From: Methylocella sp.
GTDB lineage: Bacteria > Pseudomonadota > Alphaproteobacteria > Rhizobiales > Beijerinckiaceae
Direction of reading: 5' to 3'
NCBI GenBank assembly: GCA_037200525.1
Contig: JBBCGG010000001.1
Location: 5,076,501 to 5,140,500 of the forward strand
Length of the DNA: 64,000 bases
The position numbers and the translations under genes were made by a program. Positions 1 to 64,000 of this stretch are shown here, one piece after another. The notes beneath the pieces are model-generated. The model was not told the origin of the DNA. It searched no databases and saw only the letters and a list, made by a program, of their open reading frames with translations. Position 1 is the stretch's first letter. Each line of letters opens with the position of its first letter.

Positions 1-3000
1 GAAGCTCATCCTCGCGCTCGGCCGCCATCAGCGTCAGGTCGAATTTGGCGGTCTCGCTGCCCGCCTCAACACCCTCCAACCGCAGTCCCGGCAGCCGCAA
101 CGCCTCCATCGGCGCGTTCTGCAACACCAGCATCACCTGGAACAGCGGCGCATGACTGAGATGCCGTTGCGGCTTCAGCTCCTCGACAAGCTGCTCAAAC
201 GGCACATCCTGATGCGCATAGGCCGCCAGCGCCGTGCTCCGCACCTGCATCAGCAGATCCTTGAAGCTCGGGTTGCCCGCAAGCCGCGTGCGCAGCACCA
301 GCGTGTTCACAAAGAAGCCGATCAGCCCCTCGACCTCGGGGCGCGGGCGGTTGGCGATCGACGTGCCGACGCAAATGTCGTCCTGACCCGCGTAGCGCGA
401 GAGCAGCACGTTGAACGCCGCAGCCAGCGTCATGAACAACGTCGCCTGCGCTTGCCGCGCCAGCGCGTTGAGCCCAGTCGTGGTCTGCCGCGACACCGCA
501 AAACGCAGCGTGCCGCCGTCATAGCGCTGCACCGCCGGGCGCGGCCGGTCAGTGGGCAGGGCGAGCAGCGTCGGGGCGTCCGCGAGTTGCTCCTTCCAGT
601 AGCCGAGCTGGCCTTCGAGCGCCGCCCCCTGCAGCCACTGGCGCTGCCAATGCGCGTAGTCCGCATACTGGATCAAAAGCTCCGGCAGCGGCGACGGCCG
701 CCCCTGGCTATAGGCGGCGTAAAGCGCCGCGATCTCTTTGATCAGCACCCCAATCGACCAACCATCCGACACAATATGATGCATCGTCAGCAGTGCGATG
801 TGCTCGCGGTCGCCCAACCGGATCAGCTGCGCGCGGATCAGCGGCCCATGCTCCAGATCGAACGGCGTACGGGCTTCGTCTTGCGCGCTCTGCTGCGCGC
901 GGCCCTCGGCCTCCGCCGCGGGGAGTTCGCTCAGATCCGTCAGCGGCAGCGCCAACTCCAGCGCCGCGGCGATGATTTGCGTCGGCGCGCCGTCGACCGA
1001 CGCAAAGCGCGTGCGCAGCGCCTCATGCCGCCGCACGATCTCGTTGAGCGTGCGCCTCAGCGCCTCGACGTCCAGCTTCCCGGTCAACCGCACCGCGGCC
1101 GGCATGTTGTAAAACGCGCTGCCCGCCTCAAGCTGGTTCAAAAACCACAAACGCTGCTGCGCAAACGACAGCGGCATGTCTTCGCCGCGCCCCACAGGAG
1201 CCAGCGCCGGCAACTGCAAACCTGTCCGTTCGCGCTGCTCCTGCTCGACCTGCTGCGCCAATTGCGCCACGGTCGGCGCTTCGAACAGCGCACGCAAAGG
1301 TAGCTCCACATCGAAGATGCTCTGCACTCGGGCAATCGCTTGCATCGCCAGCATCGAGTGGCCGCCATGTTCGAAGAAGTCGTCGTGGATGCCGACGCGA
1401 TCCAGCTTGAGCACCTTCGCCCAGATCTGCGCCATCGCCGTCTCAGCCGGCGTGCGCGGAGCCGCATAGCCGCCCTCGCCGCGCTGCGCGCCCGGAGCCG
1501 GCAACGCCTTGCGGTCGATCTTGCCGTTCGGCGTCAGCGGCAGCCGATCAAGCGCCACAAAATGCGACGGAACCATATAGTCGGGCAGCACGCGCAGCAG
1601 CGCGGCGCGCAGCGCGCCAGCCTCCTCCAGCCCATCCCCTTCGCCGCCATCCTCGCCGCGTTCCGTTCCCTCTCGCGCCTCGGCGGCCTCATGCGCCCGC
1701 GGCGTCACGTAAGCCACAAGCCGACGCTCGCCGGGCTCGTCCTCGCGCGCCGCCACGATCGCTTCGCCCACCCCCGGCAGAGCCGCCAGGACGGCCTCGA
1801 CCTCGCCCAGCTCGATCCGGAAACCCCGGATCTTCACCTGATCGTCCAGCCGACCCAGATAGTCCAGCTGCCCCTGCGCCGTCCATCGGGCGCGATCTCC
1901 GCTTCGATACAGCCGCTCACCGGCCGCGAACGGGTTCGGCACGAAACGCTCCGCCGTCAAATCCGGCCGATTCAGATATCCTCGGCTCAGGCCCGCTCCC
2001 CCGATATACAGCTCCCCGGACACCCCCACCGGAGTCGCCGCCATCGCCGCATCAAGCACGTACGCCCGCACGTTGTCGATCGCACGTCCCACACGCACCG
2101 CCTCCCCACCCCGGCTCCGGTAATAGGTCGAGGTCATCGTGCATTCGGTCGGCCCGTACTGGTTCACCACCTCCGCCTGGGCGCCAAGAACCTCCCGCAC
2201 CGATTCGATGACCCGTTCCGAGAGCGCCTCCCCCGACGCCAGCACCAGCCTCAGCGAACTTGCCGCCATTGCGCCCTCGCCGCCGGCGCGCGCTATGCTC
2301 GTGATCGCTTCCAGGAACGATGGCGTGATGCTGAGGATCGCCGTGATCGCATCGCGACGCAGATGCTCCAGCACCGCCTGCGCATGCTTGGCGTCGGCCC
2401 CGGTCATCACCCGAAGCCGCCCGCCCGCGCTCAGGCAGCCGAAGATATCGCGCACCGACGCATCAAAGGACAACGTCGGTATCTGCAACACCCGTTCGCC
2501 GGCTGTGACGCCGTATTGATTCACGATGAACCGAAGATAGTTCACCGCGCTCGCATGCCGCGTCATCACCCCCTTGGGGCGCCCGGTCGAGCCGGAGGTG
2601 TAGGTCACATAGGCGAGGTGCTGGCCCGACGCTTCGCTGCGCGGCGCATGCGTCGGCATCGTCGCGATCGCCCGCCCATCCGCGTCCACGCACACGCACG
2701 CTCCGACATACGCAGGCAAGGCCTCGACCAGATGCGCCTGCGTCACCAGGACACCGAGCTTTGCATCGTCGAGCATGTACGCCAGGCGCTCCGGCGGATA
2801 GCTTGGGTCCAGCGGCACATAGGCTCCGCCGGCCTTCAGAACGCCGAGCAGCCCAACCACCATCTCCAGCGAGCGTTCAACGCACAGGCCGACCAGAACC
2901 TCAGGCCCCACCCCACATTGCCGCAGGTAATGCGCAAGCTGGTTCGAGCGCGCATTCAGCTCGCCATAGGTCAGCTCGCGTCCTTCGAACGCCACCGCCA

Positions 3001-4415
3001 CCGCGTCCGGAGCCTCCGCCACCTGCGCTTCGAACAGCTCGTGCAGCGTCTGCGCCCCCTCGTAGTCCACGGCCGTCGCGTTCCACTCCGCCACGACTTG
3101 ATGGCGTTCCGCCGCGCTCAACATCGGCAGCTGCGCGATCCTCGTCTCCGGCGCTTCGACAATGCCGTCCAACAACCGCGTGAAGTGCTCCGCCATCCGC
3201 TCAATCGTCGGCGCATCGAACAGAGACGTGTTGTACGTCAACGTCGCCCGAAGCTCATCCTCGCGCTCGGCCGCCATCAGCGTCAGGTCGAATTTGGCGG
3301 TCTCGCTGCCCGCCTCAACACCCTCCAACCGCAGTCCCGGCAGCCGCAACGCCTCCATCGGCGCGTTCTGCAACACCAGCATCACCTGGAACAGCGGCGC
3401 ATGACTGAGATGCCGTTGCGGCTTCAGCTCCTCGACAAGCTGCTCAAACGGCACATCCTGATGCGCATAGGCCGCCAGCGCCGTGCTCCGCACCTGCATC
3501 AGCAGATCCTTGAAGCTCGGGTTGCCCGCAAGCCGCGTGCGCAGCACCAGCGTGTTCACAAAGAAGCCGATCAGCCCCTCGACCTCGGGGCGCGGGCGGT
3601 TGGCGATCGACGTGCCGACGCAAATGTCGTCCTGACCCGCGTAGCGCGAGAGCAGCACGTTGAACGCCGCAGCCAGCGTCATGAACAACGTCGCCTGCGC
3701 TTGCCGCGCCAGCGCGTTGAGCCCAGTCGTGGTCTGCCGCGACACCGCAAAACGCAGCGTGCCGCCGTCATAGCGCTGCACCGCCGGGCGCGGCCGGTCA
3801 GTGGGCAGGGCGAGCAGCGTCGGGGCGTCCGCGAGTTGCTCCTTCCAGTAGCCGAGCTGGCCTTCGAGCGCCGCCCCCTGCAGCCACTGGCGCTGCCAAT
3901 GCGCGTAGTCCGCATACTGGATCAAAAGCTCCGGCAGCGGCGACGGCCGCCCCTGGCTATAGGCGGCGTAAAGCGCCACGATCTCTTTGATCAGCACCCC
4001 AATCGACCAACCATCCGACACAATATGATGCATCGTCAGCAGTGCGATGTGCTCGCGGTCGCCCAACCGGATCAGCTGCGCGCGGATCAGCGGCCCATGC
4101 TCCAGATCGAACGGCGTACGGGCTTCGTCTTGCGCGCTCTGCTGCGCGCGGCCCTCGGCCTCCGCCGCGGGGAGTTCGCTCAGATCCGTCAGCGGCAGCG
4201 CCAACTCCAGCGCCGCGGCGATGATTTGCGTCGGCGCGCCGTCGACCGACGCAAAGCGCGTGCGCAGCGCCTCATGCCGCCGCACGATCTCGTTGAGCGT
4301 GCGCCTCAGCGCCTCGACGTCCAGCTTCCCGGTCAACCGCACCGCGGCCGGCATGTTGTAAAACGCGCTGCCCGCCTCAAGCTGGTTCAAAAACCACAAA
4401 CGCTGCTGCGCAAAC
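1..4415. repeat. 4.4-kb near-identical block shared by NRPS-D and NRPS-B (copy in D)
   Basis: Positions 1-4415 match 24335-28749 at a constant offset of 24334 bases, covering part of a C domain, a T domain, the DARSLSQMTK A domain and a further C domain. The match is near-perfect except for a short stretch of the carrier domain around 1310-1365. There NRPS-D has the sequence found in the other T domains, while NRPS-B differs. Confidence 0.88.
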
Positions 4416-7400
4416 GACAGCGGCATGTCTTCGCCGCGCCCCACAGGAGCCAGCGCCGGCAACTGCAAACCTGTCCGTTCGCGCTGCTCCTGCTCGACCT
4501 GCTGCGCCAATTGCGCCACGGTCGGCGCTTCGAACAGCGCACGCAAAGGCAGCTCCACATCGAAGATGCTCTGCACTCGGGCAATCGCTTGCATCGCCAG
4601 CATCGAGTGGCCGCCATGTTCGAAGAAGTCGTCGTGGATGCCGACGCGATCCAGCTTGAGCACCTCCGCCCAGATCTGCGCCATCGCCGTCTCAGCCGGC
4701 GTGCGCGGAGCCGCATAGCCTTGCGGATGCTCAACGGTACGTATCGTCGATGCGCGGATCACGCGCACAATGCGCGGGATATCGCTCAAGTCCCGCGCAA
4801 TTTCCTTGAAGATCCCGATGTCGGTCAGGACGCTCAAGTCCACAGGACGCTCACTCGATGCGAAAGACTCGTCTTCGACGGATGGCGCCGCCGCCGGGAC
4901 AAGATGTCGAGCTTGCACAGCCGCAACCGTAAAACAGGGCGCTCCTGAAGCCATTGTGCCAGGCGCCGCAATTGTTTCCAGGAAACCAAGCAAAGGGCGA
5001 TTGCGTCCGGTGGCCCGATAGGGAAACGCGACAGTTCGGCATCCTGCTTGCACAGCAAGCTCACCGAGCCTGCGCACGATTTCGTGTTCTACGCCCCGGC
5101 CAAGCACACGGCAGCTCAACAGAAATGTCCCAACCTCCAAGACTTCGTCGTTTATCTCATACGCGAGGGCGCCGACCAATCCATATGCCCCGAAGCGGTC
5201 ATGTACGCGTATCGTCCAGAAGGGTGTTCTATCGGCGGCCATGCGAATGTCGGCCGGATTGCGCGCCAAAGGATTCAAATTGAATTGGTTGGTGCGTTGC
5301 GTTAATTCAGCGACACGTTCCAGCTGGTGGTCCTGAACAACCTCCATCTCCACCTTCAATTCCAGCCTGTCCAAAAACTCCTCGAAACTCGAGGCGCTGT
5401 CGCGGACCACTTCACGCGCTTGGTTATGCCGGTATTGTTGCGTGCGTTGCAGCGAATTGCTCTTGACCGCCAAGTGATCGAATGCCCACACGTGATCCAG
5501 AAAGTGCGGGATCAACTCGGGCGCGCTCGGCAAGTGCAGAACCAAAACGCCCGGACAATGCGACTCGACTTCGGAACACTCCAATGCACTGTTGTCGACG
5601 AAAATGAAGCTATCGAGACCGAGCTGCAGTTCCTGAGCGAGCGCCTTGATATTCTCCGACTTGGGCCGCCAGTTGATACGCGACGCAATGACGTGTTCCT
5701 TTTGCAAGGGCATCTGGGGCCATGCATAGAAAACAGCCTCTACATCATCCGCATTATTCTTGCTACACAGACATAGCAGCATGCCGGCTTCTTGCTGCGC
5801 TACAATGAAGCATTGCAACGCCCGGTGTGCCTCGGTGAGGCGGATGCCAGACGGTCCAACCTCGCCGCACACTCCCTCCCACAAAGTATCGTCGCAGTCC
5901 AATACGATGACTTTGTAGGGCCTGGAGCGCAAAGCCATTACATGGCGAGCCATCAGTGTTGCTAGTCCCGCGTATTGCTCTTGGGTGTACGGGATGTGGC
6001 CAAGCCTATCCGCGTAATTGTCTTCGTAAGCGAGAACTGGATAAAGTTGTTTAAGCCGCGCCGAGGAATTCGGGTAGACCCCCACGATCGAACGCAGCTG
6101 GGCGACCAGGCGATGTTCCAAGTCCGTGATGAAGGTGCGGTATAGATCTTGTTGGTCGAGAGCGAGCGAGAGCGGGCAAAAGCAGATCACTAACGGTACA
6201 CCGGCTTGCTTTGCGAGGACGTTCGTTGCGGCGACCAATTCCTCTGCGTTGTTCTCCATAAGGCGGAACTGCTCTGTTGTGCTTATGTCTCTCCCAGCAT
6301 CGCGGATCCAATCCTCGAGCCGCAATAAGATTATGTTGACCCCATCACGATTGGTCGCGAACAGGCCTTGTGAATCGAGCAGCGTCTGGAATACTTGGTT
6401 ATAAGGAGCAAATTCGATCTCGGCGGTTAGACCGAGTTTCATTATCCAGAACAAGAGCGCGGATTCGATCGGCTCCGCTGTGAAAGTGGAGGCCACCACC
6501 AAACGCTGCTTCCTATCGCGTTTGATCGATGCTTCGGCCTGTTTCGCCAGCGCGTCAGGCAACGGCAAGCTCTGTATGGGCGTATCCGGCCTATCGAGCG
6601 CCTGTGCGAGAACTTGTGTATACGCATCCAACACAGCCGCAATCGTGGCTTGATCGAACAAATCCGTATTGTACTCGCATGTCAGGCGAAGGCCTTCATG
6701 CTTATGCTCCGCGACGAAGCGCAAATCCAGCGCGCTCGCATGGCGATTGGTTGGCAGCGCTTCCAACTTGAGCTGGTCTAGCATCAATGCGCTTCTCGGG
6801 TAATTCTGCAACAACAAGGCGACGTTGAAGATCGGATTGTGGCTGGTATCCCGTGCGGGATTGACCGCCTCGATAATCGCCTCAAACGGACAGTCCTGGT
6901 GGGAGTACGCGCCGAGCACAATCTCTCTCAAGCGCTTAAGCATGCCCGTGGCCGACTCCACGGGTTCGCATCGCATTCTCAGGGGGAGGAAATTCATAAA
7001 GCAGCCAATCAGCGGTTCGACCGCGGTCTGCATTCGTCCGGCGACAACCGTGCCGACAATGACATCCGCTGTCCTCGTCCAGCGGAAAAGGACGATCTCG
7101 AGGATCGTCAGCAACGTCATGAATAATGTCGCATGATGTTCTTCTGCCCAAATTTGAAGCCGTGCTGCATCTTGCGATGAGATCGTGATCGAGATTGCAT
7201 CACCTTGCGCGCCTTGCGCCGCCGGGCGCGGCCGGTCGGTCGGCAGGGCGAGCAGCGTCGGGGCGTCCGCGAGTTGCTCCTTCCAGTAGCCGAGCTGGCC
7301 TTCGAGCGCCGCCCCCTGCAGCCACTGGCGCTGCCAATGCGCGTAGTCCGCGTACTGGATCAAAAGCTCCGGCAGCGGCGACGGCCGCCCCTGGCTATAG

Positions 7401-10400
7401 GCGGCGTAAAGCGCCGCGATCTCTTTGATCAGCACCCCAATCGACCAACCATCCGACACAATATGATGCATCGTCAGCAGTGCGATGTGCTCGCGGTCGC
7501 CCAACCGGATCAGCTGCGCGCGGATCAGCGGCCCATGCTCCAGATCGAACGGCGTACGGGCTTCGTCTTGCGCGCTCTGCTGCGCGCGGCCCTCGGCCTC
7601 CGCCGCGGGGAGTTCGCTCAGATCCGTCAGCGGCAGCGCCAACTCCAGCGCCGCGGCGATGATTTGCGTCGGCGCGCCGTCGACCGACGCAAAGCGCGTG
7701 CGCAGCGCCTCATGCCGCCGCACGATCTCGTTGAGCGTGCGCCTCAGCGCCTCGACGTCCAGCTTCCCGGTCAACCGCACCGCGGCCGGCATGTTGTAAA
7801 ACGCGCTGCCCGCCTCAAGCTGGTTCAAAAACCACAAACGCTGCTGCGCAAACGACAGCGGCATGTCTTCGCCGCGCCCCACAGGAGCCAGCGCCGGCAA
7901 CTGCAAACCTGTCCGTTCGCGCTGCTCCTGCTCGACCCGCTGCGCCAATTGCGCCACGGTCGGCGCTTCGAACAGCACGCGAATGGGCAGCTCGACGTTG
8001 AGCTCGGAGCGGATGCGGCTGATGAGGCGGGTGGCGAGCAGGGAATGGCCGCCGCGGTCGAAGAAGCCGTCGTCGATGGAGACGCTCTCGATGTCGAGGA
8101 CTTCGGCGAAGAGGTTGGCGAGGATCTCTTCCTGCGGCGTGCGCGGCGCGCGGCCGGCAGATGAGAGGAACTCGGGCGCCGGCAGGGCGCGGCGATCGAG
8201 CTTGCCGTTCGGCGTCAGCGGCAGCGCCTCGAGGAAAACGATAGCCGCGGGAACCATATAGTCCGGCAAGGTTGCGGCCAGCGATTGGCGCAGCGCCGCC
8301 GGAGCGATCTCTCCATCGATCTCGACGCCGGCCTTGGCGACGACGTATCCGACGAGCTGCTTGTGTCCGGGTTGATCCTCGCGGGCGATGACGGCGGCCT
8401 GGGCGACTTCGGGCAGGCGGGCGAGCGCCGCCTCGATCTCGCCGGGCTCGATGCGGAAGCCGCGGATCTTGACCTGCTGGTCGGCTCGCCCCAGGAAGTC
8501 GAGGACGCCGTCGGCGCGCCACTTCGCGAGATCACCGGTTCGATACATGCGCGCGCCGGGCGGCCCGAACGGGCACGCGACGAAGCGCTCGGCGGTGAGC
8601 CCCGGCCGGTTCAGATAGCCGCGGGCGAGACCCGCGCCGGCGATGTACAGCTCGCCCGCCACGCCCACCGGAACCGGACGCAGCAAGCCGTCCAGAACAT
8701 AAACCCGCGCATTCCAGATCGGACGGCCTATCGGAACGTCGCCATCTTCGGGATCGTCCGCCCGGATCTCGTAGAGTGTGCAACCGACAACTGTCTCTGT
8801 CGGACCATACTCATTGAAGAGTCGGATCAACGGCCCACGCCGTCGCCAATCGGCGACCGTAGCGTGTTGAAGCGCCTCTCCGCCGATCACAATGGAATGG
8901 ACCGTTGCGTCCAGCGACGGCTCTGGAACCATACGGTTCAGGGCTTCGATATGTGCAGGCGTCAGCTTAAGCAGACTGTAATTTCCGCATTGAAGTAAGA
9001 TTTCGGACAGATGTGCGAGTTCCTGTCCCGGACGAAGCAGGAAAGAACTCTTGCCGGACGCGAGCGGGAGTAGAAGGCTGGTTATCGTGGCATCGAATGC
9101 TAGAGGGGTTGCGACCGCTGCGCCCACTCCGAGATCCAAGGGATATGTCTCTATCGCCCAACGCGCGTAATTGAAGAGGCCCCCCTGTCCGACGACGACG
9201 CCCTTGGGTGTTCCGGTTGATCCTGAGGTGTAGATGACATAGGCGGGATTTTGCGGCGCAAGGGGTTTGGTGCGGCCGGCGTCGGTTGGGTTGGTTTGCG
9301 GGGCGTTTTCCAAGGCCGCGACGATCTCGGGGTCATCGAGCAGGATGTGGGGATTATCATCGCCGAGCAGCTGGGCGGGGATATCGCTGATGGCGATGAC
9401 GGCGCTTGGCCGTGCGTCGGCGAGCATGAAGCGCAACCGCTCGGCGGGGTAGTCGGGATCGAGCGGCAGATAGGCGGCGCCGGCCTTGAGGATGCCAAGC
9501 AGCGCGATGACCATCTCGAGCGAGCGCGGCAGGCAAAGCGCGACGATGGCCTCGGGCCCGATGCCGAGCCCGATCAGGTGATGGGCGAGCTGATTGGCTT
9601 TGGCGTTGAGTGCGGCGTAGGAGAGCTCGGCGTCTTCGAAGACGAGGGCGATGGCGTCGGGCGTGCGCTCGGCCTGCGCCTCGAACAGCTGCGGCAGCGT
9701 GGCTTCGGGCAGCGGATGGGCGGTGTCATTCCAATCGACGAGGATCTGGCGGCGCTCATCGGGGGTGAGCAGGTCGATGTCGCCGATGCGCTGCGCCGGA
9801 TCGGCGGCGATCGCCTCCAAAACGCGGGTGAGGCGCGACGCCAGGATCTCGATGCTGGCGCGGTCATAGAGGTCCGTTGCGTATTCGATGGCGCCGGCGA
9901 GGCCGGCCGGCTGACCCTTTGCGTCGGCTGTCTCAGTCAGGCTCAGCAGGAGGTCGAACTTGGCCGTGCCAGTACCGACAGGCTCTTGGCGCAGCTCGAG
10001 GCCCGGCAGGTCGAGGGTGGCGGCCTCGGTGTTCTGCAGGACGAGCATGACCTGGACCAGCGGGGCATGGTTCTGGGCGCGGGCGGGGTTGAGGATCTCA
10101 ACGAGGCGCTCGAACGGCAGGTCCTGGTTGGCGTAGGCGGAAAGGCTCTGCTCGCGCACGCGGGCGAGCAGGTCCTGGACGCTGGGATCGCCAGAGAGGT
10201 TTGTGCGCAGGACCAGGGTGTTGACGAAGAAGCCGACGAGGTCGTTGAGGGCGCTGTCGGTGCGGCTGGCGATGGGCGAGCCGATGGCGATGTCGTCGCC
10301 GGCTCCGAGCTTGCCGAGCAGGATGGCGAGGCCGGCCTGCAGCAGCATGAACAGGCTGGTCCCGGAGCTGCGGACGAGCGCGCGGAGCTTGGCGTGCAGC

Positions 10401-11134
10401 GCCGGCGCGATCTGGATCGGCAGCTGGTCGCCGCGATAGGAGGAGATGGCCGGGCGCGGCCGGTCGGTGGGCAGGGCGATGCACTCGGGCAGGCCGGCGA
10501 GGGCCTGGCGCCAATAGGCACCCTGCTGGGCGATCAGGCTGCCCGGCTGGCTCTCCTCGCCGAGCAGCTCGCGCTGCCACAGCGCATAGTCGGCGTATTG
10601 TACGGGCAAGGGCGCAAAGGCCGGCGCTTGACCCTTCAGGCGAGCGGCGTAGGCCTGCGCCAGATCACGGGCGAGGGGGGCCAGCGAGGCGCCGTCGGCG
10701 GCGATGTGATGCACGAGAACGAGCAGGACATGGCTGTCCTCGGCGAGGCGGAACAGCGTGGCGCGGATCGGCATCTCGCGGTCGAGCCGGAAGGCGTAGG
10801 TTGCGGCCTGCCGCAGCAGATCCGGCAGCGTCGCCTCGTTGACGTCCTGTCGATCGAGCGTCAGGCATGCGCGCGGATCGTCCGTTGCCAGCACGAGCTG
10901 CTGGGGCGCATCGTCGATCTCGGGAAAGAGCGTGCGCAGGATCTCGTGGCGGACGACGAGATCCCTGAGCGCCGCCTCGAGCGCTGCGCCGTCGAGCGCG
11001 CCCTCGAGGTGCAGCCGCACCGGGATGTTGTAGGTGGAGCTCGGCCCCTCCAGCCGGTAGAGGAACCACAGCCGCTGCTGGGCGAAAGAAAGAGGTACTA
11101 TTTCCGCGCTTTCTTGATTGGCTGCGTCGTTCAT
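1..11134 (-). CDS. NRPS-D: nonribosomal peptide synthetase with Asn-like, FkbH and unassigned modules (3' end outside window)
   Basis: This is the last NRPS gene of the operon in this window. It starts at 11134, where its ATG overlaps the TGA of NRPS-C, with GGAG eight bases upstream. It stays open to the left edge (about 3711 codons). Frame continuity was checked at nine points along the gene. Domain order by residue: C (13-440, HHIAADG), A (440-980), T (about 995-1065), C (1080-1510), FkbH-like (1538-2100), T (2145-2215), C (2230-2660), A (2680-3215), T (3228-3298), then a C domain from about 3315 cut by the edge. My reading of the first A-domain code is DATKVGEVGK, close to known Asn codes. 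The second reads DARSLSQMTK, which I cannot assign. Unlike NRPS-B and NRPS-C it has no N-terminal TubC docking domain. The terminal modules and release domain lie outside the window. Confidence 0.95.
4830..6520 (-). other. FkbH-like (HAD-IIIC) domain within NRPS-D, in a C-FkbH-T module
   Basis: This domain sits between a condensation and a carrier domain where an adenylation domain would normally be. It opens with [10 protein letters not shown], the usual start of the FkbH N-terminal region. The HAD nucleophile motif is [13 protein letters not shown] (5911 downwards), which keeps DxDxT, followed by [10 protein letters not shown]. The C-terminal part (about 5450-5020) resembles the acetyltransferase-like tail of FkbH proteins. 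Characterised FkbH proteins dephosphorylate 1,3-bisphosphoglycerate and load D-glyceryl onto a carrier. A glycerate-derived unit is therefore inferred here, with its hydroxyl a possible ester-forming nucleophile for the preceding C domain. Base composition is visibly lower in GC than the flanking NRPS repeats. Confidence 0.88.
6600..7890 (-). other. Chimeric condensation domain preceding FkbH in NRPS-D
   Basis: The N-terminal part (about 7210-7890) is essentially the same DNA as the C domains at 500-1190, 3780-4440 and 18170-18790. Below about 7210, right after the LPTDRPRPA segment, the sequence changes abruptly to a different C-domain type. It continues with GDAISITIS and MNFLPLRM and leads directly into the FkbH domain. 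The active-site HHIVSDG lies in the shared half. This looks like a recombination joint inside a catalytic domain. Confidence 0.8.
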
Positions 11135-14100
11135 TTGGATGCTCCGTGCAAATTTTTCCGCATTGGCCGCAGCGGCGGGCGGGCGCTCTCGGTGTTATTC
11201 AGCTTCCCTGCCAACTGAGCGACGGTTGGGGCCTCGAACAGCACGCGGACGGGCAGCTCGATCTTGAGCTCAGAGCGGATGCGGTTGATGAGGTGGGTGG
11301 CGAGCAGGGAATGGCCGCCGCGGTCGAAGAAGCTGTCGTCGATGGAGACGCTCTCGAGGCCGAGGATCTCGGCGAAGAGGTTGGCGAGGATCTCCTCTTG
11401 CGGCGTGCGCGGCGCGCGGCCGGCAGATGAGAGGAACTCGGGCGCCGGCAGGGCGCGGCGATCGAGCTTGCCGTTCGGCGTCAGCGGCAGCGCCTCGAGG
11501 AAAACGATAGCCGCGGGAACCATATAGTCCGGCAAGGTTGCGGCCAGCGATTGGCGCAGCGCCGCCGGAGCGATCTCTCCATCGATCTCGACGCCGGCCT
11601 TGGCGACGACATAGCCGACGAGCTGCTTGTGTCCGGGTTGGTCTTCGCGGGCGATGACGGCGGCCTGGGCGATCCCGGGCAGGCGGGCGAGCGCCGCCTC
11701 GATCTCGCCGGGCTCGATGCGGAAGCCGCGGATCTTGACCTGCTGGTCGGCGCGGCCGAGGAAGTCGAGCGCGCCGTCGGGACGCCACTTGGCGAGATCG
11801 CCGCTGCGATACATGCGCGTTCCGGGCGGCCCGAACGGGCACGCGACGAAGCGCTCGGCGGTGAGGCCCGGCCGGTTCAGATAGCCGCGCGCCAGACCCG
11901 CGCCGGCGATGTAGAGCTCGCCCGCAACCCCCGCCGGAACGGGACGCAAGCTACCATCCAGAACATAAACCCGCGCATTCCAGATCGGACGGCCTATCGG
12001 AACAGAAGCGGCATCGGCGTCGCTATTAGATCGGCAGTCCCAGAAGGTGACGTCAACGGCGGCTTCGGTGGGACCGTAGAGATTATGCAGGGGCGTATCG
12101 AGAGCGGAGAGGAACTGCGCGCGCAGCTCCTCCGGCAGAGCCTCGCCGCTGCAGAAGACGCGTTTGAGATCGCCGCAGGCTGAAATGGCGGAGTTCTGGA
12201 GAAAGCTCTGCAGCATGGACGGCACGAAGTGCAACGTCGTGATCCGCTCGCGCGCGATGATGTCTGCAAGATAGCCGGGATCCCTGTGTCCGTCGGGCTT
12301 GGCGACAACCAAGGTTGCGCCTTCGATCAGCGGCCAGAAGACCTCCCAGACGGAGACATCGAAGCCGGCTGGCGTTTTCTGCAGCACGCGATCGGCGTTA
12401 TCCAGTGCATATTCGTCCTGCATCCAGCGCAGGCGGTTAACGATAGCCTCCTGCGCGACGACGACGCCCTTGGGCGTCCCGGTTGATCCTGAGGTGTAGA
12501 TGACATAGGCGGGATTCTCGGGCGCGAGGGGTTTGGTTCGCTCGGCGTCGGTTGGGTTGGTTTGCGGCGCCTGCTGCAGGGCCGCGGCGATGTCGGGGTC
12601 ATCGAGCAGGATGCGGGGGATGGCGGCGTCGCTCAGGTGGGCGGCGACGTCCCCCATGCTGACGAGGCAGAGCGGCTGTGCGTCTTCGAGCATGAAGCGC
12701 AAGCGCTCGGCTGGGTAGTCGGGATCGAGCGGCAGATAGGCGGCGCCGGCCTTGAGGATGCCAAGCAGCGCAATGACCATCTCGAGCGAGCGCGGCATGC
12801 AAAGCGCGACGATCGCCTCGGGCCCGATGCCGAGCCCGATCAGATGATGGGCGAGCTGATTGGCTTTGGCGTTAAGTGCGGCGTAGGAGAGCTCGGCGTC
12901 TTCGAAGACGAGGGCGATGGCGTCGGGCGTGCGCTCGGCCTGCGCCTCGAACAGCTGCGGCAGCGTGGCTTCGGGCAGCGGATGGGCGGTGTCGTTCCAA
13001 TCGACGAGGATCTGGCGGCGCTCATCGGCGGTGAGCAGATCGATGGCGCCGATGCGCTGCGCCGGATCGGCGGCGATCGCCTCCAAAACGCGGGTGAGGC
13101 GCGACGCCAGGATCTCGATGCTGGCGCGGTCATAGAGGTCGGTTGCGTATTCGAGCGCGCCGGCGAGCCCGGCCGGCCGACCCTTTGCGTCGGCGGTCTC
13201 GGCGAGGCTCAGCGTCAGGTCGAACTTGGCGGCTGCGGCGGCGAGGGACTGGCGGCTGACGGCGAGGCCCGGCAGGTCGAGGCTTGCGGCCTCGGTGTTC
13301 TGCAGGACGAGCATGACCTGGAACAGCGGGGCATGGTTCTGGGCGCGGGCCGGGTTGAGGATCTCGACGAGGCGCTCGAACGGCAGGTCCTGGTTAGCGT
13401 AGGCGGCGAGGCTCTGCTCGCGCACGCGGGCGAGCAGGTCCTGGACGCTGGGGTCGCCGGAAAGGTTTGTGCGCAGGACCAGGGTGTTGACGAAGAAGCC
13501 GACGAGGTCGTCGAGGGCGCTGTCGGTGCGGCCGGCGATGGGCGAGCCGATGGCGATGTCGTCGCCGGCTCCGAGCTTGCCGAGCAGGATGGCGAAGCCG
13601 GCCTGCAGCAGCATGAACAGGCTGGTCCCGGAGCTGCGGGCGAGCGCGCGGAGCTTATGGTGCAGCGCCGGCGCGATGGCGATCGGCAGCTGGTCGCCGC
13701 GATAGGAGGCGACGGCGGGGCGCGGCCGGTCGGTGGGCAGGGCGATGCGCTCGGGCAGGCCGGCGAGGGCCTGGCGCCAATAGGCGCCCTGGCGGGCGAT
13801 CAGGCTATCGGATTGGCGCTCCGCGCCGAGCAGCTCGCGCTGCCACAGCGCATAGTCGGCGTATTGCACGGGCAAGGCCGCAAAGCCCGGCGCGTGACCC
13901 TTCAGGCGCGCCGCATAGGCCTGCGCCAGATCGCGGGCGAGCGGGGCCAGCGAGGCGCCGTCGGCGGCGATGTGATGCACGAGAACGAGCAGGACATGGC
14001 TGTCCTCGGCGAGGCGGAACAGCGTGGCGCGGATCGGCATCTCGCGGTCGAGCCGGAAGGCGTAGTCGGCGGCCTGCCGCAGCAGATCCGGCAGATGGCC

Positions 14101-17100
14101 CTCGTCTGTCTCGCGCCGCTCCAAGCTGAGGCATGCGCGCGGATCCCCCCTGGCCAGCACCAACTGTTGCGGCGCGTCGTCGATCTCGGGGAAGACCGTG
14201 CGCAGGCTCTCGTGGCGGACGACGAGATCCCTGAGCGCCGCCTCGAGCGCCGCGCCGTCGAGGGCGCCCTCGAGGCGCAGCGGCGCCGGGATGTTGTAGG
14301 TGGCGCTCGGCCCCTCCAGCCGGTAGAGGAACCACAGCCGCTGCTGCGCCGGCGACAGCGGCAGCTGCTCCGGCCGCGGCAGCCGCCGCAGCGGCGTCCG
14401 CGCGCTGGCGCCATCCGTCAGCCGCAGGGCGAGCTGAGCGACGGTTGGGGCCTCGAACAAAGCGCGGATGGGCAGCTCGATCTTGAGCTCAGAGCGGATG
14501 CGGCTGATGAGGCGGGTGGCGAGCAGGGAATGGCCGCCGCGGTCGAAGAAACCGTCGTCGATGGAGACGCCCTCGAGGCCGAGGGTCTCGGCGAAGAGGT
14601 TGGCGAGGATCTCCTCCTGCGGCGTGCGTGGGCTGCGTCCGGCAGATGAGAGGAACTCGGGCGCCGGCAGGGCGCGGCGGTCGAGCTTGCCATTCGGGGT
14701 CAGCGGCAGCGCCTCGAGCAAGACGATCGCCGCCGGCACCATGTAGTCCGGCAAGGTTGCGCCCAGGGCCTGCCGCAGCGCGCCCAAATCAATGTGCCGC
14801 ATAGGGTTATTAGCGAACTTCACAAAATCGCATTGCGGGTTTCTTGATCGGAAGAGATCAGTTGGCACAGCGTCCGAGCCAATTGCTTTCCAAAATATGA
14901 CATCCAAGCTGCCAATAGGTGCGGCGTTGGCGTCATCCCATGTAACACCAATTTGGAAACCTAGCTCCGCAGCCAGAGCATAGAACATTTCTGCTGTTGG
15001 GTGGGACGACGGCCGTGCGACGGCGTCGAGCATTTGTTGTAAGGTTAATAAATTTTGTTCACCGCCCAATAAGGATATGGCCGCCAACTCCGGGGCGAGA
15101 CGCGCATTGGGGACGCCGGTGAGGCGAACAGCGACGAAATCCGGTCGATTTAGGCGATCGCGCAACGCATCAAGATCGACGACATCCTGATTCCATCGCA
15201 ATTGCGGCGCCGCGTGGAAGGACATGGTCTGCTTTGGCGCCTTATGTAGAACCACGTCATATCGATAACGGCTCAGCTCATTGAGGTAGGTTGCCCGCTT
15301 GATCTGGATGTCGACTGCGGAGATTGCTCCGATGTTTTCTGGAAGAAGAGCAAAGAATTCTGGAGCCAGCAGAAGCTCTTTCTCAGCGACAATCGACCGT
15401 TCAATGTGTCGACGCAGCTTGGACGCATCGGTCAGATGGCTGGCCTTTCGCAGCTCGGTAGCGCTGGCGAAGCAGCGCAAGAGCTGCAGATTTCGCACGT
15501 CGCCGATGAAGACTGAACCGGCTGGCGCGAGCAGGTCTATGGTCTGCTGAATCACCTCGAGCAGATACGAGGCGCTCGGAAAATATTGAACGACCGAATT
15601 AAGGACGACAGTATCGAAGAATCCGCTTGGAAGCCCATCGCGAATATCAGCGGCCTGCGCTCGCAGCTCCACACGTTTTGCCCAGTCTGGCTGCTGCAAG
15701 AGCCGGTCGCGCAACTTCTGAATGGTTTCGGCGGAAAAATCGGTGGCCCAATATGCCTCACAGTGTGGAGCGAGCTGCGATAGCAGCAAGCCACTTCCTA
15801 CGCCGATTTCAAGCACGCGTCGTGGGGATAGCTCCCGAATACGTTCTACAGTGGCTGCGCGCCATTCACGCATCTCCCACAACGGTAATGGCTGCCCGTC
15901 ATAGCTGCTGTTCCAGCCGCTAAAATCCTCGCCGAAACTCGTCTTGCTGGATGTACTGTAAAGCTTCTCATAGAGCTGTTGCCAATCGCCAATATGACGC
16001 GCCTCGCGCTCCCCATCGCGTGCGCGATTATTTCCCGGCACAACGTATCCAACGAGCTGCTTGTGTCCGGGCTGGTCTTCGCGGGCGATGACGGCGGCCT
16101 GGGCGACGCCGGGCAGGCGGGCGAGCGCCGCCTCGATCTCGCCGGGCTCGATGCGGAAGCCGCGGATCTTGACCTGCTGGTCGGCGCGGCCGAGGAAGTC
16201 GAGCGCGCCGTCGGGACGCCACTTGGCGAGATCGCCGCTGCGATACATGCGCGTTCCGGGCGGCCCGAACGGGCACGCGACGAAGCGCTCGGCGGTGAGG
16301 CCCGGCCGGTTCAGATAGCCGCGCGCCAGACCCGCGCCGGCGATGTAGAGCTCGCCCGCAACCCCCGCCGGAACGGGACGCAAGCTACCATCCAGAACAT
16401 AAACCCGCGCATTCCAGATCGGACGGCCTATCGGAACAGAAGCGGCATCGGCGTCGCTATTAGATCGGCAGTCCCAGAAGGTGACGTCAACGGCGGCTTC
16501 GGTGGGACCGTAGAGATTATGCAGGGGCGTATCGAGAGCGGAGAGGAACTGCGCGCGCAGCTCCTCCGGCAGAGCCTCGCCGCTGCAGAAGACGCGTTTG
16601 AGATCGCCGCAGGCTGAAATGGCGGAGTTCTGGAGAAAGCTCTGCAGCATGGACGGCACGAAGTGCAACGTCGTGATCCGCTCGCGCGCGATGATGTCTG
16701 CAAGATAGCCGGGATCCCTGTGTCCGTCGGGCTTGGCGACAACCAAGGTTGCGCCTTCGATCAGCGGCCAGAAGACCTCCCAGACGGAGACATCGAAGCC
16801 GGCTGGCGTTTTCTGCAGCACGCGATCGGCGTTATCCAGTGCATATTCGTCCTGCATCCAGCGCAGGCGGTTAACGATAGCCTCCTGCGCGACGACGACG
16901 CCCTTGGGCGTCCCGGTTGATCCTGAGGTGTAGATGACATAGGCGGGATTCTCGGGCGCGAGGGGTTTGGTTCGCTCGGCGTCGGTTGGGTTGGTTTGCG
17001 GCGCCTGCTGCAGGGCCGCGGCGATGTCGGGGTCATCGAGCAGGATGCGGGGGATGGCGGCGTCGCTCAGGTGGGCGGCGACGTCCCCCATGCTGACGAG

Positions 17101-19002
17101 GCAGAGCGGCTGTGCGTCTTCGAGCATGAAGCGCAAGCGCTCGGCGGGGTAGTCGGGATCGAGCGGCAGATAGGCGGCGCCGGCCTTGAGGATGCCAAGC
17201 AGCGCGATGACCATCTCGAGCGAGCGCGGCAGGCAAAGCGCGACGATCGCCTCGGGCCCGATGCCGAGCCCGATCAGATGATGGGCGAGCTGATTGGCTT
17301 TGGCGTTGAGTGAGGCGTAGGAGAGCTCGGCGTCTTCGAAGACGAGGGCGATGGCGTCGGGCGTGCGCTCGGCCTGCGCCTCGAACAGCTGCGGCAGCGT
17401 GGCTTCGGGCAGCGGATGGGCGGTGTCGTTCCAATCGACGAGGATCTGGCGGCGCTCATCGGCGGTGAGCAGATCGATGGCGCCGATGCGCTGCGCCGGA
17501 TCGGCGGCGATCGCCTCCAAAACGCGGGTGAGGCGCGACGCCAGGATCTCGATGCTGGCGCGGTCATAGAGGTCGGTTGCGTATTCGAGCGCGCCGGCGA
17601 GCCCGGCCGGCCGACCCTTTGCGTCGGCGGTCTCGGTCAGGCTCAGTAGGAGGTCGAACTTGGCCGTGCCAGTACCGACGGGCTGCTGGCGCAGCTCGAG
17701 GCCCGGCAGGTCGAGGCTTGCGGCCTCGGTGTTCTGCAGGACGAGCATGACCTGGAACAGCGGGGCATGGTTCTGGGCGCGGGCCGGGTTGAGGATCTCG
17801 ACGAGGCGCTCGAACGGCAGGTCCTGGTTGGCGTAGGCGGAAAGGCAGGTCTCGCGCACGCGGGCGAGCAGGTCGTGGACGCTGGGGTCGCCGGAAAGGT
17901 TTGTGCGCAGGACCAGGGTGTTGACGAAGAAGCCGATGAGGTCGTTGAGGGCGCTGTCGGTGCGGCCGGCGATGGGCGAGCCGATGGCGATGTCGTCGCC
18001 GGCTCCGAGCTTGCCGAGCAGGATGGCGAAGCCGGCCTGCAGCAGCATGAACAGGCTGGTCCCGGAGCTGCGGGCGAGCGCGCGGAGCTTATGGTGCATC
18101 GCCGGCGCGATGGCGATCGGCAGCTGGTCGCCGCGATAGGAGGCGACGGCGGGGCGCGGCCGGTCGGTGGGCAGGGCGAGCAGCGTCGGGGCGTCCGCGA
18201 GTTGCTCCTTCCAGTAGCCGAGCTGGCCTTCGAGCGCCGCCCCCTGCAGCCACTGGCGCTGCCAATGCGCGTAGTCCGCATACTGGATCAAAAGCTCCGG
18301 CAGCGGCGACGGCCGCCCCTGGCTATAGGCGGCGTAAAGCGCCACGATCTCTTTGATCAGCACCCCAATCGACCAACCATCCGACACAATATGATGCATC
18401 GTCAGCAGAGCGATGTGCTCGCGGTCGCCCAACCGGATCAGCTGCGCGCGGATCAGCGGCCCATGCTCCAGATCGAACGGCGTACGGGCTTCGTCCTGCG
18501 CGCTCTGCCGCGCGCGGCCCTCGGCTTCCACCGCGGGGAGTTCGCTCAGATCCGTCAGCGGCAGCGCCAACTCCAGCGCCGCGGCGATGATTTGCGTCGG
18601 CGCGCCGTCGACCGACGCAAAGCGCGTGCGCAGCGCCTCATGCCGCCGCACGATCTCGTTGAGCGTGCGCCTCAGCGCCTCGACGTCCAGCTTCCCGGTC
18701 AACCGCACCGCGGCCGGCACGTTGTAAAACGCGCTGCCCGCCTCAAGCTGGCTCAAAAACCACAAACGCTGCTGCGCAAACGATGCAATTGCAACAGCAT
18801 CGGCAGGCCTGCGCGTTAATTTTCTCTCGGTGGCGAGTCGAGACATTAAGATCTCGACGATCGCCTGCTTGTTTTCCTTAAGCTGCTCAACCAGTTGATC
18901 TGTCGTAAATCCCTGGGGTGCACGGTATTTGATCTTGCCGTCGACAATTTTTAATTTGATGCCATCGCGCTCGAAGAGATCGATCAGTTCAACAGCGTTC
19001 AT
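11131..19002 (-). CDS. NRPS-C: two serine-coded modules, the first with an embedded methyltransferase
   Basis: A protein of 2623 residues. Its ATG at 19002 overlaps the stop of NRPS-B by four bases and has AGAGG upstream. Order: TubC-like docking domain (1-57), C (70-510, HHIVSDG), A (510-987) with a SAM methyltransferase inserted before the A-domain C-terminal subdomain (about 1003-1390), T (1460-1530, GGHS), C (1544-1987, HHIAADG), A (1987-2520), T (2532-2605). Both A domains read DVWHFSLVDK, the serine code of EntF, so both modules should activate L-Ser. The embedded methyltransferase predicts N-methyl-Ser at the first. The protein ends in a basic tail (NLHGASK) rather than the acidic IEI/VEI tail of NRPS-A and NRPS-B, matching the absence of a TubC domain on NRPS-D. 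There is no release domain. Confidence 0.97.
11617..13230. repeat. Duplicated serine A-domain DNA in NRPS-C (downstream copy)
   Basis: This segment matches 16051-17664 at an offset of 4434 bases with very few differences. It covers the A-domain core from the end of the preceding C domain to the KQLVGYVV region, where the other copy carries the methyltransferase. Confidence 0.85.
14850..16000 (-). other. SAM-dependent methyltransferase domain embedded in the first A domain of NRPS-C
   Basis: The insert lies between the A-domain core, which ends near KQLVGYVV, and the DYMVP C-terminal subdomain. The SAM-binding glycine motif is [11 protein letters not shown], followed by an acidic strand end in YWATDFS. 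Methyltransferases at this place in NRPS A domains normally methylate the amino group of the tethered amino acid, so N-methyl-serine is the expected unit. The region is markedly less GC-biased than the duplicated A-domain cores on either side, and the second serine module of the protein lacks it. Confidence 0.88.
16051..17664. repeat. Duplicated serine A-domain DNA in NRPS-C (upstream copy)
   Basis: Partner of 11617-13230. The end at 16051 coincides with the methyltransferase insertion point. Confidence 0.85.
18830..19002 (-). other. TubC-type N-terminal docking domain of NRPS-C
   Basis: The first 57 residues (start [17 protein letters not shown]) show the compact alpha-beta-beta-alpha pattern of TubC docking domains, with a leucine/isoleucine-rich final helix ([13 protein letters not shown]). 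They are similar to the start of NRPS-B. Such domains bind a short C-terminal tail of the upstream synthetase, here most likely the EEVEI end of NRPS-B. Confidence 0.82.
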
Positions 19003-22000
19003 ATTTCGACCTCTTCCGGGTATCGGATTTCCGTGTCCACCCGCTGCGCCAATTGCGCCACGGTCGGCGCTTCGAACAGCGCACGCAAAGGCAGCTCCAC
19101 ATCGAAGATGCTCTGCACTCGGGCAATCGCTTGCATCGCCAGTATCGAGTGGCCGCCAAGTTCGAAGAAGTTGTCGTGGATGCCGACGCGATCCAGCTTG
19201 AGCACCTCCGCCCAGATCTGCGCCATCGCCGCCTCAGCTGGCGTGCGCGGAGCCGCATAGCCGCCCTCGCCGCGCTGCGCGCCCGGAGCCGGCAACGCCT
19301 TGCGGTCGATCTTGCCGTTCGGCGTCAGCGGCAGCCGATCAAGCGCCACAAAATGCGACGGAACCATATAGTCGGGCAGCACGCGCAGCAGCGCGGCGCG
19401 CAGCGCGCCGGCCTCCAGCCCATCCCCTTCGCCGCCATCCTCGCCGCGTTCCGTTCCCTCTCGCGCCTCGGCGGCCTCATGCGCCCGCGGCGTCACGTAA
19501 GCCACAAGCCGACGCTCGCCAGGCTCGTCCTCGCGCGCCGCCACGATCGCTTCGCCCACCCCCGGCAGAGCCGCCAGGACGGCCTCGACCTCGCCCAGCT
19601 CGATCCGGAAACCCCGGATCTTCACCTGATCGTCCAGCCGACCCAGATACTCGATCGCGCCATCAGGCAAGTAGCGCGCCAGGTCTCCAGACTTGTACAT
19701 GCGCGCGCCGGGCGGCCCGAACGGATTGGCGATGAACTTCTCGGCGGTCAGATCCGGGCGCTGCAGATATCCGCGCGCCAGGCCCGCGCCCGCAATGTGC
19801 AGCTCCCCCGCCACCCCCACCGGCGCCGGGTTCAGCAACTCGTCCAGGATGTACAGCTGCGTGTTGGCGATCGGCCGACCGATCGGCACAGCGTTCAACG
19901 CCGTGGCCGCATCGCATGCCCAGAACGTCACGTCCACGGACGCTTCAGTCGGGCCGTACAAGTTATGCAGCTCGGCATGCGGCAGCGCCTTGAAAAAACG
20001 CTGCTGCAATTCGAGCGGCAGCGCCTGGCCGCTGCATATCACCCGCTTGAGCGTGGCGCAGCGCGGCAGCTCCCTCCCGTTCAGGAACGCTTCCAGCATC
20101 GGCGGCACGAAGTGCAGCGTCGTGATCGCCTGCTGCGCGATCACGCGCGACAGATAGTCGGCATCCTGATGCCCACCGGGGCGAGCCATGACGAGCGTGG
20201 ACCCGTTCAACAACGGCCAGAAGAGCTCCCACACCGAGACGTCGAAGCTGAACGGCGTCTTCTGCAAAATCCGATCCGAATCGTGTAGAGCGTATGCCTC
20301 TTGCATCCAATTCAGGCGATTGACGATGCCGGCATGCGGCACGCCGACCCCTTTGGGGCGGCCAGTTGAGCCGGAGGTGTAGATCACATAGGCGAGGTGA
20401 TCTGCTTCACTGAGGCGCGCCGGATTGGCGGCCGAGCACTCGGCGAGCGCGGGCCATTGGACGTCCAGGCACAGCACCGCGATCTCGACGCCCGGCAGCC
20501 TGGGCAGCACCGCCGCTTGCGTAAGCAGCACCGCCGGACGCGCATCGTCGAGCATGTACGCCAGGCGCTCCGGCGGATAGCTTGGGTCCAGCGGCACATA
20601 GGCTCCGCCGGCCTTCAGAACGCCGAGCAGCCCAACCACCATCTCCAGCGAGCGTTCAACGCACAGGCCGACCAGAACCTCAGGCCCCACCCCACATTGC
20701 CGCAGGTAATGCGCAAGCTGGTTCGAGCGCGCATTCAGCTCGCCATAGGTCAGCTCGCGTCCTTCGAACGCCACCGCCACCGCGTCCGGAGCCTCCGCCA
20801 CCTGCGCTTCGAACAGCTCGTGCAGCGTCTGCGCCCCCTCGTAGTCCACGGCCGTCGCGTTCCACTCCGCGACCAGTTGGGTTCGCTCATGCTCAGCAAG
20901 CACTTCTATGCGCGCGATGTCCGTCTGGGGAGCATCCTCCAGGGCCTGCACCAGATTTTCCAGAACGGTATGCATGTAATCGCATAGCCGTTCGGCTCCG
21001 ACGCGAGCGCCGATCTGCGCCGTCAATATAAATCCAGTACCGAGATCATCCACAGATAACACGCATGGATAGTTGGTTCGCTCCTCGGTGCTCAGGACTT
21101 CGACGCCTTCCAACGCCCACTCCAGATTGGATGCTTTGCGCGTATCCGCATCAGGGCCGTGCCTATAATTCAGTAGCGTCGAAAAGAGGGGCGCGGGGGC
21201 GACAACTCCACTACAACGTTGGGCTAACGCCAACGATGCATGCTCGTGCTGCAACAAGCGACCCAGCAACCGGTGCGTGTCCTGCACACTTTGCTGCACC
21301 GATCTCATGCTGGTACGGATACGAACCGGCAACGTGTTGATGAACATGCCCAGCGTGCGATCTAAACCTTCGCCTGCGTGCATGCGGCCGAACAGCACGG
21401 TGCCGAATACGACATCGTGTCGTCCGGAAATGCGCGACAAAACCTGCGCCCACGCTGCATGCACGACACTGGCGGCACTTATTCTCAACGTTCCAGAGAT
21501 TTGGCGAATGCGCGCCGAGAGCAGCGCATTTACCGGGCGCACGGCCTCTTCGATGCCTAAGCCGTCTCCGCGCACCTCCAGGAGCCCGAACGGTGCTGTC
21601 GGCTCGGACACATCGGCGAGCATCTCCTTGAAGAACGCTTCGTTTGCAGCCCGACTGACGCCCGATCTCGCCTGTGCGACAAAGTTTCGGAACGGATGTG
21701 GCGCTGGTAGCCGATGCGTCAGACCACGCAGGATGGTGCCGATTTCGTCGATCAACAGATCGAGCGTGGCGTGATCGGAGATAAGGTGGTGACTGAATAT
21801 CTGCAGCAGCCATTGGGCACGGGCGCGGTCCTGGGCGACGAAGCACCGTATCAGAGGCGCCTTGCGTATATCGAACCGGTAGCGGCGCGGGTGATGCCGT
21901 GCGATCAATTGCTCGAATGCATCCTCTCCTCGGGCGTCCACGGCAACTTCTTCAATGACGAGCCGCGCATTTCTCCACACCACTTGCACCGGTTCGGGAA

Positions 22001-25000
22001 GGTTCTCCCAGTGCACTGCCGTACGCAAAATATCGTGGCGGTCGATCACCCGTTGCAGTGCCTGAAGGAATCGGTCGAGTTGCTCACGCGCGTCGAAGCG
22101 AAGGGTTCGGGACAGCAAATAGGCGTCGCCTTCCTGATTCATCAGGTGGTGGAATAAGATCCCTTCCTGTAAAGGCGCCAATGGATAGATCTCTTGCACA
22201 TTGGCTGCTCCTCCGGATACGTCGCCGACGACCTGTTCAATTTCTTCCGATGTCAGGGCCAAGAGCGTGAGCATTTCCGGTGCAATAGCTTCGCATCCGG
22301 GAGGAATTCCATTCAGTGGAACATCGATCTCGCCAGAGGCGCCGCTCACCTTCAGCGTCAACTCCGCGAGCGTTGGCGCGATAAATAACGCTCGAACGTC
22401 GGTGTGGAAGCCTTCTTTGCGCATCTGTTCGATCAGTTTGACCGCCAGCATCGAGTGGCCGCCAAGTTCGAAGAAGTTGTCGTGGATGCCGACGCGATCC
22501 AGCTTGAGCACCTCCGCCCAGATCTGCGCCATCGCCGCCTCAGCTGGCGTGCGCGGAGCCGCATAGCCGCCCTCGCCGCGCTGCGCGCCCGGAGCCGGCA
22601 ACGCCTTGCGGTCGATCTTGCCGTTCGGCGTCAGCGGCAGCCGATCAAGCGCCACAAAATGCGACGGAACCATATAGTCGGGCAGCACGCGCAGCAGCGC
22701 GGCGCGCAGCGCGCCGGCCTCCAGCCCATCCCCTTCGCCGCCATCCTCGCCGCGTTCCGTTCCCTCTCGCGCCTCGGCGGCCTCATGCGCCCGCGGCGTC
22801 ACGTAAGCCACAAGCCGACGCTCGCCAGGCTCGTCCTCGCGCGCCGCCACGATCGCTTCGCCCACCCCCGGCAGAGCCGCCAGGACGGCCTCGACCTCGC
22901 CCAGCTCGATCCGGAAACCCCGGATCTTCACCTGATCGTCCAGCCGACCCAGATACTCGATCGCGCCATCAGGCAAGTAGCGCGCCAGGTCTCCAGACTT
23001 GTACATGCGCGCGCCGGGCGGCCCGAACGGATTGGCGATGAACTTCTCGGCGGTCAGATCCGGGCGCTGCAGATATCCGCGCGCCAGGCCCGCGCCCGCA
23101 ATGTGCAGCTCCCCCGCCACCCCCACCGGCGCCGGGTTCAGCAACTCGTCCAGGATGTACAGCTGCGTGTTGGCGATCGGCCGACCGATCGGCACAGCGT
23201 TCAACGCCGTGGCCGCATCGCATGCCCAGAACGTCACGTCCACGGACGCTTCAGTCGGGCCGTACAAGTTATGCAGCTCGGCATGCGGCAGCGCCTTGAA
23301 AAAACGCTGCTGCAATTCGAGCGGCAGCGCCTGGCCGCTGCATATCACCCGCTTGAGCGTGGCGCAGCGCGGCAGCTCCCTCCCGTTCAGGAACGCTTCC
23401 AGCATCGGCGGCACGAAGTGCAGCGTCGTGATCGCCTGCTGCGCGATCACGCGCGACAGATAGTCGGCATCCTGATGCCCACCGGGGCGAGCCATGACGA
23501 GCGTGGACCCGTTCAACAACGGCCAGAAGAGCTCCCACACCGAGACGTCGAAGCTGAACGGCGTCTTCTGCAAAATCCGATCCGAATCGTGTAGAGCGTA
23601 TGCCTCTTGCATCCAATTCAGGCGATTGACGATGCCGGCATGCGGCACGCCGACCCCTTTGGGGCGGCCAGTTGAGCCGGAGGTGTAGATCACATAGGCG
23701 AGGTGATCTGCTTCACTGAGGCGCGCCGGATTGGCGGCCGAGCACTCGGCGAGCGCGGGCCATTGGACGTCCAGGCACAGCACCGCGATCTCGACGCCCG
23801 GCAGCCTGGGCAGCACCGCCGCTTGCGTAAGCAGCACCGCCGGACGCGCATCGTCGAGCATGTACGCCAGGCGCTCCGGCGGATAGCTTGGGTCCAGCGG
23901 CACATAGGCTCCGCCGGCCTTCAGAACGCCGAGCAGCCCAACCACCATCTCCAGCGAGCGTTCAACGCACAGGCCGACCAGAACCTCAGGCCCCACCCCA
24001 CATTGCCGCAGGTAATGCGCAAGCTGGTTCGAGCGCGCATTCAGCTCGCCATAGGTCAGCTCGCGTCCTTCGAACGCCACCGCCACCGCGTCCGGAGCCT
24101 CCGCCACCTGCGCTTCGAACAGCTCGTGCAGCGTCTGCGCCCCCTCGTAGTCCACGGCCGTCGCGTTCCACTCCGCCACGACTTGATGGCGTTCCGCCGC
24201 GCTCAACATCGGCAGCTGCGCGATCCTCGTCTCCGGCGCTTCGACAATGCCGTCCAACAACCGCGTGAAGTGCTCCGCCATCCGCTCAATCGTCGGCGCA
24301 TCGAACAGAGACGTGTTGTACGTCAACGTCGCCCGAAGCTCATCCTCGCGCTCGGCCGCCATCAGCGTCAGGTCGAATTTGGCGGTCTCGCTGCCCGCCT
24401 CAACACCCTCCAACCGCAGTCCCGGCAGCCGCAACGCCTCCATCGGCGCGTTCTGCAACACCAGCATCACCTGGAACAGCGGCGCATGACTGAGATGCCG
24501 TTGCGGCTTCAGCTCCTCGACAAGCTGCTCAAACGGCACATCCTGATGCGCATAGGCCGCCAGCGCCGTGCTCCGCACCTGCATCAGCAGATCCTTGAAG
24601 CTCGGGTTGCCCGCAAGCCGCGTGCGCAGCACCAGCGTGTTCACAAAGAAGCCGATCAGCCCCTCGACCTCGGGGCGCGGGCGGTTGGCGATCGACGTGC
24701 CGACGCAAATGTCGTCCTGACCCGCGTAGCGCGAGAGCAGCACGTTGAACGCCGCAGCCAGCGTCATGAACAACGTCGCCTGCGCTTGCCGCGCCAGCGC
24801 GTTGAGCCCAGTCGTGGTCTGCCGCGACACCGCAAAACGCAGCGTGCCGCCGTCATAGCGCTGCACCGCCGGGCGCGGCCGGTCAGTGGGCAGGGCGAGC
24901 AGCGTCGGGGCGTCCGCGAGTTGCTCCTTCCAGTAGCCGAGCTGGCCTTCGAGCGCCGCCCCCTGCAGCCACTGGCGCTGCCAATGCGCGTAGTCCGCAT

Positions 25001-28000
25001 ACTGGATCAAAAGCTCCGGCAGCGGCGACGGCCGCCCCTGGCTATAGGCGGCGTAAAGCGCCGCGATCTCTTTGATCAGCACCCCAATCGACCAATCATC
25101 CGACACAATATGATGCATCGTCAGCAGAGCGATGTGCTCGCGGTCGCCCAACCGGATCAGCTGCGCGCGGATCAGCGGCCCATGCTCCAGATCGAACGGC
25201 GTACGGGCTTCGTCTTGCGCGCTCTGCTGCGCGCGGCCCTCGGCCTCCGCCGCGGGGAGTTCGCTCAGATCCGTCAGCGGCAGCGCCAACTCCAGCGCCG
25301 CGGCGATGATTTGCGTCGGCGCGCCGTCGACCGACGCAAAGCGCGTGCGCAGCGCCTCATGCCGCCGCACGATCTCGTTGAGCGTGCGCCTCAGCGCCTC
25401 GACGTCCAGCTTCCCGGTCAACCGCACCGCGGCCGGCATGTTGTAAAACGCGCTGCCCGCCTCAAGCTGGTTCAAAAACCACAAACGCTGCTGCGCAAAC
25501 GACAGCGGCATGTCTTCGCCGCGCCCCACAGGAGCCAGCGCCGGCAACTGCAAACCTGTCCGTTCGCGCTGCTCCTGCTCGACCCGCTGCGCCAATTGCG
25601 CCACGGTCGGCGCTTCGAACAGCGCACGCAAAGGCAGCTCCACATCGAAGGCTTTGCGCATGCGAGACAACACAACGAGCGCGCGCAGCGAATCGCCGCC
25701 ATGTTCGAAGAAGTTGTCGTGGATGCCGACGCGATCCAGCTTGAGCACCTTCGCCCAGATCTGCGCCATCGCCGTCTCAGCCGGCGTGCGCGGAGCCGCA
25801 TAGCCGCCCTCGCCGCGCTGCGCGCCCGGAGCCGGCAACGCCTTGCGGTCGATCTTGCCGTTCGGCGTCAGCGGCAGCCGATCAAGCGCCACAAAATGCG
25901 ACGGAACCATATAGTCGGGCAGCACGCGCAGCAGCGCGGCGCGCAGCGCGCCAGCCTCCTCCAGCCCATCCCCTTCGCCGCCATCCTCGCCGCGTTCCGT
26001 TCCCTCTCGCGCCTCGGCGGCCTCATGCGCCCGCGGCGTCACGTAAGCCACAAGCCGACGCTCGCCGGGCTCGTCCTCGCGCGCCGCCACGATCGCTTCG
26101 CCCACCCCCGGCAGAGCCGCCAGGACGGCCTCGACCTCGCCCAGCTCGATCCGGAAACCCCGGATCTTCACCTGATCGTCCAGCCGACCCAGATAGTCCA
26201 GCTGCCCCTGCGCCGTCCATCGGGCGCGATCTCCGCTTCGATACAGCCGCTCACCGGCCGCGAACGGGTTCGGCACGAAACGCTCCGCCGTCAAATCCGG
26301 CCGATTCAGATATCCTCGGCTCAGGCCCGCTCCCCCGATATACAGCTCCCCGGACACCCCCACCGGAGTCGCCGCCATCGCCGCATCAAGCACGTACGCC
26401 CGCACGTTGTCGATCGCACGTCCCACACGCACCGCCTCCCCACCCCGGCTCCGGTAATAGGTCGAGGTCATCGTGCATTCGGTCGGCCCGTACTGGTTCA
26501 CCACCTCCGCCTGGGCGCCAAGAACCTCCCGCACCGATTCGATGACCCGTTCCGAGAGCGCCTCCCCCGACGCCAGCACCAGCCTCAGCGAACTTGCCGC
26601 CATTGCGCCCTCGCCGCCGGCGCGCGCTATGCTCGTGATCGCTTCCAGGAACGATGGCGTGATGCTGAGGATCGCCGTGATCGCATCGCGACGCAGATGC
26701 TCCAGCACCGCCTGCGCATGCTTGGCGTCGGCCCCGGTCATCACCCGAAGCCGCCCGCCCGCGCTCAGGCAGCCGAAGATATCGCGCACCGACGCATCAA
26801 AGGACAACGTCGGTATCTGCAACACCCGTTCGCCGGCTGTGACGCCGTATTGATTCACGATGAACCGAAGATAGTTCACCGCGCTCGCATGCCGCGTCAT
26901 CACCCCCTTGGGGCGCCCGGTCGAGCCGGAGGTGTAGGTCACATAGGCGAGGTGCTGGCCCGACGCTTCGCTGCGCGGCGCATGCGTCGGCATCGTCGCG
27001 ATCGCCCGCCCATCCGCGTCCACGCACACGCACGCTCCGACATACGCAGGCAAGGCCTCGACCAGATGCGCCTGCGTCACCAGGACACCGAGCTTTGCAT
27101 CGTCGAGCATGTACGCCAGGCGCTCCGGCGGATAGCTTGGGTCCAGCGGCACATAGGCTCCGCCGGCCTTCAGAACGCCGAGCAGCCCAACCACCATCTC
27201 CAGCGAGCGTTCAACGCACAGGCCGACCAGAACCTCAGGCCCCACCCCACATTGCCGCAGGTAATGCGCAAGCTGGTTCGAGCGCGCATTCAGCTCGCCA
27301 TAGGTCAGCTCGCGTCCTTCGAACGCCACCGCCACCGCGTCCGGAGCCTCCGCCACCTGCGCTTCGAACAGCTCGTGCAGCGTCTGCGCCCCCTCGTAGT
27401 CCACGGCCGTCGCGTTCCACTCCGCCACGACTTGATGGCGTTCCGCCGCGCTCAACATCGGCAGCTGCGCGATCCTCGTCTCCGGCGCTTCGACAATGCC
27501 GTCCAACAACCGCGTGAAGTGCTCCGCCATCCGCTCAATCGTCGGCGCATCGAACAGAGACGTGTTGTACGTCAACGTCGCCCGAAGCTCATCCTCGCGC
27601 TCGGCCGCCATCAGCGTCAGGTCGAATTTGGCGGTCTCGCTGCCCGCCTCAACACCCTCCAACCGCAGTCCCGGCAGCCGCAACGCCTCCATCGGCGCGT
27701 TCTGCAACACCAGCATCACCTGGAACAGCGGCGCATGACTGAGATGCCGTTGCGGCTTCAGCTCCTCGACAAGCTGCTCAAACGGCACATCCTGATGCGC
27801 ATAGGCCGCCAGCGCCGTGCTCCGCACCTGCATCAGCAGATCCTTGAAGCTCGGGTTGCCCGCAAGCCGCGTGCGCAGCACCAGCGTGTTCACAAAGAAG
27901 CCGATCAGCCCCTCGACCTCGGGGCGCGGGCGGTTGGCGATCGACGTGCCGACGCAAATGTCGTCCTGACCCGCGTAGCGCGAGAGCAGCACGTTGAACG

Positions 28001-28967
28001 CCGCAGCCAGCGTCATGAACAACGTCGCCTGCGCTTGCCGCGCCAGCGCGTTGAGCCCAGTCGTGGTCTGCCGCGACACCGCAAAACGCAGCGTGCCGCC
28101 GTCATAGCGCTGCACCGCCGGGCGCGGCCGGTCAGTGGGCAGGGCGAGCAGCGTCGGGGCGTCCGCGAGTTGCTCCTTCCAGTAGCCGAGCTGGCCTTCG
28201 AGCGCCGCCCCCTGCAGCCACTGGCGCTGCCAATGCGCGTAGTCCGCATACTGGATCAAAAGCTCCGGCAGCGGCGACGGCCGCCCCTGGCTATAGGCGG
28301 CGTAAAGCGCCGCGATCTCTTTGATCAGCACCCCAATCGACCAATCATCCGACACAATATGATGCATCGTCAGCAGAGCGATGTGCTCGCGGTCGCCCAA
28401 CCGGATCAGCTGCGCGCGGATCAGCGGCCCATGCTCCAGATCGAACGGCGTACGGGCTTCGTCTTGCGCGCTCTGCTGCGCGCGGCCCTCGGCCTCCGCC
28501 GCGGGGAGTTCGCTCAGATCCGTCAGCGGCAGCGCCAACTCCAGCGCCGCGGCGATGATTTGCGTCGGCGCGCCGTCGACCGACGCAAAGCGCGTGCGCA
28601 GCGCCTCATGCCGCCGCACGATCTCGTTGAGCGTGCGCCTCAGCGCCTCGACGTCCAGCTTCCCGGTCAACCGCACCGCGGCCGGCATGTTGTAAAACGC
28701 GCTGCCCGCCTCAAGCTGGTTCAAAAACCACAAACGCTGCTGCGCAAACGATGCCAAAACAACGTTGGAGGATCGTCGCTTCAACGTTTTGTCGGCATCG
28801 CTTTGTAACGTTAAAATATCAATAATTTCTTGCTTATTATTTTTAAGATAAGCAATGAGTTCTGGCGTCGTAAACCCTCGAACCGCCTCGTACGTGATTT
28901 TTCCATCGACAACTTTTAATTCGATGCCATTGCGCCCAAATAGACTAACCAACTCGGCTGCGTTCAT
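18999..28967 (-). CDS. NRPS-B: three-module synthetase (unassigned, Ser, Ser) with a dual E/C domain
   Basis: A protein of 3322 residues. Its ATG at 28967 overlaps the stop of NRPS-A by four bases. Order: TubC-like docking domain (1-55), C (76-509), A (510-1042), T (1058-1130, GGDS), C (1152-1592), A (1592-2122), T (2139-2210, GGHS), dual E/C-type C domain (about 2255-2690), A (2690-3222), T (3240-3315), acidic tail ending PEEVEI. The first A domain reads DARSLSQMTK and has no match I recognise; the same code occurs in NRPS-D. The second and third both read DVWHISLVDK, a serine code. The first two C domains carry HHIVSDD instead of HHIVSDG. The second and third A domains are nearly identical DNA. 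A dual E/C domain after the second module predicts that its serine is converted to the D form before condensation. Confidence 0.97.
19144..20870. repeat. Duplicated serine A-domain and T-domain DNA in NRPS-B (downstream copy)
   Basis: Matches 22450-24176 at an offset of 3306 bases. Identity starts inside the carrier domain and ends just inside the linker before the A domain, where the downstream copy changes from the usual CTCCGCCACGACT context to CTCCGCGACCAGT. Confidence 0.87.
20900..22195 (-). other. Dual epimerization/condensation (E/C) domain in NRPS-B
   Basis: The domain begins [12 protein letters not shown] and then has HHLMNQEGD, which fits the extra N-terminal HH[I/L]xxxxGD motif that defines dual E/C domains in the published literature. 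The second catalytic motif is HHLISDH, so the two histidines and the aspartate of HHxxxD are present, but the usual glycine is histidine. It lies directly after the carrier domain of the first serine module. Unlike most other C domains in the locus, it is not part of any of the duplicated blocks. Confidence 0.8.
22450..24176. repeat. Duplicated serine A-domain and T-domain DNA in NRPS-B (upstream copy)
   Basis: Partner of 19144-20870. Together the two copies flank the unique dual E/C domain, so recombination between them would delete that domain and one serine module. Confidence 0.87.
24335..28749. repeat. 4.4-kb near-identical block shared by NRPS-B and NRPS-D (copy in B)
   Basis: This is the partner of 1-4415. 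It ends at the N-terminal edge of the first C domain of NRPS-B, where the TubC docking region begins, and diverges at the GCAAACGA segment near 28749. One consistent difference is the C-domain motif: HHIVSDD here against HHIVSDG in the NRPS-D copies. Confidence 0.88.
28800..28967 (-). other. TubC-type N-terminal docking domain of NRPS-B
   Basis: Residues 1-55 (start [17 protein letters not shown]) resemble the TubC docking fold and are homologous to the start of NRPS-C. The predicted partner is the acidic tail of NRPS-A (REKIEI). The DNA is less GC-rich than the adjoining C domain, whose shared repeat block ends here. Confidence 0.82.
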
Positions 28968-31900
28968 ATCTCAATCTTCTCTCGATTTTCGACTGCCGTA
29001 TCTATATGTTTTGCCAATTGAGCGACGGTTGGGGCCTCGAACAGCACGCGGACGGGCAACTCGACGTTGAGCTCGGAGCGGATGCGGCTGATGAGGCGGG
29101 TGGCGAGCAGGGAATGGCCGCCGCGGTCGAAGAAGCTGTCGTCGATGGAGACGCTCTGGAGGCCAAGCACTTCGGCGAACAGAGCGGCGAGGATCTCCTC
29201 CTGCGGTGTGCGCGGCGCGCGGCTGGCGGACGAGGCGAACGCCGGCGCCGGCAGGGCGCGGCGATCGAGCTTGCCGTTGGGGGTCAGCGGCAGCGCCTCG
29301 AGGAAAACGATGGCGGCGGGAACCATATAGTCCGGCAACGTTGCGGCCAGCGATTGGCGCAGCGCTTGCGCCCGCGGCCGCGCATGGCTGCGCGCGAGAC
29401 TGTGCAACTGCTCCAGAGCGGGCAACGCTGCGAACGCTTGTGCGGCGTCCATCCAGTCGACGAGGCACGCGATTTCGTTCACACCTATTTCATGCAGCTG
29501 CTGGACTATCGGCAGGCAGCTTTGCGGCGTGCCGATCAGCGCGGCTGTGCGTGAATAGCGTTCAAAGGCGATTTCCACCACCTGCTCAAGTTGTTCCGCG
29601 CTGGGCTCGTCGAGTTCCAGGCTCTTCAGAAGCGGGCGCATAAGGCCGATATGCGCCCGCATGTAATTCATGAATGGCTTGCGAGCGCGTGCAAGCGTGT
29701 CCTCCAACCCATCTCCGAGGAAGGTATGTATCATCAGGGTAACGCGGCCATTATCCGGGTCGTGTCCCGCCTCGGCGCGCGCTCGGCGGTACCGCGCGAT
29801 CTGCTCTTCCAGCTTGCCAAGCGTCTGGCCCAACAGGTGAGTCAGGACGTTCAGGCCAAGTCGGCCGGCATGTTCGAAAGTCTCAAGGCTGCCTGCCGCA
29901 GTGAGCCATATGGGCAACTTTTCTTGTAACGGCCGCGGATAAACATGCACCGAGACAGGCTCGCCGGCACCGTCGATCCGCGTAATCGACTCGCCCCTCC
30001 AGAGCCGCTGTAGGACGTCGATGGCTTGATGGGTGAGTTGCCTGCGATCGGGGAAGCGCTCTGGATAGAAGACGAAGTCGCGTGGATGCCAGCCGGAAGC
30101 GATCGCTGCGCCAGCCCGTCCGCCTGACAAATTGTCGACCACAGCCAATTCTTCGGCTACACGCAACGGATCATGAAGCGGGAGCACGACGCTGCCGGCG
30201 CGCAACTGTATATTTTCCGTAATGCCCGAGAGCGCCGCATTCAGCACCGATGGGTTTGGATAAAGGCTTCCGACTTCATGGAAATGCCGTTCCGGTGTCC
30301 AGATCGCCTCGAAACCGTGCGCATCGCCAAAGCGTGCCGAATCCAGATAGAATGCGTACTTGTTGTGCTGCGCGTGAGTATCTGCGCCGAAATAGAACAG
30401 GCTAAAGCTCGTTTGTGCGGACGCCTGCGCGCTCCCGGCGCCGCTGGCCTCGCGAGGCACTACATAGCCGACGAGCTGCTTGTGTCCGGGTTGATCCTCG
30501 CGGGCGATGACGGCGGCCTGGGCGACTTCGGGCAGGCGGGCGAGCGCCGCCTCGATCTCGCCGGGCTCGATGCGGAAGCCGCGGATCTTGACCTGCTGGT
30601 CGGCGCGGCCGAGGAAGTCGAGCATGCCGTCGGGACGCCACTTGGCGAGATCGCCGGTGCGATACATGCGCGTTCCGGGCGGCCCGAACGGGCACGCGAC
30701 GAAGCGCTCGGCGGTGAGCCCCGGCCGGTTCAGATAGCCGCGGGCGAGACCCGCGCCGGCGATGTACAGCTCGCCCGCCACGCCCACCGGAACCGGACGC
30801 AGCAACCCGTCCAGAACATACACCCGCGTGTTCCAGATCGGACGGCCAAGCGGAGGGGCGCCGTCTAGTCCGCCATCGAGAACGGTCGTGGTGGACCAGA
30901 TCGTTGTCTCGGTCGGCCCGTAGAGGTTGATAATATCGCGGCCTGTCAGGGCAAGGAGGCGTTCCGCCTGCTCAGCGGAAAGCGCCTCGCCGCCGACGAG
31001 CGGATGCAGGCCGCGCAAAATATCGGGCTGGCTCTCGATCAGTCCTTGCCATCCGCTTGGCGTGGCCTGGAGGGTGTCGACTCCATGTTCGCTGATTAAT
31101 TGGGCGACGAGCGCGGGATCGCGCAACGCCCTGCCGCCCGCGACGACGACCTGGGCGCCCTGGATGAGAGGCAGATAGAGTTCGAGCCCTGCGATATCGA
31201 AACCGATTGTGGTGGTGGCGAGTAGCGAGTGGCCGGCTCCCAGCGGGACGTTCGGCCGCAGGGCATGCAGGAAGCTCGTTAGATTGGCATGCGCGACGAC
31301 GACGCCCTTGGGCGTCCCGGTTGATCCTGAGGTGTAGATGACATAGGCGGGATTCTCGGGCGCGAGGGGTTTGGTTCGCTCGGCGTCGGTTGGGTTGGTT
31401 TGCGGCGCCTGCTGCAGGGCCGCGGCGATGTCGGGGTCATCGAGCAGGATGCGGGGGATGGCGGCGTCGCTCAGGTGGGCGGCGACGTCCCCCATGCTGA
31501 CGAGGCAGAGCGGCTGTGCGTCTTCGAGCATGAAGCGCAAGCGCTCGGCTGGGTAGTCGGGATCGAGCGGCAGATAGGCGGCGCCGGCCTTGAGGATGCC
31601 AAGCAGCGCAATGACCATCTCGAGCGAGCGCGGCATGCAAAGCGCGACGATCGCCTCGGGCCCGATGCCGAGCCCGATCAGATGATGGGCGAGCTGATTG
31701 GCTTTGGCGTTAAGTGCGGCGTAGGAGAGCTCGGCGTCTTCGAAGACGAGGGCGATGGCGTCGGGCGTGCGCTCGGCCTGCGCCTCGAACAGCTGCGGCA
31801 GCGTGGCTTCGGGCAGCGGATGGGCGGTGTCGTTCCAATCGACGAGGATCTGGCGGCGCTCATCGGCGGTGAGCAGATCGATGGCGCCGATGCGCTGCGC

Positions 31901-34900
31901 CGGATCGGCGGCGATCGCCTCCAAAACGCGGGTGAGGCGCGACGCCAGGATCTCGATGCTGGCGCGGTCATAGAGGTCGGTTGCGTATTCGAGCGCGCCG
32001 GCGAGCCCGGCCGGCCGACCCTTTGCGTCGGCGGTCTCGGTCAGGCTCAGCGTGAGGTCGAACTTGGTGGCGCCGGCGCCGACAGGCTCTTGGCGCAGCT
32101 CGAGGCCCGGCAGGTCGAGGCTTGCGGCCTCGGTGTTCTGCAGGACGAGCATGACCTGGAACAGCGGGGCATGGTTCTGGGCGCGGGCCGGGTTGAGGAT
32201 CTCGACGAGGCGCTCGAACGGCAGGTCCTGGTTAGCGTAGGCGGCGAGGCTCTGCTCGCGCACGCGGGCGAGCAGGTCCTGGACGCTGGGATCGCCGGAA
32301 AGGTTTGTGCGCAGGACCAGGGTGTTGACGAAGAAGCCGACGAGGTCGTCGAGGGCGCTGTCGGTGCGGCCGGCGATGGGCGAGCCGATGGCGATGTCGT
32401 CGCCGGCTCCGAGCTTGCCGAGCAGGATGGCGAAGCCGGCCTGCAGCAGCATGAACAGGCTGGTCCCGGAGCTGCGGGCGAGCGCGCGGAGCTTATGGTG
32501 CAACGCCGGGGCGATCTGGATCGGCAGCTGGTCGCCGCGATAGGAGGCGACGGCGGGGCGCGGCCGGTCGGTGGGCAGGGCGATGCATTCGGGCAGGCCG
32601 GCGAGGGCCTGGCGCCAATAGGCGCCCTGCTGGGCGATCAGGCTGCCCGGCCGGCTCTCGTCGCCGAGCAGCTCGCGCTGCCACAGCGCATAGTCGGCGT
32701 ATTGCACGGGCAAGGCCGCAAAGCCCGGCGCGTGACCCTTCAGGCGCGCCGCATAGGCCCGCGCCAGATCGCGGGCGAGCGGGGCCAGCGAGGCGCCATC
32801 GGCGGCGATGTGATGCACCAAGACGAGCAGGACATGGCTGTCGTGGGCGAGGCGGAACAGCGTGGCGCGGATCGGCGTCTCGCGATCGAGGCGGAAGGCG
32901 TAGGCGGCGGCCTGCCGCAGCAGATCCGGCAGCGTCGCCTCGTCGACGTCCTGTCTATCGAGCGTCAGGCATGCGCGCGGATCGTCCGTTGCCAGCACGA
33001 GCTGCTGGGGCGCATCGTCGATCTCGGGGAAGAGCGTGCGCAGGCTCTCGTGGCGGACGACGAGATCCCTGAGCGCCGCCTCGAGCGCCGCGCCGTCGAG
33101 CGCGCCCTCGAGGCGCAGCGGCATCGGGATGTTGTAGGTGGCGCTCGGCCCCTCCAGCCGGTAGAGGAACCACAGCCGCTGCTGCGCCGGCGACAGCGGC
33201 AGCTGCTCCGGCCGCGGCAGCCGCCGCAGCGGCGTCCGCGCGCTGGCGCCATCCGTCAGCCGCAGGGCGAGCTGAGCGACGGTTGGGGCCTCGAACAGGG
33301 CGCGGACGGGCAGCTCGACATTGAGCTCGGAGCGGATGCGGCTGATGAGGCGGGTGGCGAGCAGGGAATGGCCGCCGCGGTCGAAGAAGCTGTCGTCGAT
33401 GGAGACGCTCTCGAGGCCGAGGATCTCGGCGAAGAGGTTGGCGAGGATCTCCTCTTGCGGCGTGCGCGGCGCGCGGCCGGCAGATGAGAGGAACTCGGGC
33501 GCCGGCAGGGCGCGGCGATCGAGCTTGCCGTTGGGGGTCAGCGGCAGCGCCTCGAGGAAAACGATGGCGGCGGGAACCATATAGTCCGGCAAGGTTGCGG
33601 CCAGCGCCTGGCGCAGCACCGCCGGATCGATCGCCATATCGATCTCTCGGCCGGCCTTGGCGACGACATAGCCGACGAGCTGCTTGTGTCCGGGTTGATC
33701 CTCGCGGGCGATGACGGCGGCCTGGGCGACTTCGGGCAGGCGGGCGAGCGCCGCCTCGATCTCGCCGGGCTCGATGCGGAAGCCGCGGATCTTGACCTGC
33801 TGGTCGGCGCGGCCGAGGAAGTCGAGCATGCCGTCGGGACGCCACTTGGCGAGATCGCCGGTGCGATACATGCGCGTTCCGGGCGGCCCGAACGGGCACG
33901 CGACGAAGCGCTCGGCGGTGAGCCCCGGCCGGTTCAGATAGCCGCGGGCGAGACCCGCGCCGGCGATGTACAGCTCGCCCGCCACGCCCACCGGAACCGG
34001 ACGCAGCAACCCGTCCAGAACATACACCCGCGTGTTCCAGATCGGACGGCCAAGCGGAGGGGCGCCGTCTAGTCCGCCATCGAGAACGGTCGTGGTGGAC
34101 CAGATCGTTGTCTCGGTCGGCCCGTAGAGGTTGATAATATCGCGGCCTGTCAGGGCAAGGAGGCGTTCCGCCTGCTCAGCGGAAAGCGCCTCGCCGCCGA
34201 CGAGCGGATGCAGGCCGCGCAAAATATCGGGCTGGCTCTCGATCAGTCCTTGCCATCCGCTTGGCGTGGCCTGGAGGGTGTCGACTCCATGTTCGCTGAT
34301 TAATTGGGCGACGAGCGCGGGATCGCGCAACGCCCTGCCGCCCGCGACGACGACCTGGGCGCCCTGGATGAGAGGCAGATAGAGTTCGAGCCCTGCGATA
34401 TCGAAACCGATTGTGGTGGTGGCGAGTAGCGAGTGGCCGGCTCCCAGCGGGACGTTCGGCCGCAGGGCATGCAGGAAGCTCGTTAGATTGGCATGCGCGA
34501 CGACGACGCCCTTGGGCGTCCCGGTTGATCCTGAGGTGTAGATGACATAGGCGGGATTCTCGGGCGCGAGGGGTTTGGTTCGCTCGGCGTCGGTTGGGTT
34601 GGTTTGCGGCGCCTGCTGCAGGGCCGCGGCGATGTCGGGGTCATCGAGCAGGATGCGGGGGATGGCGGCGTCGCTCAGGTGGGCGGCGACGTCCCCCATG
34701 CTGACGAGGCAGAGCGGCTGTGCGTCTTCGAGCATGAAGCGCAAGCGCTCGGCTGGGTAGTCGGGATCGAGCGGCAGATAGGCGGCGCCGGCCTTGAGGA
34801 TGCCAAGCAGCGCAATGACCATCTCGAGCGAGCGCGGCATGCAAAGCGCGACGATCGCCTCGGGCCCGATGCCGAGCCCGATCAGATGATGGGCGAGCTG

Positions 34901-37900
34901 ATTGGCTTTGGCGTTAAGTGCGGCGTAGGAGAGCTCGGCGTCTTCGAAGACGAGGGCGATGGCGTCGGGCGTGCGCTCGGCCTGCGCCTCGAACAGCTGC
35001 GGCAGCGTGGCTTCGGGCAGCGGATGGGCGGTGTCGTTCCAATCGACGAGGATCTGGCGGCGCTCATCGGCGGTGAGCAGATCGATGGCGCCGATGCGCT
35101 GCGCCGGATCGGCGGCGATCGCCTCCAAAACGCGGGTGAGGCGCGACGCCAGGATCTCGATGCTGGCGCGGTCATAGAGGTCGGTTGCGTATTCGAGCGC
35201 GCCGGCGAGCCCGGCCGGCCGACCCTTTGCGTCGGCGGTCTCGGTCAGGCTCAGCGTGAGGTCGAACTTGGTGGCGCCGGCGCCGACAGGCTCTTGGCGC
35301 AGCTCGAGGCCCGGCAGGTCGAGGCTTGCGGCCTCGGTGTTCTGCAGGACGAGCATGACCTGGAACAGCGGGGCATGGTTCTGGGCGCGGGCCGGGTTGA
35401 GGATCTCGACGAGGCGCTCGAACGGCAGGTCCTGGTTAGCGTAGGCGGCGAGGCTCTGCTCGCGCACGCGGGCGAGCAGGTCCTGGACGCTGGGATCGCC
35501 GGAAAGGTTTGTGCGCAGGACCAGGGTGTTGACGAAGAAGCCGACGAGGTCGTCGAGGGCGCTGTCGGTGCGGCCGGCGATGGGCGAGCCGATGGCGATG
35601 TCGTCGCCGGCTCCGAGCTTGCCGAGCAGGATGGCGAAGCCGGCCTGCAGCAGCATGAACAGGCTGGTCCCGGAGCTGCGGGCGAGCGCGCGGAGCTTAT
35701 GGTGCAACGCCGGGGCGATCTGGATCGGCAGCTGGTCGCCGCGATAGGAGGCGACGGCGGGGCGCGGCCGGTCGGTGGGCAGGGCGATGCATTCGGGCAG
35801 GCCGGCGAGGGCCTGGCGCCAATAGGCGCCCTGCTGGGCGATCAGGCTGCCCGGCCGGCTCTCGTCGCCGAGCAGCTCGCGCTGCCACAGCGCATAGTCG
35901 GCGTATTGCACGGGCAAGGCCGCAAAGCCCGGCGCGTGACCCTTCAGGCGCGCCGCATAGGCCCGCGCCAGATCGCGGGCGAGCGGGGCCAGCGAGGCGC
36001 CATCGGCGGCGATGTGATGCACCAAGACGAGCAGGACATGGCTGTCGTGGGCGAGGCGGAACAGCGTGGCGCGGATCGGCGTCTCGCGATCGAGGCGGAA
36101 GGCGTAGGCGGCGGCCTGCCGCAGCAGATCCGGCAGCGTCGCCTCGTCGACGTCCTGTCTATCGAGCGTCAGGCATGCGCGCGGATCGTCCGTTGCCAGC
36201 ACGAGCTGCTGGGGCGCATCGTCGATCTCGGGGAAGAGCGTGCGCAGGCTCTCGTGGCGGACGACGAGATCCCTGAGCGCCGCCTCGAGCGCCGCGCCGT
36301 CGAGCGCGCCCTCGAGGCGCAGCGGCATCGGGATGTTGTAGGTGGCGCTCGGCCCCTCCAGCCGGTAGAGGAACCACAGCCGCTGCTGCGCCGGCGACAG
36401 CGGCAGCTGCTCCGGCCGCGGCAGCCGCCGCAGCGGCGTCCGCGCGCTGGCGCCATCCGTCAGCCGCAGGGCGAGCTGAGCGACGGTTGGGGCCTCGAAC
36501 AGGGCGCGGACGGGCAGCTCGACATTGAGCTCGGAGCGGATGCGGCTGATGAGGCGGGTGGCGAGCAGGGAATGGCCGCCGCGGTCGAAGAAGCTGTCGT
36601 CGATGGAGACGCTCTCGAGGCCGAGGATCTCGGCGAAGAGGTTGGCGAGGATCTCCTCTTGCGGCGTGCGCGGCGCGCGGCCGGCAGATGAGAGGAACTC
36701 GGGCGCCGGCAGGGCGCGGCGATCGAGCTTGCCGTTGGGGGTCAGCGGCAGCGCCTCGAGGAAAACGATGGCGGCGGGAACCATATAGTCCGGCAAGGTT
36801 GCGGCCAGCGCCTGGCGCAGCACCGCCGGATCGATCGCCATATCGATCTCTCGGCCGGCCTTGGCGACGACATAGCCGACGAGCTGCTTGTGTCCGGGTT
36901 GATCCTCGCGGGCGATGACGGCGGCCTGGGCGACTTCGGGCAGGCGGGCGAGCGCCGCCTCGATCTCGCCGGGCTCGATGCGGAAGCCGCGGATCTTGAC
37001 CTGCTGGTCGGCGCGGCCGAGGAAGTCGAGCATGCCGTCGGGACGCCACTTGGCGAGATCGCCGGTGCGATACATGCGCGTTCCGGGCGGCCCGAACGGG
37101 CACGCGACGAAGCGCTCGGCGGTGAGCCCCGGCCGGTTCAGATAGCCGCGGGCGAGACCCGCGCCGGCGATGTACAGCTCGCCCGCCACGCCCACCGGAA
37201 CCGGACGCAGCAACCCGTCCAGAACATACACCCGCGTGTTCCAGATCGGACGGCCAAGCGGAGGGGCGCCGTCTAGTCCGCCATCGAGAACGGTCGTGGT
37301 GGACCAGATCGTTGTCTCGGTCGGCCCGTAGAGGTTGATAATATCGCGGCCTGTCAGGGCAAGGAGGCGTTCCGCCTGCTCAGCGGAAAGCGCCTCGCCG
37401 CCGACGAGCGGATGCAGGCCGCGCAAAATATCGGGCTGGCTCTCGATCAGTCCTTGCCATCCGCTTGGCGTGGCCTGGAGGGTGTCGACTCCATGTTCGC
37501 TGATTAATTGGGCGACGAGCGCGGGATCGCGCAACGCCCTGCCGCCCGCGACGACGACCTGGGCGCCCTGGATGAGAGGCAGATAGAGTTCGAGCCCTGC
37601 GATATCGAAACCGATTGTGGTGGTGGCGAGTAGCGAGTGGCCGGCTCCCAGCGGGACGTTCGGCCGCAGGGCATGCAGGAAGCTCGTTAGATTGGCATGC
37701 GCGACGACGACGCCCTTGGGCGTCCCGGTTGATCCTGAGGTGTAGATGACATAGGCGGGATTCTCGGGCGCGAGGGGTTTGGTTCGCTCGGCGTCGGTTG
37801 GGTTGGTTTGCGGCGCCTGCTGCAGGGCCGCGGCGATGTCGGGGTCATCGAGCAGGATGCGGGGGATGGCGGCGTCGCTCAGGTGGGCGGCGACGTCCCC

Positions 37901-40900
37901 CATGCTGACGAGGCAGAGCGGCTGTGCGTCTTCGAGCATGAAGCGCAAGCGCTCGGCTGGGTAGTCGGGATCGAGCGGCAGATAGGCGGCGCCGGCCTTG
38001 AGGATGCCAAGCAGCGCAATGACCATCTCGAGCGAGCGCGGCATGCAAAGCGCGACGATCGCCTCGGGCCCGATGCCGAGCCCGATCAGATGATGGGCGA
38101 GCTGATTGGCTTTGGCGTTAAGTGCGGCGTAGGAGAGCTCGGCGTCTTCGAAGACGAGGGCGATGGCGTCGGGCGTGCGCTCGGCCTGCGCCTCGAACAG
38201 CTGCGGCAGCGTGGCTTCGGGCAGCGGATGGGCGGTGTCGTTCCAATCGACGAGGATCTGGCGGCGCTCATCGGCGGTGAGCAGATCGATGGCGCCGATG
38301 CGCTGCGCCGGATCGGCGGCGATCGCCTCCAAAACGCGGGTGAGGCGCGACGCCAGGATCTCGATGCTGGCGCGGTCATAGAGGTCGGTTGCGTATTCGA
38401 GCGCGCCGGCGAGCCCGGCCGGCCGACCCTTTGCGTCGGCGGTCTCGGTCAGGCTCAGCGTGAGGTCGAACTTGGTGGCGCCGGCGCCGACAGGCTCTTG
38501 GCGCAGCTCGAGGCCCGGCAGGTCGAGGCTTGCGGCCTCGGTGTTCTGCAGGACGAGCATGACCTGGAACAGCGGGGCATGGTTCTGGGCGCGGGCCGGG
38601 TTGAGGATCTCGACGAGGCGCTCGAACGGCAGGTCCTGGTTAGCGTAGGCGGCGAGGCTCTGCTCGCGCACGCGGGCGAGCAGGTCCTGGACGCTGGGAT
38701 CGCCGGAAAGGTTTGTGCGCAGGACCAGGGTGTTGACGAAGAAGCCGACGAGGTCGTCGAGGGCGCTGTCGGTGCGGCCGGCGATGGGCGAGCCGATGGC
38801 GATGTCGTCGCCGGCTCCGAGCTTGCCGAGCAGGATGGCGAAGCCGGCCTGCAGCAGCATGAACAGGCTGGTCCCGGAGCTGCGGGCGAGCGCGCGGAGC
38901 TTATGGTGCAACGCCGGGGCGATCTGGATCGGCAGCTGGTCGCCGCGATAGGAGGCGACGGCGGGGCGCGGCCGGTCGGTGGGCAGGGCGATGCATTCGG
39001 GCAGGCCGGCGAGGGCCTGGCGCCAATAGGCGCCCTGCTGGGCGATCAGGCTGCCCGGCCGGCTCTCGTCGCCGAGCAGCTCGCGCTGCCACAGCGCATA
39101 GTCGGCGTATTGCACGGGCAAGGCCGCAAAGCCCGGCGCGTGACCCTTCAGGCGCGCCGCATAGGCCCGCGCCAGATCGCGGGCGAGCGGGGCCAGCGAG
39201 GCGCCATCGGCGGCGATGTGATGCACCAAGACGAGCAGGACATGGCTGTCGTGGGCGAGGCGGAACAGCGTGGCGCGGATCGGCGTCTCGCGATCGAGGC
39301 GGAAGGCGTAGGCGGCGGCCTGCCGCAGCAGATCCGGCAGCGTCGCCTCGTCGACGTCCTGTCTATCGAGCGTCAGGCATGCGCGCGGATCGTCCGTTGC
39401 CAGCACGAGCTGCTGGGGCGCATCGTCGATCTCGGGGAAGAGCGTGCGCAGGCTCTCGTGGCGGACGACGAGATCCCTGAGCGCCGCCTCGAGCGCCGCG
39501 CCGTCGAGCGCGCCCTCGAGGCGCAGCGGCATCGGGATGTTGTAGGTGGCGCTCGGCCCCTCCAGCCGGTAGAGGAACCACAGCCGCTGCTGCGCCGGCG
39601 ACAGCGGCAGCTGCTCCGGCCGCGGCAGCCGCCGCAGCGGCGTCCGCGCGCTGGCGCCATCCGTCAGCCGCAGGGCGAGCTGAGCGACGGTTGGGGCCTC
39701 GAACAGGGCGCGGACGGGCAGCTCGACGTTGAGCTCGGAGCGGATGCGGCTGATGAGGCGGGTGGCGAGCAGGGAATGGCCGCCGCGGTCGAAGAAGCTG
39801 TCGTCGATGGAGACGCTCTGGAGGCCAAGCACTTCGGCGAACAGAGCGGCGAGGATCTCCTCCTGCGGTGTGCGCGGCGCGCGGCTGGCGGACGAGGCGA
39901 ACGCCGGCGCCGGCAGGGCGCGGCGATCGAGCTTGCCGTTGGGGGTCAGCGGCAGCGCCTCGAGGAAAACGATGGCGGCGGGAACCATATAGTCCGGCAA
40001 CGTTGCGGCCAGCGATTGGCGCAGCGCTTGCGCCCGCGGCCGCGCATGGCTGCGCGCGAGACTGTGCAACTGCTCCAGAGCGGGCAACGCTGCGAACGCT
40101 TGTGCGGCGTCCATCCAGTCGACGAGGCACGCGATTTCGTTCACACCTATTTCATGCAGCTGCTGGACTATCGGCAGGCAGCTTTGCGGCGTGCCGATCA
40201 GCGCGGCTGTGCGTGAATAGCGTTCAAAGGCGATTTCCACCACCTGCTCAAGTTGTTCCGCGCTGGGCTCGTCGAGTTCCAGGCTCTTCAGAAGCGGGCG
40301 CATAAGGCCGATATGCGCCCGCATGTAATTCATGAATGGCTTGCGAGCGCGTGCAAGCGTGTCCTCCAACCCATCTCCGAGGAAGGTATGTATCATCAGG
40401 GTAACGCGGCCATTATCCGGGTCGTGTCCCGCCTCGGCGCGCGCTCGGCGGTACCGCGCGATCTGCTCTTCCAGCTTGCCAAGCGTCTGGCCCAACAGGT
40501 GAGTCAGGACGTTCAGGCCAAGTCGGCCGGCATGTTCGAAAGTCTCAAGGCTGCCTGCCGCAGTGAGCCATATGGGCAACTTTTCTTGTAACGGCCGCGG
40601 ATAAACATGCACCGAGACAGGCTCGCCGGCACCGTCGATCCGCGTAATCGACTCGCCCCTCCAGAGCCGCTGTAGGACGTCGATGGCTTGATGGGTGAGT
40701 TGCCTGCGATCGGGGAAGCGCTCTGGATAGAAGACGAAGTCGCGTGGATGCCAGCCGGAAGCGATCGCTGCGCCAGCCCGTCCGCCTGACAAATTGTCGA
40801 CCACAGCCAATTCTTCGGCTACACGCAACGGATCATGAAGCGGGAGCACGACGCTGCCGGCGCGCAACTGTATATTTTCCGTAATGCCCGAGAGCGCCGC

Positions 40901-43834
40901 ATTCAGCACCGATGGGTTTGGATAAAGGCTTCCGACTTCATGGAAATGCCGTTCCGGTGTCCAGATCGCCTCGAAACCGTGCGCATCGCCAAAGCGTGCC
41001 GAATCCAGATAGAATGCGTACTTGTTGTGCTGCGCGTGAGTATCTGCGCCGAAATAGAACAGGCTAAAGCTCGTTTGTGCGGACGCCTGCGCGCTCCCGG
41101 CGCCGCTGGCCTCGCGAGGCACTACATAGCCGACGAGCTGCTTGTGTCCGGGTTGATCCTCGCGGGCGATGACGGCGGCCTGGGCGACTTCGGGCAGGCG
41201 GGCGAGCGCCGCCTCGATCTCGCCGGGCTCGATGCGGAAGCCGCGGATCTTGACCTGCTGGTCGGCGCGGCCGAGGAAGTCGAGCATGCCGTCGGGACGC
41301 CACTTGGCGAGATCGCCGGTGCGATACATGCGCGTTCCGGGCGGCCCGAACGGGCACGCGACGAAGCGCTCGGCGGTGAGCCCCGGCCGGTTCAGATAGC
41401 CGCGGGCGAGACCCGCGCCGGCGATGTACAGCTCGCCCGCCACGCCCACCGGAACCGGACGCAGCAACCCGTCCAGAACATACACCCGCGTGTTCCAGAT
41501 CGGACGGCCAAGCGGAGGGGCGCCGTCTAGTCCGCCATCGAGAACGGTCGTGGTGGACCAGATCGTTGTCTCGGTCGGCCCGTAGAGGTTGATAATATCG
41601 CGGCCTGTCAGGGCAAGGAGGCGTTCCGCCTGCTCAGCGGAAAGCGCCTCGCCGCCGACGAGCGGATGCAGGCCGCGCAAAATATCGGGCTGGCTCTCGA
41701 TCAGTCCTTGCCATCCGCTTGGCGTGGCCTGGAGGGTGTCGACTCCATGTTCGCTGATTAATTGGGCGACGAGCGCGGGATCGCGCAACGCCCTGCCGCC
41801 CGCGACGACGACCTGGGCGCCCTGGATGAGAGGCAGATAGAGTTCGAGCCCTGCGATATCGAAACCGATTGTGGTGGTGGCGAGTAGCGAGTGGCCGGCT
41901 CCCAGCGGGACGTTCGGCCGCAGGGCATGCAGGAAGCTCGTTAGATTGGCATGCGCGACGACGACGCCCTTGGGCGTCCCGGTTGATCCTGAGGTGTAGA
42001 TGACATAGGCGGGATTCTCGGGCGCGAGGGGTTTGGTTCGCTCGGCGTCGGTTGGGTTGGTTTGCGGCGCCTGCTGCAGGGCCGCGGCGATGTCGGGGTC
42101 ATCGAGCAGGATGCGGGGGATGGCGGCGTCGCTCAGGTGGGCGGCGACGTCCCCCATGCTGACGAGGCAGAGCGGCTGTGCGTCTTCGAGCATGAAGCGC
42201 AAGCGCTCGGCTGGGTAGTCGGGATCGAGCGGCAGATAGGCGGCGCCGGCCTTGAGGATGCCAAGCAGCGCAATGACCATCTCGAGCGAGCGCGGCATGC
42301 AAAGCGCGACGATCGCCTCGGGCCCGATGCCGAGCCCGATCAGATGATGGGCGAGCTGATTGGCTTTGGCGTTAAGTGCGGCGTAGGAGAGCTCGGCGTC
42401 TTCGAAGACGAGGGCGATGGCGTCGGGCGTGCGCTCGGCCTGCGCCTCGAACAGCTGCGGCAGCGTGGCTTCGGGCAGCGGATGGGCGGTGTCGTTCCAA
42501 TCGACGAGGATCTGGCGGCGCTCATCGGCGGTGAGCAGATCGATGGCGCCGATGCGCTGCGCCGGATCGGCGGCGATCGCCTCCAAAACGCGAGTCAAGC
42601 TGGCGGCTAACCGGTTAAGATGGGCAGGATCGTAAAGAGCGGGATTGGCATTAAGATTGACCCGCAAGCTGCTCTCATCACTATAAATTACGATCGAAAG
42701 GTCATCCACAGGGCCGTTGGAGAACATCTCGCCCGACACTGGAACTTTGTCGAAACGGAGCGCGCTATCGAAGGCCATGAAGATGATATGCGGACCGAAC
42801 GATCTGGTTCGGCTCCCCAGAACGTTCCGCACGAGATCTTCGCCTCGCAGACGCTGATGTCGCAGAACCCCGCGCATCTCACGTGAAATGTCCCGCGTAA
42901 GATGCGGCAGGGTCGATTCCGCCGTCACAGTCAAGCGAACGGGTAGAGCGTTGGCCATTGTCGCCGGGATCCCACGCGTCGCCTTGGTGCGTCCCGCGAT
43001 CGGCACGCTCAGGACCAGATCGGAAATCCCGCTCAGCCGGTGCAGCCACGCCGCTACAATCGAGATCATGATCGACGGCAAGGATTGGCCGGATTGCTTG
43101 GCGAAGGCCGTGAAAACCGCATATTGCAGCGCTGAAACTTCGAAGGCGCGCTGCACGAAGGTATTGGAGGGCGCCGCCGCCCGGCCGGCGAGACAAAGCG
43201 GTTCCGACCAGCCGGCGAGACGCTCCCGCCAGTAACGTTGATCTGCGGCTTGCTGCGGCGATCCTGTATAACACCGATCTTCCTCAAGCACCGTGTGCAA
43301 GCTGCCGAACAGGTTCGGTCCCGGGACTTCTCCAGCAACAAGCGCCGCATAAACCGCGGCTAAGCGCGATGAGATTGCCGTGACGCTGAGCCCATCCATA
43401 ACGATGTGATGATATCGATGATACCAGAAGAACCGGTCCGGCGCGGTCTTGATCAGGGCAAAGCCGAACGGCGTGTCCTCGAGCAGATTGACCGGCTGCG
43501 CCATCTCGGCTCGCATCCACGCCTTGGCCGCCGCCTGAGGATCCACTTGGTCACTGTAATCCAGAGTGACCATTGACCAGACGGCGCCGGCGTCAAGGCG
43601 CTGCCGGGGTCCGTCCTCGGTGTCGATAAAGCGCAGACGCAGCGCGTCGGCCTCAGCAACGACATGCCGAAGCGCCGTCTCGAAAAGTGCTGGATCCACC
43701 GCGTCATGGATGTCGAGATATCCGCCGATGTTGTAGCCGGGGAAGTCCGGATCAAGCGCCTGGGCAAACCAGATCTTGGATTGCGCGTCGGTAAGGGCAT
43801 CATGCCCCCCGTGCCCATCAGCCGCGTCGAGCAT
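28964..43834 (-). CDS. NRPS-A: four glycine-coded modules, two with embedded luciferase-like monooxygenases
   Basis: A protein of 4956 residues, the first synthetase of the operon. The ATG at 43834 is preceded by AAAGGACGAAG, a good ribosome binding site. Order: EntF-type C (1-420, HHIVMDG); A (435-910) with monooxygenase (921-1265), T (1320-1395); C (1415-1845), A (1850-2370), T (2390-2462); C (2485-2915), A (2920-3440), T (3458-3530); C (3553-3983), A (3988-4455) with monooxygenase (4475-4818), T (4873-4945); acidic tail REKIEI. All four A domains read DILQLGLIWK, an established glycine code. The second to fourth C domains carry HHIAADG. Modules repeat at 1068 residues (3204 bp) with essentially no divergence. 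There is no loading module, so the first C domain must accept an acyl or aryl group from a carrier encoded elsewhere. Confidence 0.97.
29379..30412 (-). other. Luciferase-like monooxygenase domain embedded in the module-4 glycine A domain of NRPS-A
   Basis: Second copy of the insert at 40041-41074, at an offset of 10662 bases. No difference was seen in the translated domain. It modifies the module whose product is passed to NRPS-B. The two unmodified glycine modules in between have a short ordinary linker ([16 protein letters not shown]) at the same place. Confidence 0.9.
40041..41074 (-). other. Luciferase-like monooxygenase domain embedded in the module-1 glycine A domain of NRPS-A
   Basis: About 345 residues inserted between the A-domain core (KQLVGYVV) and its DYMVP subdomain. 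The sequence has the NRPS/PKS-associated flavin monooxygenase pattern: FSLFYFGAD at the first strand, [39 protein letters not shown] and ASGWHPRDF. The myxothiazol and melithiazol synthetases MtaG and MelG have a comparable monooxygenase in a glycine A domain, where oxidation of the glycine alpha carbon leads to chain cleavage to an amide. Here the domain is in the first module, so alpha- or N-oxidation of an internal glycine is the inference. Confidence 0.9.
42590..43820 (-). other. EntF-type starter condensation domain of NRPS-A
   Basis: This C domain differs from all others in the locus. It begins [12 protein letters not shown] and has [14 protein letters not shown] at the active site, [14 protein letters not shown], and [12 protein letters not shown] near its end. 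The same signposts occur in EntF-like synthetases, whose first C domain joins an aryl acid on a separate carrier protein to the first amino acid. Sharp divergence from the repeated sequence starts at about 42591. An aryl or acyl starter is therefore inferred; the loading enzymes are not in this window. Confidence 0.75.
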
Positions 43835-43950
43835 CTTCGTCCTTTAAAGGTTAGGATGGATATTGATCCGGCCGTAGGGGCGATGTGCGGGCACATCTTT
43901 GAGACCAAGTGCGTGGCAAGTTATTCTCAACATATCGTGCCGGGGGACAC

Positions 43951-44290
43951 TCAAAGCCCATTCGCCTCCAGATGCCGGAGCACCTTCTCGGTCGTCTGGT
44001 CGGTCGCCGGCCGCGGCCGAGATCGACGCCCGCTTAACTGCGCATCGTCAGGGGTGCAGCGCGCCTCTTCGACCCTCGGGGCCGTTGCTGCGGAAAATAA
44101 ATGCATAGCATTCGTCTCAATTCCCACGCAGGCCCAGCCATTATCTTGCTTCGGATAGACCGGCCCGATAGGCTTACACAGATTAACTGCGGAAGGACCC
44201 GCTCCATCTTCGTCAGAAACGTCGTCGGCGACACCGTCTTGCCGTCGAGAATTGCATCTGCTTCATCATTCAGCCTCGCGCCATCATCTC
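43951..44290 (-). pseudogene. Fossil of an IS5-family transposase between mbtH and NRPS-A
   Basis: Read on the minus strand in two frames, this stretch gives pieces in the right order for the N-terminal part of an IS5-type transposase: TTFLTKMERVLP, then PVYPKQDNGWACVG, then MLCIYFPQQR, then RPATDQTTEKVLRHLEANG. At least one frameshift separates them and no full reading frame remains. It fills most of the 616-base gap between mbtH and NRPS-A. No terminal repeats were recognised. Confidence 0.62.
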
Positions 44291-44450
44291 AAGCGACATC
44301 TGTCAGCCGCCAGCGTCCAAGTGATTCAGACAGTCCCCTTTTTCTGAGACGGAGCCTGCGTCTGGCCAGACGGTCTGTTGAACCGAACTGTTGCGATATG
44401 CCGGACCCCCGCGTGATCCCGCAAACGGCTCATTTGTCGGTGCAGGCGTT

Positions 44451-44669
44451 CTAGGGGGAAGCTTTCTGGTCCGCCATGCGCTGTCGCAGACTCAGTGGGC
44501 GCATGTCCGTCCAAACGCTTGTAATATAATTAAGGCATTCGTCTTTATCGCCGGCCTTGCCGACGTCGCTCCAACCTGCCGGCACGGCTTGCTCGTGCGG
44601 CCAAATGGAATATTGCTCCTCGTGATTTACCAGTACGCGGAAAAGCTCATTATTGCCGTCGGCGTTCAT
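44451..44669 (-). CDS. mbtH: MbtH-like NRPS accessory protein
   Basis: A protein of 72 residues, the usual length for MbtH-like proteins. It carries the family signature: [10 protein letters not shown], then [25 protein letters not shown] and SLR. These small proteins bind the N-terminal part of A domains and are often needed for their folding or activity, so it most likely serves the A domains of the downstream synthetases. It is the first gene of the minus-strand NRPS unit, separated from NRPS-A by 616 bases that contain a transposase fossil. A weak AAGG lies upstream of the ATG. Confidence 0.95.
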
Positions 44670-45004
44670 TTTTCGGGCCTTGCTTTCAATGACAAAAATG
44701 TCGAAATGCTGCGCACCTCAGGATGCGATTGGAGCGAAAGAACCGACGAGTAAGTTTATTCGTCAATCTTCGATCGTTTTCTGCCACGGTTTTGTTTCAC
44801 TCGAATGACAGAGATCATTTATTAGCAAATAAAGTCGGGCTCCCTGTGGCGCCAAGCGGCGCCTACGATGCGTATTCGGCAGCCTCGTAGTGATCCATTA
44901 TCAAACGAAAGCTGCCTGGTGCCCGCTGCGCAGCGCGAGGGAAGATCGCAATTGACTGCGCCTCGCGAAAGCCGCGCGCTACTTTCAACAGAATCGAGAG
45001 CACG
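44670..45004. promoter_or_regulatory. Divergent intergenic region between mbtH and an alpha/beta hydrolase
   Basis: This 335-base region contains no gene I can support and separates two divergently read genes, so it must hold their promoters unless transcription comes from further away. The part at 44755-44835 is AT-rich compared with its surroundings. On the minus strand a TTGACG sits at 44766-44761 and could be a -35 element for mbtH, but no convincing -10 box follows. No Fur-like box was seen. Confidence 0.35.
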
Positions 45005-45955
45005 ATGTTCGTTGGGCCTATTGAAACCCGCCAAGAAAAAGTTGTGCTGCCAAACGGCCTCGCTCTCAATGTCGTTGAGTGGCTTGGTGCAATAGGGACG
45101 CGTTCTAGTTATACTGTCTTGCTGATTCACGGCTTGGGCGACGCGGCGTGCGTCTGGCGCGATGTAGCTCCCCGGCTTGCTGGCCGATTCAGAGTCCTTG
45201 CGGTGGATCTGCGAGGTCACGGCGACTCTGACTGGGTCGGTGACGGCATCTACAAGGCGGACGCAATGGCAACCGACATCTCCCATCTTATGCGCTTACT
45301 TGCTATCGGCCGGATGGCAGTTGTTGGCCATTCTCTGGGCGGGGCTGTGGCGTTGCGCCTTGCCTCCATGTGTCCATCGCCGATCGAGCGAGTTATTCTG
45401 GCAGATTTCGGGCCAGATGCGGATCCTAAAATTACAGCCCACCTTAGACAGAGGCTCCGGGATGCTCATCGCCGTTATTCGTCAGTCGAAGACTATGCCG
45501 GCGTGTTGGCGGAACGGATGCCGCTCGCGGCGCACGATCTCTTGCAATGGATCGCAAAGGAAACGACTCATTGTTCCGGTTCAGGCACAATACGATTGAA
45601 GTATGATCCGGCAGTTGTGGCCAGTCGGGAGCCGGCCGCTACGTGGGTCGGCTCTTCAACAAATCATTCGGAAACTTGGAGGCTTTTGTCGGCGATCCGT
45701 TGCCCGGTCCTCGTACTAAGAGGCACTGCTTCCTCGGTTCTTTCTGCAAAAATTGCAAACAGGATGGCCCACGAAGTACTATCGCGAGGAACGCTCTCTG
45801 TGATTCCCCTAGCGGGACATTCGATCCAGATCGAAAATCCGGCTGCTGTGGGAAAGGCCTTGGAAAGCTTTCTCGACTCTGATCTTTCCCTGTCCTCGGA
45901 TGCCAAAGAGCGATGCCGCCATGAGCAAAGCAAAAATGGCCTCCTAGATGTTTAG
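45005..45955 (+). CDS. Alpha/beta hydrolase
   Basis: A cytoplasmic-looking protein of 316 residues. It shows the alpha/beta hydrolase pattern: LLIHGLGD for the oxyanion loop, VDLRGHGDSD, nucleophile elbow GHSLGG and a late catalytic histidine in PLAGHSIQIE, with an acidic residue region before it (VLVLRGTAS). It is read away from mbtH and the NRPS operon from a shared intergenic region. A role in processing or releasing the peptide is possible but only by position; it has no features specific to type II thioesterases. The start was chosen because GAGAG lies upstream and the family start follows soon after. The C-terminal 25 residues are hydrophilic and probably unstructured. Confidence 0.85.
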   Translation: MFVGPIETRQEKVVLPNGLALNVVEWLGAIGTRSSYTVLLIHGLGDAACVWRDVAPRLAGRFRVLAVDLRGHGDSDWVGDGIYKADAMATDISHLMRLLAIGRMAVVGHSLGGAVALRLASMCPSPIERVILADFGPDADPKITAHLRQRLRDAHRRYSSVEDYAGVLAERMPLAAHDLLQWIAKETTHCSGSGTIRLKYDPAVVASREPAATWVGSSTNHSETWRLLSAIRCPVLVLRGTASSVLSAKIANRMAHEVLSRGTLSVIPLAGHSIQIENPAAVGKALESFLDSDLSLSSDAKERCRHEQSKNGLLDV

Positions 45956-46190
45956 TCCCGCGGAGCGGTGATGCGGCGGAGCAGGTGCTGCAGGCTACTC
46001 AGCCCTCGTTGGACGGAGCCTCCGCCAGCTGTTTGAGACGCGGCGGGGGCAGCCAGACAGAAGCTATCGGATCACGATCGTTGGGCCTTGGGGACGAGAG
46101 CAGAAGCTTCCAAGGGGGTGGCGAAACGGCCCCGCTCCCGCGCGGGTTGGAGCCCCACGGTTTTTGGCCGGGCGATAGCTCGAGGGCCGA

Positions 46191-46779
46191 TGGCGTCCCA
46201 TCCTGATCACCGCAATCTTTACGGGCCTTCGAGCCTCTGAGCTTCGCGGCTTGCGCGGGTCTGATGTGGACCTCAAAAAAGCAGAATTGCACGTCAGGCA
46301 ACGCGCCGATCGCTATAATGAGATCGGAAAGCCAAAGTCGGAGGCGGGTGAACGCTCAGTGCCGTTGGCCCCAATTGTCGAAAATACACTCCGGCAGTGG
46401 AGGCTTGCCTGTCCTAAGGGCGATCTCGACCTCGTTTTTCCGACTGCGGCCGGCGCGGTGGAGTATCACTCTAACATTATCAAATATGGACTTTTGCCTT
46501 CCCAGATCGCAGCGGGAGTAACGACACGACGTGTAGAGAAGACATGGAGAGGTAATAGTCGCCGCGAAGTACACGGGCTTGCATAGCCTGAGGCACTTCT
46601 TCGCAGCGGGGTGCATTAACCGGCGCGAGGATGGCGGTTTAGGTTTGACCGCGAAGATGGTGCAGGAGCGCCTCGGCCACTCAAACATCGCCATGACGAT
46701 GGATACCTATTCGCGCTTGTTCCCGCGCGGCAACGACAGCGCGGAACTTGCGGCAGCCGAGCGCAGCCTGCTGGCATGA
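46191..46779 (+). pseudogene. Tyrosine recombinase (integrase) remnant, frameshifted
   Basis: The catalytic half of a phage-type integrase survives in two frames. The first (to 46586) has TGLRASELRGLRGSDVDL with the first catalytic arginine, then KSEAGERSVPL. The second (46579-46779) has HSLRHFF with the His-x-x-Arg box, MVQERLGHSN, and TMDTYSRLF with the tyrosine nucleophile. A frameshift near 46540-46560 separates them, and the N-terminal DNA-binding half is missing. The 235 bases before it (45956-46190) hold nothing I recognise. It is a marker of past integration next to the NRPS locus. Confidence 0.85.
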
Positions 46780-46908
46780 ACACACGGCACAGGCGCGACA
46801 TGCAACCGGCGAAACGATAGAAAATGAAGTAATATCAAATACGTGTATAGATTTGTGGCGGACTGTAAAAATACTGGTCAAAGGCGCCGGCCGCATACGC
46901 TTCATCTA

Positions 46909-47741
46909 GGCTCAGGACCTATTAAATTTGCCTGAGATGTGATTCCTGGTCTCCGCATGGGGAGGCTGGGATGAGTGATTTGTTTTTGTTGGGCGAGCGG
47001 CAGATGGCGCGGCTTGCGCCGCATTTTCCTCTGTCGCATGGCGTTCCGCGGGTTGACGACCGTCGGGTGGTCAGCGGAATCGTCTATGTGATCCGCAACG
47101 GCCTGCAATGGAAAGATGCGCCCAAGGATTACGGGCCGCACAAGACGCTTTACAATCGCTTCATCCGCTGGAGCCGGCTCGGCGTCTTCGACCGCATATT
47201 CGCCGCGCTCGCTGGCGAAGGTCCAAAGCCCGAGCGCATCATGATCGACGCCACGCATCTGAAGGCGCATCGCACAGCGGCGAGCCTGCTCAAAAAGGGG
47301 CTCTTCCCCGCCGTATCGGGCGCACGAAAGGCGGACTGAACTCGAAGCTCCACGTCGTTTGCGACGGCGCCGGCAAGCCCCTCGTCATGTTGCTCTCGGA
47401 GGGCCAGATGAGCGACCACAAGGGCGCGCGGCTGATGCTCAAGGCTTTACCGCCCGCTTCAATGTTGATCGCCGACAGGGGCTACGACAGCAACTGGTTC
47501 CGCGCCGCGCTGAAGGCCAGGGGCGTCGAGCCCTGCATCCCGCCAACCAGAAGCCGCAAGCTTCCCATTGCCTATGACAAGACGCTCTACCGCCAGCGTC
47601 ACAAAATCGAGAACATGTTCGCCAAGCTCAAGGACTGGCGGCGCATCGCAACCCGCTATGATCGATGCGCCCACACCTTCTTCTCCGCCATCTGCATCGC
47701 AGCCGCCGTCCTCTTCTATCTCAATCAATGAGTCCTGAGCC
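46909..47741 (+). mobile_element. IS5-family insertion sequence (single copy)
   Basis: The element of about 833 bp is bounded by inverted ends, GGCTCAGGAC on the left and GTCCTGAGCC on the right. CTAG sits at both edges (46906-46909 and 47741-47744). The CTAG bases partly belong to the terminal match, so the exact edge is uncertain by one or two bases. It encodes a two-frame transposase and lies just downstream of the integrase remnant. Confidence 0.85.
46971..47731 (+). CDS. IS5-family transposase, two frames joined by -1 frameshifting
   Basis: The first frame (46971-47339) starts MSDLFLLGERQM and carries the first catalytic aspartate in IMIDATHLKAHRTA. The second frame (open to 47731) carries the second aspartate in LIADRGYDSNW and the glutamate region in RHKIENMFAKLKDWRR. 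The frames overlap, and the expected protein crosses from one to the other by a -1 shift near 47290, at CTCAAAAAGGGG. This is the usual layout for IS427-type members of the family, so the element may be functional. Confidence 0.88.
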
Positions 47742-47752
47742 TAGGTTTCTAG

Positions 47753-48616
47753 GCAGTAGTGACGAATTACCTGAGCATGATAGCAATAGCGGCGAGCAAT
47801 ACGAAGCCTCGGTAGTTTGCGAGGAGCTTGTCGTATCGGGTTGCGACGCGCCGGAACTGCTTCAGTTTATTGAAGAAACGCTCGACGAGATTGCGCTCCT
47901 TGTAGAGCGCCTTGTCGTAGGGGAGCGGCGCGCGGCGATTGGATTTTGATGGGATCACCGGCTCAGCCTCACGCATAAGAACAGCCTTGCGCAAGTGATT
48001 GGCGTCATAACCTTTATCGGCGATGATCGCATCGGCCGCAAAGCCTTCGATCAGGGCGTGCGCTTTTGTGATGTCGTTGCGCTGCCCAGGTCCGAGAAGG
48101 AGCCGAACGGGGTTGCCGAGCGCGTCTGTCGCGGCGTGGATTTTGGTGCTCAAACCACCGCGAGAGCGGCCCAGGCCTTGGGCATCCGCCCCCCTTTGGC
48201 GATCCTTGCGCCGGCCGCGTGCTGATGGGCGCGCACGATTGTTGAGTCGATCATCAGCCATTCGAGATCGGCCTCGGCGGTGAATGCCTCAAGAAATCCG
48301 TCCAAGGCGCCGCGCTCGATCCAGCGATAGTAGCGGCGTTTCACCGCCTGATGGTCGCCGAAGCGTTCGGGCAGATCGCGCCAGCGGCCGCCCGAGCGGG
48401 CCATCCATAACAGCGCGTCGACGAAGCGTCGATTGTCGCAGCGCGGCCCGCGCTGGCCGGCTCTTCCGCCTGGCACAAGATCACAAAGCCGCTCCCATTG
48501 ATCGTCTCGCAGCGCATCGACATCCCGAATCATCAAGGCTGATCTCCAAAAATCAGCCTTGAATCATGGAAAGATCCTCGCGAGAATCCCCCAAACGCCG
48601 AATTCGTCACCACGGC
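47753..48616 (-). mobile_element. IS427-type IS5-family element, copy 1
   Basis: An 864-bp element, minus orientation, with imperfect inverted ends GCAGTAGTGACGAATT and AATTCGTCACCACGGC. CTAG target duplications lie at 47749-47752 and 48617-48620. It lies only four bases (GTTT) beyond the CTAG of the preceding IS element. Near-identical copies occur at 53831-54694 and 58419-59282. Confidence 0.92.
47767..48536 (-). CDS. IS427-type transposase (copy 1), two frames
   Basis: The first frame (48536 to 48150) starts MMIRDVDALRDDQW and contains LMIDSTIVRAHQH with the first catalytic aspartate. The second frame (to 47767) contains IIADKGYDANHL and ERNLVERFFNKLKQF with the remaining aspartate and glutamate. 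The reading passes by a -1 shift in the run AAAGGGGGGC. All three copies in the window have this structure intact, so they look recently active. Confidence 0.9.
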
Positions 48617-48758
48617 CTAGTTGAACCTCTGACCACCTTCACGCGCCATTCCCTCTGTTCCATTCCCTGTGTTACAGCAGCAACCGATCCGGCAGCCGCC
48701 GAGATTGCGCCGTAACATCGATCCTGAAAACTTACGCGCCAATATGAATGAGGTTTGC

Positions 48759-49605
48759 ATGCGTTATCATTTATTTGCCTTCCTGCTGCTGTTCGCGGCG
48801 CCCATGAATGTGGGGTTTGCCGCCGAACCGTGGCAAAGTTTGCCGCCCACGCCGCCGCCGGTTCAAGGCGAACGCTTAGGCCACGCGGGCGGTCAATGGC
48901 ATCAGCCTTTTCTACGCCGAGATCGGAACCGGCTCACCCGTCGTGATGCTCCACGGCGGCCCAGCCAATTCCGACTATTTCGGCAACCAGGTGCGAGCGC
49001 TCGCCGAGCATCATCGCGTCATCCTGGTGGACAGCCGCGGTCACGGGCGCAGTACGCGCGACGAGCGGCCCTTCAGCTACGACCTGATGACCGACGACAT
49101 TGTCGCCCTGCTCGACGTTCTTAAAATCCCTAAGGCCGACATCGTAGGGTGGAGCGACGGCGCAATCATAGGCCTCGACATGGCGATACGCTATCCTGAC
49201 CGAGTAGCCCGAGTCTTCGCATTCGCCGCGAACACGCAGACTTCGGGCTTCAACGATGACGCCGAGAAGAATCCCGTCTTCGCCGCCTTTGTGGCGCGCG
49301 CCGGCGAGGATTACGCGCGTCTATCGTCGACCCCGGATCAATACAATGCTTTCCATACCCAGATCAGCAAGATGTGGGAAACGGAGCCCAATTGGACGGA
49401 CGCGCAGCTGCGATCCATCAAATCGCTTGTGTTGGTCGCGGACGGCGACCATGACGAAGCGATCAAGCGAGCACATACGGAATATATCGCTGCTACGATA
49501 CCCGGCGCGGGCCTGCTCATCCTGCCGAATGTGAGTCATTTCGCGTTCCTGCAGGACCCGGCCTTGTTCAACGCCGCGCTCTTGCATTTTTTGGGTGACA
49601 AGTAA
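48759..49605 (+). pseudogene. Secreted alpha/beta hydrolase, disrupted by one frameshift
   Basis: The N-terminal frame from 48759 (GAGG five bases upstream) encodes a clear signal peptide (MRYHLFAFLLLFAAPMNVG, cleavage likely after FAA). The hydrolase body is in the next frame: GISLFYAEIGTGSPVVMLHG, VDSRGHGRS, nucleophile elbow GWSDGA and a late histidine in NVSHFAFL, ending at 49605. The join lies near 48885-48892, and the span (847 bases) is one base over a multiple of three. Without the shift it would be a periplasmic hydrolase of about 281 residues. A 220-residue product from the internal ATG at 48943 would lack the export signal. A sequencing error is the alternative. Confidence 0.8.
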
Positions 49606-49632
49606 GGGCTCCGCACAAGCGGGCGCCCCAAC

Positions 49633-50151
49633 TCAGCCAGGCCCCCTCTCCGAAATCGGCGCCTGAAAACTGAGGCCGAGGTCCCACGGAAAATAGATCC
49701 AGGTGTCCTGCGAGACCTCGGTGACAAATGTGTCGACCAGGGGACGCCCCAGCGGCTTGGCGTAGACCGTCGCGATATGCGCTTTCGGCAGAAACGCGCG
49801 AACGATTTTCACCGTCGCGCCGGTATCGGCGAGATCATCGATGACGAGGAGCCCGCGCCCCTCGTCGCGGAGGATCTCCGGCGACGCGTTTTTCAGGACT
49901 TTGATCTTGCCCTGGGTTTTGTCGTTGACATAACTTGCAACGCAAATCGTGTCGATGATCCGCATATCGAGTTCGCGCGCGACGATCGCCGCGGGCACGA
50001 GGCCGCCCCGCGTGATCGCCACCATGCCGGAAAACTGCGATGTCGCGCTGAGCCGCCAGGCGAGCGCCCTCGCATCGCGGTGAAACTGATCCCAGGAGAC
50101 GTGGAAGGCTTTTTCCATAGGAAGGTTGGTGGAAGCCGGTGGATTGGTCAT
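49633..50151 (-). CDS. gpt: Xanthine-guanine phosphoribosyltransferase
   Basis: A protein of 172 residues, close to the usual size, that salvages xanthine and guanine with PRPP. The PRPP-binding loop is [14 protein letters not shown], and the N-terminal [17 protein letters not shown] is also typical. It ends in a proline-containing tail. Its ATG overlaps the stop of the upstream MoaB/CinA-like gene by four bases, so the two are translated together. Confidence 0.93.
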
Positions 50152-50903
50152 CGTGATTGAGACCGCTCCGCCGCGAGCCGCGCGACCAACGCCTCGACCA
50201 AAGCGACGGCCGCGCCGACCTTTGCCGAATCTTTGCCGCGAACCACGATTTGATTGTGAAACGCCCCCGCCAGAAAGGACGGATAGGAGCCGATCGAAAG
50301 TTCGGGATTGGCCGCAGCCACCTCGCTCAAGCCGGCGGCGTAAGCGCCTTCGGGAAGATTGCCCGCCTCGATTGTCCTCGCCAGCACCTTGGCGCCCCGC
50401 GCGAGTTGCGGCGCGACGCGGTCAAGCATGGATTGCATGATCGCCGGAACGCCGGCCATGACGATGACATTGCCAATCCAAAAGCCGGGAGCTTTCGATA
50501 TGTCGTTTTCGATCAGTGCGGCCCCATGCGGGATTCGCGCCATGCGCCGGCGCGCCGCATTGAGATCCTCGAGCTTGATTCGCTCCAGCAGCAGCTTGAT
50601 CGCGCGCGGATCCTCGGAAATTGGAACGCCGAATGAGGCGGCGATCGCATCGGCGGTGATGTCGTCGTGCGTCGGGCCAATGCCGCCGGTCGTGAACAGG
50701 TAATTGTAGCGCGCGCGCAATGCGTTTACCGCTGCGACGATCTCAGCCTCGACATCGCCAACCACGCGAATCTCGCGAAGCTCAATGCCGATTTTGGTGA
50801 GATAATCAGCGATATAGCCGGTGTTCTTGTCCTGCGTGCGCCCAGACAGAATCTCGTCGCCGATGACGAGGACCGCCGCCGTCACGGAAACTGGTTGCGT
50901 CAT
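50148..50903 (-). CDS. MoaB/Mog-type molybdopterin-binding protein (CinA N-terminal-like)
   Basis: A protein of 251 residues from the ATG at 50903 ([21 protein letters not shown]), chosen over a further upstream ATG at 51086 because AGGAG lies seven bases before it and the family fold begins there. It has the signature [17 protein letters not shown] and [13 protein letters not shown] of the MoCF-binding domain. The protein has no CinA C-terminal amidase domain. Homologues are annotated as molybdopterin-binding or competence/damage-inducible A-like proteins, some of them with nucleotide pyrophosphatase activity; the exact role here is uncertain. It forms a two-gene unit with gpt. Confidence 0.85.
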
Positions 50904-51111
50904 GCTCGCTCTCCTCGGAGGTTGGAAACTCGCCCTTGCAGGATGACGCTCCCATGAGGGTTCAGCTTCGCAGCGCGGTTTCCAAACAAGCTCTTGCTCG
51001 CTTGCTAACATGAAATTGCGCCGGGTTCGACGGTTTCGGACGCAAAAGGCCGCGACGGCCGTTGCCGTTGTCCGCGATGGCGTCACAGATGAAATTGATC
51101 TGGGCCGGCTC

Positions 51112-51530
51112 CTACTCGCCCAAGATATGCAGCGCGATCTCGCGATTGTGCGGCGCGCTGCGATGCTCGAACAGATAGATCCCCTGCCAAGTCCCCAGCG
51201 CCATCCTGCCCGAGGCGATTGGTATCGAGAGCTGAACCTGCGTCAACGCCGACCGGATGTGGGCTGGCATGTCGTCCAGCCCTTCGGTCGCATGAACGTA
51301 GCGGGCGCCATCTTCCGGCGCGATCCGGCTAAAAAACGCTTCGAGGTCGGTTCGGACATCGCGATCGGCGTTCTCCTGAATAAGGAGAACGCCGATGTGT
51401 GCCGGCAGAACAGCGTCAGCAGGCCCGTCTCGATCCGCTGCGCACGCACCCAATCGGCGACTTCCCGCGTGAGCTCGACGAGCCCTTTGCCTTCGGTCGC
51501 AACGCGAAGCTGATGCAGCCCCTGACGCAT
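51112..51530 (-). pseudogene. yjbQ: YjbQ (UPF0047) family protein with a single-base deletion
   Basis: The start (MRQGLHQLRVATEGKGLVEL) follows the stop of the dipeptidase directly (TAG then ATG). The family sequence runs in one frame to CRHTSA and continues in another from LLIQENADRDVRTD to the end, including GTWQGIYLFEH. One base is missing near 51385, in TCGGCGTTCTCCTT. The total of 419 bases is one short of the 420 needed. The family includes thiamin phosphate synthase-like activity in vitro. Either the gene is recently broken or the read is wrong by one base. Confidence 0.8.
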
Positions 51531-52202
51531 CTACCGAACCTCGAAATCGTGCGGGGCGACGTCTTCCAAGCCCTCGAGCGTGAAATGCCACCATTCCTTG
51601 TCAAAGTTGACGAAGCCGTGCCGCCGCATCAGGCCGTCGAGCTTGGCGCGGTTCTGTTTCGCCGTTTCCGCGATCGCGGGGTTATTCGTGCCGGAGGCGG
51701 CGTCGAACAGATCGAAGGGCGTGCCGAAATCAAGGCCGATAAGCGCAAGATCGACGGCGACGCCGGTGGAATGCGCGGAAGCCTTGGCGATATAGCCAAG
51801 CTCGAACAGCGCCTGCTTGTCGAGGTGGGGATAATAGGCCGCTTTCATCGCCTGATCGGCCGGATCTTCCGCCCAGGCCATGAACGCCCGCGTCGCCTGT
51901 TGCGGCCGGTAGCAATCATAGACGACAAGACCGAGACCTTGGCTTTCAGCGTCCTTTTGCGCGGCGGCAACCGCCTCCGCCACTTCCCGCCGCAGCCAGC
52001 ATTGTCCGGCGCAATAACCCGGAACCGGGCGACCCATGAAATTTTCACTGCCCGCGTATCGCATGTCCTGCTTGATGCGCGGCGCAACGTCCTTGAGGCG
52101 CACGAAGTTTTGCGGCGGAGTCTGCCCGCAGGCGGCGCCCTCGGCGCTATAGCGCAAGCTTGGCGACAGCACTGTCGCCTTGGCCAAAATCTCTTCGTTC
52201 AT
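51531..52202 (-). CDS. ddpX: D-alanyl-D-alanine dipeptidase (VanX/DdpX family)
   Basis: A protein of 223 residues, full length for the family. It shows the zinc site pattern SAHSTGVAVD (histidine and aspartate ligands) and EWWHF (catalytic glutamate and histidine), plus YDCYRP with the conserved arginine. These enzymes split D-Ala-D-Ala in peptidoglycan turnover, or as part of glycopeptide resistance when beside vanH and vanA, which are absent here. There is no obvious signal peptide. It is directly followed by yjbQ with no gap. Confidence 0.9.
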   Translation of the reverse strand: MNEEILAKATVLSPSLRYSAEGAACGQTPPQNFVRLKDVAPRIKQDMRYAGSENFMGRPVPGYCAGQCWLRREVAEAVAAAQKDAESQGLGLVVYDCYRPQQATRAFMAWAEDPADQAMKAAYYPHLDKQALFELGYIAKASAHSTGVAVDLALIGLDFGTPFDLFDAASGTNNPAIAETAKQNRAKLDGLMRRHGFVNFDKEWWHFTLEGLEDVAPHDFEVR

Positions 52203-52495
52203 TCCTTGATCCTTATCCGGCCGCCGCAGGAATTTCGGCGTCTTTCGGCTAATTGGCGTTTAGGCCACAAACCTGTCGAAAAAAGGCCATCGATCCGTCG
52301 GCGCCTGAATATCTTCTCAATGTTCCTGAGCGAAGCTGAGGCGCTCATTGCGGAGACCCGCCTGCGGGCCTTCTGCGAGCGACGCCGCCTCTTGTTCCCC
52401 CGTCCCGCCGGGGCCACATCAGAGGTAGCTGGAGCGCCGAGGCGATTCGCGAATCGGCTGGCGGAGCGGTGTGAGTCACGCAGAGGAGCGCGTCG

Positions 52496-52969
52496 ATGAC
52501 CGACAGGAGTGGTTTTGACAGAATGACCGTTTCGGCTCCGAGTTACCTGCCGTCCAATCTGCCCGCGGCGGCGTTCGCGGGAGTGCGCACGCGGCGCATT
52601 TTTGCGTTCATTTTGGACTTCATCATCGTCTCGATTTTTTCCGCCGCCATATGGTTCGCGCTGACCATCCTGACGTTCGGGCTTTCGCTTCTGATTCTGC
52701 CTCCGATATTTCCCTTCGTCGCGTTTTTCTACAATGGGCTGACCGTCTCGGGCCACAAGATGGCGACCCCCGGCATGCAGGCGATGGATCTCGAGATGCG
52801 TCTCGTCGACGGGCAAAAGGTTCCGTTCCTGATCGCTGCAGCGCACGCAGTCCTGTTTTATCTCAGCACGATGTTTCTGCCGGTCTTTCTTATTTCTCTC
52901 GTCACGGAAGGCAAAAGATGCCTGCATGACATCATCGCCGGCGTGATCATTACGCGGCGGCCCTATTAA
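52496..52969 (+). CDS. RDD family membrane protein
   Basis: A protein of 157 residues with a strong ribosome binding site (AGAGGAG, seven bases before the ATG). It has hydrophobic segments near residues 33-60, 60-80 and 105-130. The arginine in TRRIFAFILDFI and the aspartates in LDFI and LHDIIAG fit the RDD pattern. The family sits in the inner membrane; its function is mostly unknown, with some members linked to ion transport. The gene is followed 57 bases later by bpt on the same strand. The 293 bases before it (52203-52495), shared with the divergent dipeptidase, hold no gene I can support. Confidence 0.9.
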   Translation: MTDRSGFDRMTVSAPSYLPSNLPAAAFAGVRTRRIFAFILDFIIVSIFSAAIWFALTILTFGLSLLILPPIFPFVAFFYNGLTVSGHKMATPGMQAMDLEMRLVDGQKVPFLIAAAHAVLFYLSTMFLPVFLISLVTEGKRCLHDIIAGVIITRRPY

Positions 52970-53026
52970 AAATTGAGTTTTCCATTTGCCCCCGCTCCAG
53001 AAAGAGTTAGCCTCTGTGTCTAAGAG

Positions 53027-53797
53027 ATGAGAACGGGATCGAGGGGGCCAACGAGCTTGACGCGAGAACCGCGCGACGCACCGCAGTTCTATCTGACGGC
53101 ACCATCTCCGTGTCCCTATCTCCCGGATCGGCAGGAGCGCAAGGTCTTCACCCATTTGATAGGCGGCCGCGCTGTCGCCTTGAACGATCAACTCACGCTC
53201 TCCGGCTTCCGTCGCTCGCAAACCATCGCCTATCGGCCGGCATGCGAACACTGCCGCGCCTGCGTGTCGGTGCGGGTGAAGGTCAATGAGTTTCGGCCCT
53301 CGCGCAACTTCCGTAGGGTTATGGATCAAAACAGCGATCTCGTGGGAATAGTCGGACACGCCGAACCGACCTCGGAGCAGTACTCGCTATTTCGCGGCTA
53401 TCTCGACGCGCGGCACGGCGAAGGCGGCATGGCCGACATGACCGTGCTCGACTATTCGATGATGATCGAGGACAGCCACGTCGAAACCCGGCTCGTCGAA
53501 TATCGGGCTCCGGACCCCGAGGCCAAAAGAGCTAGCGAAACGCAGCTTGTCGCCGCTTGCCTGACGGATCTGCTCGCCGATGGACTGTCGATGGTCTATT
53601 CTTTCTATGCTCCAGAGGAGCAGCAGCGCTCTCTTGGCACTTATATGATCCTCGATCATATCGAGCGGGCGCGCAGGCTCGGCCTGCCGCATGTCTACCT
53701 TGGCTATTGGGTCGAGGGGTCGCAGAAAATGGCCTATAAAGCGCGTTTTCTGCCGCAGGAGCGCCTCGGCATGAACGGCTGGGAACGCGTGGGGTAG
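53027..53797 (+). CDS. bpt: Aspartate/glutamate leucyltransferase (Bpt, N-end rule)
   Basis: A protein of about 246-256 residues that adds leucine to proteins with N-terminal Asp or Glu, marking them for ClpAP degradation. It has the family opening [19 protein letters not shown] with the conserved cysteine, then [15 protein letters not shown], and AYKARFLP near the end. The ATG at 53027 gives ten residues more than most relatives. The TTG at 53057 ([11 protein letters not shown]) matches the family start better and has GAGGGGG upstream, so it may be the true start. The gene faces parC, with IS copy 2 between them. Confidence 0.92.
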
Positions 53798-53830
53798 GTT
53801 TTCCGCGCCGTTTACGAGATAGTCGCCTAG

Positions 53831-54694
53831 GCAGTAGTGACGAATTACCTGAGCATGATAGCAATAGCGGCGAGCAATACGAAGCCTCGGTAGTTTGCGA
53901 GGAGCTTGTCGTATCGGGTTGCGACGCGCCGGAACTGCTTCAGTTTATTGAAGAAACGCTCGACGAGATTGCGCTCCTTGTAGAGCGCCTTGTCGTAGGG
54001 GAGCGGCGCGCGGCGATTGGATTTTGATGGGATCACCGGCTCAGCCTCACGCATAAGAACAGCCTTGCGCAAGTGATTGGCGTCATAACCTTTATCGGCG
54101 ATGATCGCATCGGCCGCAAAGCCTTCGATCAGGGCGTGCGCTTTTGTGATGTCGTTGCGCTGCCCAGGTCCGAGAAGGAGCCGAACGGGGTTGCCGAGTG
54201 CGTCTGTCGCGGCGTGGATTTTGGTGCTCAAACCACCGCGAGAGCGGCCCAGGCCTTGGGCATCCGCCCCCCTTTGGCGATCCTTGCGCCGGCCGCGTGC
54301 TGATGGGCGCGCACGATTGTTGAGTCGATCATCAGCCATTCGAGATCGGCCTCGGCGGTGAATGCCTCAAGAAATCCGTCCAAGGCGCCGCGCTCGATCC
54401 AGCGATAGTAGCGGCGTTTCACCGCCTGATGGTCGCCGAAGCGTTCGGGCAGATCGCGCCAGCGGCCGCCCGAGCGGGCCATCCATAACAGCGCGTCGAC
54501 GAAGCGTCGATTGTCGCAGCGCGGCCCGCGCTGGCCGGCTCTTCCGCCTGGCACAAGATCACAAAGCCGCTCCCATTGATCGTCTCGCAGCGCATCGACA
54601 TCCCGAATCATCAAGGCTGATCTCCAAAAATCAGCCTTGAATCATGGAAAGATCCTCGCGAGAATCCCCCAAACGCCGAATTCGTCACAACGGC
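53831..54694 (-). mobile_element. IS427-type IS5-family element, copy 2
   Basis: An 864-bp element, same orientation as copy 1 and nearly identical to it (one visible difference at the right end, CACAACGG for CACCACGG). CTAG duplications lie at 53827-53830 and 54695-54698. It has landed between the convergent genes bpt and parC, four bases beyond the parC stop codon, and damages neither. Confidence 0.92.
53845..54614 (-). CDS. IS427-type transposase (copy 2), two frames
   Basis: Same organisation as copy 1: a first frame from 54614 to 54228 and a second to 53845, joined by a -1 shift in AAAGGGGGGC. All catalytic motifs (MIDSTIVRAH, IIADKGYD, ERNLVERFFNK) are intact. Confidence 0.9.
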
Positions 54695-54702
54695 CTAGAG
54701 CT

Positions 54703-56955
54703 TCACCCAAATCGATTGTTTTTCGGAAAACCGCGCGGCGGCAAACGTCCGGCTTCAGCGCGGTTGCCGATCCACTCGGCCAAATCGCCCCCTGCGACAG
54801 AAAAACTCCGCCCGGCCGAATCTTTCCAGGTAAGACCCTCGGCGAGGAAAAACACCTTGGCGTCGGCTATGCCGCCATCGCGGTATTTTTGCAGGCGCAC
54901 GCCCTTTCCGCGCGCCATCTCAGGCATTTGGTCGAGCGGAAAGACCAGAATCTTGCGGTTTTCGCCGATGACCGCGACATGGTCGCCCACGGCCGGCCTG
55001 ATGATGGCGGCCGTAGCAGGCTTGTCGATATTGAGCAAAACCTTGCCCTTGCGCGTGCCGCCGATCATCTCGTCCTGCGCGGCGATGAAGCCGCGTCCGT
55101 CGCTTGAGGCGACCAGCATTTTCGTCTCTGGCGCATAGGGCAGAACCGCGCTGATTGTCTCCCCTTCGCCGATATCGGCCATTAGCCGCAGGGGTTCGCC
55201 TTGGCTGCGTCCGCCCGGCAGTTTTCCCGCATCGAGGGTAAAAACCTTGCCATCGCTGGCGAACACGAGAATTTTCGACGTGGTCTCGGCAAAAAAAGCC
55301 GTGCTCAGCGCATCATCGCCCTTGAATTGCAAACTCGCCAAATCTGCGACCTGGCCCTTGAGGGCGCGAATCCACCCTTTTTCCGAGACTACGATCGTCA
55401 CCGGCTCGCGTTCGACCAGAGCGCCCGAAAAATCGATGTCCGCGAGATCGGGCGCTTCCGCGAACTGGGTGCGGCGGCGGCCCAATTTGGTCTCGGGGCC
55501 ATATTTTTTCTTAAGATCGCGAATCTGAGAGGTGATCGTCTTCCATTGCCTGACCTCGCTGCCGAGCAATGTCTCGATGTCTTCCTTCTCCTTGATCAGC
55601 TCGTCATGTTCGCGCCGCAGCTGCATTTCCTCCAGCCGGCGCAAACTGCGCAGGCGCGTGTCGAGGATGTAGTTGGCTTGCGTCTCCGAGAGCGCGAAGG
55701 CGGCTTGCAAGGCTTCCTTGGGTTCATCCTCCTCGCGGATGATGCGAATCACCGCGTCGAGATTGAGGAAGACCACCAGCATGCCGGCGAGAACTTCGAG
55801 CCGGTGCACAATCTGGCCGAGCCTATGCCGCGAGCGGCGCAGAAGCACGTCGCGGCGATGGTCGAGCCATTGCTGCAACGCATCCTTGAACGAGACGACG
55901 CGCGGGACGACGCCATCGACGAGCACGTTCATGTTCATCGGAAACCGGGTCTCGAGCTCGGTCAGCCTGAACAAATGCTCCATCAGAACTTCGGGATCGA
56001 CGGTGCGCGAGCGCGGCTCGATGACGACGCGAACATCTTCGGCGGATTCGTCGCGGATATCGGCCACGAGCGGCAGTTTCTTGTCATTGAGAAGCTCGGC
56101 GATCTTTTCGATAAGCCGCGATTTCTGCACCATGTACGGAATTTCGGTGACGACGATCGCCCAGACGCCGCGCGCGCCTTCCTCTTTCGCCCAGCGCGCC
56201 CGCAGCCTGAACGAGCCGCGCCCGGTGCGGTAGGTCTCGGCGATCGACTCCTTGCTCTCAACCAGAACGCCGCCGGTCGGGAAATCCGGCCCCGGCGCAA
56301 AATTCAGCAATTGATCGGTCGTCGCATCAGAATGGGCGATCAAATAGAGCGCGGCGTCGCAAAGCTCGGCGAGATTGTGCGGCGGGATCGAGGTCGCCAT
56401 GCCGACGGCGATGCCCTGCGCGCCATTGGCGAGCAGGTTCGGCAGCGCCGAAGGCAGCACGACCGGCTCCTGCTGGTCGCCCGAATAATTCTCGCGAAAA
56501 TCGACCGAGTCCTCGTCAATGCCCTCGAGCAGCAGCCGGGCGATATCGGTCATCCGCGCTTCGGTGTAGCGATAGGCGGCGGCGCTGTCGCCATCGATAT
56601 TGCCGAAATTGCCCTGCCCGTCGACCAGCGGATAGCGCGAGGAAAAATCCTGCGCGAGCCGGACCAAGGCGTCGTAAATCGCCTGATCGCCGTGCGGATG
56701 GAACGAGCCCATGACGTCGCCGACGATTTTCGCGCATTTCTTGAAGGCTGTTCCCGGATCAAGCCGCAGGATCTGCATGCCATAGAGAATGCGCCGATGC
56801 ACCGGCTTCAGGCCGTCGCGCGCGTCCGGCAAAGCGCGGCCCATGATGGTCGAGAGCGCATAGGCGAGATAGCGCTCTTCTAGCGCATCGCGAAGATTGA
56901 CAGGTACGGCGCCGCCGCCCGATGGCGGCGACGGAGGAGAAACGGTTTTTGCCAT
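54703..56955 (-). CDS. parC: DNA topoisomerase IV subunit A
   Basis: A protein of 750 residues from MAKTVSPPS. An ATG further upstream (57078) is in frame, but the family sequence only begins at [15 protein letters not shown]. The catalytic tyrosine is in [14 protein letters not shown], and the quinolone region is [19 protein letters not shown]. The C-terminal half has the beta-propeller blades expected of ParC. With ParE, encoded elsewhere, it decatenates chromosomes. The shorter propeller and overall length fit ParC rather than GyrA. Confidence 0.95.
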
Positions 56956-57100
56956 GCGGCAAGGCGTAAACGAGGCTTGGCTTCGGCGCAAGTTCCGTTT
57001 TTGTTCTTGGCGCGGATTCGGAAGCCATGCCGTTTGCAAATCGCGCAGGTAATAGAGCAATCTGAGCTGTTGCGTCATCCGATTCGATTTGGAGATGAAA

Positions 57101-58094
57101 ATGTCGTTCCGTTATGTTCCGGTTCTCAGGACCTAAGGCTGGCGAGGCGGAGGCACTAGGTAATTTGTCCGAGTCGGCAAAATCCCGAATTTTCCCTGTG
57201 ATAAAAGCAACCGCCAGCATTCCTGTTACATTTCAACCGAATATGATTGCCAAACTGCCTGGATTTTCGATTGCTCTCGACGGGGCATATAACTTATCCG
57301 AGACCGGATCCCCGACAGCCTTTATTTCGCTTTTCAACGGGTTAGGCATGGGTGGACTTCCGGTTATACCCGCGATGTCCGTTAACCCAGACGGCGTCTA
57401 TCTGCGAACCGTAACTAGCCTAATTAACAAATTTGGGCGAGGTCTAGTTATTCAAACTTCACTCGCAGAATTGCCGAACGTATAAGCTTGGGCCGCTGGA
57501 TTAAAGTGGAATCTCTCCGAAGTAGATCTGATTATAGAGATCGGAGGCGTTGCTGAGCACAACCCGAGTTTGCTGGCCGGATATATCGAACATACTCTAA
57601 GGCCTATTTTTAAGGCCAAGCAGGCATGGCGATCAACGACACTGAACTCTTGGAGCGCGCCAAAGGATCATGGTGGCCTTGCACATGGAAGAAATTTGGT
57701 ACCCCGCAGAGATTGGCAACTGTGGCAGCGATTAGCTACTATGAACTTGTCATTTCAGTTGGATTACTCCGATGTTGGGCACGTCCATCCTTCGTTAGAC
57801 GAAGTTCCCGGATACGCGATGGCGAACGCAACAGTTAGTGTGCGATATACTATTGACGATAATTGGATCATCAAAGGAGTTGCGACGACCGGTTCGAACG
57901 GGCAGTCTATGGCGGCTCAGTATCGCAATCATGCGAGAGCATTGGAGCGGCAGTTTAATTCCGTGCCCAACTGTTGGGGAGATGATCGCATCCGTCACTA
58001 TGCAACGACGACCGCCGGCGCTGGCGGTCGTCCCCAATGGGCTGCCGTTTTATTAAACCGTCATGTTTCTTTTATTTGCGAGACGCTGCCCTAG
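57101..58094 (+). pseudogene. Beta-family protein, broken by a frameshift and an internal stop
   Basis: The expected start (GGAG then ATG at 57101) gives [11 protein letters not shown] and stops at once. The rest continues one frame over from KAGEAEALGNLSE, through FSIALDGAYNL, to a TAA at 57483-57485. The same frame is then open to 58094 (LIIEIGGVAEHN, VRYTIDDNWIIKG). This looks like one gene of about 330 codons with two lesions. The opening resembles beta family proteins, a family of unknown function often next to sce7726-type genes, which is also the case here. It converges with the sce7726 remnant and overlaps its end by about 40 bases. Confidence 0.65.
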
Positions 58095-58418
58095 CCAATT
58101 TTCTCGGGCCTTTAAAGCGGTGCGTGCCTCAAAGCGGAGATCGTCAATAGGGATTTCAGCAGCCAGTCTACGAACGATTACGTCGGCTGGCTTGCTCTTG
58201 AACCCATCAACTCTCCCGTACTTTTTCAGAACCGCGATCGCCTCTGTGCGCCAAAAAAGCCGCGCAACCTGAATCGGGTTAATGGCAGGATTCATTTGGG
58301 CAACGCGAGCCTGTCCAATACGGACACTGGAATTTTCACTCCAAACCGCTGCTAGCAGACCCCACCATTTCGGCACTAAGCTGTCCGCTTTAATTAGGTG
58401 CTTTTCCGCAACCCCTAG

Positions 58419-59282
58419 GCCGTGGTGACGAATTCGGCGTTTGGGGGATTCTCGCGAGGATCTTTCCATGATTCAAGGCTGATTTTTGGAGATCAGCCTT
58501 GATGATTCGGGATGTCGATGCGCTGCGAGACGATCAATGGGAGCGGCTTTGTGATCTTGTGCCAGGCGGAAGAGCCGGCCAGCGCGTGCCGCGCTGCGAC
58601 AATCGACGCTTCGTCGACGCGCTGTTATGGATGGCCCGCTCGGGCGGCCGCTGGCGCGATCTGCCCGAACGCTTCGGCGACCATCAGGCGGTGAAACGCC
58701 GCTACTATCGCTGGATCGAGCGCGGCGCCTTGGACGGATTTCTTGAGGCATTCACCGCCGAGGCCGATCTCGAATGGCTGATGATCGACTCAACAATCGT
58801 GCGCGCCCATCAGCACGCGGCCGGCGCAAGGATCGCCAAAGGGGGGCGGATGCCCAAGGCCTGGGCCGCTCTCGCGGTGGTTTGAGCACCAAAATCCACG
58901 CCGCGACAGACGCGCTCGGCAACCCCGTTCGGCTCCTTCTCGGACCTGGGCAGCGCAACGACATCACAAAAGCGCACGCCCTGATCGAAGGCTTTGCGGC
59001 CGATGCGATCATCGCCGATAAAGGTTATGACGCCAATCACTTGCGCAAGGCTGTTCTTATGCGTGAGGCTGAGCCGGTGATCCCATCAAAATCCAATCGC
59101 CGCGCGCCGCTCCCCTACGACAAGGCGCTCTACAAGGAGCGCAATCTCGTCGAGCGTTTCTTCAATAAACTGAAGCAGTTCCGGCGCGTCGCAACCCGAT
59201 ACGACAAGCTCCTCGCAAACTACCGAGGCTTCGTATTGCTCGCCGCTATTGCTATCATGCTCAGGTAATTCGTCACTACTGC
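58419..59282 (+). mobile_element. IS427-type IS5-family element, copy 3
   Basis: An 864-bp element in the opposite orientation to copies 1 and 2. Exact CTAG duplications lie at 58415-58418 and 59283-59286. It splits the sce7726-family gene. Together with copy 2 it forms an inverted pair flanking parC and the beta-family remnant. Confidence 0.95.
58499..59268 (+). CDS. IS427-type transposase (copy 3), two frames
   Basis: The first frame runs 58499-58885 and the second to 59268, joined by a -1 shift in AAAGGGGGGC. Relative to copies 1 and 2 it has a few base changes, for example GQRVPRC for GQRGPRC, but the catalytic residues are conserved. Confidence 0.9.
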
Positions 59283-59556
59283 CTAGAGTTACACGATCAA
59301 ACACCTCATCATAGAGAGTGGCTTGACGTGGTAATCGATCAAGCGTGTCTCTTGCACTCTTTAGCTCAATGCCATGGAATTCGCCGTTTATGACGGCTAC
59401 ATCGACTCGAACTGAACCAGCCCAAATGCCCATTTCTTCGATAATTCGGGTATCCTGATCGCCATCGTGGGCAGATTCCAAATGACGTCGAATAGCTAAT
59501 CGTACATCGATATCGTGCATTTCCTCGCCAGATCGTAGGGCCGAATCAACACTCAA

Positions 59557-59772
59557 ATTCAGGTTAAAGCCAATTAATTTTCTATTTATGTGAAAAATTC
59601 TATCCTATCTTTGCTCAGCCGAGTTCGCCGAAGACTTGCCTAAGCCGCTGCTCCTTGAATTTGTCTTGGTTTGCGATGTATCTCGAAGGCCCTCCCTCAA
59701 TTAGTAGGTGGGGTGCTGAGCACTCCGTCATGCCTTGGAACGCTCACCGCGCTCTCGCCAAAACCCGCTCGC
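59557..59772. other. Intergenic stretch between truB and the sce7726 remnant
   Basis: No complete gene is visible. On the minus strand a short frame of 38 residues ends at about 59616 (LLIEGGPSRYIANQDKFKEQ, then RLRQVFGELG). It looks like the tail of a lost gene, but I do not recognise it. The stretch is AT-richer near 59570-59610. Confidence 0.4.
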
Positions 59773-60669
59773 TTAAAACGGCAGATTAAAAACCCGGCCC
59801 GGCACGAGTTCGCCCTTCTCCACCGCGCCAACGGCGATCACCACGCCGCCGCAGGCGGCATAGGCCGAGCCGTCCATCGGCGCATCGGCGCCGCGCAGCA
59901 AAATGGATTGGCCGCGCCGGAGTTTTGCGGCGGCGTCGCGGTCGACCATGACGCGGGGCAATTCCATGAGGCCCGCCTCGACGCGGCGCATGACCTTGGC
60001 GTCGATGACGCCCTCCTCGAGATCGCTCAAACTTACGGCGTCGGCCTCGCTGAAAGGCCCGACGCGGGTCCGGCGCAAGGCAGTGACGTGGCCAAGACAG
60101 CCGAGCAGCCGGCCAAGGTCGCGGGCGATGGCGCGAACATAGGTTCCTTTGCCGCAGCGCGCCTCAAAAACGGCCTCGTCGGGATCGGCGGAAAGAAGGT
60201 CGAGCGCGTGAATCGTCACCGGTCGGAAGGCCAGATCCGGCATTTCTCCATCGCGGGCAAGATCATAGGCGCGCTCGCCATTGATCTTGATCGCTGAAAA
60301 GGCCGGCGGCTTTTGCTGGATCGTCCCGACGAACTTCGGCAATTCCGCGAGGATGTCCGCTTTCGAGGACCGCAGATCGGAATGCGCTACGCTCTTGCCA
60401 TCGGAATCGTCGGTGTCGGTCTCGACGCCCCAACGCACCGCAAAGCGATAGGCTTTTTCGCCATCCTGCACGAAGGGCACGGTTTTTGTCGCTTCGCCGA
60501 AAGCGATCGGCAAAATGCCCGAAGCCAAAGGGTCGAGCGTGCCGGCGTGGCCGGCTTTTTTGGCGTTGAAGATGCGCTTCAATCGCGACACGGCGTGGGT
60601 TGAGGTCATGCCGACGGGCTTATCGAGCACAACCCAGCCATCGATGTCCTTGCGGGTGGACGCCGTCAT
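59773..60669 (-). CDS. truB: tRNA pseudouridine-55 synthase
   Basis: A protein of 298 residues that makes pseudouridine 55 in the T-loop of tRNAs. The catalytic aspartate lies in [29 protein letters not shown] and [15 protein letters not shown] are also typical. Its ATG overlaps the rbfA stop by four bases. In relatives rpsO usually follows; here the next segment is a decayed accessory region. Confidence 0.97.
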
Positions 60670-61106
60670 TCGGGTTTTTCCGTCGAAGCGCCCTGCTCCG
60701 GCGTCTCCGCTTTGGCCTCAAGATCGCGCTTCACCTCGGGCGAATTGAGCAAGGCGTCGATCTTGCTGCCATAGTCAAAGCTGGGGTCGGATTTGAAGCG
60801 AACGTCGGGCGCAAATCTCAGATTAATGCGGCGAGCTATCTCGCTGCGGAGCATTTTCTTGTGCCGGTCCAGCGCCGCCAGAACATCAGCGACGTTCTTG
60901 CCGCCAAGCGGCATGACATAAACCGTCGCGAGCTTCAGATCGGGACTCATGCGGACATCCGGAACGGTGACGACTTGCCCTTGCAGAGCTGGATCATTGA
61001 TTTCCGAGCGGGCTAAAAGCTCGGACATCGCGTGGCGGACAAGCTCCCCAACGCGCAACATTCTTTGCGAAGGCTGGGCGCCCTGCTGATGATGAACTCT
61101 GGACAA
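60666..61106 (-). CDS. rbfA: 30S ribosome-binding factor A
   Basis: A protein of 146 residues that helps mature the 30S subunit and process 16S rRNA. The KH-like core is seen in [33 protein letters not shown] and [15 protein letters not shown] charged, glutamate-rich tail of about 20 residues follows. It lies between infB and truB, 205 bases after infB (61107-61310, where nothing else is seen) and overlapping truB. Confidence 0.96.
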
Positions 61107-61310
61107 TGTTGGAACTCCGACGCTTCTCAGCGTTGATTTTCGGACTTTTTCCCGCCCTCAAAAGCCATTGGCTTTTCGAAAGGCATGCGAACTGCGGATT
61201 GCAAATGTCTCATGGGCCGCGCAAGGCCCCGAACCAATCCGACGGCAATGGAAAGATCGGTTGCCCGATGATCCATCGCCGCCAGCATGACATTCGTTGA
61301 GGCCAGAGCT

Positions 61311-63977
61311 TTATAGCGAGCGCTGGATCTCCTCGACGCGATAGCATTCGATGACGTCGCCGACGCGCATATCCTGATAGCTCTCGAAAGCCATGCCGCA
61401 TTCCTGACCGGCGACGACTTCCTTGACCTCATCCTTGAAGCGCTTGAGCGTTGACAGCTTGCCTTCGTGCACCACGACATTGTCGCGGATGAGGCGAACA
61501 TTGGCGCCGCGCTGCACGGTTCCATCGGTGACGCGGCAACCGGCGACCTTGCCGACCTTGGTAATATTGAAGACCTCGAGGATCTCCGCATTGCCAAGCA
61601 TATCTTCGCGCAGGGTCGGCGAAAGAAGTCCCGACATCGCCGCTTTCACGTCATCGACGATATTGTAGATGACGTTATAATAGCGAATCTCAAGGCCGGA
61701 CTGATCCGCCAACTGGCGCGCTTCTTTATGGGCGCGGACATTGAAGCCAATCAAAGCCGCTCCCGAAGCTTCCGCCAAGGTGACGTCCGACTCGGTAATT
61801 CCGCCCACGCCGGCGTGAATGATGCGCGCAGCCACCTCATCGGTGTTGAGCTTCTCGAGCGTTGCGATGATAGCCTCGACCGAGCCCTGGACATCGCCTT
61901 TGATGACCAGCGGAAACTCTTTGCGGCCCGCTGTCTTGAGCTGGCTCATCATATCGGCGAGAGAACCGCGCGCCAGATTGCCGCGAGCGGCGGCCTGTTC
62001 GCGTTTCTGTCTGTCGCGATATTCGGCGATTTCACGCGCTCTGGCTTCGTTTTCCACGACGGCGACGCGATCGCCAGCTTCGGGCGAGCCCGAAAAGCCC
62101 AGAACCTCGACCGGCGTCGAAGGGCCAGCCTCCTGCCTCGTCTCGCCCTGGTCGTTGAGCAAGGCGCGCACGCGGCCCCACTGCGAACCGCCGACGATGA
62201 GGTCGCCGACCCGAAGCGTGCCGCGCTGCACGAGCACGGTGGCGACCGGGCCGCGGCCCTTGTCCAGCCGCGCCTCGATGACGGTGCCTTCGGCCGGGCG
62301 ATCCGGATTGGCTTTGAGGTCGAGCAATTCGGCCTGCAAGGCGATCAGATCGAGCAGCTTGTCGAGATTGATGTTCTTCGTCGCCGAAACCTCGACCTCG
62401 AGCGTTTCGCCGCCGAGCGATTCGACTTGAACCTCATATTGCAGCAATTCGTTGCGCACGCGCTCGGGCTTGGAGTCCGGCTTGTCGATCTTGTTGATCG
62501 CGACGATGATCGGCACATGAGCGGCGCGGGCGTGGCTGATCGCCTCCGCCGTCTGCGGCATGACGCCGTCATCGGCCGCGACGACCAGCACGACGATATC
62601 CGTGACCTTGGCGCCGCGCGCGCGCATCGCCGTGAAGGCTGCGTGGCCTGGCGTGTCGATGAAAGTAACCGGAACGCCATTCGCGGCGACGACCTGGTAT
62701 GCGCCGATGTGTTGCGTGATGCCGCCGGCCTCGCCGGAGACGACATTGGCGTGGCGGATGGCGTCCAGCAGCGAGGTCTTGCCGTGATCGACGTGCCCCA
62801 TAATGGTCACCACCGCGGGGCGGGTGACTGGGCGTCCGTCGGCGTCAGGCGTGTCGAACAGGCCTTCCTCGACGTCGGACTCTGCGACGCGCTTCACGGT
62901 GTGGCCGAGTTCTTCGGCGATGAGCTGCGCCGTATCGGCGTCGATCACATCGGTGATCTTGGCCATCTGGCCCTGTTTCATCATGAGTTTGATCACGTCG
63001 ACGCCGCGTTCCGACATACGGTTGGCGAGCTCCTGAATCGTGATCGTCTCCGGCAGGATCACTTCACGCGCCAGCTTTTCCTTAGCTTCGCTGACGTGGC
63101 CTTTGAGGCGCTGGGTGCGGCGCCGGAAGGCGGCGATCGAGCGGGTGCGCTCATCTTCCTCGCCGGTAGCGCTGGCGACGGTCAGACGGCCGCGGGTCTT
63201 TTGTTCGGCGCCCTTGACCGGGCGGGCGATGATAACCTTCGTGGGCAAGCCCGGACGGCGAATGATGCGCTTGGCTTCCTCTTCCTCGACGGTCGCGGGA
63301 CGCGCGACGGCGGAGAGGCCGACCGGAGCCGGAGCTGCCGCCGCTGGGGCCGGGGAGGGCGCCGTGGGAGACGACGGCATGGGGGTCTTGCGGGCGGCGG
63401 AGGCGGCTGGCGCAGGCGCAGGTTCGCCGCCGGCCAGACGCCGCTTGGCTTCCGTTTCCGACCGGCGTTTTGATTCTGCTTCGAGAGCGCGGCGAGCGTC
63501 CTCCTCGCGTTTGCGAGCTTCGGCCGCAGCCCGCTCCTCGCGTTCGCGGTTTTCGCGCTCCTCGCGGGCTTTTGCTTCGATCTCGGCGCGCTTGCGGTCT
63601 TCGACCTCGCGCTCATGCGCCCCCGACAATGCGCGGGAGCGCGCCTCGCGCTCTTCTTCGGTCAAGGAGCGCAAGATGACGCCGGACGACGAACGCGGCG
63701 GAGGCCCCCCTTGCGGGCGCACGGGCTTCTGTTGCGGACGCGGCGGCTGCGGCGCAACGACGGGCGCCGGCGGCGCTTCCGGCGCGCCGGCCTCGCGCGC
63801 CTGACCCGGCTCGCCGGCGACGACGCGCCGCTTCACCTTCTCAACGACGACCGCTTTCGTGCGGCCATGCGAAAAGCTCTGGCGCACGATGCCAGCCTCG
63901 ACCGGACGCTTCAACGACAGCGTCTTGGTCGGAGCGACAGTCAGCGTATGATCACCGGGGTTCTTGGTTTCACTCAT
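61311..63977 (-). CDS. infB: Translation initiation factor IF-2
   Basis: A protein of 888 residues, complete in the window. The N-terminal part (residues 1-90) is the IF2-associated region, followed by a long charged segment rich in Arg, Glu and Ala (about 95-190) and a Pro/Ala-rich stretch. The GTPase domain starts near residue 390: [10 protein letters not shown] (P-loop), DTPGHAAF and NKIDKPDS. The C-terminal domains bind initiator tRNA. It brings fMet-tRNA to the 30S subunit. The gene leads the rbfA-truB cluster on the minus strand; nusA would be expected just outside the right edge. Confidence 0.98.
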
Positions 63978-64000
63978 AAGTCTCGCGTTCCCGGGCTCGC

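Follow-up and report, generated by a model that had tools for sequence, protein, structure and literature searches.

A thirteen-module NRPS locus of Methylocella sp. predicted to make an acylated, glycine- and serine-rich peptide with an internal glycerate

We mapped the domains of an NRPS locus in the window, a 64,000-nucleotide stretch of DNA from a Methylocella sp. genome assembled as one contig, and in the flank to its left. Four NRPS genes lie on the minus strand and are joined by ATGA overlaps (Table 1). The set extends to 2.9 kb left of the window, spans 46.7 kb in full and totals 13 modules and a thioesterase. Twelve modules with an A or FkbH loading domain are wholly inside the window, while the C domain of module 13 starts within it (near position 1189) and the A, T and thioesterase domains lie to the left of position 1. 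This agrees with the preliminary description, which had claimed four overlapping NRPS genes with mbtH, twelve complete modules in the window with at least one more beyond it, and eleven A domains in the window; the twelfth A domain is outside. Downstream of the thioesterase, also outside the window, we found genes for a PLP enzyme of the 3-hydroxyaspartate type, a TauD dioxygenase (PF02668, 134.5 bits) and a cyclic-peptide exporter (TIGR01194, 487.1 bits against a cut-off of 286.2), at the opposite end of the locus from mbtH. The thioesterase, these three genes and the near-perfect repetition of the modules were absent from that description.

The modules have the C-A-T order, with FkbH replacing the A domain in module 11. 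The carrier motif GG[HD]S occurs 13 times and the terminal thioesterase carries GYSLG. An assembly line such as the one observed here far exceeds chance. The C-terminal tails of nrpsA and nrpsB both end in -EI, and a PPTase-family frame of 226 aa was found in the host genome.

Table 1. Positions of the features of the NRPS locus, numbered from the first letter of the window.
Feature	Position	Strand	Remarks
nrpsA	28964..43834	-	4956 aa; modules 1-4: Cs-A(Gly)-LLM-T, C-A(Gly)-T, C-A(Gly)-T, C-A(Gly)-LLM-T
nrpsB	18999..28967	-	3322 aa; modules 5-7: docking, C-A(X)-T, C-A(Ser)-T, Cdual-A(Ser)-T
nrpsC	11131..19002	-	2623 aa; modules 8-9: docking, C-A(Ser)-MT-T, C-A(Ser)-T
nrpsD	1..11134, on to window -2890	-	4674 aa; modules 10-13: C-A(Asn-like)-T, C-FkbH-T, C-A(X)-T, C-A(Gly)-T-TE
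mbtH	44451..44669	-	PF03621, 77.5 bits
TubC_N docking domain of nrpsB	28773..28967	-	
TubC_N docking domain of nrpsC	18805..19002	-	
Starter condensation domain Cs (C1)	42515..43804	-	Val at RzmA R148 position
LLM/MOx inside Gly A domain, module 1	40067..41068	-	
LLM/MOx, module 4	29405..30406	-	identical to module 1 copy
A domain, module 5	26088..27305	-	code DARSLSQMTK (X)
A domain, module 12	1754..2971	-	protein sequence identical to module 5 A domain
A domain, module 10, Asn-like	8390..9622	-	
Methyltransferase inside Ser A domain, module 8	14782..16032	-	
C7, probable dual condensation/epimerisation	20898..22322	-	
FkbH domain, module 11, predicted glyceryl loading	4967..5914	-	N-terminal part runs to about 6559
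C11, mosaic C domain ahead of FkbH	6560..7876	-	
Perfect 3204-bp-period repeat, Gly modules 2-4	30462..39727	-	6062-base exact match at 3204 shift

The substrate codes of the A domains were read and then repeated by alignment. Modules 1-4 and 13 carry DILQLGLIWK (Gly), modules 6 and 7 DVWHISLVDK and modules 8 and 9 DVWHFSLVDK (both Ser), and module 10 DATKVGEVGK (Asn-like); modules 5 and 12 share the X code. The overall order is thus Gly-Gly-Gly-Gly-X-Ser-Ser-Ser-Ser-Asn-like-[FkbH]-X-Gly, which bears out the codes reported earlier, and the residue order that had been drawn from colinearity is backed by the TubC-type docking domains on nrpsB and nrpsC.

For X, the literature searched held no paper with the code DARSLSQMT. 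When the X A domain was searched against the PDB the top rows, LgrA and 8xjz, were sums over two A domains; the best single-stretch row was 4d4g, APNA A1 (345.4 bits), which activates Arg and Tyr and is poor evidence for X. The first A domain of a Mycetohabitans rhizoxinica HKI 454 NRPS (WP_013428370.1) has the identical code and is 54.7% identical to that of X, although this synthetase has six modules in a different order; we found no product assigned to it. Since an Arg at position 239 occurs also in the aminoadipate code DPRHLALLAK, given in the available text of PMC12283262, X is possibly an acidic residue, although this is not good evidence.

Cs stands first in the line with an intact HHxxxDG motif. 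Its best PDB match was 7c1k (E 3.1e-96) and variants of it, followed by CdaPS1, ObiF1 and EntF. As given in the available text of PMC10587159 and PMC7804268, the 7c1 entries are the starter C domain of the rhizomide synthetase RzmA, with which the comparison covers Cs only. RzmA R148 aligns with a Val in Cs, and smaller residues at this position raise the acyl length from C2 to C8 or C10 according to the available text of PMC7804268. A dihydroxybenzoyl starter, suggested by NCBIfam stretches to EntF and MxcG (residues 14-907 or 14-910), was set aside because the RzmA starter domain (326.2 bits) is far closer to Cs than EntF (161 bits). The penicillin-amidase family, to which PvdQ belongs, matched in 4 of 14 control genomes and had no match in the host genome; the product may therefore retain its acyl chain.

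PF00668 matched 13 times in the locus, as many as there are modules, and three times in the three-module nrpsB, so that no separate E domain is present. The C7 motif HHLMNQEGD fits HH[IL]xxxxGD, the N-terminal motif of dual C/E domains, and C7 falls together with a dual-type domain from Methylocystis bryophila. This suggests that C7 is probably a dual epimerising domain. The Methylocystis domain belongs to a plasmid-encoded NRPS (WP_281926551.1) and is 57-60% identical to C7. The two systems share the Ser code, an annotated cyclic peptide exporter and highly repeated modules; they differ in that the three codes read there (seven A domains were seen) are all of Ser type, a penicillin acylase lies nearby and the stretch has no FkbH or LLM match. 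In our line, C5 and C6 have HHIVSDD where HHxxxDG is expected. In module 8 the Ser A domain holds an inserted methyltransferase, which is probably responsible for N-methylation. We found these features in keeping with the earlier claims of an acyl start, one D-Ser and one N-methyl-Ser.

The FkbH domain (TIGR01686, 274.8 bits against a cut-off of 146.65) carries the HAD motif DxDxT and stands in a C-FkbH-T module, which supports the glycerate-type unit proposed before. C11 shares its N-lobe with C6, C12 and C13, and its C-lobe is about 41% identical to theirs. The C-lobe is 42% identical to the FkbH-associated C domain of Moorena, as against 41% for the ordinary C domains of its own line; being only marginally nearer the Moorena domain, it lends no independent support to ester formation by C11. 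The Moorena locus (WTKN01000342.1) likewise has an internal C-FkbH-T unit, 43% identical in the best segment with query residues 2-667 covered, which also precedes a further C-type domain. In contrast to our locus, the unit is flanked by two modules that carry the Cys code DLYNLSLIWK and nitroreductase-type domains, and there is no LLM match; the line ends in a thioesterase. Vioprolide and corramycin also have a C-FkbH-T module that loads glycerate, joined through an ester in vioprolide; in the available text of PMC8949500 and PMC10099666 this module is second, after FAAL-ACP, whereas our FkbH module is the eleventh of 13 and comes after the Asn-like residue.

Both LLM domains (TIGR04020, 460 bits each, 907 bits for the two stretches together; cut-off 244.45) sit in A domains with the Gly code. 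Their nearest PDB sequence is PuwE (5.3e-98), and the family was above cut-off in none of 14 other genomes of the genus. The MOx domains of myxothiazol and melithiazol are likewise luciferase-like monooxygenases nested in a Gly A domain, but the available text of PMC11342130 places them in last modules, where they give a terminal amide, whereas here two identical copies occur in modules 1 and 4 of 13. Since the Gly MOx domains that have been described work in the last module of a line, where they cleave the chain, we regard the position of the LLM domains as the unusual point. The cleavage is of the N-C-alpha bond and has also been considered for corallorazine-like clusters (PMC11342130 and PMC12283262, in the text available); PMC11342130 also allows in its available text for 'oxidized or smaller' products of MOx-bearing clusters. 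For the palmerolide LLM, which lies in a PKS module, an alpha-hydroxyl without cutting has been proposed (PMC8739492, in the available text). The claim of two oxygenated glycines thus stood as to two LLM domains in Gly modules, but a stable oxygenated glycine is only one possible outcome because such domains are described as giving N-C-alpha cleavage.

We infer the chemistry of the line from the domain order, codes, gene overlaps and nested domains that are read from the DNA. Our preferred explanation, to which we assign a probability of about 0.72, is that a colinear NRPS with 13 modules produces an acylated peptide or depsipeptide rich in Gly and Ser. In the best reading the product would have 13 units with an internal glycerate, a D-Ser, an N-methyl-Ser, a probably hydroxylated Asn and two oxidised glycines. 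Cs would link an acyl-CoA, probably of medium chain, to the first Gly. In modules 1 and 4 the LLM domain would add a hydroxyl to the alpha-carbon of the glycine bound to the carrier of its own module, with enough of the N-acyl-alpha-hydroxyglycine surviving to let the chain proceed. Modules 5-10 would then add X, Ser (converted to D by C7), Ser, N-methyl-Ser, Ser and the Asn-like residue, which is probably beta-hydroxylated by the TauD enzyme. This enzyme is 44% identical over 285 aa to the TauD of an Eleftheria NRPS cluster in which two codes read DLTKVGHVGK (Asp/Asn); a second, NRPS-embedded Eleftheria TauD domain scored 167 bits in the search. FkbH would load a glyceryl unit to which C11 would attach the chain through an ester. 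X and Gly would be added last and the thioesterase would release the chain, linear or closed via one of its many hydroxyls, for the ABC exporter to move out. With both X residues left out and the Asn unhydroxylated, the calculated mass of the linear product is 969.352, 997.384, 1025.415 or 1053.446 for a C4, C6, C8 or C10 acyl chain, and 18.011 lower for a cyclic form.

Several points weigh against this explanation, namely the HHIVSDD motifs of C5 and C6, the fact that MOx in Gly A domains is, in the available text of the literature examined, tied mainly to cleavage and not to stable hydroxyglycine, the C-lobe of C11 with its marginal preference for the Moorena domain, the unassigned X, and the long perfect repeats. 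That the line cuts its own chain is unlikely in our view. Here LLM would hydroxylate the Gly alpha-carbon, the N-C-alpha bond would break, the amide would leave and synthesis would resume from a glyoxylyl group remaining on the carrier, giving a small acyl amide, a short Gly amide and glyoxylyl-X-Ser-Ser-NMeSer-Ser-Asn-glycerate-X-Gly; the mass calculated for this reading is 695.225 plus two X. This is the reaction described for myxothiazol and melithiazol, and both LLM copies are in Gly modules; however, after two cuts neither the starter C domain nor the four Gly modules would serve any purpose for the final peptide, and a C domain that takes a glyoxylyl donor is not described in the literature examined. 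We hold it rather improbable that modules 1 and 4 break and restart the chain from a glyoxylyl starter to yield several products that include a glyoxylyl-capped depsipeptide.

We give little credence to a siderophore, in which hydroxylated Asx, serines and hydroxy acids would bind iron. The cluster has a TauD-type hydroxylase whose Eleftheria relative lies in a cluster with an annotated TonB siderophore receptor, and a Janthinobacterium cluster with siderophore genes also has an annotated cyclic peptide exporter. However, the seven TonB-receptor matches of the genome all lie beyond 0.4 Mb from the cluster, also when the contig is taken as a circle, no hydroxamate or catechol module was recognised, and the single Asx module is Asn-like and not Asp-like. 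The least credence goes to a decayed and silent cluster: the transposase-like genes and integrase fragment on the flanks and the G to D change in C5 and C6 would fit, but the four NRPS genes are open and overlapping, and the Gly of HHxxxDG is absent also from the Moorena C domain and from three dual-type C domains (C7 and those of loci L121 and L124, the latter from Methylocystis).

We found that exact repeats 500 bp or longer account for 65% of the coding DNA (a fraction of 0.649) and that 9.3 kb is perfectly periodic at 3204 bp. With perfect repeats of such length the module number depends on the assembly, and the repeats could in part be an artefact of assembly or polishing, the true number of Gly modules being different. 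We consider this quite improbable, as the genome is one contig and, in 3 of 12 comparison stretches, NRPS genes have perfect repeats of a similar kind, although these too are assemblies. The 12 stretches were not random but came from search matches (11 plasmid loci, some with partial genes) and one 20-kb stretch of the own genome. The repeated fraction was larger than ours in those three (0.905, 0.826 and 0.778) and 0 to 0.237 in the other nine, so the idea that the repetition is remarkable in itself was rejected.

The same module order was found in none of the rows or loci examined from the genus, the order, the family (FkbH), the phylum (C-FkbH-T), plasmids and the literature. The scan of genome contigs for relatives used a pattern and was not exhaustive, and 3 of 69 plasmid records had their best place at 95-99% identity, none of them among the best 20 of the 69, which were examined. 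The suggestion of a probably undescribed product is consistent with these searches, which covered genomes, plasmids and the literature. Since orphan NRPS clusters are frequent, there is nothing out of the ordinary in the cluster as such, and each part of the line has a described counterpart; what is unusual is the LLM position early in the line. The locus offers a clean test of whether a luciferase-like monooxygenase nested in a Gly A domain cuts in every case or, when it works within a line, can let a stable hydroxyglycine persist. The line also contains an internal glycerate module, and C11, whose N-lobe is shared and whose C-lobe is its own, bears on the sites of natural module recombination.

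PF02461 and PF02332 had no match in the host genome nor in the control genomes, and are hence uninformative on methanotrophy. The flanking transposase-like genes and integrase fragment were recognised by eye, and one is named as an IS5 family transposase. The best plasmid matches of the right flank were to Methylocella tundrae, at 86.4% in two pieces.

The window (bases 5076501-5140500) lies on a single contig of 5,244,354 bases. The four minus-strand NRPS genes, nrpsA to nrpsD, are joined by ATGA overlaps, and the last extends past the window start to position -2890. The synthetase is 46,725 bases long. Domain mapping with seeds taken from the locus itself, together with A-domain code reading that was repeated by alignment, gave 13 modules (table). 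Consistent with this number, the locus contains 13 PF00668 matches, one per module, and the match for C7 (the condensation domain of module 7) was confirmed separately. We conclude that the cluster is an orphan, intact-looking 13-module line of a known kind in which known parts are oddly placed. The genome contains two frames of the PPTase family, 226 and 147 aa long. Other condensation-domain matches were also found there.

Features of the cluster and its surroundings (window positions unless marked genome)
Feature	Position	Strand	Description
Module 1			Cs-A(Gly)-LLM-T
Modules 2, 3			C-A(Gly)-T
Module 4			C-A(Gly)-LLM-T
Module 5			C-A(X)-T
Module 6			C-A(Ser)-T
Module 7			Cdual-A(Ser)-T
Module 8			C-A(Ser)-MT-T
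Module 9			C-A(Ser)-T
Module 10			C-A(Asn-like)-T
Module 11			C-FkbH-T
Module 12			C-A(X)-T
Module 13			C-A(Gly)-T-TE
C5	27453-28772		HHIVSDD
C6	24204-25523		HHIVSDD
mbtH	44451-44669		
PLP enzyme	behind last NRPS gene	minus	threo-3-hydroxy-L-aspartate ammonia-lyase, above NCBIfam cut-off (483.6 vs 452)
TauD-family dioxygenase	behind last NRPS gene	minus	
Cyclic-peptide export ABC transporter	behind last NRPS gene	minus	487.1 vs cut-off 286.2
Phage-type integrase fragment-like frames	46251-46779		right of cluster, by eye
Transposase-like element, two frames	47767-48536; 53845-54614; 58499-59268		three nearly identical copies, by eye
Repeated frames (L017/L018)	genome 5051613-5053559 and 5064819-5066765		left of cluster; 237, 164, 233 aa
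Condensation-domain matches	genome C1:2674941-2679508		two close together, frames 2752 and 991 aa
Condensation-domain match, partial	genome 3345364-3345738		

The closest PDB match of the starter domain C1 was the starter C domain of RzmA, the rhizomide synthetase (7c1k, E 3.1e-96), followed by CdaPS1, ObiF1 and EntF. Excerpts of two papers assign the 7c1 entries to RzmA (PMC10587159, PMC7804268), and the latter states that residue 148 determines acyl length. In our alignment C1 has Val at this position, which suggests that the acyl chain would be of medium length. No member of the penicillin-amidase family turned up in the genome, whereas the family was matched in 4 of 14 control genomes.

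The luciferase-like monooxygenase (LLM) domains of modules 1 and 4 are identical, score far over the TIGR04020 cut-off, and have PuwE as their closest PDB sequence. The Gly code is DILQLGLIWK, and in excerpts of one survey all MOX modules lay in Gly domains (PMC12283262). LLM domains nested in Gly A domains are described, in excerpts of PMC11342130, as hydroxylating the alpha carbon and then breaking the N-C bond, with glyoxylate remaining carrier-bound until release; 'oxidized or smaller' products are mentioned there. For the palmerolide LLM, which sits in a PKS module, hydroxyl addition only is proposed (PMC8739492, in part). The sequence is compatible with a stable hydroxyglycine as well as with cutting of the chain. 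An LLM match at E 1e-60 or better was found in 16 of 397 genomes of the order sample, our own included. The open frames in the other 15 are 372-1872 aa long (12 of 1325-1872 aa, three of 372-432 aa), compared with 4959 aa here, and in 11 of these 15 loci parts of an A domain flank the LLM on both sides. Thus the LLM domain itself is a known one, and it is the placement in modules 1 and 4 that is unusual. In those eleven loci (L093-L102 and L104) the LLM-containing proteins measure about 1490-1870 aa. Within the genus, one of 15 genomes, our own, has an LLM above the cut-off.

In module 11 an FkbH domain, which passes its cut-off, takes the place of the A domain. FkbH modules are present in the vioprolide, cystomanamide and corramycin lines (excerpts of PMC8949500 and PMC10099666). 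FkbH matches at 1e-40 occurred in 55 of 397 genomes of the family sample, our own included; among the matches listed, the other frames reach at most 1059 aa and ours 4694 aa. The C-FkbH-T stretch was matched at 1e-100 in 22 of 398 genomes, again including our own, and both C domain and FkbH were spanned in 8 of 397 other genomes (best 48% identical). Five of these eight were fetched. Three (G813, G893, G819) carry C-FkbH-T, then C-A-T, then another C-type domain; in G993 short contigs interrupt the locus, and G785 has C-FkbH-T alone with A-domain pieces distant. A pattern scan of named genomes returned at least 55 loci, at least 12 matching the FkbH part strongly (L037-L048), and among the matches listed one of these 12, from Moorena, has a C domain directly ahead of FkbH. 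The N-lobe of C11 is identical, to a rounded 100%, to those of C6, C12 and C13; in the C-lobe, identity falls to about 41% with these three and 42% with the Moorena domain. C11 is a mosaic by this comparison, and ester formation by it is putative.

Substrates were named from codes by general knowledge and excerpts of PMC12283262. The Ser codes are DVWHISLVDK and DVWHFSLVDK, and module 10 reads DATKVGEVGK. Residue X has the code DARSLSQMTK at both places, where the A-domain proteins are identical. All ten letters recur in the first module of a Mycetohabitans rhizoxinica HKI 454 NRPS and in strain B47, and similar ones are present in M. endofungorum and in Agrobacterium; in the literature searched we found no mention of this code. 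In C5 and C6, HHIVSDD replaces HHxxxDG and is written in the same codons in the two domains, perhaps spread by recombination.

C7 contains HH[IL]xxxxGD, the motif of dual C/E domains. Its best matches are McyB, PvdL and the bacitracin, tyrocidine and surfactin synthetase chains, and it shares 57-60% identity with a condensation domain from an NRPS of Methylocystis bryophila. Since C7 is probably of the dual type and the PF00668 matches reveal no separate E domain in nrpsB, the simplest reading is D-Ser at position 6. The methyltransferase of module 8 is nested within the A domain, as are the N-methyltransferases described in part of PMC8949500. Over 285 aa the TauD enzyme shares 44% identity with a TauD from a cluster of Eleftheria terrae that carries two DLTKVGHVGK codes, so it likely hydroxylates the Asx residue. 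We guess that the 3-hydroxyaspartate-type PLP enzyme removes free hydroxy-Asp or acts as a racemase. That the product is a siderophore seems quite improbable, as our search of the genome found no TonB-receptor match within 0.4 Mb of the cluster.

Of the synthetase DNA, 65% falls within exact repeats 500 bp or longer, and modules 2-4 form a perfect array with a period of 3204 bp. Given these repeats, the module number depends on the assembly. Because 3 of 12 comparison stretches are more repetitive, the repeat content is not exceptional. On the Methylocystis bryophila plasmid NZ_AP027150.1 (L124), an NRPS gene of 33.8 kb has exact repeats over 90% of the 23.4 kb seen; the three codes read are all Ser, and a cyclic peptide exporter and a penicillin acylase are annotated nearby.

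The cluster looks acquired, because transposase-like genes and an integrase fragment, recognised by eye in translations, surround it. On the right flank an xpt-like gene adjoins cinA, as it does in three genus members fetched around xpt. To the left, the same three frames with the same starts are present twice, in opposite orientation and about 11 kb apart.
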